Under the pieces are notes generated by a model, which saw only the letters and a list, made by a program, of their open reading frames with translations, did no database searches and was not told the origin of the DNA. 64,000 nt of DNA from Mytilus galloprovincialis (taxonomy: Eukaryota > Mollusca > Bivalvia > Mytilida > Mytilidae): assembly GCF_965363235.1 (NCBI RefSeq), contig NC_134841.1, positions 38,221,440 through 38,285,439 of the forward strand, read 5' to 3'. A program made the translations under genes and the position numbers. How positions within the stretch are numbered: the stretch's first letter is position 1; the number at the start of each line of letters is the position of its first letter. Below are positions 1 through 64,000 of the stretch, piece after piece.

Positions 1-1468
1 AAATCCTGTCCTGCCTTTTTTTCAAATTTCATCCTAGCTCCCCCCATAAAAATCAAATGGTAGCTCCCTTAGACTGGATAGGCCTTATAATTTTTTTCCC
101 TCCTAATTGAAGGACCGTTTACACTCAGGGCCGAGTCATCAGCAGGCAATACAGATGTATTAAAACAACCTAGCATCATATTGCTAGTAGTGGGAGTAGC
201 ATTGTCCGGTAAATTTGTTCCCACTTTTTTTTATAAAATGTATGGTTCAAATCAAAATAGAATGCTTTTATCTCCTGAATACTTACATTGTACATAGAGA
301 TGATACTACTTTGACAAATCCTTGTCCATTAGAGTTGTCTGTCAAATCTTAATTTCACAAAGAATGAATTGCATAACAATGAACTGAGCTCAAAGCAAAG
401 TACTTTAATAATACACTTAGACAAAGAGCTAAATCCAGTGATATACTTTGTACTACGGGTCCTTCATGACCATCCATCCACCCAAACCATATCTCAATAA
501 CATTCCATACTACATGATTGGATTCAGAAGTCCTGAAAAAGACATGACTTTTTTTATCTTGTTTTAAGTATGCACAGGTTAAACCTTTATTGTGGATATA
601 ATCATTCAGTATCTAGCAACTATCAATTTGCTTCATGCACATATTGATATAGGTTGATTGCTCCTCTGTTGGAAATTAGAACACACCTCCATCTAATTTT
701 AGTCAACTGACGAAGAAAAATTCAAAACTATATAAAATGTTATCTAAGACTTGTCAGTGTCTATTTCCTTTGCCACTGAATAAGATTCCATATTTACAAC
801 CAATGAAAATCAAATATCCCTCTAATAGACTTAGCATTGAAATCGTTTTCTAAAATGGTAGTTATGTGGAACCTAGAACTAAAAAAATTGAAACAATATA
901 TCTTAAATATTTCAAATGCATGTACATTTAATAATTCTCCAAAATTCACTTTATTTTTCCTTTTTTGGTTTTCTGTTGGAGACTGTATATTGACCTCTAT
1001 GTAGCCTTTTCAACTTATAAAAGGGGGGCTACATTTCCATAGAATTAAACTTTTCTGAAAGAATTGATTCCATTTATTTTCAATAAACAATAAATATTGA
1101 AGTCTATAACAGGCATCTAGGAACAGGCTCAACATTATTTCTAAACATGTATTAATATATACCAAAATGTGGACAAACCTACATTAAATATTCTACTTCA
1201 ACGACTTTAATTAGTGGAGTAGATCAAATTAAAAAGTCACAATGGTTAAAAACTCCAATGGCAGTCTTTCCTGCTAAAATCTTGATGTGTAGAATGTGAT
1301 AATCTTGATGTGTAGAATGTGATATACCATTTTTGGGTCTATATACTGTCCTTTAAATTTAGGTCATTTTGACACGGCAAAATATGAAAAAAAATGTAAA
1401 CTATGGTCTGGAAAGCACACAGTTTGTGATATTTTAAGGTATCTTTACTAAGAAAACCTGCAAATCTC
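1..1468. other. AT-rich intergenic DNA, nothing recognised
   Basis: No exon, RNA gene or clear repeat could be supported here. A short direct repeat (TCTTGATGTGTAGAATGTGAT) occurs near 1282-1322. Confidence 0.5.
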
Positions 1469-1590
1469 AGTGGCAGATCCAGAACTTTTCAAAAAGGTGT
1501 GGGGGCTCTGATGGACCAGAGGGTTGCCCACTCCCATCAAGCTTCAATGATTTCTTACATATATGTCATAAGCTAAATTTCCCCCACCCC
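1469..1590 (+). repeat. GTGGCGGATCCAG-type short element, copy 1
   Basis: Starts AGTGGCAGATCCAGAA and contains GGGTTGCCCACTC and CTTCAATGATTTCT, matching the copy at 4349. The right end is unclear. Confidence 0.45.
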
Positions 1591-1975
1591 CTTGGTCTGT
1601 CTATGCATCTGTTTATCGTTCTGCGAAATAGTACTAATACTAATTTTTCCCCTCCCTTACCTGGCCCTAGACAGTTGCTTACCTTTGTAAACATTTTATA
1701 ATTATAGTCAGGTATATATTGATTGAGAGTAACTTACATAGTAGTTAATGGGACTCTTTTTCACACGGTTCTGTGAAATATAATACGGCAAATATATACC
1801 CGTACATACTATCCGCATAACACAGAAATCTGATAGATTTTCACTCCTCTGGGAAAAATCAACCTGTGAAATGAAATACCATGCCTGGAAAAAAATTACC
1901 GGGACAAATTATCCTCAGGATAAAATATCACGGAGGACGAAATAAACCGTTACATTACATGAGAAGCCGGTTTGG

Positions 1976-3115
1976 TTACAAATAATTATGTCACGTGAAG
2001 GCGCACTGACGTCACAATTTGCATTAATTTTGCAATACACTACAGTTCACTCATACAGAACCCATTATCATGCAAACATGCAACGTGAATGTGATTGGTT
2101 ATCAAATAATACAGAATTTATGCACGTACAGTTAATATAGAAGAAATTAGTTCATCAAATGTGAGTTCGTGATCTTGTGGTTAAGACCGATGGCTACAGT
2201 GCTGAAAGTCCTGAGTTAGATTCTCACTTGGGGTGCTAAAAATATCAGTACATCAGAAGGGTAATTTTCACCCTCTCACACACATCTTTGTTAATGTTCC
2301 GGGATTGTTGAAAACTTGCATATTCATCAATATTTGATTTTGTGGTTTTAACAATCCAGACAGACAAATAGCAATAAGGTGTTTAGGAAAACATGACCTA
2401 AAACCTCCTTCATATATGACAAAAATACATGGGAACTCATATTGAATGGTCAAATGTGTTCAATATGAAAATTGAAATTAAGATGGTAAAATCAAATATT
2501 AGCCGTTACTGTAAATGGACTTAAAGTATGACTTTTCAGCAAATTTAAAGGGAAATGACGCGGAAGGGGCCAAATAGTGTTCAAGGGCCTTAGGGGAGCA
2601 AATGCTATTTAAATTAGTATGCAGGTTTTAAATATAGAGGGAAGTTGAGTCATCTTTTTGGGTGAAGTTAAATACTGACTAGTGTGTGGTTCTCATTGGG
2701 TCTAAGCGTGACCAATATTGACAATTTCCCCCCCCCCCCCCCAATGAGACCCCCTTATGTAGATTTACCTTCTAATTCTATATAAAAAAAACACAACTAA
2801 GAACTACGTTTAATTCACTTTGACTACTGATATGCAAACCTAGAAATATTTCATAAAATAGTGATTGAAAGATTCATAACACTTTGAAAGGATAATTCAG
2901 ACACGTGTTACGCGGGGAGCATGTTTTAAATTTGTTTACAAATAATAATGTCACGTGATCGCGCACTGACCTCAAGTTGCATCGCCCTTACAATTCACTA
3001 ATACATGACCATTTTCATGCAAACATGCAACCTGAATGTGATTGGTTATCATATAATACAGAAATAATGCATGCACAGTTTGAGAAGAAATTAGTTCAAT
3101 AAATCGATGCGATTT
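1976..3115. repeat. Diverged duplicate pair of a promoter-like module
   Basis: 1976-2160 and 2934-3115 match over about 180 bp. Both hold TCACGTGA (1991-1998, 2951-2958), CATGCAAACATGCAA and GATTGGTTA (inverted CCAAT). Only the first keeps a full TGACGTCA (2007-2014). Confidence 0.6.
2163..2245 (+). repeat. tRNA-like SINE head
   Basis: GTGATCTTGTGGTTAAGACC resembles a polymerase III A box region and GAGTTAGATTCTCA a B box, with tRNA-like spacing. No full tRNA fold is evident, so this is a SINE promoter remnant and not a tRNA gene. Confidence 0.4.
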
Positions 3116-3434
3116 TCACTTTTGACACGAATAGGTCGGGTTGACATTACTGTCATCGGAGATAATATTGAGATAAATGGGATAAAACGGACCGTCAAAA
3201 AGGTCTAGAGGAGCACATCAGTAGAACCTTAACATTAATAAGTAATACTTACCAAAATTTCTCTAATTAAAGAACTATATAACTGAAATTTCACAAAGAT
3301 AACGGTAAACTTTTGTTGATGGTGATGATGCTATTATCGATCCGTTGAATTCAGGGTCAACGGAATTTTTTGCGTTGCGTTTAAATCATTGAGGCCATCT
3401 ATTTTTATTGCGGGTTCCACATATATAAATCGGA

Positions 3435-3815
3435 ATTAAAGAAAAAATGGAATGTTGTTAGCAGAATCAAAACAGAAATGATGAACATTGAAACATTTTC
3501 AGCAAAATATAAATAGGATGGAGGATCTGTGTATTCACATTATTTGTAAAACTCTCCTTATTCATGTGAAGCGTGTGCTTTACATCGAGGCTTGCTATGC
3601 TTATCATTGACGCCACAGTACTTCAACCAATCAGACAATGTTTATTTTGGGCATTTGACTTTTTTTAACTCAGATTTTGGAATATTTTAATCGAAATTAT
3701 AGAAAAATGGAATGTTGTTAGTACATATAAAATAGAAAATGATGAATACTTTTAGCTAAAGATAATTTGGATGGGGGTTCTGTGTATTCACATTATTTGC
3801 ACAACTCTCCTTACT
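3435..3815. repeat. Local duplication of about 120 bp
   Basis: 3440-3555 and 3690-3810 share AATGGAATGTTGTTAG and CTGTGTATTCACATTATTTG, offset by about 250 bp. Confidence 0.6.
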
Positions 3816-3901
3816 GATGCCATATTTTGGAATTTCCGTGACCTAAATGGTTCGCGAAAATTAATATTTTTATATATAGTATAGTAATGAACCACCACCA
3901 T

Positions 3902-4031
3902 TGGCGGATCCAGAGGGGGTTGGAACCCCCCTTTTTTGGACGATAAATGCATTTAAATGAGGACATGTGGTTGGACCCCCCCCTTTTATCCTGGATTGGG
4001 ACCCCTTTCAAAATGGCTGGATCCGCCCCTG
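3902..4031 (+). repeat. GTGGCGGATCCAG-type short inverted-repeat element, copy 2
   Basis: TGGCGGATCCAG at the left and CTGGATCCGCCCCT at the right form terminal inverted repeats around about 100 bp rich in C and G runs. It looks like a MITE. Confidence 0.6.
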
Positions 4032-4072
4032 ACCACCATCACTGATCATCATCTTCATCAACAAAAAACGTC

Positions 4073-4346
4073 ATGATAATGTTGGGACCACTACATATAA
4101 TGTTGGGATCAATGCTGCATATAATGTTGGGACCACTGCATATAATGTTGCGACCAATGCATATAATGTTGGGACCACTGCATATAAAGTTGGGACCACT
4201 ACATATAATGTCGGGACCACTGCATATAATGTTGGGACCACTGTAAATAATGTTGGGACCACAGCATATAATTTTGTGATCACTGCGTATAATGTTGGGA
4301 CCACTGCATATAATGTTGTGAGCTCTGCATATAATGTTGTGACAAT
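4073..4346 (+). repeat. 21-bp minisatellite
   Basis: About 13 imperfect copies of ATAATGTTGGGACCACTGCAT. Two more lie at 4506-4546 beyond an inserted element. The open frames here merely translate the repeat. Confidence 0.85.
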
Positions 4347-4348
4347 TT

Positions 4349-4505
4349 AAGTGGCGGATCCAGAAGTTTTCATAAGTGGGGGCCAACTGGCTGCCTAAGA
4401 GGGTGCCCGATCTCGTCACGCTTCAGTGATTCTCTATATAAGCAATCAAATTTTTTTCTCAAAAGGGGGGCCCGGGCCCTCTGCCCCTCCTTAATCCGCC
4501 TCTGG
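4349..4505 (+). repeat. GTGGCGGATCCAG-type short element, copy 3, inserted in a minisatellite
   Basis: GTGGCGGATCCAG at 4351 and TTAATCCGCCTCTG at the right bound the copy. It separates two blocks of the 21-bp repeat (4073-4346 and 4506-4546). Confidence 0.55.
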
Positions 4506-5087
4506 TGGCCACTCCATATAATGGTGTGACCACTGCATATAATGCTGATCATCAACATAAGGCAGTCATGGTGTTTCATAACAATCCCTCCCGTAAGGGA
4601 GTGGTATCATACCACCCTAAAATATATGAGAAGAACATAACCACGGTATTGTATTATGCAAACAAATTGTTTTATAATAGATGTGTTTATTTCCGATGCA
4701 ATTTAAAGGTGACTGACAACATTTTGTGCTTTGTATAGAATATTGCCATAATAGATTGGATGTGAAATACCTGAACGTATAAGACGTGTGCATGTTGATT
4801 TATTTTCATTATGCACAAGTACTCAGTCATGAAAATATATACCGATAACAATGTGAAATACAGAGTAAATCTTAAATTAATAGTACTGACTTGCACAAAA
4901 ATACATGGATGTGATAAAAAAGCAATCATTGTAGTGAGCATGAAATGATTTCGGCCAATTTGTAGTTACGCTTTGACTCTGCTGTCTGTTACATAGTGAT
5001 GCCAAACGACGTCAAGGAAATAGGGAATCTGCACAGGCACTTGTCTCCGAACACACCCCCCCCAAATATACTTTAAGTTAACACAAC

Positions 5088-5250
5088 AGTGGCGGATCCA
5101 GGGGGGGGGGGGGTTCCGGGGGTGCGCACCCCCCTTTATTTTTGCCGATCAATGCATTTGTATCGGGACATATGTTTTGCATCCCCCCCTTTGCCCTGGG
5201 TGCCCTGGGTTAGCACCCCCCCTTTCGAAAATTCCTGCATCCGCCCCTAC
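5088..5250 (+). repeat. GTGGCGGATCCAG-type short inverted-repeat element, copy 4
   Basis: AGTGGCGGATCCAG at the left and TGCATCCGCCCCTA at the right, with the internal GATCAATGCATTTGTAT block shared with copy 2. A long G run follows the left end. Confidence 0.6.
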
Positions 5251-5468
5251 ACAATAAGGTATATAAGGGGACATAATTCTTAGAAAAATGCATGTGGCAA
5301 TCCTACCGTATAGTCAGTTTTATTTAAATAGCCCTGATACGAAAAATATGAAGAAAAAACAATTAGAAACCTTACGGCATAATCTATATCAAAACAATGT
5401 TAGAAAAAACGTTTGTAACTGACATAAACCAACGACAACCACTGAAATAACGTGTTCCCGACTGGGGA

Positions 5469-5581
5469 CGAGCCACAGGCACTTGTCTCAGAATTTTTTT
5501 CCTATATACCTTATTAAAATCATGATAACACGCATATAGGATTTTTTTTTCTGAGACAAATTTAAGTGCCTGTGGGACGAG
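5469..5581. repeat. Inverted repeat
   Basis: CGAGCCACAGGCACTTGTCT (5469) faces AAGTGCCTGTGGGACGAG (about 5564-5581) across an AT-rich loop. The arm also occurs alone at about 5032. Confidence 0.55.
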
Positions 5582-5724
5582 CACATACAGAATATCAACT
5601 TGAGAAAGTTCCACACTACCATAGTAAGTACTTAACCCAATTCTAACGATTTTCATCTTATCTATTGTGTCAGGTCGTCAATTGTGTATTCTAGATCATG
5701 TTCTTCTAGAATTCTGTTACAGTA

Positions 5725-5971
5725 ATGTTGTTATTTATTTTAGAGTTGTTTGCTTTATCTTTTTACCAGGCCTAGGTAAAAGATGACACGGTTTCAATAG
5801 GATCGGTCTTGGAAAAGTTGAGTGAACTCGAAAACGTTATTACCTTTCAGAACCAGGAGTTACGAAAACTTAAAGAAAATGAACGAAATTTCTTACAAAG
5901 GATTCAGAATTTGGAGCATAAACATGCCTTGAAAGAAAATGACTTAGAAAACCAAAGTGTGTCTGTTACAG
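5725..5971 (+). pseudogene. Orphan exon: signal peptide plus coiled coil with in-frame stop (possibly from a C1q-domain protein gene)
   Basis: After an acceptor-like CTGTTACAG, the frame from ATG 5725 reads MLLFILELFALSFYQA, a good signal peptide, then TAG (5773-5775). It continues in the same frame for 65 codons to a donor at 5972 (ACAG/GTAATA), phase 1. The second part holds heptad-like runs: LEKLSELENVITFQNQELRK, then LKENERNFLQRIQNLEHKHA. A leader joined to a coiled coil of this kind is typical of mussel C1q-domain and similar secreted lectin-like proteins, but no globular-domain exon is visible downstream. The TAG or the missing exons would make it a pseudogene; a sequencing error or a null allele is also possible. 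Confidence 0.5.
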
Positions 5972-6317
5972 GTAATAAATTATAAGACTTCTTCGAGCAG
6001 TATAGGAGATTAATACACTGTCAGTCAAAATTCTCACATTGCTTCTCATTTTTGAAATTCATGTTTTGCGTTTAAGTTTTAAAGAAACGAAACATCAGAT
6101 ATCAAATATTACGGCACATTTTTATTCCACGTCACTTTTCTTTCTTATAATTATGTTTTCCACTTTTTCTGTTCGCGCTAGTTGTCGGCTTTAAATAGAC
6201 AAATGCTGATGGAACATTTCTACAATGAGGACCCTATGTGAAGTTGATCCTCTAACTTTGGAATGGTTTAAGATGACAACCCTTTCTAAGGAAACTGCTT
6301 GAATTATTAAAACATCC

Positions 6318-6400
6318 ATTGGTGGCCTTCGGCTGTTGTCTGCTCTATGGTCGGGTTGTTTCTCTTAGACACATTCCCCATTTCAATTTTATTTATTTTA
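6318..6400 (+). repeat. Dispersed repeat fragment
   Basis: GTTGTCTGCTCTATGGTCGG and CATTCCCCATTTC recur at 14150-14245 in intron 4 of gene A (copy 14100-14250). Confidence 0.5.
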
Positions 6401-7454
6401 AGATGTAACCTCACTGACTGGGTAATTTTAAATATGCAGACAATATTTATGGAAATAGGTCGAAAGTTTAACATTGATCTTAATTATCGTTATGTGTAGT
6501 AAAAAATCACAAAAATTGCTAGAAGCTTTACAACCGTAACATGCACTACTTAGTATCATATCAACAGTTTAAATGAAGCTTGGCTAAAATTTTATATCTG
6601 TGTCACCAATTACCATGGATATGTTAAAATTGTCGTTCACCACAATACCGGATCTTTCCTGGACTATGACAACGAAAAGGCGAATCTAGGGGACCCTGCA
6701 TGCCCGGTACCAGTTTGGTGTGGAAAATTTGACTGAATATATCGGGAATCACTGTCCAAAGCATGATGGGAGCGGCCCACCTTATGAAAGGTTCTTGATC
6801 CATCACTGCATGCCCAAATGAGACTTATCGCGAAAGTGTGAGCACCACGGCTTGTTTTCACAGTACAGCTTGATTTACTCGCTCTTTCAAATCATCGGAG
6901 ATCACCCCATATTTAGATACATGTAGAGGCCGTGTTCCTCAGTCGTCATGTTTTATTAAGTTTTTTTTTTTTCGTCTTTTGATTTTGCCATGGCGTTGTC
7001 CGTTTATCTATATCCATCGGATTTTTAATGCCCCCATTGTATCTTCTGACTCTCTTTATAAATAAAGGACAGATTCACAATAGGAAAATCCTAGTCATGT
7101 TTGTAAATTCAACTGAAAGATATATCGTAAATGACATGAGACACGGTCATCTAACACGGTCACAAAAGGATATCATTTTATAGTTGATGGTTTAATTTAA
7201 TAGGTTCTGACCAAACACTCCAATCATACATTAATATGAGTAAAGAAGACGTCCACGAGACAGCAACTCCCCAAAATAAACATAAAATGAGCCATCTTAG
7301 AGGGCAAATTTCAGATGCTATAAATAATTAGACCAGACCTCTCAAAAGACGTCTTCCAGTTGGACGTTAACACAACAATAGAAACGACGTCGAAATGGCT
7401 GTTTTCATCCATAACTCTAGGATTGACAGACTAATTATCCTTCTGTCAAACCAA

Positions 7455-7990
7455 ACTAATGGTACATTACAAGTTGTTCAATATAGAAATAAAGACATGA
7501 GGTATGAATGCCAATGCGACTACTATCCACCAATGTTCTAATGGATATGAAAATAAAATGATGAGGTATACCTCCCAACGAGAAAATCTCAACCAGAGGC
7601 CAAATGACATAGAAGTTGACAACTAAAAGACAACACACGACCTTCTATCATGAGCAAAACCAATACCGCATAGTCAGCTTTTAAAGTGATATAAGAAGAT
7701 GTGGTATGAATGCCAATGCGACAACTCTTCATCCATGTCACAATTTTTAAAAGAAAAACCATTTTAGGTCAACGTACGGGTTCAACAAGGAGCATTGGCT
7801 CACACCGAACAGCAAGATATAAAGAGTCCTAAAATACTAGTGTAAAACCATTCAAACGGGAAAACCAACGGTCTAATCTATATAAAAATAGAATCGAGAA
7901 CCACTATGAACCACTTAAACAAAACGGCAACTACTGAATATCAGGTTCCTGACTTAGGTCAGGTGCAAACAAATACAGCGCTTTCGCGCT
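7455..7990 (+). repeat. Dispersed repeat family 2, two partial copies
   Basis: TGAATGCCAATGCGAC occurs at about 7505 and GATGTGGTATGAATGCCAAT at about 7700, followed by blocks such as AAACCATTCAAACGGGAAAA. Other copies are at 10079-10178 (intron 1 of gene A) and 36205-36510. Confidence 0.55.
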
Positions 7991-7999
7991 TCATACAAA

Positions 8000-9796
8000 A
8001 TGTACTTCGGTCAACTCTTTTACACCCCAATGAAGTTACATCAAGAAGCATTCGATTCTTAATTAAATTTCACGAAATATCCGTTGGTTGGCATGTATAT
8101 CTTCAATTGTAGGAAATAAAATACAGCGGCTAGTTTGTTAAATGTCTCAAAGATGATGATAAATATTATATATTATGCCTTGTGCAAACTGGCAGTGTGT
8201 GTGGGTAAAAGTTAAAAGTTCCAAAGGACAGGGGTGTGGGTTAGAACCGTATGTGGCCTAAAATATGGCAATAAATCGAACCCGAATCAAACAATTGATA
8301 TATTTGTAAAGATAACCTTATTAGAGTACAATAAAGAAAAAAAAAAAAAAAAACACTTTCTGCATTAATATACCTTAAGGCCGTACCTTGACTTAAAATT
8401 GTTTACTTTCATAAATTCGGTTATTTGGATGGAGAGTTGTCTCATTGGCACTCATACCACATCTTCCTATACCTACTTTATGGTAATCTTGCTTTTGCTA
8501 ATATCGAACAACTTTCGTTATAACTTTGCAATTGGAAATTTTTTTCGCATGTAAGACACGGTGACCACTTTATATATTTTTTAATGAATATGCACTCGAA
8601 TAGTGTAAAATTCTGTGGAAATATACATGTCTTTGTTTCTCGAATACGCTCAATCTTACTTCAAGCAAGTGTGCCCGGAATTAAAAAGTGTTCAAAATAG
8701 CTATTTGAGAAGAAATAAACCCAGTTCGGATCCATGCTTTTTCCATATCCAAATTTATCCTCCATAAACATAATATGATATGATTGCTTCCCATAAAATA
8801 ATACACAATCTAAGTAATTTAAAGGAATTGTTTTCAAATAGTTACCCAATTCAGAGAAAAAAAACATATAAAATTGTTTCAATTTTCAAAAAGTGTTTTA
8901 CACATTTTTTTTTTGCAGCTGATGCATGAAACATTCTGTATTGCGTAAAAAAGAACTAAGGTATAAATATTAGACGTGAAATGATTATTGTTGCAGTTCA
9001 TATTCGATTCCTTTCAGTCGAGCCTGCTACATTTATGATGCCAAAGCGAGACATAGTGATCATAGATTCCGTAGGCATCGTCTGTAGTATCGTCGTCGGC
9101 CACAGCGTCAACGTTTTGGTTCAATTACTTGGTCAAACTGTAAGGAATTGTATGAAATTTGGACAGAATCAAAAAGACATTAAAAAATATATTTATTTCT
9201 ATTTTTTCCTTATTCATTACTGTTTATATTCATTTTCTTTATATATCATATCAAGAAAAATTTATCTGTAAAGGTGCTTTTACAGTTGGAAGTGGCCAGA
9301 GTGACATCATCATTCCACGACAACTTTTTATTGACAATAAACTTTGTAACTCAATCGTGTTAAATTGAAATGATTAGGAAAGAACTACAGATGGCAAAAC
9401 CTATGCTTTTATCTTTTTTGTTTCTCCAGAAAATAAACAATCAATAAAGTATTTTCCATTTTTTATTTCAGTTTCATTGGTTCATATTGAACAGTTACAT
9501 GTAGAAACGGTAAAAGTACATACTTGTAATATTGTCCTTGATCCTACAAACAAATTATATCATATATGCATATTTTATTTGTTTATTTACAATTACGAAT
9601 CTAGGTATCTCTTTGAAATAGAAAATATATGATCGATCTACAAAGAATAATTTATCGTAAATTTTGTATGAAAACATGACACTTTTGTGATGAATTCTAC
9701 CATATTGTGCATTTCAACAGTCGCCTGCTCCATAAACTTGTCACTTTTCTGCGCAGGTCAGCCTTTGTGGTTATGTTACACGCCTAGACAATATAG
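8000..9796. other. AT-rich intergenic DNA upstream of gene A
   Basis: Open frames here are short and have no recognisable domain. A minus-oriented fragment of family 2 (GTTGTCTCATTGGCACTCAT) lies near 8435. Confidence 0.5.
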
Positions 9797-9804
9797 TATA
9801 AAAT
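9797..9804 (+). promoter_or_regulatory. Gene A TATA box
   Basis: TATAAAAT lies about 30 bp before a probable start site near 9827. The non-coding first exon then runs to the donor at 9864 (TCTAAG/GTAATT). Intron 1 (9864-10276) joins it to the signal-peptide exon. Neither the GCGGAAAGCACGT motif nor the TTACGTAA palindrome of genes B-E is seen upstream, so gene A may be controlled differently. Confidence 0.6.
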
Positions 9805-10078
9805 CAGCGGCACGCAAGATGATGATACAGTTCCATATTGACAGCATTGCTAAGAAGTCTAAGGTAATTTCAAAGGTATATATTGTTTAATTGTATGAAT
9901 CTAAATATTTAGAAAAAGGAATTTAATATGAAAAAGGAACTGTCAACGTTTTAAAAAAGATCTTTCATTTTATTAAATATTGTGAAGATATCACGTTTTT
10001 TAGTATATAAAAAAAATTTTTTTTTTGAAGTAGCGCACTTGACTATCATTATAATATTTGTAAAGTTTGTCATATATA

Positions 10079-10178
10079 AAAAAGAAGATGTGGTATGATT
10101 GCCAATGAGACACTATCCACAAAAGACCAAAATGACACAGACATTAACAACTATAGGTCTCCGTACGGCCTTCATATT
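10079..10178 (+). repeat. Dispersed repeat family 2, copy in intron 1 of gene A
   Basis: AAGAAGATGTGGTATGATTG to CTCCGTACGGCCTTCA. It ends about 100 bp before the signal-peptide exon. Confidence 0.55.
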
Positions 10179-10284
10179 AATTTCATTCAATATTGTATAT
10201 CTTTTGTTATAATCTGTAAACTTTTGTATAATGAAAAATCAATATTTAATATAGTTTTTCCTTCATTATTTTTTAGCCATCATT

Positions 10285-13200
10285 ATGATTTTGGTTGTCA
10301 CCCTCATTTTTGCCAGTACAGCTGGAGTTTTGGCAAGCGGAAAAGGAGGTATAATTTGTTTATTTAGTAGTGTCTCGTAGTGCCATGTGTCTTTCATATG
10401 TTTCAACATATTGGGGTTCAATTAAAGATAAAATGTTTTCATTAATGACGCCTTTTTTAATAGAACATGTCCTTTAAATTATATCGAAATTAGATAAGAC
10501 AGTGTGCTTCTTTTTAACAAAAGGCGTTAAAAAAGTGGGTTTTTTTTAGAAATAGACATGTGAAAAAATTTGGAACGCCATTATAAAGTTAATCATTACA
10601 GGAGATGTGAAAATGGCCATTCCACATTACTTAAAAATAAAAAAAAAAATTAAAAATATGGGAGTGAAAAAATGAGTTCCAAAATATTATGGAAAAGTTA
10701 AAAACTGATTTACAGTTGTGAGAATCCTAAGTCCAATAAATTTCCATATCGCGCGTGTTCTGTATGAAAATAATTTAATGGGAATATGCACTTTCAGAAC
10801 AGTTCTCCAAATTAGTTACCATTACATATTTAATGATAAAAATTATGAAACTTAATCAAATTGCATCATTTAATATATTGTAATAACAAGGAATTGCATC
10901 TCTTAGTCAATCCTTCGTAATGATTCTAACATAAATATATATAATTCACCTTATCGAATCTTCATAATTGCTCTTTTATACCATTTTCTATCCAATATTT
11001 TCTATAAATATATCGTTACTCTGTTAAACGTAAATAAAAAAATAAAGCCTGCGATCCATTTATTCTATCCCGATAATTATCATAAAATAAATCTTTTTAT
11101 TCAAAATTTCAAATTTAATTGTAACTTGCTTGAATATTTGTAAAAACGAATCAACACACTTTGAAAAAGCCGTCAAAAAGGATTTAATTTACATCTTTAA
11201 ATTGCACTATCACGAAAATTCACCATTTCTATGAAATATTGTACTATTATAATTCACTTCTTGAAAATGAGATAAATGTTGATTAATTTTGAATAATTAA
11301 ACAGACTTAAGGAATATGACATCATAACACATTTTTTAATAGGTTATTTTTAGTTAATTTCAACTGAGAAATGTCATTAGATGAATTGTTTTTGCAGGAA
11401 TTGGTTCTGGTGTAAATGGTGCCATATCTGGTTTCCCGAGTGGACGTCTTAGTAATGATGGAATTGTAGATCGAAGATTCGGTGTTGGTTTAAATGGACA
11501 AAGGTTAGCTGCAGCATTGGGTGGAACTGTCGCAGGAACTGCAACCGGACTAGCATCTGCTCTTAGTGGAGGATTAGCTTCATCACTTGGCGGAGCAGGA
11601 AGATTTTCTGGAACAGTCGGAGGTAATTTCAGAGGCAGATTTGGACCTGGTGTGAGTGCAACTGGTCCAGGTTTGAGTGGATTTGGTACCGGTGTGAGTG
11701 GATTTGGTCCGGGTTTGAGTGCACCTAGCTCCGATATAAGTGGAACTGGTCCAGCAGTCAGTGGCATATTCACAAGTGGATTTGGTCCGGGTTTGAGTGC
11801 ATCTAGCTCCGATATAAGTGGAACTGGTCCAGCAGTCAGTGGCACATTCGCAAGTGGATTCGGTACCAGTACTAGCGGATTTGTTACCGGACGAGATGAC
11901 ACAACCAGTAGAGCAGGTTTCATTAACATAAGTTACCTGGCATACATCAGATTGATCTCTTATATTTCATCCCTCGAAAGAACCCTTGCTATCAATACAG
12001 GTATCAGAATCGGCTTTGGAGGAAGTCAGCCTGGAAGTGGATTCTCAGGAATAGTATCTGGACCAGGAGTTCAAGGTAGTATAGCCACTTTCGGACCAAG
12101 TGGTTTTGTAAGTAGTCCTAGTGGCGATCTGTCAGTAAACCGCCCTGTAGGCCAAATTGTTGCATCTTTCCAACCACGAGGCTTTGTTAGCAGCCCAAGT
12201 GGTGATCTGTCCGTAAGCCGCCCTGCAGGCCAAATTGTAGCATCTTTCCAACCAAGTGGCTTTATCAGTAGTCCAAGTGGTGATCTGTCAGTAAGCCGCC
12301 CTTCAGGCCAAATTGTTGCATCTTTCCAACCAAGTGGCTTTGTAAGTAGCCAAAGTGGCGATTTGTCAGTAAGTGGTCCTGCAGGTCAAGTTAATATACC
12401 TTTCCAGTCAACTGGGTTTGCTGGTAGACCAAGTGATTCTACTTCAGCAAGTTTGGAGGGAAGTTTTGGAACAGATGGCTCTAGGACATTTGGACCAGTT
12501 TGGAGATTTGGAGTGAATGGTGTCAGAGGTGTTGCAGGTAGGTCAACATTTATTTGTTTAGAAGAAAAAAAATATGGTTAAACTTTAAAACAAAGACATA
12601 TGCAGGTTTTATTTCAACACTATCATGGTACACACACTTTCATATACGTAATAAACTTGTAGTTATCATACATCATTTTTTTTTTGCAAATTTGAATTTT
12701 GTATCATAATAAGATAAAATTATAAAAGAACGTATTGTGGACTAATCTGTTTTCATTGATACCAACCGAATTACAAATGTTTGATGCATTTCGTGTGTTG
12801 TATTCAACCTTTAGTAACATACAGTATTTGTGTGAATACAGTCAGTTGACTAAGAATTAGTTCCCACTAAACATATGTACTCTCATTTCAACTAAAATCA
12901 ATATAAATCAAAACAGTATTGCCAAGTTACTAAATGACCGATGTATTCTAAATAAATACCAGAAGATGTAAGAATGTTAAAAGTTTTATTGTGTATTGGC
13001 CATGCAAGTATTTAGACTTTTAATTTTCTGCTGAAGTACAAAGAAAATGTTTATGGAAAAGTTTGATATGCATTCTCACCAAATAATAGTCGTAAAATAA
13101 GCTGTCGTGTTTAACCCATCACAAAATAAAAAAGACCCTCACGAAAATTCTGACCAAATAAACAATAAAAAATTAAAAATATCTACATCTTATGGTATTC

Positions 13201-14919
13201 ATTTATAAAAATCACCCATAAAGTTACTTGGTAATATTGAGATTTTTTTAGTAAGAATTCACTTTTACTATACCCACTGACTGTATATTTCCCCCGATTA
13301 CAGTACCATTTTAAGTTCGCATTGCAATTTACAGCTTTAGCATCTGCTGACCATATTATAATTAAATAAATACCAGAAGAATGCATATCATGTTGGTGTT
13401 CAACTTCATAACTGCAACATAAATGATTCAAACAATTTTGTTTTTTTGATTAAAACATTGTGTCTACTCCAATTTTTTTTCAAACATGAGAAATGATTTT
13501 TGACCAAAGTAATAGGCTTTTTGTTTTGAACAAATGGAGGTAAATCTTATATAATTCTTAGATCGTAGCGGAGTTAGAATTACAAACGGAAGAGGAGTTC
13601 CAATCACAGACGGAAGTGGAGTCAGTGTCACAGACGGAAGTGGAGTCAGAATCACAGACGGAAATGGATTTAGAACCACAGACGGAAGAGGATTCAGAAT
13701 CACAGGAAGAAGTGGAGTCAGAACCACAGACGGAAGTGGATTAAGAATCACTCACGGAAATGGAGTTGGAATAACAGGGAGCAGTGGATTAAGACTTAAA
13801 TCTGGTGGAAGTATGTATAATTTAGGACATTATTAATGACAAGGAAATAATATGCAAAAAATGTTACAAATAACAAATGCTTTTTTTGGTTTTTTTTGGA
13901 AGGTCAAGATCTATTCTTTGTAAATTCATCAAATTGAGATCTCACAAACATGTTTAACTCCGCCGCATTTTTGCGCCTATCCCAAGTCAGGAGCCTCTGG
14001 CCTTTGTTAGTCTTGTATTATTTTAACTTTATTTTCTTGTGTACAATTTGGAGTTTAGTATGGGGTTCATTATCACTGAACCAGTATATATTTGTTTAGG
14101 GGCCAGCTGAAGGACGCCTCCGGGTGCGAGAATTTCTCGTTGCATTGAAGACCTGTTGGTGACCTTCTACTGTTGTCTGCTCTATGGCCGGGTTGTTGTC
14201 TCTTTGGCACGTTCCCCATTTCCATTCTCAATCTTATTTGTAAATTCATGTATGTATTATTAAGAGATTAGAATATCTCTGTAGCATGAGTCCGAATCCT
14301 GATCAGTGAAGAAGAAGAAAAAAATAACTTTTGCAAATTTACAGATCTAACATTTTTGGCTGACATTTAGACTAATTATTTATGAGTACATACCAAAAAG
14401 TTGGTTCTTGGGTTTTAACATTAATATAAACCTAGCATACCTGATAACCGTAATAGTTGTAAAATTAATTTACCTAAGAATTGACAAAATTCTTCAAGTA
14501 TTCCCTATGTTAAAATGGATAAGTTGTAGCGAGAAGACACCAACAAGGAAATCAGGACACATCCGTCAATGTGAAAAGTCGGAGAAAGCAAACCAGAAGT
14601 CAACAAAACAATACACAGCGCATACAATTGAGCAAAACGAATCACTAAAAGTAATACCAATGATGGATTAAAGGAATCCGACAAATTAGCAAGTTTTGTA
14701 ATATATTTCCATCAAAGAAGACATCGGACAAATTCTACACTTCTAGTTAACTAGTCAATGTTTCACTTTGTATTTTACACTTAAATATTTCCAAAAGAAA
14801 ATTCAAATTGATTAAGTTATAACATTAACTTTTAAAGATTGTTATTTGATACTTTTAAAGCTCATTTAAGACAGCATATGTAACTATGGTTTTCATTTGA
14901 CATTTCAGGTACCTATTAA
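10285..14919 (+). CDS. Gene A: secreted glycine/serine-rich silk-like protein, divergent member of the cluster
   Basis: Coding exons are 10285-10348 (exon from 10277), 11398-12537, 13562-13810 and 14909-14919; the non-coding first exon is about 9827-9863. All introns are GT-AG and the coding ones phase 1, giving 487 residues. The protein starts with a signal peptide (MILVVTLIFASTAGVLA, cleavage likely after residue 17). Gly/Ser/Pro-rich sequence with repeats around SDISGTGPAVSG follows, then the family island at about residues 196-216 (YIRLISYISSLER), then four imperfect ~26-residue repeats built on GFVSSPSGDLSVS and QIVASFQPS. Exon 4 is expanded to 249 nt and encodes about nine 8-residue repeats such as GVRITDGS. 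The last exon gives S-T-Y-stop. It has the exon plan of genes B-E but is more charged and less purely glycine-rich. An extracellular structural role is inferred. Introns 2-4 are each about 1 kb and hold only AT-rich sequence and, in intron 4, a repeat fragment. Confidence 0.85.
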
Positions 14920-15002
14920 ACCCTTTTGCGATATATTTATCTGAAAGAAATGTCACTTATTGCTTGTGATCTCCATTTACTTCTATCTTAGTCAATTTAG
15001 TC

Positions 15003-15008
15003 AATAAA
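15003..15008 (+). terminator. Gene A polyadenylation signal AATAAA
   Basis: AATAAA lies 84 bp after the stop codon at 14917-14919, in the only strong position before the downstream repeats. It implies a short 3'UTR of about 100 bp, as in the other members. Confidence 0.7.
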
Positions 15009-15245
15009 GAGCTTTATATTTCATAACGAATTGTTTATTCATTTTTCATTTGTTGATAACCTTTGTACCAGAGTCTTTTTATGAATAATATGAATGTAAT
15101 ACTGTGTAGATTTTAACCAGAATAATTACTAGTTTTTATCTCTGATATTGAAATTTTGAAAAAAATAACAACGCCAAAAAAAAAAAACACACACCAATAA
15201 TGTAAAAGAAAATAAACCAAAAGGTGCAATACATGAAAAAAAAGT

Positions 15246-15520
15246 ATAATCACAAAAATACTGAACTCCGAGGAAAATCCAAAACGGAGGGTCCCTTATC
15301 AAATGGCAAATTTAAAAGCTCAAACACATCAAACGAATGGATAACAACTGTCATATTCCTGACTTGGTGCAGGCATTTTCTTGTGTAGAAAACGGTGGAT
15401 TGAACCTGGTTTTAAAGTTAGCTTAACCTCTCACTTGAATGACAGTCGCATCTAATTCCATTATATTGAAAACGAGGTGTGAACATAATAACAGACAGCA
15501 GTCAACATTGTGTTGTAATT
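15246..15520 (+). repeat. Dispersed repeat family 1 copy
   Basis: AAATACTGAACTCCGAGGAA to GACAGTCGCATCTAATTCC. The most frequent family in the window. No coding capacity or termini are recognised. Confidence 0.6.
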
Positions 15521-16410
15521 GAAAGGTTGGGACTTCATATTTATGCTTATTACATGTTCAAGAACACTCGGCATCTACAATATTGTAATTATAAGAAACC
15601 AAGGCCATAAATGAATCCGAAAGGTTGCCAATTAGTATTTTTTATGGGAAACTCATTTCATCGTTATCCACAAACTCGGAATTGACACGTTTTATAATAT
15701 AAAGTACTAAATGTTGGCCCCATTGCCGGCAATGCTGTTTTAAGCAATTATCTCCTTAAAAGGCGTTTTAATAAACTAATTATGGAAAAACTGTTGTTGT
15801 CGATATCCGTTTGTGATTTTACCGCACTAAAATATATATGGTCCCATGGTTTGTCTTGGTAAATTTAGGGTTTTTCACGATACCTTACGATTTAGCAGAA
15901 CATTTTCCCTAATTTTGATGATCATAAAAAAAAAAAATAATTTCTGGCCCTTCGACATATACATTTAAGGAAAGGACAAATTTGTCCTTGCATGAAACTT
16001 TATTCATAATGCTTTCCGGAAGAAAAATATAGAAGTGATATAACAACCAATCACAGATAGTCATCTATTTTTATCTCTATGTCATGCCCTTCACAAAATG
16101 GCTGCTCCCATGTAATTTTATTTGGTACATTGTAACCAGAAATTATTGACTATTTTGTATTTATTTAAGGGAGTCATTACATGTTATGATATACATTACC
16201 ATTATGTAATGATTTTTACCCCTAATCAATTGAAATACTCGCTATTGCAAAACTTACTAAAAATCCTCACCTTTTGTAGTTTTCAACCCTAATACATATC
16301 ATTCTCAATTATGCTGCAGTTGTATCACGAGAAATGGCTGTGTAGACTATCATACATAAATTAGATTAATACACAATTTTCTATATTCGGAAATGAGTGT
16401 ACCACGTTGG

Positions 16411-16462
16411 ATATAATGAGGTTCGTGACGAAACGCGCGTTGGGCGCAAATACATAATTTCA
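16411..16462 (+). ncRNA. Degraded hammerhead-like motif
   Basis: GTGACGAAACGCGCGTTGGGCGC followed by AATCCTGATATCTATGATGAG matches the family tail. CTGATGA has become TAATGAG-like and stem I is lost. Confidence 0.35.
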
Positions 16463-16469
16463 ATCCTGA

Positions 16470-18300
16470 TATCTATGATGAGTTAATTTAGCGATGTTCA
16501 AATCGTACTCCTTTCATCTAATTCAGAATAATGGGTTGAAAAGGTACTCCTTATTGGTCATATTTTCACATGAGGATGTGTATTTCTGTTCTCTTTGTGA
16601 CCATTTAACATATCTACATATAAAATTTATTGATGAAATGCCTATCTTGTGCACAATAAAAGTTATATGAAGGAAATACTACAGTAATTCATATCACGTG
16701 CGTTGTCATGCGCATGAACATTTTCCCAAATGAACACTAGGCACATAATAATCAAATGATTATGTCTTGAGTACATATCTACTCTTCATATATACCTTTC
16801 TGTAAATTATTACTAGTGTCGTGCAGTATCATGGTGGTGAAGCGATTTAGAAGATGAGGCTTAATTACTTTTCGTGCATTATTCAAACAAACATGTAGTT
16901 ATAATAACAAAAGGTTTTACAGAATATGTAAAAATTGAAAATTAATATGGGGAAAATGAAGAAAAAAAATAAATAGTTTCCAAATTTTAAACCATGAAAG
17001 AAACGATTCAGGCAAATTTATATGCTAAAGAAAGACCAAAAATATACATAAAAGATTAGCAATTGTTACAGTGTGCTGTTGTAAAGGAAAACAACAAAAT
17101 GTGGGAATTTCAATTCTGGTAACGACGAAGAGATTGTTTATATCCAACATACTTCAACTTTTCGCAAACGAACAGAACCTACTGATGATAAAACCGATTT
17201 CATAAACCAATTATAAAAAATTCACATTCTTTGATTGGCATTGCATAATAACACATTTGGAGATGAAAACCATAAGGAGCAGGAATGGAATGGCAAATTT
17301 TTTATGACTTTTCATAACCTGAGTTTTGATATCCATCTGTATGTACATAGTTTAAATTCTTCTGTGATATTTCAATGGATAACAGCGGATATTAAAAACT
17401 CAAAGATTATTACTTTCACGTTCGAGGTCTTATAAAAAGCATTTTTACCTATTATCATAGTTTTACGTTTTAAAAACTAAAAGTAGGTGAAGGCTTCAGC
17501 ACATGAACTTATAATCTATACTCCAAAACCATCACGTAAAATATTTGACAGACACTAAGTTGCGGCTGCTTTCACTTGGTTTCCAAACGAGTTCGGAAAT
17601 GTATATCCCATATGCATGTGAAATTGGTATATTGCTGATAAGGTGGGGAAAATGTATATTTCAAATTTAAAATCGTCTCGTTTGTCATTGATTCTGGTAC
17701 TGAGATGACACTTATGTAACATTCTAGGTTAAGGCCTAAATATAACGCGAAAGGAGCCGTGTCTGTTGTTTCTTTAGATTTTAGTTTTGGGGAATATTAA
17801 AAGGATAACTAATCAGAAAAGTGTTGATCGTTTATGAACAAAAACAAATTAATAATACATATGAAAGTGAAATTACATGATCTGGCTTCTCTTGATACAC
17901 ACGTCTAAAAGAAATCCGACCCATATGGAAATACGAAGATGTCTGCATGGAGAGGCGTACATTTCGTTCCCATAGGAATGCCAACAATTTGTTGAAAAAT
18001 TATACCTCAAATTTGTTGTCGATAACGAAATTTGATAATTTTCCCATACAAAATCTAAACTTTTGTAGTGAGTCTCATTAATACATCTTCCTGAACTAGA
18101 GATTTAAGCATCATGGATTCGGCTTCAATAGTCTCATTTTACGACATATATCTCTAATTAAACAACATCAGACATCTCATTACTAAAATCTGTGACAAAC
18201 GAGACAATTTCAAAGTTAATACTTATTAAATTTCTTCACCTTATGTGCACCATTTTTACTTCATCCGTGTATGGTGTATACATTTCTCAACTCGTACAAT
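16470..18300. other. AT-rich intergenic DNA, nothing recognised
   Basis: Scattered short frames only, and no splice-consistent exon. The same holds for 18370-19330, 19630-20790 and 21390-22520. Confidence 0.45.
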
Positions 18301-19337
18301 ATAAAAAGTAAAATCACAAAAATACTGAACTCCGAGGAAAATTCAAAACGTAAAGTCCCTTGAAAGACATTACAGCTGATACCCAGACTTCAAAAAACGT
18401 CGTTATTGTCTGGACAAACCATTAATGAGACAGGGTTTTGTCTAAAAACGTCTTGTCTTTTTCCTCAAAAAGTTCTTTGGCAAGTACAAATAGCTAGTAG
18501 ATAAACATGCAACCTCTACTTCATTAATAATACACCATGGTTCTGAATTATAAATTCTAGGTGCTGACATTGTGTTTTATTTCATTTACTTTACAGTTTT
18601 TTATTTTAGTACTACTATGTTCCTATTCGTCGTTTGACCCGTAACGTGACCCTGTATGTTAGCATCTAACTATAAAAGTAGTTTGGTTTAACCAACCATT
18701 TTTTCCGACAATTGCTGTAGTATGTCAGGAATATGACAGTCTTTTCCATTAATTCAGTGGCTCTATATACTTGTAGTTGAGAATTTTATTGTGTCAGGTT
18801 TTATGGACTTTATGGATTATATACATGAATGTTTGGCAGGAAACAGAGAATTGTGTGTAAAAATTTTGAAAAAAAAAATTCAAATTGATAAAAAATTGTT
18901 TGTTTTTTTTTGCATTTTGCCACTGCGCATCCACGTTTAAGTTAATAAAAGGTGGATTTCATTTCGTATGCCATCATTTTAGATTAAGTGCTTTCATAGC
19001 ATAGCTTAAATCTTGAGGACACTTCTTAAAGTGTACTTGATATAGTTACTTGGTTTGACGCTTGCTGGTGTTATCTAATTTAATGGAACTTCTAACCAGC
19101 TGTCGTATGTGATTTTAATCTGAAAGAAATTTCATGTTTTAGTACATTTCTAATTACTGCTCCATTGTAAGGGAGCATTACAAAATCATAAATACAGAGA
19201 AATGTTAACGACACAACAAAAAAAGTAAACACTACAAAGAAAATGAAAATTGACCATTACCATAAACTTGCGTGATTTCAGAATCTCTAGAAAGAAAATC
19301 AGATTCTGCTCTATTACTTGCAACCGTCGTGGTGTTG

Positions 19338-19625
19338 AATCACAAAAATACTGAACTCCGAGGAAAATTCAAAACAGAAAGTCCCTAATCAAATAGCAAA
19401 ATCAAATGATAAAACACATCAAACGAATGGACAACAACTGTCATATTCCTGACTTGGTACAGGTATTTTCAAATATAAAAAATGGTGGATTGAATCTGGT
19501 TGTAAAGCGCTAAACCTCTCTTTTTTATGACAGTTGCATCAAATTCCATTATATTTACGACGATGCGTGAACAAAACAGACATAATAGGTAAAATAGTCA
19601 AAATATACAGCCGTCATCACTGTGT
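19338..19625 (+). repeat. Dispersed repeat family 1 copy
   Basis: Close match to 15246-15520, including CATATTCCTGACTTGGTACA. Short fragments also occur at 18306-18364 and 21305-21385. Confidence 0.6.
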
Positions 19626-20794
19626 CACAATCTCAAAACAAACAAATTTTACTGATTCATAAATTATCAGTCGACACTTTTCGAAATTAAAAGAAAAAGA
19701 GTTCCTACTTTAGCTGTAAAATTGACATTAAATGGCTTTGGTTGGTCTTGTCGGTCCCCTTTGGTCAAAATAAAGGCAACAGTAGTATACCGCTGTTAGA
19801 CGTTTTCATAATGTTTTCAAGTACTAATAATTGGATTTGTATGCTAAAACCATGACTTTGAAGAGTTATATCAAGCTATTTCGTGTATTTTTCTATTTGT
19901 TGTTTTAACATTATCACAGATACCACGCGTAGTCAAAGGTGTTGTATTTTACACGGAAATACAATTTGAAACATGCATGTTAATGTAATTATTTGTGGAT
20001 ACAACCATATTTATTTACATGTAACAGTATAACCATTGTTTCAAATGTCTTAAAGATTAATACTTTTGAAAATTAAACATAAGATAATGATAGAGCATAT
20101 ATAACAAGAACAGAAAATGATCATAGTTCAGATAAACACCACAAGCTTAATATGTTCTATAATGTATTTTAATATGTCCTATATAACAATTGAACCATAC
20201 TTCGACACATCGAATATGATTGACATATGTTTATTATTGGGTATCGAAATGACAATAAAGACGGAATCTTATACATTGCGTTGTTTGATTGGGTCCTTCA
20301 TTTCGATATTCTCTAATTTTTGGTTCACTACTCTTTACTTTTAAAACAATGACTAGTCTGTACTTGATAACATTATTCTGGACATTGTTCTTTTCTGTAA
20401 TCAGTTTATTTTTTATCTCATATTCTTCTATTTATGCAGTCAATCATTATATTTTAGCACCCCATTTTTCTCTATTCTTATTTTTTTCTGCTTTTTATTC
20501 TTGTTATGTTAACTTTCTTGGACTTTTGTTTTTTAACTGGCTCTAAGTATCTGCTTTCATTTAGGTCACGTAACAAAAGCTAATTAAAACGTGTGCATCA
20601 CTACGGTATTTGTAAACAAATATTGATTGATCTTAATAATCTAAAACATAAACAGTTTTAATACGAAAGAATTATGTCATCATCATACCACTGAAAACCT
20701 TACCGTACGTTTACATGCTCTAGTCAAACGCAATCCATACCAATCTCATTATTTAGTATTATTATTTTACTGTTTGTTCTTAGTTTGGGAAGGT

Positions 20795-21035
20795 CATAGG
20801 TAGCCGCGAAGTCTAAGTGTTTAGCAGTAGCCTGTCATCGATCCGACCATGCACGGGCTGTTTAGCCAGTCAGGGTACGGCCTTCAACGATGAACAAAGC
20901 CCTGGATTGTAACTGTTCCCGTCGAAGTTTAGAGGTTCTCTCCTGGTACTCCTATTTCCTTCACCAATAAAACTTATCACCATGATATAGCCAATAATGC
21001 TGACAATGGAGTTAAACATTAATAATCAAACAACT
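20795..21035 (+). repeat. SINE-like repeat copy
   Basis: The end (ACCATGATATAGCC, GGAGTTAAACATTAATAATC) matches the tail at 27290-27380. The middle holds a fragment (TACGGCCTTCAACGATGA) shared with another dispersed family. Confidence 0.45.
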
Positions 21036-22522
21036 ATCAATCTTAAGATGTCTCATTATTTGTTTAACAGAACTATGGACTGGCAGAGAGAATTTTAGTA
21101 AACGATGAAATGAATATAGATGTGCTAAAATTAGACTTGAAAGCACGTTTCGTGACTTTATAAATGTTAACTTCTACAATGTACGTCATTTAGTCACTAG
21201 TTGAGACTTGCCTACTTGGCAATCATACCACATCTGAATATTATTCTATTAAAGAATGTGTTAACAGTTAATCAATTACATTAAAAATCCTCTTTAATTT
21301 AAACATTTTGTTCCTAATCAAATGGCAAAATTAACTGACAAAACACATCAAACGAATGGACAACGGTCATATTCCTTTTCAAACGCAGAAAATTTATCGT
21401 TTGCACCTTAAAGGTTATAGATTAACAAACAACTTCATAGTAAATTAGAAAAGAAAAACTCTTTCACTCAAAAATTATCATAAATACTTGTTGCAGTAAC
21501 TTTGCCAAAAACGATAGATAAAAATATTTTGACACAGTTTACGCTAACATTAATATTTTGACCGGTTGAAAAATAAGAAATATTGTCATGTCCATTCTTT
21601 AAGTATTCTTTGTTAAATATTACATAGAATTAATAATCGTTTTACGGATATTCATGACTAAAATACATCCTTTCAGTTGATTTTTATGTAGTGGTCAAAC
21701 ATGTTGATATTGACGCTTGAGTTTATATTCTGATACTTAAAAAAAGATAAACATATTGTTTGTCACTTTTCAAATATATTAAAAACCTCCAAAAGCGGAA
21801 AAAACATTGCTATGTGACACATTTTTTTTATACACCAAAGTCGTTGACATATTTTGGCCTCCCTTTCATAAATCAGAAAACAATTTATTACATGACATCG
21901 AATTAGTGAATTTATCTAAATGACATATTTTAAAGGTTTAGTTAGAAAAATGTTGACTTACCTCGTAACAATAATGTATACATTAGAATATTGTTTCCTA
22001 TATATTTCTTTATTTGTTATTGCTTAACAACACTTTTGTGTTAGTGTTTTTTTAAATGTTTTTTTTAGATACAAAATCAAATCATTAAATTATTATGATT
22101 ACTTGACCCCTAATCAAATCGTTGACTAAAATGTGTTTTCAGTTAGAAAAACTACTATTATAGTATCTAAATAAAGCCAACAACCGAATATCTTTGTCTG
22201 ATTCCATTCATTACCGAAACCGCTAATTTCGTTTAAGAAATCTTGTAAGAAAAAAAGTAGGAATAAATTAAAAATAATCTCTAACAAATCGTACGATTGC
22301 GATTTATCATCAGTAAAGTATAATCTAAATTTTGTTAAAGACAGTATCCCATACAAAAAAGAAAACTGTTAAAATATAAAATATTAAAGAAGATAAGACA
22401 GAATTATCAAAGCATATACTTTATATAAGTTTTAACAATGAAAAGTTCTTTGCTGATCATGACTAATAAAGGAATAATTTATTGCACATAAAATCAAGCA
22501 AAAGACTTTTAATACGACCACA

Positions 22523-22781
22523 TTACGTAATAGTTTATTTGACCCTATGTTAAAATTTGCGGGTAAACTTTTTTAATGTTTGATATCAAAGAAAGATTCT
22601 GATTAATATTTTATCAATAAAAATTGTCTTGTAAACATAGTTAAATATACAACATTTTCTTTTAACATCACGTTAAACACGAACAATAAAACAAACAATT
22701 TACATGTTGGAGTCAGTGTTCGGGTGATCGTTTGTGGTCGGCATAAACAGCGGAAAGCACGTACGATCACTCGTATAAATA
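22523..22781 (+). promoter_or_regulatory. Gene B promoter module
   Basis: TATAAATA lies at 22774-22781 and GCGGAAAGCACGT starts at 22750, 24 bp before it. The palindrome TTACGTAA lies at 22523-22530. Between them, 22598-22638 resembles the conserved TCAATAAATTGTC block of genes C-E. The inferred start site is near 22804, and exon 1 ends at 22848 before GTAATA. Confidence 0.75.
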
Positions 22782-23615
22782 CGAATTTTCTCTCGACTAT
22801 TTTCACACTCCGCTGTCACAGTCCCAGTAAAAGCTTAAAGAAACTCAGGTAATACAAATATTTACTAGTATTATATTTTAAACAAAATCATTTTGATGTT
22901 GATTTTTTACAATTGATAGTTTACTTTATATACACTGTAAAATCATAATTTTATTTATTTAACTAAAAGTAATACAATTCTTTTCTAAAGATTGACCAAA
23001 TACATTTTTGGTGATTATATTTTTTTTACGTTAGATGGTTAAAAAAGTTCGCTGTAAAAGTTTGTTTTATTCTACTGAAAATATATAATTATTTGTTAAA
23101 AAGTGTATCTGAAAAACGTTTCCTTAAAAATAAGTTTTAAAATTCGTATTTTCTTTTGATTCATGATGTACTTGAGGATTATGTTATCCAATAGCGTTTG
23201 AAAATACGTTCGAGGATTTTCAAAATGTCTTACATTCTTTATGTAGCCTTTAAAAACTCACCTGCACATCGAGTACAGTATAAATAAACTTAACGAAAAA
23301 AATCGTATATATAGTAAAAATGGTAGATGCAATATTAATTTTAACCAAAGTATAGTGATAATGGATTTAAATGTTTATATGTAGGTCCAACTGTATAGAA
23401 ATTTTCTTAACACAACTATTATCATGTGATCAAGGTAAATTTTTACATTGGCAGTTGAAAAGCATTAATGTTTCTACCTTGACAAATCCAATTAGATTAT
23501 TTCTTGAACCACGGAAAAAGGTGTATTTCATACTGTTGATACAAATGTGTTTTTCTATAATATAAAGTAAAATGCTCATTTGCATGTAAATATAGTTAAT
23601 ATGATAACTATCTTT

Positions 23616-23830
23616 ATAAAAGAGGGACGAAATATACCAGACGGACAGTCAAACTCATAAATCGAAAATAAACTGACAACGCCATGGCTAAAAATGAAAA
23701 GGACAAACAGACAAACAATAGTACACAGGACACAACATCGAAAACTAAAGAATAAACAACACGTACCCCACCAAAAACTAGGGGTGATCTCAGGTGTCTG
23801 GAAGCGTAAGCAGATCCTGCTCCACAGGAT
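23616..23830 (-). mobile_element. 3'-end copy of the reverse-transcriptase element, in intron 1 of gene B
   Basis: The reverse complement matches 45600-45815: GTGGAGCAGGATCTGCTT, then GATCACCCC, then the GCCATGGCGTTGTC-like block. It is a short 5'-truncated copy. Confidence 0.6.
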
Positions 23831-24044
23831 TAATTAATAAATTAGGCTAAGCGATAAAAATACTCAGCGTATTATTTTTTTTTATTTGAACGGAACTGAT
23901 TTTGATTTTCAATATTTTGATAATACTGCAAGAGAAATTTCAATAAGTATCCCTAGCAATGCGTAAAATTGCAATTATGTGTACTTTCCTCCATCCTAAC
24001 AGCTTATATCATTGTTTATGTTTTTCTTATTTTTTTCAGGCAAA

Positions 24045-26525
24045 ATGAATACTTTGATTACTTGTGTTGTTCTGCTAGTTGCCAGTTCCTGTACTCATGC
24101 CGGTGGCAAATTCGGCGGTGGTGGTGGTGGAGGTAAGCAAGTTATCTCCCTTACTCCAGATTAAGATGTTTAGAGAATACCAATTACAAATTTATCAATT
24201 AACAAAGTGTAACCTTTAAAAAAAAAAAAATTGATCTAAGTTTAAGTGGCTAGTATAGCGTAGTATACAATAATGTTTTCGGAGCATAGGTCTAATGATA
24301 CTTTTAGATCAGACAAATTATTTTTAACTTGTTTTTCATTTCTCGTGTGAAAACAAGTCCTTTCCGTTTTCGACTTCCCAATTCGAATATCGCTTTTACT
24401 GAATTTGTTAAATTATGAACAAAAGCAAAACACGTGCTTTATAACTTGATTATAGGGACTGCTATTCAATAATAATTAGAGCGACATTTCTTAACAATGA
24501 CTTTCCGAAAAGATGGTTGGCTTTGGTTTCACCATTGAAGTAATAGATTATCATTTTATGATTAAAGATGATTATTTTAAAAGAAACAAAATATCAAAAA
24601 ATATCAAGAATTCTATTATTCTATCGCATTTTTGAAACAAGACTCAGCATGCAACCACTTTTATTTTTCATTATTGCATTTTAATTATTATTAAACCATC
24701 ACAGTACTATAATTTAATTTAATTACTATAATCAAACTTTACAAAAATGGATTTCCATCGGAGTGATCGGTCTCTTGGATCGTAAATAGATTAGAGTCAC
24801 TTCAAAATCTCCAAAAATAATGCTTAACCTTCATTTTTCCTTCAAATCTTTTTACCTAATTGCTGATTGGCTCCAGATGAATTGTTAATACTCAATTCAA
24901 ATTTATTATACACAGCCATCGAATTTTGCATGATCCTTTTCATCTGTCGTAAAATTCAGTCGTAAAATATTTTATGGAAGCTCTTGCAGATTTTTGGTCG
25001 TCATAATTTTTTATTTGTATATTTAATTCATTCAATACATTGAGAATTAAACACTTGTAAATTGACATTTCAGGAGGTGGCTCCCTCAGCGGATCTCTAC
25101 AAGGATCTCTAGCTGGAAGCTTAGGCGGTGGACTCGGAGGTGGTCTCGGAGGTGGTCTCGGAGGAGGATTCGGTGGTGGAATCGGAGGTGGTATCGGCGG
25201 AGGTTTGGGCGGCAGTGGAGTTTCTGGATCTCTAAGCGGTTCTCTAAATGGAAACTTGGGCGGTGGCGTCGGAGGTGGACTTATTGGCGGTGGTGGTGCC
25301 GGTGGATCTATCACCCTCAGCTTCAGTGCCTACCTCAGATTGATGTACTATGTATCAGCTCTTCAACAAGCTGTTGCAGCTAGTAGTTTAAGCGCTGGAT
25401 TCTCCGGTGGCTTGACTGGTGGGTTTGGTGGTGCAATTGGAGGTGGTTTAGGCGGTGCAATTGGAGGTGGTTTAGGTGGTGGTCTAGGCGGAGGTTTCGG
25501 TGGAATCGGTGGTGGTTTCGGATCAGGCTCTGGATTTGCTGGAAGATTCGGTGGTGGATTTGCTGGTTCTGTTAGTGGATCTGGAATCGGAGGTGGTTTC
25601 GGTTCAGGCTCCGGATTTGCTGGTAGATTTGGCGGTGGATTTGCTGGACGTGTTGGAGGTCTAGGAGGTCTAGGCGGAGCAGGAGGTATTGGTGGACTTT
25701 CAGGAGGACTCTCTGGTGGATTAAGTGGCGGCCTTTCTGGTGGTCTAGGCGGTGGTCTTGGAGGAGGTGCTGGATCTAGCATCATGGGTAAATATAAAAA
25801 AAACTGATGCTCCATGATAGAAAAAAGGCAATATATTGTCACAACCATTATGTAAACAATTTTAATGCATTAAGTTATATATATAGAACAAGTGGAAAAT
25901 TCCTAATATAATTGCAATACTCAAGTGATTTTGAAGGATTTCTTTTCTCTCGAGAAAACGTAAACATTTCCTTGTCAATAAAGAAAACCAATTTCAGCAA
26001 TATAACGACTAAAGAGAGAGTACAAAAAACTACACTTCTATTTCAGGAACTCTTGGTGGAAGTTTGAATGCTGGAATCAGCGGCGGAGCTGGTGGCATCG
26101 GAGGTGGAAAAGGTGGTAAGTAATTTTGTAAATGATTCAAGATTGTTTTGAAGTAACTTGTACATATATTACATTAAGGGAAAATAAAGAAGTCTAAAAG
26201 TATTCATGGAAAAATAAATAAGCTTTGTACCTATATATGTATTGCTTCTTAAGATATTTGAATACCATTTATTTAAGACACGGAACAGACGAGCCGATGT
26301 TGCATTTGTTAATTATATTTCATATAAAAGAATATACCGATAAATGACTTAATTATTAAAGCATTTGTCTTAAAATGTTTTCAAAATAGCTATTTGTTTT
26401 ATTTACGCTTTAAATGAAATCAGAATTGTGTGCAGTATTAGGAAATGATGCTCATGTTTGTGTATAATTTAGCTTTTTAACAACAATTTTTTTTCTCTTT
26501 TTCTATTACAGCAAGTTATTATTAA
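24045..26525 (+). CDS. Gene B: secreted glycine-rich silk-like protein
   Basis: Coding exons are 24045-24132 (exon from 24040), 25074-25787, 26047-26115 and 26512-26525, with a 5'UTR exon at about 22804-22848. The joined frame is open for 294 residues and all coding introns are phase 1. A signal peptide (MNTLITCVVLLVASSCTHA) is followed by GGKFGG and long GGGLGGG/GGGIGGG runs. The family island SAYLRLMYYVSALQQ lies within residues 108-128. After it comes a duplicated FAGRFGGGFAG block and then GGLSGG runs. The only cysteines are in the signal peptide. The last exon gives A-S-Y-Y-stop. It has the same plan as C-E but lacks their six SGNLGG repeats, so it is an older paralogue. It is probably an extracellular fibre or matrix protein; the tissue is unknown. 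Introns 1 (1191 bp) and 2 (941 bp) are AT-rich; intron 1 holds a repeat at 23616-23830. Confidence 0.88.
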
Positions 26526-26617
26526 ATGACAGATATATAGTATTGGACGCCCAACGTTGATGAACAAACATGATCTTTCCGTTTTTTTCTGGTGTGGTGA
26601 TTTTTTTTTGTATATAG

Positions 26618-26623
26618 AATAAA
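26618..26623 (+). terminator. Gene B polyadenylation signal AATAAA
   Basis: AATAAA lies 93 bp after the stop codon. The 3'UTR keeps a faint match (GACGCC...TTGATGAAC) to the 3'UTRs of C-E, which supports common descent. Confidence 0.75.
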
Positions 26624-27149
26624 TACTTGCATCCCAAATGTCATCTTTTTTCTTTAATGGACAAACAGTGTATAGTATATAAAAAAAGAGATGTACAATG
26701 TAGCACAATCGCCAATGAAACAACTATCAAAATGATAGTACTGATGGCGTACACGTAAGCAGCTATAATAGGTCATCTTTCTTCAACAATGCACAAAAAC
26801 CATCTCGTATAGCTTACTATAAAATACTACCATTCAAACTAGCAAACAAGCAAACCAACAGACTGATCTAAGACAGCAACCATTTCAGCACCTTTGCTAG
26901 CCAATGGTTACGATTCAATCCCATCCTCTCCTGTGGATCGTAACCAGGAATAATTACATTTTTTGTATTACTATATGAAAAAAGAAGATGGCCATACAAT
27001 GAGACACCAACCAAATGTCACAAATAAACAAAGTGCCTTTAGAATCCTAAATGATGTCTTCAGTAATGGACAAGTGTCTATGTAAAACATCAAGCTTAAG
27101 ATCGATCCAAGTCTATACAAATTGTAAAAAAAAATGTTCAGATATTTGA

Positions 27150-27385
27150 TTCAATGGCCGAATGGTGTTAGTAGTTCTACCACTCTAGCATAAGCCTGAC
27201 TCGCCACACCGAGGTCATGCGTTCCACTCCGATCATAATTGACTATTATTATCAGTTTTCCTACAAAAGGTCTGTGGTTCTTTCAGCGCATTCCGGATTT
27301 CTCCACCGATAAAAAACTGACCGCCATGAAATAGTACAATAGTGCTGGAAGGGGTGTTAAAAACAAACCAAGCAATTAAAGACCT
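27150..27385 (+). repeat. tRNA-derived SINE
   Basis: The head ATGGCCGAATGGTGTTAGTA and the B-box-like GGTCATGCGTTCCACTCC suggest a tRNA-derived promoter. The body ends with ACTGACCGCCATGAAATAG and a TTAAAAACAAACC tail, as in molluscan V-type SINEs (inference). Confidence 0.55.
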
Positions 27386-27729
27386 AAACCGACACTTAAT
27401 TCTTATTTCATAACAAACAACATTAAAATATGAAACAATACAACAATGTACGCGATTCCCTGCTCATGAGTATATTGCAGGTTTCTACTTGTTTTGTACA
27501 TCTTAATGCTCTCTCGTTTAAATCTTGTTCAGTCAACGTAATATAAAACTACAATGAAAGTCAGTACATGAAAAGTATTCAACTCTATAATAATGCTATA
27601 ATTAATATCAGAAACAAGTATAAACAAAGAACTATTATATGATCTAGGTTGCTGACATCAAGCTGTCCTACATTCGAATATCGGTTGTTGTATTTCATAG
27701 ACTTCTCATAGCAAAGTTACATCTATAAT

Positions 27730-28440
27730 ACTAAAATTACGAGGTCCAACTTGTCAGCCGTCATCACGTAAAAACAACGAATCAAAGAATTCAACAAAGG
27801 ATTAAAAATTACACTACTCCAGGCCCTTTTGTTTTCCACGTAATTAATATTGCCAATAATTAAGAAGTTCCGGGTCGAATCCGATACCGATACCAATAGT
27901 ATATTCACCTGTTACCGATTACTTTTTCTGTACGTTCCGCATCTGACAGGCGCACCACCAAACGGTGTATTCAGGATTAATATGCTATATAGTATTACAC
28001 GGGTCATAATCACAGGGTTGACACTACTTAATTGTCAAATTGTTAACTATTGTAGTATTTTAATCAGTTAGACTTTCTAAGATAACAATACGAATACTAA
28101 AAATCTGGACTAAAATAAGGCGTATAGGTACATACGTATAGCGGGCATGCCGTAAAACAGCGAATCAAAGAATTCAATATTTATAACTAATATAGGACAA
28201 TGCTGTTGATTAAAAAATACTCCATTCCAGGACCTTTTGTTTTCCAAATAATTAATATTATCAGTAATTGATAAGTTCCAGTTCGACGGGTTCAAACAGA
28301 AAGATTTGAAAGCACAGAAAACTGTGTATCTTATAATCAGCATGAATTTATCAGATGACAATACTAATACTAAAATAAGTCTTGCGCATAGTTATATACT
28401 TTAATTCAGTCACGGACCCGCGATATACGGGTGTGTTCTA
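27730..28440. repeat. Diverged duplicate pair of an unknown repeat
   Basis: 27730-27885 and 28110-28290 share AACGAATCAAAGAATTCAA-like, CCTTTTGTTTTCCA and AATTAATATT blocks. The second is followed by CACGGACCCGCGATATACGG, which looks like an element end. The type is unknown. Confidence 0.45.
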
Positions 28441-28726
28441 GTTACTTGATAAAAAGGTCTTTAAAGATACCAGGTTTGTAATTGGGACTCGTCATTGACG
28501 CTCGAGTAAAACAGTTTACAGGGAAAATAAAGTACAGCGTTTTTAAAGCATTTTGAGTGCCAATTTTTCCGATTGTTTTACAAAATACAGCTTTATTAGT
28601 ATATTCATCCTTCTTTCTAAAAAATCGAAAATTTAAATGCTAAACAGTTTAATGGTGAATATGATAAAATTTTAATGTGCAATGCAAATTAATTCTTGAA
28701 AACAAAAGAGGCCTTTAAGCATTGCT

Positions 28727-29095
28727 TAAATAAAGGCAAAACCGCTGTTCGAAATTCATAAATCGATTGAGAAAAAAAAACATATCCAAGTTACAGACTA
28801 AAACACATCAAATAAAAGAGGAGAAATTCGACACAACAGTAACATAACATTATAATGTAACACACACAGAAACGAACTATTATTTAACAATGGCTTTTTT
28901 CCTGACTTGGTACAAGACATTTCAAGAAAAAATGGTGGGTTGAACCTGGTTTTGTGGCATGCCAAACCTCCCGCTTTTACGGCAATGTTAAATATAACAT
29001 TAAAATGACAGCAGTACATGGCAGGACTACAATACAAATAAATAGGAGAACATATAGGAGAGAGAAACATACGAATAATAGCAACCAAAAGGTAC
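28727..29095 (+). repeat. Dispersed repeat family 1b copy
   Basis: TAACACACACAGAAACGAAC, CTGACTTGGTACAAGACATT and GGTGGGTTGAACCTGGTTTT match 41033-41560. The degraded hammerhead motif at 29112 follows directly. Confidence 0.6.
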
Positions 29096-29111
29096 CAGGT
29101 TTAAAATTTAA

Positions 29112-29152
29112 TACGCCAGACGCGTATTTCGTCCACATTAACCAGCGACGTT
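29112..29152 (-). ncRNA. Degraded hammerhead-like motif, minus strand
   Basis: GGACGAAA, ACGCGTC and TGGCGTAT are recognisable on the minus strand, but the CTGATGA part is altered. It is joined to a dispersed repeat at 28727-29095. Confidence 0.35.
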
Positions 29153-29894
29153 CAGATGAAAAATGTCCGAAAGCCAAAAAAATGCAAAGCCGAAGAACAC
29201 CGAGGACCAAAAGTTTCAAAACATTTTGCCAATTACGTCCACGGTTTTCTCCTTGGGATAGAAACATCCTTATTATTTCGAATAATTCATAGCTGCAAAC
29301 AGTATTTTTTGTTTTATAAAATGACTATACAATAGATAAGCAATCATTAAATTCTATGTGATAATGATCCCCCAAAATGACAAAAGCAATATTTGAACAA
29401 CAATAGTTTTGTTATTACCGTATCAATAAATCTATTAAACCAAAGTGAAACATTTAAAGAACAGTTCTTAAGGTGGTACCTAACACTACAGGGAGATAAC
29501 TGTGTAAAGTCAGCTAAACGTTTTAAATACGTTGTGTTGTAAAAGGAATATTAAGCTTCTCAATGATCAAAATTGGTGTTTGTCAAATTGCTATATAACC
29601 AGTGTAATTTTTCTAACAAAACGGTTGGTTCAAATTTTTTGAAATTTTTGTATTTTTTGTTAAAGGGTCAAAGTAAATACTTTGACAAAATTTCATGAAA
29701 GTTAAACGAGCCAAATTAATTTTAGTGAAAGTGTTGGTTACCACCTTAAACTTGCTAGCTTTGTAAAAAATACTACCGTGAAAAGTTGCATGTAAAACTA
29801 TAACTGTTCTTATACAATAAATATCTATATTTGTTATTAAACGACGTAACAGCTAAATTAATGCATTAGCAATTTATGAAATCTGTACTACTAG

Positions 29895-30115
29895 TATAAA
29901 AGAGGGACAAAAGATACCAGAAGAACATTCAAATGTAAAAATCGAAAATAAGATAACGCCATGGAACAGACAAACAGACAAACAGACAAACAGACAAACA
30001 ATTGTAATTTGGATTTTAACACACATCATAAAACAAACTAAAGACTAATAAAGTAACACGAACCCCATAGTGCCCTGAAAGGGTTATCAAATCCTGCATC
30101 ACATGTGAAACCTAT
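29895..30115 (-). mobile_element. 3'-end copy of the reverse-transcriptase element with expanded microsatellite
   Basis: Carries the AAAGAGGGACAAAAGATACC start and the AACGCCATGG block seen at 23616. The CAGACAAA unit inside is expanded to about four copies at 29965-30001. Confidence 0.5.
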
Positions 30116-30240
30116 CTTATTGCTCATGTTATAACAATTCCGATAACAAGTATTATTTGGTAGATAACATTCTTGAAAAGGGGACGGAGTTGAAGTTACA
30201 AAAATGTTTGACATCAGGAACATATTCGCTATCATCTATG

Positions 30241-33200
30241 AAACACTTACAGATATTCTATAACGGTCAACTAGATATAGTGATGGCGTCCGTAAAACTT
30301 ACGACGGGGTGAGTTTTTTGTAATAAACATATTTCATTGAAACCAGAGACGTCCCTTTAAACATCTCGCGTATCTCGGACAACTGAGAAACAAACACTAG
30401 ATGAAGGCAAGGTATATCAAATGTTAAGAAATGTAAGAAAATTAATTAACAGTTGAAAAGTAAAGATGGAACGATTAATACATTTTGATATATTGCTTAC
30501 CATTATAATTCTTTTATCAAGGTTTTAAACAGACTATTGAACAGTTTCAATACTTAATTTAGTATGAGAAGTTGAATTGAACTAAATTTCTTTAGATAGT
30601 GGACACCACACATGCAGAACGTCTACTAGAACGAAGAATGGAAACAGATCAAAGAGACATTACTTGTTAGCAATTGGTATATGATGTTTTAGTATTTTCA
30701 ATTTTTACATTGTGCACATTTTTGTATTGTTCATATTCCTTTTACCTCTAGGGTTATAACTCTGCATTTCTAAATGAATAAGCGATTGTGAATAATACAT
30801 AAGAGACTGAAGAAATTATCTATTCCAATATCACAAAACATCCGTCTAATAAAAAAAAACATGTGTTTTAATTTTGCATTCATCATGGAGCTTTTTTTTC
30901 TTTGAGAAGTTTTCATGATCTTATCGGTATTTGTGGACCTCTTTAATGATTCTAATGATTAATCAAGATAAGGATTTATTTATTCAAAAGGTTCCGTAAT
31001 TGATATCAAAAGTTTAAGAGTCATGTGGTTTAAAGGATATACAACTTATGCATAATCACAACAATACGAATTAGTCGAAAAATCTGCCACATGTGTCAAG
31101 GAATCACATATGCATTATAACGCAATTTAATTAATTATTGCAATTTGTGAAACAATATAAAACTGCCTGTCCGATTTAGATTAAGATCAATCATAACTCT
31201 CGCAATTATTAACATACATTAACGACATTAACTTAGATTTAGAAAAACATTTGAAATCAGATTCTTTATGTTCAAGTATTTGTAGAAGTGGAATTTTGAA
31301 ACAATATTTCGCTATAAACAGTCGGTCTGACCTTAATTTGTCAAAACAAGCTCAAGACAACGCTAACGTATAATTGACATGCAGGTAAATAATTAACACA
31401 AATGAATCCGTATTCACGTGTACTTTAATATGATTACTTAGTTGTAGATAGGTTACGCATGTACTTTGCGTGTGTATGTTTTAAAAGGAAACGAATGTCA
31501 AAATTGAAAATGAAACAATGGTTAACCATTTAGATGACTTATTTTACCCAGAAAAGGCATTCTTATACAGATAAAAACTATTTTTTATTCTATGAAATTA
31601 AACAGATCCAAGTGCGTGTGCTCGCCATCTATTTATATTTATATTTATGTTTATATTGACTGTCGGCAGTCTTCACAGGTCTTCGACATCGTTAATCAGA
31701 TTTACTTTTACACTAAAATATTTTCACAACGTACTGGTACATATTATCGAATCCATTCATGAATGATTGTTTTTTATACTTTTTCTAAGATTTTTATATG
31801 TTTAGTGTGTCAATGTGAGAATGGGAGTCGATCAGTGAAAATAATGACTAAAATAGATGTTAATCAGTATAGTAATTTGAATTATAAATAACAATAACAA
31901 AGAATTATCAACGAACCAAAATGTATATTATTAGTAACTACTTTCACGCCGGCTCATGATATTGCTTTGACCCCTAAGCAAACAAGATTCCACAAGAAAA
32001 CACAGAAACACTCTCAAATCAATACAACTATGCAATTAAGTAAAGAGAAATTAGTATACAATTAAAATACAATTACAATGCATTCATAAACAAATATGGA
32101 AACAGACAGTACATTTAATTGTGTATTTAACTCAATTTACCTAACCAAGATTACATAACCAATACATGTTTGTTATATCTTGCTAGTTTTTTTAATACAA
32201 TAATATCAGTTGATGCAAATAATTGATTTTTTTTTTTTGACAATATTGCGGTAATATTTTTTTCCTTTCTGAACTAAAATAGTTACAGATGCCTTTGATG
32301 TGGCCTGTTAATGTAACAAGACACCAAAATTTGACCACAAACACTGCAAAGGAGGTTTCCTGGTTTTTGTCTGTGTTGTGTTTTCTGATTTTCTGACACA
32401 AATTTTATGTGGTTGCGTTAATTAATGAGTCTGTTAAAAATCCCATAGTCTGATAAAACCTTTAATATATGTACTGTACTTAACTTTTATATATCGGTAT
32501 ATGCGTCCACAGCTCTAAACTATGCTTGGTTTGTACTGGTTTGCACGCTAGTCACAAAGGTAGACATGTGCATGTTCGTTTGTAGCTTTCCCTGTCATCA
32601 GTGTTTCTATCTTATGTTTTTACATCTCTTATATCTTCGGTTCATATAAACAATTTGTGCTGCATGTACATTTTTACAGTTTTGTCGAACAGAAATCCCT
32701 TCTTTGTCACGTGTTTTTTTTTTTCAACGGGTTCAACAAGTTTGACAAAATTCGTACCTGGAAATGGAAGAGAATGGAATTCAATATGAACAAGTTGTAG
32801 TAAAAATTTAAAAAAAATCATTAAAGTGCATGCTATATTTGTATTTGTTGTATTTTTTATTATCGTGTAATATTTTATGCAGAACGTAATCAAAATTTAA
32901 ACGCATTTTTGCAAGTTGTTTCCACTAGTATAATATCGCTTCAAATCATGACATTAGCATAATTAGTAAAAGATAAAAATGCACAATTTAATGTTTAGCT
33001 ATTGATGTCTATTTTTCATCGTATGATTTGAATTGCGACTTTAATTTCGTGCAATATTAAAAGTTATACAAGGTGATAATATGGATTTTTTGACTAATTT
33101 GATTCGTTCAGGAATCGTCACATCTTAAACCAAATTGCACGGTTACTTTTAGTATATCTAAAAACCGTGTTATAGTGTTCTTTTATATGACATTGTAAAT

Positions 33201-33430
33201 TATTTATTTATATAATATTTGGTCTTTTTTTTTTGGTAATATCTTCCTTGGCGTAACTCGTTATTTTTCGTATTTTTGTTTTTCACTTTTGCTTAATGCT
33301 TTGTCTATATGCCATCGTGTTTTTCTTAGTTGACGTTTTGTTTATTTTATAATGGTTAAGAAGTTAATACATTGTGACTGCTGTACTTCTTTTTTTTTAG
33401 TTATCACCTAGTCTTTCTTTTTGTTTTGTT
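30241..33430. other. AT-rich intergenic DNA, nothing recognised
   Basis: No exon or repeat family identified. A short TTTATA-rich microsatellite lies at about 31632-31656. The stretches 33550-34640 and 35120-36200 are similar. Confidence 0.45.
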
Positions 33431-34639
33431 CACATATTCTTATCAATGAAATGGAACTTAGTGCGATTGCCGTACAAGTGAGAGGTTTAGATAGCTATAC
33501 ACCCAGATTTAATCCACTATTTTTTACAAAAGGGAATGCTTTCGTGAACGAGGAATAGTCGACTGAACTGTTCAATACTTTTCAATTCTCAGTGCTGTCG
33601 AATTCTATTCTTAAAAGGTACACGGTAAAATCTTTCTGACGTATACGGGAATCACGATTTAATTTGAAGACTATTAACAAGTTTCCGTGTTTTGTGCGGA
33701 TTGGTTAACAGACTGACAACGACGTTCTGAACAATTCATATTTCATATACCCTTAAACTAGTAGACCAATCAAATCCAAACATCGGTATACATATTCCAT
33801 ATTCTTTTACGACTTTAGTATGACTGAACGAAAAAAAAAATAATCCGAGAAAAGCAATATACATTTTCAATACATTTTCCAATGCAACTATTTGATGTTG
33901 AAAATAGGTTCTACATAAAGCTTAGGGGATGCTCACTTAGAAATTAAATCCTTCGTGATCCTCTTCACACATAATCGATAAATCTGTTGAAAGGTCGCAT
34001 TTGATGAAAAACCAGGAACAAGGAAAGTATGATGGGATCGTTATTCAAACAGAACAGAAAAAAAATAGATTGTTTTTATCTGTGTTATCATTAACCTGAT
34101 AACCCGACGTGACAAATTCTTAGTCTTATAGACTAAAAAAACATCACACCACATCTTCCTATCGTATAAATGATCAAGGACGCCTGTTTGAGTGCAACAA
34201 GAGTAATGACATCTTTTATTTGTACACATGTATCAAAATCTGATTACGACTTCAGTAACGGAGGGGATTGACACTTTTGGGAGGAAAAGGAAATGAGTGG
34301 TGGCATGTAAAATTCACTATCCTGTTAAATCTTTCTTTATATACAAACATACAAATAGATATTTAAGATGAAACGAAGTTTTTAAAACTTTACGATTTCT
34401 GTGAACAGATAGTATACAAAAAAAATATTCTCAACTGAGTATACTTATTTCTTATATTATTACTAGCTTTCGAAGGAATTTTTATGTATTTCTTTTAATT
34501 CATTTGCAACATTCTTTGATACTCTTAAACGTTTTGTGTAATTTGTTTTAAAGTTGATGATAACTTCATACGACGCTTTATTGCTTGTTTGAACAGCACA
34601 TTTTTGTTGCCTTGTTTTTCTAAAATGTATAATAAATAA

Positions 34640-35115
34640 AAACACCGATCTCCAAGGCAAGTTTATTAAGGGAAACTCCTTATCAAATGGTAAAATCAAA
34701 AGCTGAAACACGTCAAACTAAAGGAAAAAAACTTTCATATTCCTGACTTGGTACAGGCATTTCCTTGTGTTGAAAATGGTGGATTAAATCTGTGTTACTC
34801 CGGTTTCCGAAAATCTTGTTCTGGTTGAACTAGCACTGTGCATTTGTGTGTTTTGTGCACGCATCGTTGTCAATATAATAGAATTTGATGCGACTGTCAT
34901 AAAAGTGAGAGGTTTAGCTAGCTATAAAACCAGGTTCAATCCATAATTTTCTACGTAAGAAAATACCTGTACCCAGTCAGGAATATGACAGTTGTTATCC
35001 AATCGTTTGATGTATTTTAGCTTTTGAGTTTCCATATGATTAGGGAGTTTTCGTTTTAACTTTTCCTAGGAGTTGAGTATCTTTGTGATTTTACTTTTGT
35101 GCTGTTTCCACTTAC
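34640..35115. repeat. Two family 1 copies in opposite orientation
   Basis: A plus-oriented copy (34640-34795) faces a minus-oriented one (34862-35115), with the CCTGACTTGGTACAGG block in each. The transcript could form a long hairpin. A further minus fragment is at 33435-33545. Confidence 0.55.
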
Positions 35116-36204
35116 TTAATATAATTTAATGACAACGACTGTTACAAATGCACATTTTTATACAATGTGTGTTAAGGCCGAAATATTTTCTATTATTCTT
35201 TCCCAATCATGTAAATACACTTTCTAGGAAATTGAAATGTTATTGGCAGATAAATGTCCGTTTTGATGGCACGAAGAAATATGTCATAGCCGCCTTCGTT
35301 TCGGGTGTAAATATCATCTTCATATAAATTTTGATAAAAACTAACTTAAAACGCCAGAACAGGTATAATTTATCGCAGAAATACTAAATCAACTGTAAAA
35401 GATACACATAATCTTTCCCTTGATTTTAATAACTCTAAAGTATAACATGAAATGAACAATGAAATGCTCTGTCAAATTGCAACATCTTAAACCCATTTTC
35501 CGACATACGAAATGCAAATTATCATCATTGTGTAGTTTTAAGTTTCACAACAGGTGAAAATTGGAAATCGATTGATATCAAACAGTCATTGAATGTCAAT
35601 ATAGTTATAAACGAACCTTTAGCTTTGTTTTAATCATCAATGAAATTAAATAACAAGAAATGATATGAATTTATCCATACGGACAAAAAGTAATAACTTG
35701 ACACATAATTTCGGTAAGAAGCACACACAAAACGTCCATATAGACTTCATATACAGACAAAAGTTTACAAATTGTCAATATAAAAGTACTACCAGTTACT
35801 GAAATGGTAGTTCAAAGCTTATAAATATATCATGTTTCCCAGGCAAGTGTATTAATTAGTCATTAACATTATGAAATATATTAGTTACAGTTTCTAATAT
35901 CCATAGGATGTATGACAATAAGTGTTAAGAAAAGTGTAGCAATACATATTAAGTTATTTATGATTTATCAAAAACGTAAGCAATGTTTGACTGGTAAATA
36001 CAATATTCATAGATTTTACTGCAGTGTAAATTGATACCCTTTAAATTCATTATTCAAAATAATAAGGAGCTTACAAAGATCGTATCTAAATTGACTTTGT
36101 CCATTGCGAATTATCATAATACTACAACCGTTGACTTTTAAACGTATGAATACTCAGTTTGCTCTCTGACGTTTTTGCAATCGTATCACATAAATTCGTA
36201 TCAT

Positions 36205-36510
36205 ATCAATATGAAAATAAGAATATGTTGTATGTTTGCAAGTTAGACAACTCTTCGATAGAGACTTAACGACATAGAAGTTAACAGCCTTCAAGAATCA
36301 ATATAACCCCTACCGCAAAGTCATCCATAAAACGCCCCGAAATGACAAATGTAAAACAATTCAAACGAGAAAATAACGGCATGATTAATGTAAAAATATA
36401 TTAATGAACACCGAATATTATTTGGTTGGGACAGTCACATACACAATGTTTACAGCAACAAACGAAAACTACTGAGTTACAGGTCCCTGACTTTGGACAC
36501 CGAACCTTAT
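36205..36510 (+). repeat. Dispersed repeat family 2, diverged copy
   Basis: TACCGCAAAGTCATCCATAA, AACGCCCCGAAATGACAAAT and AGGTCCCTGACTTTGGACA follow the block order of the family. Confidence 0.5.
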
Positions 36511-37145
36511 CTCAAGATTGGATAGTGGTATAACAATACAACAAAATAACAAACTATCAAATCAGTTGAAAAAGGCTTCACTCATCAGATCGATACAAAG
36601 CAGAAAAGCAACTAACAAAAACACAGACTAAAAGTGACAGGATACTTATAAATCCAGACATAGAAAAACTATAAGTACAGATCTGAGAAGACTCGCAGTG
36701 ACTGACAGATAGTTCAAAGCCAATATAACTACAATGCCATTCAGTAGACATCCAACGCCAAACTGATTTAGTATACTGGTAAATAAATGATTTTACTTTT
36801 TTTCATGTTTGATATCACGAGTAAATTACAAAAAAAAGGATACATTATTTCTTTTTCCCAAATTTTAATATTTTTTTTTCTTTATTTTACTTAACTATTC
36901 CTTACAAATTCTTGTTTGTTTCCACTGTATCAAGACACATTATGACTAGTTGTACGTACGAATAATATAAAATGCACATATTAAGACTGTTACTTTCTAC
37001 ATTTTTGTACTAGAGAGACACTATTATTAATTATTGCAGAAATACACGATTTCACGTTTCAAAGTTTCTTTCTGACTAATCTAATGGCGATTTATTACAT
37101 ATCAATTTTAACATTACATTGTGTTACAATGAACAAATGACCATA

Positions 37146-37434
37146 TTACGTAACATCAAAACCTTTTGTTAGATTTTTAAAGAAAATGTGTAAAATGACA
37201 AATAATACCGTCTGATTAATATTTGTCAATAAATTGTCATGTAAGCAGAGATAAATTTATGTTGTGGTTTGAAACCATGTAAAACACGAATTTTACAACC
37301 TAGCGTTAAGAAAAGGGAACTATAAGTGTACTAAATTACAAATTTTATTGAGAAAAATCAATGTATGTATACTACGGTCAAATTTAATGCTAGTGCAGTA
37401 AAGCGGAAAGCACGTACACTCGGTGATATAAAAG
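37146..37434 (+). promoter_or_regulatory. Gene C promoter module
   Basis: TATAAAAG lies at 37427-37434, with GCGGAAAGCACGT at 37403-37415 (24 bp start to start). TTACGTAA lies at 37146-37153. The block containing TCAATAAATTGTCATGTAAG lies at about 37211-37248. The start site should be near 37457, and exon 1 ends at 37507 (GAGCAG/GTATTA). Confidence 0.78.
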
Positions 37435-37871
37435 AGGACAATTTCTTATCTTTTCCACATATCATTTGTACAACATTTTCCAAAGGCACCAAGAGAAAGA
37501 AGAGCAGGTATTACAATTTTAAACTAAATAGTTATAAAATTTAGAAAATTTCTTTACATTTATAAAAAAATCGTTTTATAGTTCCAATTGATATGAACGT
37601 ACGGTTTCATATAGTTGTAACCTAACTTTATCTCATTTGTTCACTGGTGTATACTTGCCTAATTGACAATCATACTGAATTTTCTTTTTTCTAAAATAAT
37701 CATACTTTGCAAGAAGCTTCTTAATTCTAATGCATCTTGAATTCTAGTTAATACCAACAATCATTCAAACCTTTTTAAATGCATTTTGAAGTACTAGTAC
37801 ATTTGATTAAAACAATTATTTATACTTTTTGTCAGATATCCCTTAAAAGATTTGAATCTATTTCAGGAAGG

Positions 37872-40800
37872 ATGAATACTTTTGTAACCGTACTCCTAGT
37901 GTCCGTTGCCTTTGCAAATGCTGTACCCAGATATGGCGGCGGCAAAGGAGGTAAGTTGTTTTAATTTAAATAATATGATTTCGCTCTATTTCACCAAACA
38001 AAGGACAAATTCAAAAGGCATTACACTCAATACATTTTTTTGGCAATTATTCTATTTATTCTAATTTGTTTAAATATTATATATTAAGTATTTTGGTGAT
38101 TTATAATTAGTTCCTGGAAAAGTTCTTTAAAAAAAATTATATTGATTTGTGATGATCTGAAATTTTATTATTTTCGGATAAGTTTGCATGAAAGTGGAAC
38201 ATAAGTCTCTGATACTACATATAAATAACGATCTTTCTTATAAAGTGAAAAATAATTTTAGATTATAATAATCATCTTATCTGTAAAATATAATCACAAA
38301 AAGGATAATCATAATAATATGGCACCAATTTTATTTACAATATCGATAACAAAAGGCAATAAGAAGGAAAGTTTATAGAAAAATGACTAGAAAATCAGAA
38401 AAATTCCCTAAACAACAACATTTGTTTTTCTATCATTTAATATAGCTGCTAAATTATTTCAGTAGGTGGATCTATCAGTGGATCAATTGATGGATCTATT
38501 GGCGGAAATGTTGGAGGTGGCTTCGGAAGTGGACTTTCTAGTTCTCTCAGTGGTGCTCTTAGCGGAAACTTGGGTGGTGGCATTGGAAGCGGAATTGGCG
38601 GCATAGATGTATCTAACTCTCTCAATGCTGCTCTTAGTGGAAATTTGGGAGGTGGAATTAGTGGCAGTGGACTATCTAGTTCACTCAACGCTGCTTTAAG
38701 TGGAAACTTGGCCGGAGGCATTGGAGGTGGTCTTGGAGGCGGTGGAATATCTAGTTCTCTTGCTGGTGCTCTAAGCGGAAATTTGGGAGGTAGTCTAGGA
38801 GGTGGTCTCGGCGGCAGTGGACTATCTAGTTCTCTCAACGCTGCATTAAGCGGAAATTTGGGAGGTAGTCTAGGAAGCGGTATTGGCGGCAGTGGGATTT
38901 CAGGTTCTCTAGCTGGTGCTCTTAGCGGAAATTTGGGAGGTGGAATTAGTGGTGTTGGTGCCGGCAGATCTATCTCCATCAGCATTAGTGCATACCTTAG
39001 ATTGATTTCCTACATCTCTGCTCTTCAACAAACCATCTCTGCCAATACCTTAGCAGCAAGTTTGAGCGGTGGAATCAGTGGTGGAATCAGTGGAGGAATT
39101 GGTGGTGGAGTAGGAGGTGGATTCACTGGTGGTGCTGGATCTAACTTTGCTGGACAATTTGACGGTGGATTTGCTGGTTCTGTTGGCAGATCTGGATTCG
39201 GAACTGGAGTAGGAAGCAGCGGATTTGCTGGACAATTCGGAAGTGGATTTACTGCACAAAGTGGAAATATCGGAGGTATTGGAGGAGCCGGCGGTTTAAG
39301 TGGAGGACTTTCCGGAGGATTAAGTGGTGGAATTTCTGGTGGTATAAGAGGTGGTATTGGAGGTGGTGCAGGAGGAATCAGCAGCGCTAGCCTTCAAGGT
39401 CAGTATTCTATGTAAAAAAGTTAAACAAATTTAAACAGGAATTCTTAAATATGAAATTTTGCGATACTTTTTTTTTTTATTTTTATTTTTTTTATCCAAC
39501 ATATATAATATACAACAGTACAGTTATCAAACAGTTAGTTCATGTATATGAATGTAATATAATACAATCTATCAGAAAATGTATAGAACTTGAAAATAAC
39601 ATTTTGTTGGGATTTTATAATTGTATCTTATTAAAAAGGGACATACAAAAAAAAGTATGGAGAATTGATAAATAAAAAAATAAAAAGATGATTAAGAAAA
39701 AGAAAAAAGAAAAAAAAAACATAAACATAAAATTTTGTATAGTTGCTAATCCACCAAATTATCCTGTAAAGCCTCTTGGTAAATGCACCAAGCTTGGTTA
39801 AACTTGTCAAACATTTATTTTTAATTGATATCGTCTTCTCCAAAATATAATGATGCTTTATTTTTTCAATCAATGCTGTTAAACTTAATTCTCCTTTAAA
39901 ATATCGTGTATTATATATATCTTGTTTAATCCAGAGAAAAATATTGTTTTGAGGGTCATTTTTGTACATTCGTGATAAATTTCCAAACAAAAAAATATCC
40001 TGTGTAAATGGTATACTAATACCATTCTGGAGAAACCACATTTCGGTTTGCTCAATAAATTGTTGTACATAATAACAGTCCCACAGTATATGTTCAATTG
40101 ATTCAAGTTCAGTCTTACAAAAAGTACAATATGGGTTTTGCACTATCCCAATTTTGTTTAAAAACGTATTTGTTGCCAGAATTTTATGATTAATTCTATA
40201 CTGAAGCCATTGTTTTGCGATCCTTAATATGTATGAAGGAACGATATTAGAAAAGATAAACAAAACATTTTGTTAAGTGCTGTTAATAACATTAATCATT
40301 TAATAAATATCGACTGAAGATAGAGTACGATTTCCCTCGTTCTTTTTTTTCCTTTTTTACAGGGATAGGGGTTGGGGTGCAGTTCAACCATGTGAATGCC
40401 TTGAATCGGACGCCATTGATAATTCTTATGTAAACGAACGTTAGCACTGGCGTAACTAATAATGAACCTGGAATGTGTAACCAATGATCTGCTGTTTGCC
40501 ACAGCTTTCCCATTGAGTAAAGTTACGCGTTGTTGTGTTTCTATTATTCTTTTTAACTTCATCTATAATCTTTATGTCGTTTTCAGCTGCTCTTCAAGGA
40601 AGTGTAAGCAGTGGATTAGGAGGCAGATCTGTTGGAAAAGGTAAACTTTTAAAAAAGTTTAAAATATAACAAGATATATAGATATAAGGATTTAAATTTT
40701 AATCAGATATAGTAACATGCACAGTGTACTCGATAGTTAGGTCCAATTTACCATTATATATTTTTTTGTAGTCATTAAGAAAAACACGAAAATTATTTAA

Positions 40801-41841
40801 ACCTACAATTCAAATATCAAACAGTCTTTGTAATTTACTCCAAACTTATTCAGAAATTTTACATATTTTCAAAGATAATGGAATGATGTGAAATGTTGAT
40901 ATAAAAACAATGGACCTGAAAGACAACTCATCAAGAAAGTTTACAAAGTGCTTTGCATATTATTGTATAAACATTCACATATAAAAACAACAAAAATAAA
41001 AAATATATAATTATTTGAAATTGTACACATAAATAAAGGCAACAGTAGTATACCGCTGTTCAAAACTCATAAATCCATGGACAAAAAACAAAATCGGAGT
41101 AACAAACTAAAACCGAGGGAAACGCATTAAATATAAGAGGAGAACAACGACACAACACTAAAATGTAACACACACAGAAACGGACCAAGCATCAGACAAA
41201 ATCCCACGAGAATAACAAATATAACATCAAAACCAAATACATGAATTTGGGATAGACAAGTACCGTGACACGTCTTATCGCAATGTGAAATTACACTCAA
41301 AAATAAGAGAAAACAAACGACTCAACGTTAAAATGTAACACACACAGAAACGAACAATAATATAACAATGGCCATATTCCTGACTTGGTACAGGACATTT
41401 TTAAAGGAAAAAATGGTGGGTTGAACCTGGTTTTGTGGCATGCCAAACTTCGCACTTTAATGGCAATGTTAAATATAACATTGAAATGACAACATAATAT
41501 TACAGGACTACAATACAAATAAATAGGAGAACGTATTAGACAAAGAAACAAATGATTAATGAATAACAAAAAGCATCAGGTTTAAAATTCAATACGTCAA
41601 AAACGCGCCTCGTCCACACAAGACTCACCAGTGACACCCAGATTAATAATAGACATAATAAACTAATACGTAAACGTATGATTGGAAAATAACTTATCAG
41701 GGATAAAACAAAAGTGATAAGTAAAGTTTTATCAAGTGTAATCGATGTTTATTTTTGTTAAAAGTGTATGCAAAATATAATGTTTTTTTCAAGTAGATAT
41801 ACTAATATATACCATTTCTTTTTGTAGGATCAGCATACTAA
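37872..41841 (+). CDS. Gene C: secreted glycine/serine-rich silk-like protein
   Basis: Coding exons are 37872-37950 (exon from 37867), 38463-39398, 40587-40640 and 41828-41841, with a 5'UTR exon at about 37457-37507. Together they encode 360 residues, all introns phase 1. The signal peptide is MNTFVTVLLVSVAFANA, and the mature chain begins VPRYGGGKG. Six repeats of 21-25 residues with the signature SSLNAALSGNLGG lead to the island at residues 196-216 (SAYLRLISYISALQQ). FAGQFDGGFAGSV-type segments, GGLSGG runs, exon 4 (AALQGSVSSGLGGRSVGKG) and the end GSAY follow. The mature protein has no Cys, and its few Tyr lie near the start, in the island and at the very end. Intron 3 carries a LINE (39468-40212) and intron 4 a dispersed repeat; both are absent from gene D, so they came after the duplication. 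A structural extracellular role is inferred. Confidence 0.9.
39468..40212 (-). mobile_element. 5'-truncated LINE in intron 3 of gene C (L1/Tx1-like C-terminus)
   Basis: The minus strand encodes the reverse-transcriptase C-terminal zinc-binding region: QWLQYRINHKILATN, then a C-x2-C pair in NPYCTFCKTE, then SIEHILWDC. An A-rich tail (T-rich on the plus strand) lies at 39468-39495. The flanks TTTTGCGATAC (39457-39467) and TTTTGCGATCC (40213-40223) form a near-perfect target-site duplication. Genes D and E have only short sequence at this place, so it is a young insertion in gene C. It lies antisense to the gene. Confidence 0.8.
41033..41560 (+). repeat. Dispersed repeat family 1b copy in intron 4 of gene C
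   Basis: AATAAAGGCAACAGTAGTAT to GGACTACAATACAAATAAAT. Genes D and E lack it in this intron. A degraded hammerhead motif follows at 41598. Confidence 0.65.
41598..41640 (-). ncRNA. Degraded hammerhead-like motif, minus strand, in intron 4 of gene C
   Basis: The minus strand reads CACTGGTGAGTCTTGTGTGG followed by an altered GAAA box. It sits at the same end of the same repeat family as the motif at 29112. Confidence 0.35.
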
Positions 41842-41924
41842 ATAACATATGTATATTTATTTGACGCCTGAAGTCGATGAACGAACAACTCCATTTCTCT
41901 TTTGTTGTATTTACTTGGTATTAG

Positions 41925-41930
41925 AATAAA
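41925..41930 (+). terminator. Gene C polyadenylation signal AATAAA
   Basis: AATAAA lies 84 bp after the stop. The stretch 41814-41945, covering the last exon and 3'UTR, is identical by eye to 51046-51177 in gene D. Confidence 0.8.
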
Positions 41931-43249
41931 CATTGTCATCAGAATTAATTGTGTTTGGTAGTTTGTTTCCTCACATAATATAGTTATAACAAAATACAAA
42001 CCACGTCCATAACCAACCATAATCATTTTAGTCCGAGTTTGAGTTATTTTGATTTTCAAAAAATATGTTCAACGAATTTTAAACTACTTTTTTTTTTATT
42101 TCATACAACAATTAAGTGTGGAGAAATATATACTCTCAATAACGAAGAGAAAAATGAAAATACCACCAAGGAATAGAAAATTGAAAAAATAACTAGTCTT
42201 TCAGTTTATTATGATAAGTAGCGTAACAATCCGTTATGATTCAAAATCAGCGATCTCTTTTGATCAAGACATTATAAGTTTTACACAAAACATTGAACTT
42301 GTTTACATATGTATTTAGAAAATCGGAATACTTTGCAGACCTCTAACTATCTGTATGCATTGTTTTATGTATTTTACAAAATGTGATATTGTGCAAAAGC
42401 GGTTATTAAAACTTTATTGTCACTTAAATAGTCAAGGCTACAGCGAACTACATTTATAGAAGTTTCTCTCGTTATTACAACATTAGCCGAGATGAACATT
42501 CACTAAATAAACAGAAAAAAGTCAACAAAGACTACCGTATATGTTGACTTATCCTCGTAAATTTTACAAACTATCACGATTCAACCGGATTTTTGAAAAT
42601 TGGAAAGAAAGAGAAAAAACACTTAAAAATATCAAGATTTTCTCCGAGCACAAAAGCCTTACACACTTTGCTATTGAGAACTAGTTTCTCCTCTGACCCA
42701 AGCTCTTGACAAAGTTGTGGATCGATGTCTGACTTGGAATCTAATGCTTTATATTTCCAAACTTATTCGGTTTTCAATAGCATGTAGCAACTAGTCGTCC
42801 CAATAAATCTCCCAGGAATAAAGCCTGTTTGTTTTAAATAATTACATGTGATTACTTCCTGCTTCTGAATGACAGACATTTCCCCTATCTTATTGACCTG
42901 AAGACAAATTATCAATGTCTATCCAAAACACTTTGAAAAATTCTGCTGTGAAGCCATCTGAACACGGACTATTATTATTTTTCATCCTTTCAATGCTTGT
43001 GATATTTCAGTGAAGGTAATATTACCTTCTAGTGAATCCATTTTATTATCTTTTAATTTAGGTGTTAGAAATGGAATTATCCCCGATACATTGACTTCTT
43101 TTATACACTCTTGACAAGATTTCTTTAATAATTTTATTTACAAAAGTTTGGGTTTATAGATTACAAAAACAGATAGTTGGTCTCTCTCCCTTTTCAATCC
43201 ACTGGGTTCTTGACCGAGCATATTGGCCTTTAAGCCTTGTTTATAAATT

Positions 43250-43485
43250 TCCTGATACAAAACTTTGAATTTTTCGAAAAACTAAGGATTTTCTTGTCTC
43301 AGGAATAGATTACCTTAGCCGTATTTGGCACAACTTTTTGGAATTTTGGATCCTCTATGCTCTTCAACTTTGTATTGTTTGGCTTTATAACTATTTTGAT
43401 ATGAGCGTCACTGATGAGTCTTATGTAGACGAAACGCGCGTCTGGCGTACTAAATTATAATCCTGGTACTTTTGATAACTATTTG
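43250..43485 (+). mobile_element. Short hammerhead-bearing retroelement copy 1
   Basis: This ~235 bp unit runs from GAATTTTTCGAAAA-like sequence, through TGGCACAACTTTTTGGAATT, to ATCCTGGTACTTTTGATAAC. It matches 46805-47032 almost throughout and 51630-51855 more loosely. It is inserted in the decayed LINE. It has no coding capacity and resembles non-autonomous retrozyme-like elements. Confidence 0.65.
43405..43448 (+). ncRNA. Hammerhead ribozyme-like motif, full core
   Basis: CTGATGA (43411-43417) is followed by a 3-bp stem II (GTC/GAC) and GAAA. A very short stem III (ACGCGCGT) comes next, with a cleavage triplet GTC ending at 43442. Stem I forms between GCGTCA (43405-43410) and TGGCGT (43443-43448) with wobble pairs. 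All invariant core bases are present. Confidence 0.7.
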
Positions 43486-44439
43486 CCGCAAAATTTTAAG
43501 TTCACATTTTTCAATCTCAATTACATTTGTATTGTCCTCAGTGATTGTATTTCTAGTATTTTTTAAAAATTTTCTTTAAGCTTCTTTTCCCATTTTACAC
43601 TTTCCCTTTTTATATATGTCAAATATCTTAAAGGTCTTACCTCTGATTTCATTGAGACACATTTATCAGAATAAATCTCTTGTCTTCAATATTAATATCC
43701 AATCCCAACAAATTGCCATCCACTTTTTAAATTAATGTATGTTATATTCAAAATAATTTTTAAAATAGGATTGCAACTCCTGGTTGATTAGACTCATGAG
43801 ATTGGAAATGCATTGACTTTTCCGTTGGTTTCTTATCAGTGTTTCATTTTGTTTTACAAAGTGTGTGTCTTGAAGCCAATTTATATAGGAGTACAAAGTA
43901 AATGAACCAGGCTAGGGGTATGCCAAATAACGTCTAGTTCTTTTTCCAAACCAGTTCATCGAAAGGTACCAAGACATAGGCGAGAAACACTGCGTTACAA
44001 CTTCACAATTAATACATGATGGTCTTGACGTATAGAATCTGGGTACTAACGTTGTGTATCATCTTATAAAGAATTAAGGTATTCTTTTATTTGTCTTATG
44101 AATATTTCCTTTACTATCTAGTCTGTTATTGTGGTATCTATTTGGCGTGGCTCTGTACTTATATATCCCGTCATTGTGTTATTGTACCATGATAAACTGT
44201 GTATTCTTGTCTTTCATGTTTGCTTATATTCTTTGTCTATATATATGCCGTTTTGTGTTTCTTTTCTACATGTGACATTGCTCCGAACGTATACGTCCCG
44301 TTATTGTTTTTTTTGTAGCATGGTAAACGTTTGTTTTTATATTTGTTTGTTAATATAGTGATTACGACAATAATACAATGTTGACTACTGTACCCCTGTT
44401 CATAACATGTTTACATAATATGTCTGTTTGTTTAAGTCA

Positions 44440-44690
44440 CAAATTGTTGTCAATATAATGGAATTTTATGCGACTTTCATACAAATGAGAGGTTAAGCTA
44501 GCTCAAAACCAGGGTAAATCCACCATTTTATACATAAGAAAATGTATTTACCAAGTCAGGAATATGACAGTTGTTGTCCATTCGTTTGATGTGTTTGAGC
44601 TTTAGATTTTGCAATTTGACTTGGGACATTCCGTTTTGGATTTTCCTCCTAGTTTAGTATTTTTTTCATATGACTTTAAAGGTTTTTTTG
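44440..44690 (-). repeat. Dispersed repeat family 1 copy
   Basis: The minus strand has ACTGTCATATTCCTGACTTG and GAGGAAAATCCAAAACGGA. A second minus copy is at 46455-46615. Confidence 0.6.
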
Positions 44691-44871
44691 TTGATTTTTA
44701 AGATGAATTTTGAAGAAAAGAACATTGTAGTTTATTTATTTAATATTTTAAATACATCCTTGAATTTTATAAATCCTACTTTGTAAGGAATCACTCTGAT
44801 TCAAACCAAAAATTCTCTGAAACTGACATTATGTAAATGCTTGATTTTTTATTGACAACATTTTTGTTACG

Positions 44872-45815
44872 TTTGGCGGACGTGTTTGTCAACAGACTGT
44901 CGGAATTCCAATGGAAACCAATTGTGCCCCTCTTCTTGCCGACTTGTTTCTTTATTATTATGAGGCTGACTTCATTTAGGAACTTCTAAGAAAGAAAGAT
45001 AAGAAGTTAGCAATATCCTGTAACTTTACGTTCCGCTATATAGATGATGTTCTCTCACTAAATAATACAAACTTTGGTGACTATGTTGAACGAATCTATC
45101 CCATCGAACAGGAGATAAAGATTACTACAGATACAACTAAGTCTGCCTCACATATTGACTTACATCTAGAAATTGACGATAAGGGTTGGTTGAAAACAAA
45201 ACTTTACGACAAAAGAGAGGATTTCAGCTTCCCAATTGTGAACTCTTCATTTCTGTATAGCATCATTCCAGCAGCGCCTGCATACGGAGTATTAACCTCC
45301 CAATTGATACGATATTCCCGGGCTTGTATTTCCTAACATGATTTCCTTGATAGAGGATTGCTATTCACAAGGAAGCTATTAAACAACGAGTTCCAAATGG
45401 TGAAGTTGAAATCATTCCTTCGTAAATTTTACGGACGCCATCAAGAGTTGTTGACCGTTAAGGAATAACCGTTTCATAGATGATATCGGATATATTTCTT
45501 ATGTCGTAACTACAATACCCTTTCCCTTTTCACGAATGTGACCAACCGAATTAGACTATTTACCGGATTTGTAATAATATAAGCAACATGACGGGTGCCA
45601 CATGTGGAGCAGGATCTGCTTGCCCTTCCGGAGCACTTAAGATCACCCCAAGTTTTTGGTGGCGTTCATGTTGCTTAGTCTTTAGTTTTCTATGCTGTAT
45701 CTTCTGTACTATTATTTGTCTGTTTGTCTTTTTATTTTTAGCCATGACGTTGTCGGTTTATTTTCTATCTATGAGTTTTACTCTCCCTCTGGTATTTTTC
45801 GTCGCTCTTATATAG
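44872..45815 (+). mobile_element. Broken reverse-transcriptase element (Penelope-like or related)
   Basis: The plus strand shows reverse-transcriptase motifs in order: NCAPLLADLFLYYYE, FRYIDDVLS (the catalytic YIDD) and a C-terminal LRKFYGRHQEL stretch. A transmembrane-like 3' region follows to about 45815. The copy starts inside the RT, so it is 5'-truncated, and it carries a few breaks: a fossil. The same 3' end recurs alone at 23616, 29895, 59386 and 59614. The corresponding upstream region of gene E lacks it, so it probably arrived after the D/E duplication. The family assignment is tentative. Confidence 0.6.
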
Positions 45816-46804
45816 TGAAGTATTTGAATATTTGGTAATATCAGGTGGTGGATAGACAAAAAAAAAAAAAAAGATCCCAACTTCATCATGTTCATAGAAA
45901 TAAGAAAACAGTTAATTTGGGTGAACAAATCCATTGAAAATAAAACTGTTAATTTTGATATGATAAGGAGTAATTTAATATCTGTCAGTGTAGTTAAACA
46001 CGATATTTGCGATATATCTTATCATTTTATTCAGCAAAAAAGTCTGTAAGAGTAATTGGATAGCAAAATATTTATTTGTAAAACGCCATCCCAAAAAGAC
46101 TGTCTTCAGATGTTTTAGTCTGAAAGTTCTATTAAAAGTATTTCAATATTCTTAGACAAAAACTGAGGCTTCAAGTTTTCAACAAATATATTATACAAGT
46201 CAATTTGTCAAGTTATTGAATTGAAACCCCCAATTGGTATTTGCAAATGGACGCGTATATTAATAATAACCTCAGTATTAATCCATTGTATTTTTTCACT
46301 TTTCAATATTTCGAAGAAAATAATTTAAAAATATAAAGATGAAAACTTTTACAATTCATATTACCAACAAAAAACTTATTATTTAAATTGTATCAGAAGG
46401 ACGACGGTCTATGTAATTCATGTAACGAATAAGAAGATAATAACAACGAAAATATCTGTACCAAGTCAGGAATATGACGGTTGCTGTGCATTCGTTTGGT
46501 GTGTTTTATCATTTGATTTTGCCCTTTGATTAGGGACTTTCTGTTTTGAATTTACCTCGGATTTCAGTATTTTTGTGATTTAACCTTTTTCATTTGTTGT
46601 TGATATTTTTTTTTAATTGGATAAACTATTCACGAGTGAATGAGAAAATCTAAATTAAATTTTGGAATATCGTTAAATCCATTAATCTTTAGATATTAAA
46701 TTCTTAACACAATTTATTTGGGTTTCGTCCCCGGTGGTATCACCAGCGCAGTAGTAAACACCGAAATGAATATCAATAATGTGGTCATTTATTTACAAAA
46801 TTCC

Positions 46805-47032
46805 TGTTTACAAAATTTTGAATTTTTCGAAAAGCTAAGGATTTTCTTATACGAGGCATAGATTACCTTAGTCGTATTGGCACAACTTTTTGAAATTTTG
46901 GATCCTCAATGCTCTTCAACTTTGCACTTGTTTGGTTTTATAAATATTTTGATATGAGCGTCACTGATGAGTCTTATGTAGACGAAACGCGCGTCTGGCG
47001 TACTAAATTATAATCCTGGTACCTATAAATAG
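46805..47032 (+). mobile_element. Short hammerhead-bearing retroelement copy 2
   Basis: Nearly the same sequence as 43250-43485, ending with ATCCTGGTACCTATAAATA. It lies about 0.8 kb upstream of the gene D TATA box. Confidence 0.65.
46958..47001 (+). ncRNA. Hammerhead ribozyme-like motif, full core
   Basis: Identical in the core to the motif at 43405: GCGTCA, CTGATGA, a GTC/GAC stem, GAAA, ACGCGCGT and TGGCGT. The predicted cut is after 46995. Confidence 0.7.
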
Positions 47033-47554
47033 TATTGCGTAACAATTTTAGATTTTGGTATAAACAATCATATTATGTATCTAATCAAAACATGACAAAT
47101 GACTTTCTTCAAGAAAACATGACAAGATATAACGAAAACAGATCAATAAAATTAAATTAATAACTGCAGTCACTTAAAAGAAGTTTACCCGATTGAATTG
47201 ATAAAAACTTTTGTATTTCAAGAAATGTATACATACATATATATACTTTCAAATTGTCTAAACATCAGCCCAACAATGTTAAATCTGTAATTTTTTGTTC
47301 TTCCCTCGCCGGGATGAGATATCGTGGTACACAATCGTCTTGCACTATGCCGGGCACTTAGCCGGATACTAACATGTGACTTAGTTGATTGATATTTATT
47401 TGAAGAAATCACAAAATGTAAGCATTTCGAACTTACTCATTGACAAATGAAAGACCGGCAGATCGTGGACTATTCCCTTTATATACTACGAAAACTATTC
47501 GCCATTTCACATCAGTTTGAAATAACATCGCATTGCAATAAATAAAACACCATA

Positions 47555-47838
47555 TTACGTAATATTTTATCTTATTGTTCAACGAAAATGTGCGAAATGG
47601 CAAATAAAACTGTCTGATTCATATTTATCAATAAATTGTCATGTAAGCAGAAGTAAATTTAAATTGTGGTTTTTGAAATAATGTTTCACATTAGTTTTGA
47701 AACTAAGTATTATGAATATAGAATGACTAGTGTGCTAAACATCAAACAATACTAGAAAAAATAAATTTCTATACATCAGGGTCAACACTAATGTGCAGGC
47801 AAGAATGCGGAAAGCACGTTGACACAGATGTATAAAAG
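47555..47838 (+). promoter_or_regulatory. Gene D promoter module
   Basis: TATAAAAG lies at 47831-47838 and GCGGAAAGCACGT at 47807-47819. TTACGTAA lies at 47555-47562, and the TCAATAAATTGTCATGTAAG block within 47611-47650. The start site should be near 47861; exon 1 ends at 47896 (ACCAG/GTATAA). Confidence 0.78.
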
Positions 47839-48109
47839 AGAATGATTGCTGATCATTTATACGTACCATTGATATCATCGAGAGAAAGAACACCAGGTAT
47901 AACAATTTCAAATTAATAATTATACTCTCGAGTAAATATCTTTAACAATGCTTCATATTTATAAATATTTAGTGACATATACTGGTTATATATCTCAACA
48001 TTGTTATTCATATTTTTTTTCAATGAATCTTGAATTGGATTTGAAAACAACAACTATTTTATACTTTTTGTCAGATTTTCCTTATTATTTTTAATCTATT
48101 ACAGTCAGG

Positions 48110-51073
48110 ATGAATACTTTTATAACCGTACTCCTAGTGTCCGTTGCCTTTGCAAATGCTGTACCCAGATTTGGCGGCGGTAAAGGAGGTAAGTTGTTTT
48201 CATTTACATTATATGATTATCGCTATATTTTACAAAATATAGGACAAATTCACCAGGGATTACACTCATTACTTTTTTGGGCAATGATTCTATTTATTCT
48301 AATTTGTTTAAATATTATTTTAAGTAATTTGGTGATCTGTAATTAGTTGCATGAATGATTCTTAAAAAAAAAATTAATATTGATTTTCGACAATCTGATA
48401 TTCATTCTGAGACTTGATTCATTTTCATGACGAATCTTACATGACTTAGATTAACGATTGTGGATGGTCTGTTGAACGTCCAAGGGCTTTTATTAATATA
48501 TCATGCACACATAGTACAAGCAAGAAACAGAATTAAGTACATGAAGGGATAAATTCCAAAAATAAACCAACCTGGTCTTTAACCTTCAAACTGGGCAATT
48601 ACGGATTCCTCAGTTTGTTGTGGCAAGGGATTTATAACGTGTAAAGAGCGTTGAACTCCCAAAGAGTAAATGCACGTTACTGCGTAACGTAACGTGACAC
48701 TACAAAAGCGCCGTTTTCCAAATTTATACGATTTTACATACTCTTGGTTGAACTTTCAAAAATAGTCTACCCCCAAATGTCAGAATAAAAAATTCTCAAC
48801 ACTTTTTATTATATCTGTCTGTAAATACTTAGGTATGGTAATTGTTTCGCTTGGATTTTGTTTTAAACAAATCTGTATAAACGAATTCAGATTTTATTTA
48901 GGGATAAATTTGTATACGTCCCTGATATTACGTCTAAAAACCGATTTGTCTTATGAAGTGAGAAATAATTTTAGATTATAATAATCGTCTTGTCCGTAAA
49001 GTATAATAACAAATTATAGAAATATGGCACCAATTTTATTTACAATACCGATAACAAAAGACAACGAAAGTTTATAGAAAAATGACTGTAAATTTACTAG
49101 AAAATCATAAAAATTCTGCAAACAACAAAATATGTTTTTCTATCATTTAATATAGTTGTATGAATTATTTCAGTAGGTGGATCAATCAGTGGGTCAATTG
49201 ATGGATCTATTGGCGGAAATGTTGGAGGTGGCTTTGGAAGTGGACTTTCTAGTTCTCTCAGTGGTGCTCTTAGCGGAAACTTGGGTGGTGGCATTGGAAG
49301 CGGAATTGGCGGCGTAGATGTATCTAACTCTCTCAATGCTGCTCTTAGTGGAAATTTTGGGGGTAGTCTAGGAGGTGGGTTCGGCGGAAGTGGACTATCT
49401 AGTTCACTCAACGCTGCTTTAAGTGGAAACTTGGCCGGAGGCATTGGAGGTGGTCTTGGAGGCAGTGGAATATCCAATTCTCTTGCTGGTGCTCTAAGTG
49501 GAAATTTGGGAGGTAGTCTAGGAGGTGGTCTCGGCGGTAGTGGACTATCTAGTTCTCTCAACGCTGCATTAAGCGGAAATTTGGGAGGAAGTCTAGGAAG
49601 CGGTATTGGTGGCAGTGGCATTTCAGGTTCTCTGGCTGGTGCTCTAAGCGGAAATTTGGGAGGTGGAATTAGTGGTGTTGGTGCCGGCAGATCTATCTCA
49701 ATCAGCATAAGTGCATACCTTAGATTGATTTCCTACATCTCTGCTCTTCAACAAACCATCTCTGCCAATACCTTAGCAGCCAGTTTGAGCGGTGGAATCA
49801 GTGGTGGAATCAGTGGAGGAATTGGTGGTGGAGTAGGAGGTGGATTCACTGGTGGTGCTGGATCTAACTTTGCTGGACAATTTGACGGTGGATTTGCTGG
49901 TTCTGTTGGAAGATCTGGATTCGGAACTGGAGTAGGAAGCAGCGGATTTGCTGGACAATTCGGAAGTGGATTCGTTGCACAAAGCCAAAATATCGGAGGT
50001 ATTGGAGGAGCCAGTGGTTTAAGTGGAGGACTTTCCGGAGGATTGAGTGGTGGAATTTCTGGTGGACTAGGAGGTGGTATTGGAGGTGGTGCAGGAGGAA
50101 TCAGCAGTGGAAGCCTTCAAGGTCAGTATTCTATGTAAAAGAATTAAACAAATTCAAACAGGAATTGTTAGATATGAAATTTTGAGATGCGGTACTTAAT
50201 ATGAAGATAAGGTATTAGAAGGGAAATATACAAAACATTTCATTAAGTATTGTAAATAACATTAATAATTTCATAAAAATCGACTTAAAATCGAATACGA
50301 TTTCCCTTGTTGTTTTCCCTTTTTAGTAGGATGGGGATCGGGGGTACAGTTCAACCATGTGATTGCCTTGAATCGGAAGCCATTGTTTTTTATATAAGCA
50401 CTAGTGTAACTTATTACGAACCTGAAATGTGTAAATAATGGTCTGCTGTTTGACAAAGTTTTCCCATTGAGTAAAACTACGAGTTGTTGTGTATATATTA
50501 TTCTTTTTAACTTCATCTATAATCTTTATGTTGTTTTCAGCTGCTCTTCAAGGAAGTGTAAGCAGTGGACTCGGTGGCAGATCTGTTGGAAAAGGTAAGC
50601 TTTTTAACAAGTTTAAGATATAACAAGATAGATATAATGATTTTAATCATACAATAGTAACATGTACAGATTACTTGATAGTTAGGGCCAATTTACCTAA
50701 TAAATTTTTTAGTCACTAAGAAAAAACATTTTTTTGTACATAACACAAACCGTCAGTTTTCTAGTATTACTAAATTCAATATGTAATTGCTCACAATTGG
50801 GGGTCCTTTGTCGCTTATTTCCATGTGCTTTGGTGTCTGACGATGGCGAATTGATTCATTTCCAATCCTATATCTTCTAATTCATAATATGCTCAAATAG
50901 GAAAAGTGATCAATTACAGTGTACATGTAATTGGTCTCCCCCATTCAGCGTCAATTTCCATTTGAATGTGTAATCTATGTTTATTTTTGTAAAATGTGTA
51001 TGCAAAATGTAATACATTTTTCAATTAGATATACTAATATATACAATTTCTTTTTGTAGGATCAGCATACTAA
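48110..51073 (+). CDS. Gene D: secreted glycine/serine-rich silk-like protein
   Basis: Coding exons are 48110-48188 (exon from 48105), 49174-50121, 50541-50594 and 51060-51073, with a 5'UTR exon at about 47861-47896. The 364-residue protein is nearly the same as gene C: signal peptide MNTFITVLLVSVAFANA, then VPRFGGGKG, six SGNLGG repeats, the island at residues 200-220, and the end GSAY. It is four residues longer than C because the second repeat carries the fuller GGSLGGGFGGS spacer. Intron 2 (985 bp) has about 490 bp (48405-48900) not found in gene C. Introns 3 and 4 are short (419 and 465 bp) and lack the insertions seen in C. Retention of intron 3 would add only QYSM before a stop, as in C. 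A matrix or fibre role is inferred. Confidence 0.9.
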
Positions 51074-51156
51074 ATAACATATGTATATTTATTTGACGCC
51101 TGAAGTCGATGAACGAACAACTCCATTTCTCTTTTGTTGTATTTACTTGGTATTAG

Positions 51157-51162
51157 AATAAA
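51157..51162 (+). terminator. Gene D polyadenylation signal AATAAA
   Basis: AATAAA lies 84 bp after the stop, in a 3'UTR identical to that of gene C up to about 51177. Confidence 0.8.
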
Positions 51163-51284
51163 CATTGTCATCAGAATCACTTGTGTTCAAAAGTTAATTT
51201 CCCTCATAATACAGTCATTTCAAAATATTAACCACGATCATTTGATTAAGACTTTCCAAGTTCAGAACCGAGTGAAACAGAACA

Positions 51285-51535
51285 ATAATAAGATTGACAA
51301 ATAAAACAACATAAACACCAAACCACAAAAAAAAAAAAAAACCGAACACATAAAAACACAGAAACGAACTACATGATAACAACTGCTACATTCCTGACTT
51401 GATAAAGGTCATTTTAAGAAAAATGGTAGTTTTAACCTGGTTTTATAGCTACAAAAATAATTTCCCGCTTATATGGCAATGTTACAAACACTGCTAAAAT
51501 GAAAACATTACAAAATGAAGCATGTAAAGAGAAAA
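51285..51535 (+). repeat. Dispersed repeat family 1b copy, diverged
   Basis: ACACAGAAACGAACTACATG and TTAACCTGGTTTTATAGC are recognisable. It lies just downstream of gene D. Confidence 0.45.
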
Positions 51536-51629
51536 GAGTCATAAAAAACTGAAGTGTTAGTGACTAAACATCGTTAATTTGATCGAATCATTGATATGTT
51601 CATAATAACAAATTAACTGTTAACAAAAC

Positions 51630-51855
51630 TTAGAATTTTTTAAATATTAAGGCTTTTCTACTTCAGGAGTAGATTACCTTAGCTGTATTTGGCAAAACTT
51701 TTAGGAATTTTTGGTCTTCAATGCTCTTCAACTTCGTACTTTATTTGGCCTTTTAAACATTTTTCGATTCGAACTCCACTGATGAGTCTTTTGTAGACGA
51801 AACGCGCATCTGACGTAAATATAAGATTTTAATCCTGGTATCTATGATGAGTTTA
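51630..51855 (+). mobile_element. Short hammerhead-bearing retroelement copy 3, diverged
   Basis: Follows the same order of blocks as copies 1 and 2 (TAGATTACCTTAGC, CAATGCTCTTCAACTT, then the hammerhead, then AATCCTGGTATC), with many substitutions. It lies downstream of gene D. Confidence 0.55.
51773..51816 (+). ncRNA. Hammerhead ribozyme-like motif with ATC cleavage triplet
   Basis: CTGATGA (51779-51785), a GTC/GAC stem II and GAAAC are kept. The triplet is ATC rather than GTC, which the NUH rule permits. Stem I is weakened, so activity is doubtful. Confidence 0.5.
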
Positions 51856-51859
51856 TTGA

Positions 51860-53050
51860 CAAACGATCACTATTTATTACGAAAAGGAAAATGAATAGAA
51901 AAAAATAACCCTAAGCTCTATCAAGATATTTCCTGAGCCCCCTGAATAGAACTAAAGCCTTATAGACATGCACTTGAGAGCTGTTTTATCTGGTGCTAAC
52001 AAAATACATCATATTTCACAATTATCTTGCACACAATGCTCAAACTGTGTATTTACTTCTATGCAGAAGTTGAAAACGATATGTTGCTGAGTCAGATCAA
52101 TCATTCACAAACCTGAGATCAGCCATCGTAATGAACATTAATGTACGAAAGACCTTCATCACAATCGAAATTCAAGAATCACCACAGTTAGGCAGATTTA
52201 AATCGATTACCATCATTGACCACAACACTACTTGGTCTTCAGAGGAAAGAACCAAATAGGAAAAGATTTCAAATAAGATTTCAAGCCATGACACCAATTG
52301 CTATCTATAACATAGTTATCAAAGGTACAAGGATTATAATTTAATACCCCAGTTATGTTGTATTGTGTATGTATGTAAGTGTGTGATACATTAGTGGGCG
52401 ACTTTTGAAGTCTGAGTATGATGTTTCTACTTGAAAGTCAGACATTGTTTGTTTCTACAACCCTTGCAAGAGACTGATAAGGATAAACCAACCGTCATCA
52501 GCAACTCTTTAATGGTTGACTTTTTTCTACTAAAACCCAGTTCGGGTAGCTCTTGGTAGATCTGTGTTTCTTAAGGCGGTTTTCTTCTTTCTTACCAATT
52601 TTCGCGAATAAAGTTAGACAAATTTATCCAATAAAGGAAGGTAAAACACAGGTTGATGCTACTTGCAGTGAAGGATTTGCTTACCATTCCAAAATCCAAG
52701 AGATAACTAGAGTTAATTAGTAGGATTTATGTTGTTAAGTCTTAGTTTATATACGTTGTGTTTTGTATGCTATTGTTTATCTAATGCTCGTCTTTAGCTC
52801 ATCTGGCTAACTTTTGAAAATGTTCTCCTTTAGGGTAAAATTAACCCAACTTGACCTCAATCATTATTGGGGTATCTAGTTTGAAAATGTGCGTGATGAC
52901 CCTCGCGTAGCAACCAAACATGGCCATGAAGGCTAAAAAGAGGTGTTAAATGCAAGTTTTGTCTTTCATTTTTAAATTAAGTAAATCTGACAGGGGCAAA
53001 AATGTTCAAAATGTTGTACTCTACCTATTGTATATATTTTTCATAATTGT
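51860..53050. other. Intergenic DNA downstream of gene D
   Basis: 51855-52000 resembles the regions downstream of genes C (42515-42720) and E (63805-64000). The rest has no recognised feature except a repeat tail at 52311. Confidence 0.45.
52311..52362 (-). mobile_element. Tail fragment of the hammerhead-bearing family
   Basis: The minus strand carries ATTAAATTATAATCCTTGTACCTTTGATAACTATG, the family's 3' part (quoted here only as its key blocks ATTATAATCC and TTTGATAACT), without a ribozyme core. Confidence 0.45.
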
Positions 53051-53370
53051 CAGACGACTTTTGATAGGAGTTAATACCTTATACGACAAATTTTACCGTT
53101 TTTGTTCTTAAAAATCATATAACAGATACAAAGAGACATTAAATTGCAAAAGTTATCAACAAGACAAATTTTACAAATAAGTTAGCATTGTCAAAATCGT
53201 CAGCCGACTTTTGATAGGAGTTAATACCTTATATGACAAATTTTACCGTTTTTGTTCTTAAAAATCATATAACAGATACAAAGAGACATTAAATTGCAAA
53301 AGTTATCAACAAGACAAATTTTACAAATAAGTTAGCATTATCAAAATCGTCAGCCGACTCCTTATTAGAA
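53051..53370. repeat. 150-bp tandem duplication
   Basis: Units 53051-53200 and 53201-53350 are almost identical, and a third begins at 53351 but diverges quickly. Each starts at CAG(A/C)CGACTTTTGATAGG. Confidence 0.85.
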
Positions 53371-54094
53371 TTATTGCCCTTTGATGATGATTTTTACCAT
53401 TTTATCCTGTAGCTCAATCCATATCGTAAACTTGGATACATATGATAGTTCTTTTCGAAGCTGTGATATTTTCATATATATGGTTAAATTTGCAGGGTAC
53501 GAAATATGATTACTGTTTCTGTAAATTAGCATACCCCGAACATCCTTTCGTGATGCAGCTCCTCACGGCAAAAATCCCTTTTATTAATTCTTCTATGTTC
53601 CTCTACTTTTCAAATCACCACAAATGGTAAAGCTCAGTCATTTGTAAAAAAATTCCAATATCATTACACAGAGATTTTTTTATTACACACAACTTTTGTG
53701 TTCCTCATTTCGAGGCGCATTAGGAATATTGACCCATATAAGCTAAAATGACCAACAAGACAAGACCTACAATTAAGACAAATATTTTTGATGTTTAAAT
53801 AAAAAGATTTTTACTCTATATTAAATCTCTTGCCTCTGTGTGATTCGACAATGAATACAAATTAGAAAATCTATCAATATAGAACGATATGGTTTCCTGT
53901 TCAATTATTTCTTAAATGTCCAAAGACTCTCGGGGACTGAGATATGCGTTACTGCATGGCAAAAATTCTAAAGTCGACAACTTTAATCTTTGTAACAATT
54001 TAAATATAGACAAGAGAAACCAAAATGACACAAAATATACAACAAAAACTACTAAACAAACTCATCATAGATACCAGGACTTAATTTTGTATAT

Positions 54095-54136
54095 ACGCCA
54101 GACGCGCGTTTCGTCTTCAAAATTCATCAGTGACAA
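54095..54136 (-). ncRNA. Hammerhead ribozyme-like motif, minus strand
   Basis: On the minus strand CTGATGA, a weak stem II, GAAAC, GCGCGTC and a TGGCGT stem I partner appear in order. The copy ends with TCCTGGTATCTATGATGAG at about 54061-54080. The core is intact, while stem II is unlike that of copies 1 and 2. Confidence 0.5.
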
Positions 54137-54223
54137 CTCGTGGTTCATCTCAGATCTTGAAGAATAGTTGGCCTCATTGCCAAAACAATTCGGGGAAATC
54201 TTCCCAGTTGTGATATATAATAA

Positions 54224-54363
54224 GTTATCTACGTTCATATCCGAAGATATGGATATTTTAACACCCTGAAGTACCCCGGTGCACCATGAGGCGTAGCCGA
54301 AGGGTGTACAGTGTTCTGAAGGGTGTTAAAATATCCATATCTACGGATATGAACGTAGATAAC
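54224..54363. repeat. Near-perfect 43-bp inverted repeat (hairpin)
   Basis: 54224-54266 and 54321-54363 pair at 42 of 43 positions, starting GTTATCTACGTTCATATCC. The 54-bp spacer is more GC-rich. It may be a MITE or a foldback element. Confidence 0.8.
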
Positions 54364-54366
54364 GAA

Positions 54367-55000
54367 TTCATCCCCGGTCTTAGTCCGAATCGGACGAGTT
54401 TTATGGAAATTCGGGTACAAAGTGTAACGTGAAAACAACGTTATTTTCATTATCTAAAAAAGTTTTATTGGAATTTAGAACTTTTACATATTTTTTACGG
54501 GGTGTAGGGTACTACCTTTGGTAGAACCATACAGGTAGTCAGATATAAGAAGTTTTTAATTAATACGGAGACAGAGAAACTGGATTGAGTCAAAATTGGC
54601 GCTCAATGTTGTGAGAGTTACGTCATAGATGGTGTGACGTTAACGTGGATCATTTGCATAGCTAGGTCAGTAGTCCCATTCCTTGAAAATGTGGCAGTCA
54701 AGTGATATATTTAATGAAATGAGTGTAAATGATCGGCATAATAGGACAAAATCGTTAATGAATTAAATATTTAATTACAAAAATCATGAATAATCTACAG
54801 AATTTGATATTTCACAAGGAGCAATCATGGAACTAAGGAAAATTTGGGTGAAGTTCCACGGGATAATGGTTAGCAACGTCCGGTGATATTGGTTAGCAAC
54901 ACGCAGGGGCTATTGGTTAGCAACACCCAGGGGCTATGGGTTTTGTAACGACGTGCGTTAAACAATCAAAATCCTAGATATATACTAAGCCGGGGATAAA
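54367..55000. mobile_element. Putative element with short terminal inverted repeats
   Basis: TTCATCCCCGGTCTTAGT (54367-54384) faces ACTAAGCCGGGGATAAA (54984-55000). Inside, 54868-54950 holds three copies of a ~30-bp unit with GGTTAGCAAC. There is no transposase. Confidence 0.45.
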
Positions 55001-55004
55001 TGTA

Positions 55005-56200
55005 GATCTCTACTGATCGCATTGCGAATTTGTAGATTAAAGTCAACATATGAAGCATGCTAAATTGTATCTGAGATATACTTTATCTAAAATTTTATTG
55101 ATTACTTTTGTAGTCACCAACCTTTAATTTAAGGTTTGTCAAGGGAATCGATTTACTTTGGTGGAATGTGAATTTAAGGATGATGCGAGCTTACTCATTT
55201 CTTTACTAGTATACTTTTCTTGGGTTGATGTTTCAGAGTAACAATGAACAGAACTTTGTTTGTTGATTATACTTCTTCTTCGAAGTGTCGTATGATGGAT
55301 ATTGTCGGTTCGCAAGTGATTTGTCAACAGTATTTCAATTTCCGTTATATGATTATGTGTTAAAGTTGTATTCCGTATAGAATGATAACTTCCATTAAAC
55401 CGCTATCAATTGTTTATCAGGAACATACAGAGAAATAAAACATTGAAAGCCATCATCTGCATCGTTCACCGTCCCCCCCCCCCCTCCGGTTGCATTAAGA
55501 TATGACAAAATATGTATTATTTTTTCATTTATGATAGGTTTTCATAAGCAAACATAATTATGATTTGCTGACAACAAACACAATGCACTTCATTGTCATA
55601 TTGTATTTCGTTTAATATACAACGGGTTTAACTGCACGTGCTATCCAACAGAGTGTTAAACAAAATAATGCATGGAAAACAAACCAATAACTTAGAATAA
55701 CTAAAAACAAAAGCAAAAACATGTAATTGAAAAAATGTTAAGGCTTCTTTTTATTATTTTATGTGATTTTGAAAAGTTGATCGTGTGTACATTTTTACAA
55801 TAAAGCGCTTCCGTTGATGGTTTCTTTTCATTAATTTTAGTGATTACAAATACTTTCATATCGGTACAGTGTATTTTTGTCTTTTTGTAAGTTTCTTTTG
55901 TGCTTCACGCCGTTTGAACCATTTCTAACGGATTTAGTTTTTTGATAGTTTGTTTTGTTGGACCATGGTCATGGGTAGGGTGGGGGAGTTTTGAGTGCTT
56001 ACAAACTTGTGAATCCCACCCCTTTATGTATATTTAGTGGTTGTCGATGGTTGATCTCTGTTATTTTCTGTTTTGTCATGTCGAGGCTTTATGTAGCTGA
56101 CTATTTGGCTTAGGTTTTTCACAATGCGGAACACCGTACACTGACATATGCTTGCTTGAATCTTCGTCACTTAGACCGTTAAATAGACAATAACTGTTTA
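55005..56200. other. Intergenic DNA, nothing recognised
   Basis: A C-tract at about 55471-55484 and short frames only. The stretch 57300-58260 likewise shows nothing supportable. Confidence 0.45.
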
Positions 56201-56201
56201 A

Positions 56202-56316
56202 TGACTTTAAATATCATCTGTATTTGTACGAGGCTAGGAAACAAGGTGTATGCGAGCTTTTAGTGAGCTTATACACCTGTTTCGAGCCGAGTACAAATAC
56301 AGCTGATATTTAAAGA
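56202..56316. repeat. Imperfect inverted repeat of about 45-bp arms
   Basis: Left arm 56202-56250 (CTGTATTTGTACGAGGCT) faces right arm 56272-56316 (AGCCGAGTACAAATACAG). Confidence 0.7.
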
Positions 56317-56738
56317 CAATAAAATGTTATTGTCTTTATTCTGAAATTAATTCTGTTTATTATTTGTGTTTTGAAAGACACAAAAACACATGTCTTGCAT
56401 TTATTTTCGATTTGAAATCCCTTAAGGCCCGTGTAGTAATTAATACAATAATGACACATTTAGCTGAAGACGGGTTCGAAAACAAAACGATTCTCGAATT
56501 GTCAACAATAATACATCGCTCAAGGTGAAGAATTATCTATTTTAACATAACAACTAGTTTCAAAAGTAAAAACAAATAACAATTTGTCCAATTTGAAACA
56601 AGCGTGTACGAGTTGTCCTACGCTTCAGACTCGACATTCACTAAACATGCATGCTGAAAATGACATGGTTGTTTTTGTTACACAATCATACACTGTTATG
56701 ATATTGTAATTATAATATTTATTTATGATGGCCTTATT

Positions 56739-57298
56739 TGTGTTGTGTGGCCTGATAAAAAAAAACAACTTATAACTGTACTGTTTAGAAATCCCTGGAA
56801 CAATCACAGAATGATTGGAACTTTCAATTTGACTTACATAATGATTCCAGAATGATCATAATAAAAGATGCGTAATTTAAACTTCTACATTTTACTAGAA
56901 ACTTCCGTTGTAACTTTTTATGACGTTCCATTTCTAGAGTGTTCTAGAAATTTCCGTGACAACTATATATATACAGAAAGTAAAGTTAAACTCTCAGACG
57001 TAGACATCGATAGACATTAGTACTCATAGCATTTGGATTGACTCTTTAATTCTACAAACAGCATCATACTGGATTGTGACCTTAGTAGTGAACGTATTAT
57101 TCAGATTAGATTCCGAGAAGACTTCCGGATACAGATAAAGATAAAAGATTGGACTCATATTTTGACAGTTAATTTGACAGTAATATTTGTGCAATACTTC
57201 TTGTAAACTTTTGTATAATAAATCTTGTTAAATCATATTATTGATTTGTGTCTTTTGTTGACTACAATTTAAAGGCAATCTCTGGCCGTAACAACACA
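56739..57298 (+). mobile_element. Possible solo LTR
   Basis: A 560 bp segment bounded by TGTGTTGTGTGGCC and GGCCGTAACAACACA, an imperfect inverted pair ending TG...CA. It holds a TATATATATA stretch near 56964 and AATAAA near 57216 in the expected order for an LTR. No internal region and no clear target duplication are seen. It is treated as a fossil and the call is tentative. Confidence 0.35.
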
Positions 57299-59385
57299 TT
57301 CAAGTTTTGAAATCGATAGTTGTCATCGTAGAAAAGACTGCTGTTCATGTGTGTATGTTATCAGAAAATTGGTGTGATTCTTATTGCTCTAAAGAAATGT
57401 TTGAAAACAAACAGAACGTATAAAAGTAATCGTTAATTCGCAATTCATACGTAATTGGAATGCGACTGCAATACACATGCTGAGGTCACGCAGATTCATA
57501 CAATACTCAGTCCGGCAGTTGGCGGAGCTTTAAAGCGATATCTGTATAGTATACAGATACAGCATAGCGATATATGTAGGGCTGTATCTCTATAGTAGAA
57601 CACCCAATACAGGATAACGAAATTTTTCTCATTGGAATTCATTCAACACCTCATAAGTATATTTCATTTATGTATGATATCTCAGTAGGTATATCTATTA
57701 TCTGAATGAAAGACGTTCGGTACTCAGTTTCAAAATAATAAGCTTTTCATAACACTAGTATATATTGATAGGGTATTAATAAAGAAACCAAAAAATAAAA
57801 AAAAAAATAAAAGGTCAATGACCTTGTTTTCGAGATATTAGCCATTGAAATTTGACAAAAATTCTCAACATGACAAGCGAACATCCTTAATTATGCTTTC
57901 ATTTTTCTTCTTCTTCGATCTTTTTGAAAAAAATTTTTTTTTTCACAGACATAAAAAAATCCAAACATCTTGTTAATAGATTGAACACACATAAGTAGCA
58001 TACTTGTTGAAGTGACTTCAGCTTTGAAAAAGTAACTGCAGTGGAACCGGTAGAAGTGTTAACGGTTGTACATCATTTTGTTGTTATCAGTCTGAAAATG
58101 ATTAAGACCGTAGCCTTAAGTAATTCTATGAAATAGACGTAATAGTTTAGTTTTAAATATTACAAGATGTGATCGTTCCGTGCTTTCAAAGCCTCGGTAC
58201 GGATATTTGCTTATGCTTTTCATATTGATAACGATTATCTCGATTTCGGATCTCTCAAATATTTTTGATTGATTTTTAATATGAATTTAAAGAGAAGACA
58301 ATTGTAGGTTATATCAAATGCTTCCCTCAATTTCATGAATAATGTGTTTAACGAAAAAACCTACCAACTTCACAGAAATCTTAAACGAGTCTGAGGAATA
58401 TATTGATAAATTTTAAAACTTAAACGATTATTTTTTAAAATTTGATAAAAAATAATTTGACATTTGTCAATGACATTTACGATAACAATGGTGATATCTC
58501 AACAATGTATTTTACTAGTACAATAATAAGTATGTTAGAATAATTGTATAGCAGAAATACACATTTTGTAAAAATCCATCCCAAAAGACTGGGTGAAGAT
58601 GTTAAAGTCTGAAAGTTCAATTAAGAGTATTGTATATATTCCTAGGCATAGCTTGAGGCTTCAAGTTTTTCAACAAACATATTATATGAGTCAATTTATA
58701 AAGATGAAACTGAACCCTCAATTGGTGTTTAATAGAAAATGGATGCGTAATTTATAAATTCATGAACACCGTAGTATTATCCAATTATAATTTTTCGCAT
58801 TTCATATGTAAGAAGAGAATGAATGAAAAAGAAATAGACTGAACCTTTTACAATTCATAATACCTACGCATTCTTTTTTTTAATTTTTTTTTATTATTAA
58901 AATGGAAACAGAAGAACGACCATCTTTGTAATGGATGTAACGTAGAAGAATATTATTACCATTTTTCATTTCTTGTTGATTTTAAGATGATTTAACGAGA
59001 AAATCAAATTTAAATTAAAGAGTATCGTTAATTAAAAGCACTTAGTCTTTGGACGTAAGATTTTTTACCAAAGCATATTTTGGTCTGCATTAATTCTTAC
59101 AATTTTAGTTTTTTCTATACACAAATCATATAATGTATCTAATCAGAAATTGACAAATGTAAATGTTTATCAAATGTTTGTTCAAGAATACATAAACAAA
59201 TATAACGTCACCAAAAAAGAACTATACACTATTGAATAGATAAAAAATATTGCATAAAACTTTTGTACAATTGTATTTTAAGAAATGAATACATAAATAT
59301 ATATAAATAGCTGACAACAAACATGGATAATATGTGGAATATTACAGGCTACATAAAGAAAAAGCATCGACTCCTTAAGTAACAA

Positions 59386-59700
59386 AATGGGGACGAAAGA
59401 TAACAGAGGGACAGCCAAACTCATAGATTGAAAATAAACTGACAACGCAATGGCGGCTAAACATCATACGACAAATACACAAATAATAGTACACAATACA
59501 CAACATAGAAAACTAAAGACTAAGCAACACGTTGAAAGCTATAAAATTATGTGCTGAAGAAATATATAATGTCGTTAAAAAAAGAAACTAAGGTAAAAAC
59601 TCCCTTAGGCAAAAAAGATGGGCGAAAGATACCAGAGAGACAGGTCAGGCTCATAGATCAAAAATAAACTGACAACGCCATGGCTAAAAAAAAAGGCAAC
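59386..59700 (-). mobile_element. Two adjacent 3'-end copies of the reverse-transcriptase element
   Basis: GACGAAAGATAACAGAGGGA at 59390 and GGCGAAAGATACCAGAGAGA at about 59620 each start a copy with the AAACTGACAACGC block. The copies are 59386-59535 and 59614-59700. They lie 0.4-0.7 kb upstream of the gene E promoter module. Confidence 0.5.
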
Positions 59701-60092
59701 GTTGACCTTATATGTTTTTTACTATCTTTAAGTACTTTATGGTTATTTAGCTCTACAAGTATTTGGATTCTTATTTATAATCGGTTTCACATATTCGGCT
59801 TTGAGTGTCCCTTTTGAAGGTTGTTCCGTTTACATGGACCTTTTTACTAGAAGCTTTCTTTGTTACTTGGCAGTCTACTATATAGAACAAACGTATATGC
59901 ATCATGCATGTGACTTTTTTTCAAAGAAACCACAAACAAAGAAAAAAAAAATTCAAATTCAAAATGGCGTCTTACTAAAGTAAAAGCCCGGTATACTGTG
60001 GAATATACCACTTTGACAGAAATATATAACGACGACCATTAATAATATAACAATTTCAAATTACATTGCATTACAATGAAGAAATGACCATA

Positions 60093-60372
60093 TTACGTAA
60101 TATTTTATCTTATTTTTGCGGAAAATGTGCGAAATGGCGGATAAAGCTGTCTGATTCATATTTATCAATAAATTGTCATGTAAGCAGAAGTGAATTTAAA
60201 TTGTGGTTTTTGAAATAACGTAAAACATTAGTTTTAAAATAACTGTTTTGAATAGAGAATGACTAGTGTGGTGAACATAATATTTTACTAAGAAAATCTA
60301 ATTCTATACATTAGGGTCAGCATTAATGTTCAGAAAGAATGCGGAAAGCACGTTCACACAGCTGTATAAAAG
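60093..60372 (+). promoter_or_regulatory. Gene E promoter module
   Basis: TATAAAAG lies at 60365-60372, GCGGAAAGCACGT at 60341-60353 and TTACGTAA at 60093-60100. The TCAATAAATTGTCATGTAAG block lies within 60149-60186. The start site should be near 60395; exon 1 ends at 60430 (ACCAG/GTATCA). Confidence 0.78.
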
Positions 60373-60590
60373 AGAAACATAGCTGATTGTTTATCCATAC
60401 CATTGATACCATCGAACGACAGAAAACCAGGTATCACAATTTTAAGTTATAAGCTCGAGTAAATATCTTCAAAAAATATATATATATTCAATAAGATATA
60501 ATGACACTTGTGATATATCTCAAATTTGTTTCATTTATCCCCATTTTTAAATGCACTTTTTAATAACAACATTAATCCATTACAGGCAGG

Positions 60591-63098
60591 ATGAATACTT
60601 TGATAACCGTACTCATAGTGTCCGTTGCCTTTGCAAATGCTGTACCCAGATATGTCGGCGGTAAAGGAAGTAAGTTGTTTTAATTTACATAATATAATTG
60701 TCGGTCTATTTAACTAAAAAAAAAGGACAAATTCAGAAGGGATTACCCCAAATATATAACTAAATTTGGCTTGTTATCATTTAATATAATAGTATGAATT
60801 ATTTCAGTAGGTGGATCTATCAGTGGATCAATAGATGGATCTATTGGCGGAAATGTTGGAGGTGGCTTCAGAAGTGGACTTTCTAATTCTCTCAGTGGTG
60901 CTCTAAGTGGAAACTTGGGTGGTGGCATTGGGAGCGGAATTGGCGGCGTAGATGTATCTAATTCTCTCAACGCTGCTCTAAGTGGAAATTTGGGAGGTAC
61001 TCTAGGAGGTGGGTTTGGTGGAAGTGGAGTATCTAGTTCACTTAATGCTGCTTTAAATGGAAACTTGGCCGGAGGCATCGGAGGTGGTCTTGGAGGCAGT
61101 GGAATTTCTAATTCTCTTTCTGGTGCTCTAAGTGGAAATTTAGGAGGTAGTCTTGGAGGCGGTTTCGGCGGCAGTGGACTATCTAGTTCTCTCAACGCTG
61201 CTTTGAGTGGAAATTTGGGAGGTAGTTTAGGAAGCGGTATTGGTAGCAGTGGCATTTCTGGTTCTCTGGCTGGTTCACTAAGCGGAAATTTGGGAGGTGG
61301 AATTAGTGGTGTTGGTGCCGGCAGATCTATCTCCATCAGCATTAGTGCCTACCTTAGATTGATTTCCTACATCTCTGCTCTTCAACAAGCTGTTAGTGCC
61401 AATACCTTAGCAGCAAGTTTGAGCGGTGGAATCAGTGGTGGAATCAGTGGAGGAATTGGTGGTGGAGTAGGTGGTGGATTCACTAGTGGTGCTGGATCTA
61501 ACTTTGCTGGACAATTTGACGGTGGATTTGCTGGTTCTGTTGGAAGATCTGGATTCGGAACTGGAGTAGGAAGCAGCGGATTTGCAGGACAATTTGGAAG
61601 TGGATTCAGTGCACAAAGTGGAAGTATCGGAGGTATTGGAGGAACAGGTAGTGTAAGTGGAGGACTTTCCGGAGGATTAAGTGGTGGACTAGGAGGTGGT
61701 ATTGGAGGTGGTGCAAGAGGAATCAGCAGTGCAAGCCTTCAAGGTCAGTATTATATATCATCACCAAATAAGAAAGTTAAAACAACATATTTAAACAGGA
61801 TCTCTATTAGATAAAAGTGTGCTATGCGATATATGAACGAACGGTATTAGAAGGGATATTATTCCATTTTAATGTGCTATAATATTGTTAATCATTTCAT
61901 CAACACTGACTTGAATGAGATTTTCCTCGTTTTTTTTTTTCTTTTGAGTTGAGGGTAGAGTTAAACTACTTTTAAACCTTATGATTGGCTAGGCCATCAA
62001 GTTTTTAATTGAAACGCAAACAATACGTCTTATGTAGAAGAACGATACCACTGGGGTAACTTATTATGAACCTTAAATGTGGATCCAATGATCTGCTGTA
62101 TGACTCAGTTTCCCTATATAACGTTACTACGCGATGTTGTGTTTTAATATTATTATTTTTTACATCATCTATAATCTTTATGTCGTTTTCAGCTGCTCTT
62201 CAAGGAAGTGTAAGCAGTGGATTCGGTGGCAGATCTGTTGGAAAAGGTGAGCTTTTAAAAGAAGTTTGAAATATAGTTAAAATATAATATGACATATATA
62301 ATGATTTGAATTAGACTAAATAGTGACATTAACAGTAGAAGTTTTACAGTGTAATTGGTAGTTAGGGCCAATTTACCTTAAATTTGTTTTCAGTGACTGG
62401 AAAAAACTCAAAAGTCATTAAAATATACAAATCGAATATCAGAAGGTCGGTGTAATTTTCTCGAAACTTTTTCAGAAATTTTACATATTTACATGTAACC
62501 TTACAACCAGAATGTAATAAATTATCAATAGAACATTTATTAATGTAATTTGTTTTATACATATAAATAACCGTCAGTTTATCATTTTAGATAGTTTAAC
62601 ATTTTTTTCCTTTCGGGATCTTTTATAGATTTGATATGCGGTATAGGTTCATAACTGAAGGCTGTACAATGACAAGTAGTTGCTAACTGTCATCATAATT
62701 GCACATTTAGTTGGTGTCGCCCCCGCGAGATCAAACTTCATTAGATGTTAATGAAATATTGTGAAGTTTAATATAAGGACCTAACACATTTGTAATAGAC
62801 ATCTTATCAATACATACAAAAGCTCACATAGTGTTTTGCATATTTTGTATTAAAACTCACATAGAAGAACTTCCAAAATTAAAATGAATAAGAAAAATAT
62901 TTTAAATGGCACACATAATGAAGATAATACATTGATAAGTAAAAGTTTGATTTGAAATGAACTTGCAATATCAGGGATACAAAAAAATATATGTAAAAGT
63001 TTTATTGTTGTTTAATTAATGTGTATGCAAAATCTACAGTGCTCGTCCATCAATATATGCTAATAAACAAAATTTGTTTTGTAGGATCCGCATACTAA
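60591..63098 (+). CDS. Gene E: secreted glycine/serine-rich silk-like protein
   Basis: Coding exons are 60591-60669 (exon from 60586), 60808-61743, 62193-62246 and 63085-63098, with a 5'UTR exon at about 60395-60430. They encode 360 residues. The signal peptide is MNTLITVLIVSVAFANA, followed by VPRYVGGKG, six SGNLGG-type repeats, the island at about residues 200-220 (SAYLRLISYISALQQ), FAGQF segments, exon 4 (AALQGSVSSGFGGRSVGKG) and GSAY. Intron 2 is only 138 bp, against 512 in C and 985 in D. After the island it reads AVSA, as in gene B (AVAA), where C and D read TISA. The part after the island has lost one GGISGG unit. The cluster may continue beyond the window. Confidence 0.9.
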
Positions 63099-63181
63099 AT
63101 AACATATGTATATTTGTTTGACGCCTGAAGTCGATCAACGAAATACTCCATTTCTCTTTAATTGTATTAACTCAGTATTTG

Positions 63182-63187
63182 AATAAA
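63182..63187 (+). terminator. Gene E polyadenylation signal AATAAA
   Basis: AATAAA lies 84 bp after the stop. The 3'UTR matches those of C and D with about ten differences. Confidence 0.8.
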
Positions 63188-63205
63188 CATTGTCACCAGA
63201 AGCTA

Positions 63206-64000
63206 TTGAGTTTAGTCATTTGATTTCCGTATAATACAGTCAATTCCCAAATACAAACCACTTCCATGACCAACAGTTATGACTATAAGTGAAGGCATAA
63301 AACAATCTCTATGCATTATTACACGTTTATTACAAAATGATATTTGATATTCATACTGGGTATAACTTACTAAAGGTTAGTATAATGCACCAAGAACGTT
63401 CCATATAGCTGGGTCAAACAAAAAAACAAACAAAAAAAAAAACACGTTTTTTTAACCAGAGATACTGCGGTTAAAAAATCGGGGCTACAGAACAATACAT
63501 CTTAAGCCGAGAAAGACAACAGTAGTATACCGCTCTTCAGTAGCAATAACTCGATTTGAATTAAACAAATGCGGGTAACTAACCAAAACACATCAACCAA
63601 AAGATGAAAACAACGGAACAACAAAAACAATGACATGCTACAAAAAACAAACATAAAAACATACATAAAACAGACTATTTGATAACAACAATATATATTC
63701 CGGCACAAACCAGTTTAAGAAACAAATGACGGATAGCCAAACATTCCGCTTAAATGATAATATAAAACATACCGTTGAAAATGACAACATTGCAAAATGA
63801 ACAGAAAAGTCAACAAAGACTCCCGTATGTATTGACCTACAACCGTAAATTGGGCAAACAATCACTATTTATCCGGATTTGAGAAAACTTGAAAAAATTG
63901 AAAAAACACACAAAATTCTTTCAAGATCTTTAAAAGCCATCAGGACTAGCTTTTCGTTGGAACTTAAGCTTGAAAGACTTGTCGATGAGAGCTCTAACCT
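63206..64000. other. Downstream of gene E: repeat-derived, no gene
   Basis: A family 1b copy begins at about 63508 (GACAACAGTAGTATACCGCT). From about 63805 the sequence AAAGTCAACAAAGACTCCCG matches the region downstream of gene C (42515). No exon is seen. Confidence 0.5.

Follow-up and report, generated by a model that had tools for sequence, protein, structure and literature searches.

A same-strand tandem array of eleven or more Mytilus genes encoding secreted, silk-like proteins, probably of the mantle and shell

The window, a stretch of 64,000 nucleotides (C4:38221440-38285439), holds part of what appears to be a lineage-specific tandem family of at least eleven Mytilus genes, all on one strand. 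From their sequences we consider it likely that these genes encode secreted, jointly regulated, silk-like structural proteins, probably of the mantle and shell. The site is argued by analogy, from the kind of protein alone: mantle and shell are favoured because proteins of this kind are known there. The proteins of mollusc shells and threads change quickly in evolution and are often untraceable between lineages, and the locus would display fast structural-protein evolution at several ages in one place.

Five genes (A-E) were modelled in the window, their GT/AG splice sites being picked by eye with the sequence and the paralogues as a guide, and each model gives an uninterrupted protein (487, 294, 360, 364 and 360 aa for A to E). 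All five follow one plan, consisting of a TATA box, a 5'UTR exon, a signal-peptide exon, a long Gly-rich exon, a short exon and a tiny last exon (11 nt in A, 14 nt in B-E). TATAAA lies upstream of each gene, the 5'UTR exon ends 65-80 nt past it and AATAAA is found 83-92 nt beyond the stop (Table 1). The four coding exons measure 72/1140/249/11 nt in A, 93/714/69/14 nt in B, 84/936/54/14 nt in both C and E and 84/948/54/14 nt in D, the length of the first including the 5-8 nt between splice site and ATG, and the three introns are of phase 1,1,1 in every gene. This DNA-level evidence confirms A-E as real genes in their exon plan. An earlier note on this DNA had placed five same-strand loci with a common exon plan, including a last exon of 11-14 nt, at 9797-63187. 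Both points held: all five loci are on the + strand, from the TATA box of A at 9797 to the end of the E AATAAA at 63187, and the five open models agree in intron phase.

Table 1. Positions in the window of the features of genes A-E
Feature	Position	Strand	Remarks
A TATA box and 5'UTR exon	TATA 9797; exon end 9863	+	
A signal-peptide exon	10277..10348	+	
A long exon	11398..12537	+	conserved block 11919-12002
A short exon	13562..13810	+	249 nt, 24-bp repeats
A last coding exon	14909..14919	+	11 nt; AATAAA at 15003
B core promoter and 5'UTR exon	22750..22848	+	GCGGAAAGCACGT 22750; TATA 22774; exon end 22848
B signal-peptide exon	24040..24132	+	
B long exon	25074..25787	+	conserved block 25289-25411
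B short exon	26047..26115	+	
B last coding exon	26512..26525	+	14 nt; AATAAA at 26618
C core promoter and 5'UTR exon	37403..37507	+	element 37403; TATA 37427; exon end 37507
C signal-peptide exon	37867..37950	+	
C long exon	38463..39398	+	25-aa repeats; conserved block 38951-39073
C short exon	40587..40640	+	
C last coding exon	41828..41841	+	14 nt; AATAAA at 41925
D core promoter and 5'UTR exon	47807..47896	+	element 47807; TATA 47831; exon end 47896
D signal-peptide exon	48105..48188	+	
D long exon	49174..50121	+	conserved block 49674-49796
D short exon	50541..50594	+	
D last coding exon	51060..51073	+	14 nt; AATAAA at 51157
E core promoter and 5'UTR exon	60341..60430	+	element 60341; TATA 60365; exon end 60430
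E signal-peptide exon	60586..60669	+	
E long exon	60808..61743	+	conserved block 61308-61430
E short exon	62193..62246	+	
E last coding exon	63085..63098	+	14 nt; AATAAA at 63182-63187

Several other features of the window were observed alongside the gene models. The short exon of A encodes an 8-aa, SGVRITDG-like repeat with Arg and Asp, unlike the corresponding exon of the other genes (54-69 nt). The last intron of A contains an interspersed repeat (14000-14240) with at least 40 matches, itself included, among the best 40 of 3592 candidates; the other matches listed are 96-98% identical and lie on many contigs, and the repeat resembles a SINE. A 21-bp unit is present in 12.6 copies at 4076-4343, with a repetitive frame on the - strand, and a 150-bp tandem repeat (2.1-2.4 copies, 90-97%) lies between D and E at 53041-53403. 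Rfam returned nothing on the window at the gathering threshold.

The array extends beyond the five genes. A search of the 1.38-Gb genome with a 41-aa block taken from the central part of protein C gave 11 scored matches at E<=10, all on the + strand of C4 at 38.233-38.412 Mb, within 180 kb. Ten of these had E<=0.04 (A at 0.04); the eleventh, K, has its own signal, long and short exons despite a weak block match (E 0.195). The description of a five-gene array was therefore too narrow, as at least eleven genes, A-K, span about 180 kb (C4:38231716-38413167) and the window ends inside the array. F-K were modelled on the identical plan, with a signal exon of 83-93 nt, a long exon of 393-1095 nt, a short exon of 54 nt, a last exon of 14-17 nt and all introns of phase 1. 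The K model is incomplete, its last exon being beyond the DNA examined, and in all ten complete models AATAAA is located 76-97 nt beyond the stop (H has another at 32). Exons 2, 4 and 5 of C-E have counterparts in F, G and H, while exon 2 of B and exon 4 of C-D have counterparts in I and J. The long exon of A matched nothing in the genome except itself at E<=1, and that of K matched nothing outside the cluster at E<=10. Other frames interrupt the array, with a Mab-21-match frame between H and I (L045:3922-4653, - strand) and an IgGFc_binding frame (L049:8423-9679, E 8.3e-55) and a TSP_1 frame (L053:2593-2961, E 4.2e-8) between J and K, indicating that its far end is not purely tandem.

Further support for the gene models is provided by the way the copies differ. 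When the long exons of C-H were aligned in pairs at the DNA level (15 pairs), identity was 84-96% and all 46 gaps were multiples of three. In the next intron, aligned among D-H (10 pairs; C left out for its insert), identity was 48-70% and 13 of 78 gaps were multiples of three. Differences in the long exon numbered 590, 335 and 1031 at codon positions 1, 2 and 3, summed over pairs that are not independent. Whole-gene dN/dS (Nei-Gojobori) was 0.18-0.41 in 15/15 pairs of C-H; values were uneven by part, reaching 0.72 after the block (D/E) and 0.65 inside it (E/H). A 36-aa core has zero amino-acid changes among C, D, F and H, and differs in E and G. As judged from these sequence comparisons, the C-H proteins are under purifying selection. 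The same comparisons bear on whether the locus consists of expanded GGN-type simple repeats with chance frames, or of Pro-rich genes on the other strand. Long Pro-rich frames do run along the - strand across the same exons, but splice sites, signal peptides, TATA boxes and AATAAA signals are all on the + strand, the 46 gaps come in threes and whole-gene dN/dS is far below 1; we give this explanation practically no credence. The Pro-rich antisense frames were rejected as genes, since they are the complement of GGN codons, and the simple-repeat or chance-frame reading is already refuted at the DNA level.

The intron after the long exon is 1188 nt in C versus 337-449 nt in D-H, and a frame matching zf-RVT (E 2.4e-6) lies in it on the - strand at 39631-40272. 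Together, the frame and the greater length of the intron suggest the remnant of a retroelement that inserted once C and D had split.

The copies are of different ages. Long-exon identity to D was 96% for C, 93% for E, 66% for B and 35% for A, which agrees with the order of divergence proposed in the earlier note (C/D/E, then B, then A). A DNA tree of B-I, with four of five inner branches starred, joined C with D, then E, then F, leaving G and H outside without a settled order; a tree of flanking DNA agreed in outline, with no starred branch. In the full-length protein tree, where K was only 47% filled, B joined I, J and K (98/98) and J paired with K (100/99), the order within C-H was unsettled and A had a very long branch (2.77) and an unsure place. 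A tree of 42 core columns supported J with K (100/99) and left B and I without resolution. These trees suggest that C-H are younger than the split of the flanking copies, so that six younger copies would stand among five older ones. Younger copies between older ones fit expansion within the array and not an A-to-E series. The directional birth series that had been proposed is thus not borne out, C-H being mid-array and B grouping with I, J and K, which lie beyond them.

Most copies also share an uncommon promoter element. In B-H, GCGGAAAGCACGT or a form with one or two mismatches starts exactly 24 nt before TATAAA, and a scan of about 204 kb on both strands with the 17-base form, allowing up to four mismatches, gave seven matches, all of which are those of B-H. 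J has AAGCACGTACGC at the corresponding distance, spotted by eye and below the reach of the four-mismatch scan. When the genes are compared without gaps, GCACGT proves invariant at -17 to -12 of the TATA box in 8/8 (B-H, J); we take ACGTGC to resemble a bHLH-PAS half-site. A search of the whole genome with the bipartite pattern, at most two mismatches being allowed, gave 32 rows, and the reversed control 10. The six rows with no or one mismatch all fell within the cluster, at B, C, D, E, F and H, and the 26 rows with two mismatches comprised G and 25 elsewhere, of which 13 are copies of a single repeat-like sequence. Because the pattern was derived from these genes, only its absence elsewhere is news. 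The relaxed pattern AAGCACGTAC-9-TATAAA had four exact matches, namely B, C and J in the cluster and C2:9320641, and its reversed control had none. When B was compared with C-H in a fixed TATA register from -150 to +60, the best 18-bp windows (15-17/18, compared with a mean of about 7) fell at the element; that so diverged a gene as B has kept it speaks for a function. The promoter likeness among C-H is partly due to shared ancestry, so B and J carry most weight. A has a TATA box and lacks the shared element, no promoter was identified for I, and the K promoter is not among the sequences compared. Together with its unlike short exon, the absence of the common element suggests that the use of A may have changed. 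Overall, this uncommon element of most copies suggests that the genes are switched on together, and the element may be sufficiently specific for co-expression to be predicted from it and for its regulator to be traced.

The predicted proteins are 22-47% Gly and 11-21% Ser, net basic, and carry few charges except in A. A repetitive Gly/Ser/Leu-based chain has a conserved block inside it; in C-H the chain contains a 25-aa repeat of five or six units, regularly spaced with small departures. The block is kept in all eleven proteins, around I..S....Y(L/I)RL(I/M).Y(I/V)S.L, and beyond it a few Gly, Phe and Ser columns are also kept in all eleven; it could be used for finding relatives. The earlier note mentions neither this block nor the promoter element. 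The ten complete models end in a tail of the form GK-G-(S/A)-(A/S)-Y with variations (GKGSAY in C-G, GKGASYY in B, GKGAAYY in H, GKIAAY in I, GKGAAY in J and SGGSTY in A). AlphaFold, run on the D long exon with 11 sequences, gave a weak model (mean pLDDT 38.6, pTM 0.17), in which only residues 176-202 are outside segments with pLDDT below 50 and a helix predicted at 178-207 corresponds to the block. The SilkSlider criterion asks for a signal peptide and an 80-aa window with >=25% Gly (PMC4944945). The best 80-aa stretch has 32.5-60% Gly in 11/11 proteins, and in all eleven the N-terminus is hydrophobic (mean over the best 11 residues 2.1-2.9) and has cleavage sites with small residues, signal peptides being judged by a simple rule and not by SignalP. 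Consistent with what had been claimed from the window, the array thus encodes secreted, Gly-rich, silk-like proteins of common descent, with all eleven above the SilkSlider glycine threshold.

Such proteins could also come from the foot glands and serve as matrix or coating of the byssal thread, and not in shell. The genome is that of a byssus-making mussel, byssal threads have amorphous Gly-rich domains (PMC4944945) and an mfp-1-type gene is on the same chromosome. We nevertheless regard a byssal role as unlikely, as each protein has only 3-7 Tyr, leaving little room for DOPA, and neither a collagen-like repeat nor a byssal decapeptide was noticed when the translations were read by eye; nor did Pfam return a collagen match for any of the seven sequences scanned. 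The mfp-1-type decapeptide gene itself (C4:52623400-52625448) lies about 14 Mb away and has a 770-aa frame, the decapeptide units of which we take to be identical to the Mytilus mfp-1 unit. Very improbable, in our judgement, is that these are secreted defence or mucus proteins of the Gly-rich antimicrobial type, silk-like by accident. A hyperdiverse family of cysteine-free antimicrobial genes, expressed in gill, is described in Mytilus (PMC12294457), the array chains are net basic and the IgGFc_binding and TSP_1 frames are found between J and K. However, the chains are long (179-487 aa, K incomplete) and sparsely charged for their size, and C-H show constraint, not diversification.

If the array does encode structural proteins of mantle and shell, its genes would be activated jointly in a single secretory epithelium, the mantle being the likeliest. 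The Gly-rich arms would remain disordered and make up a gel or film, the block may be a helix that mediates association of the chains, and in the tail Lys and Tyr are candidate sites of cross-linking; copy number would set the dose and variety of the material. Only tentatively would we go further and propose a new silk design with a dedicated locus, in which a shared internal assembly helix is combined with a core promoter of the array's own (at best, GCGGAAAGCACGT beginning exactly 24 nt ahead of TATAAA) and with arms free in length and composition, so that one tissue could secrete a tunable mix of up to eleven chains.

The earlier note knew of no named family with these features, and the sequences scanned bear this out. 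Pfam gave no match for proteins A, B and E (E<=1) or for the long exons of G, I, J and K (E<=0.01), a scan that covered these seven of the eleven genes, and the prokaryote-centred NCBIfam gave none for the long exons of all 11 (E<=0.1). A PDB search with the 45-aa core of C only found no relative. Six peptide strings from the core block were absent from the full texts searched, supplements excluded, and no title or abstract in the literature searched, with few subscription journals included, describes this array. One match outside the array, C3:85908960-85910084 (best E 7.6e-8, 28-35% identity, in-frame stops), was rejected as a low-complexity NGSIRGSIEGSLNG-type array that is alike in composition only.

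The closest comparison is with the shematrins. In pearl oysters, five tandem shematrin genes are described on two scaffolds of Pinctada (PMC4759782). Six shematrin-like transcripts specific to the mantle are described in Dreissena (PMC9210306), and such transcripts are abundant in Perna mantle (PMC6641155). Like the array proteins, the Pinctada shematrins are described as secreted, basic, Gly-rich, repetitive and encoded in tandem (PMC4759782, PMC9210306), and by analogy they and the shematrin-like sequences of Perna and Dreissena may serve as a precedent in kind for the mussel array, with no kinship implied. True orthology of the array with the Pinctada family seems improbable to us. It would account for the common features, and Shematrin-7 is listed as GLS-rich, most listed shematrins being of GY type (PMC4660305); transcripts from the mantle of Perna (PMC6641155) and Dreissena (PMC9210306) bear the shematrin-like name. 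The RKKKY, RRKKY or RRRKY C-terminus described for shematrins (PMC11358866) is nevertheless absent from the ten complete models, nine of which have GKGSAY-like ends in its place, with SGGSTY in A. Moreover, the Dreissena proteins are described as not alignable to those of Pinctada (PMC9210306), so the name marks composition and not descent. The array also differs from shematrins in having one conserved internal block and repeats based on G, S and L.

A wider likeness is to the SilkSlider class, in which, as in 11/11 array proteins, a signal peptide is joined to an 80-aa stretch with more than 25% Gly. Mollusc shells are reported to contain silk-like proteins, and the class is defined by composition, with most members seemingly independent in origin (PMC4944945). 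Since composition defines it, membership implies no kinship. The kind of protein is thus already known, as lineage-specific silk-like proteins that in places are tandem, and the family within that kind appears new, set apart from shematrins by their described C-terminus. Spider and moth silk proteins likewise join a low-complexity chain of repeats to a short helical part that is non-repetitive, and their assembly domains are at the ends. The array resembles these silks in its chain and predicted helical part, but the block that all its members share is internal, not terminal.
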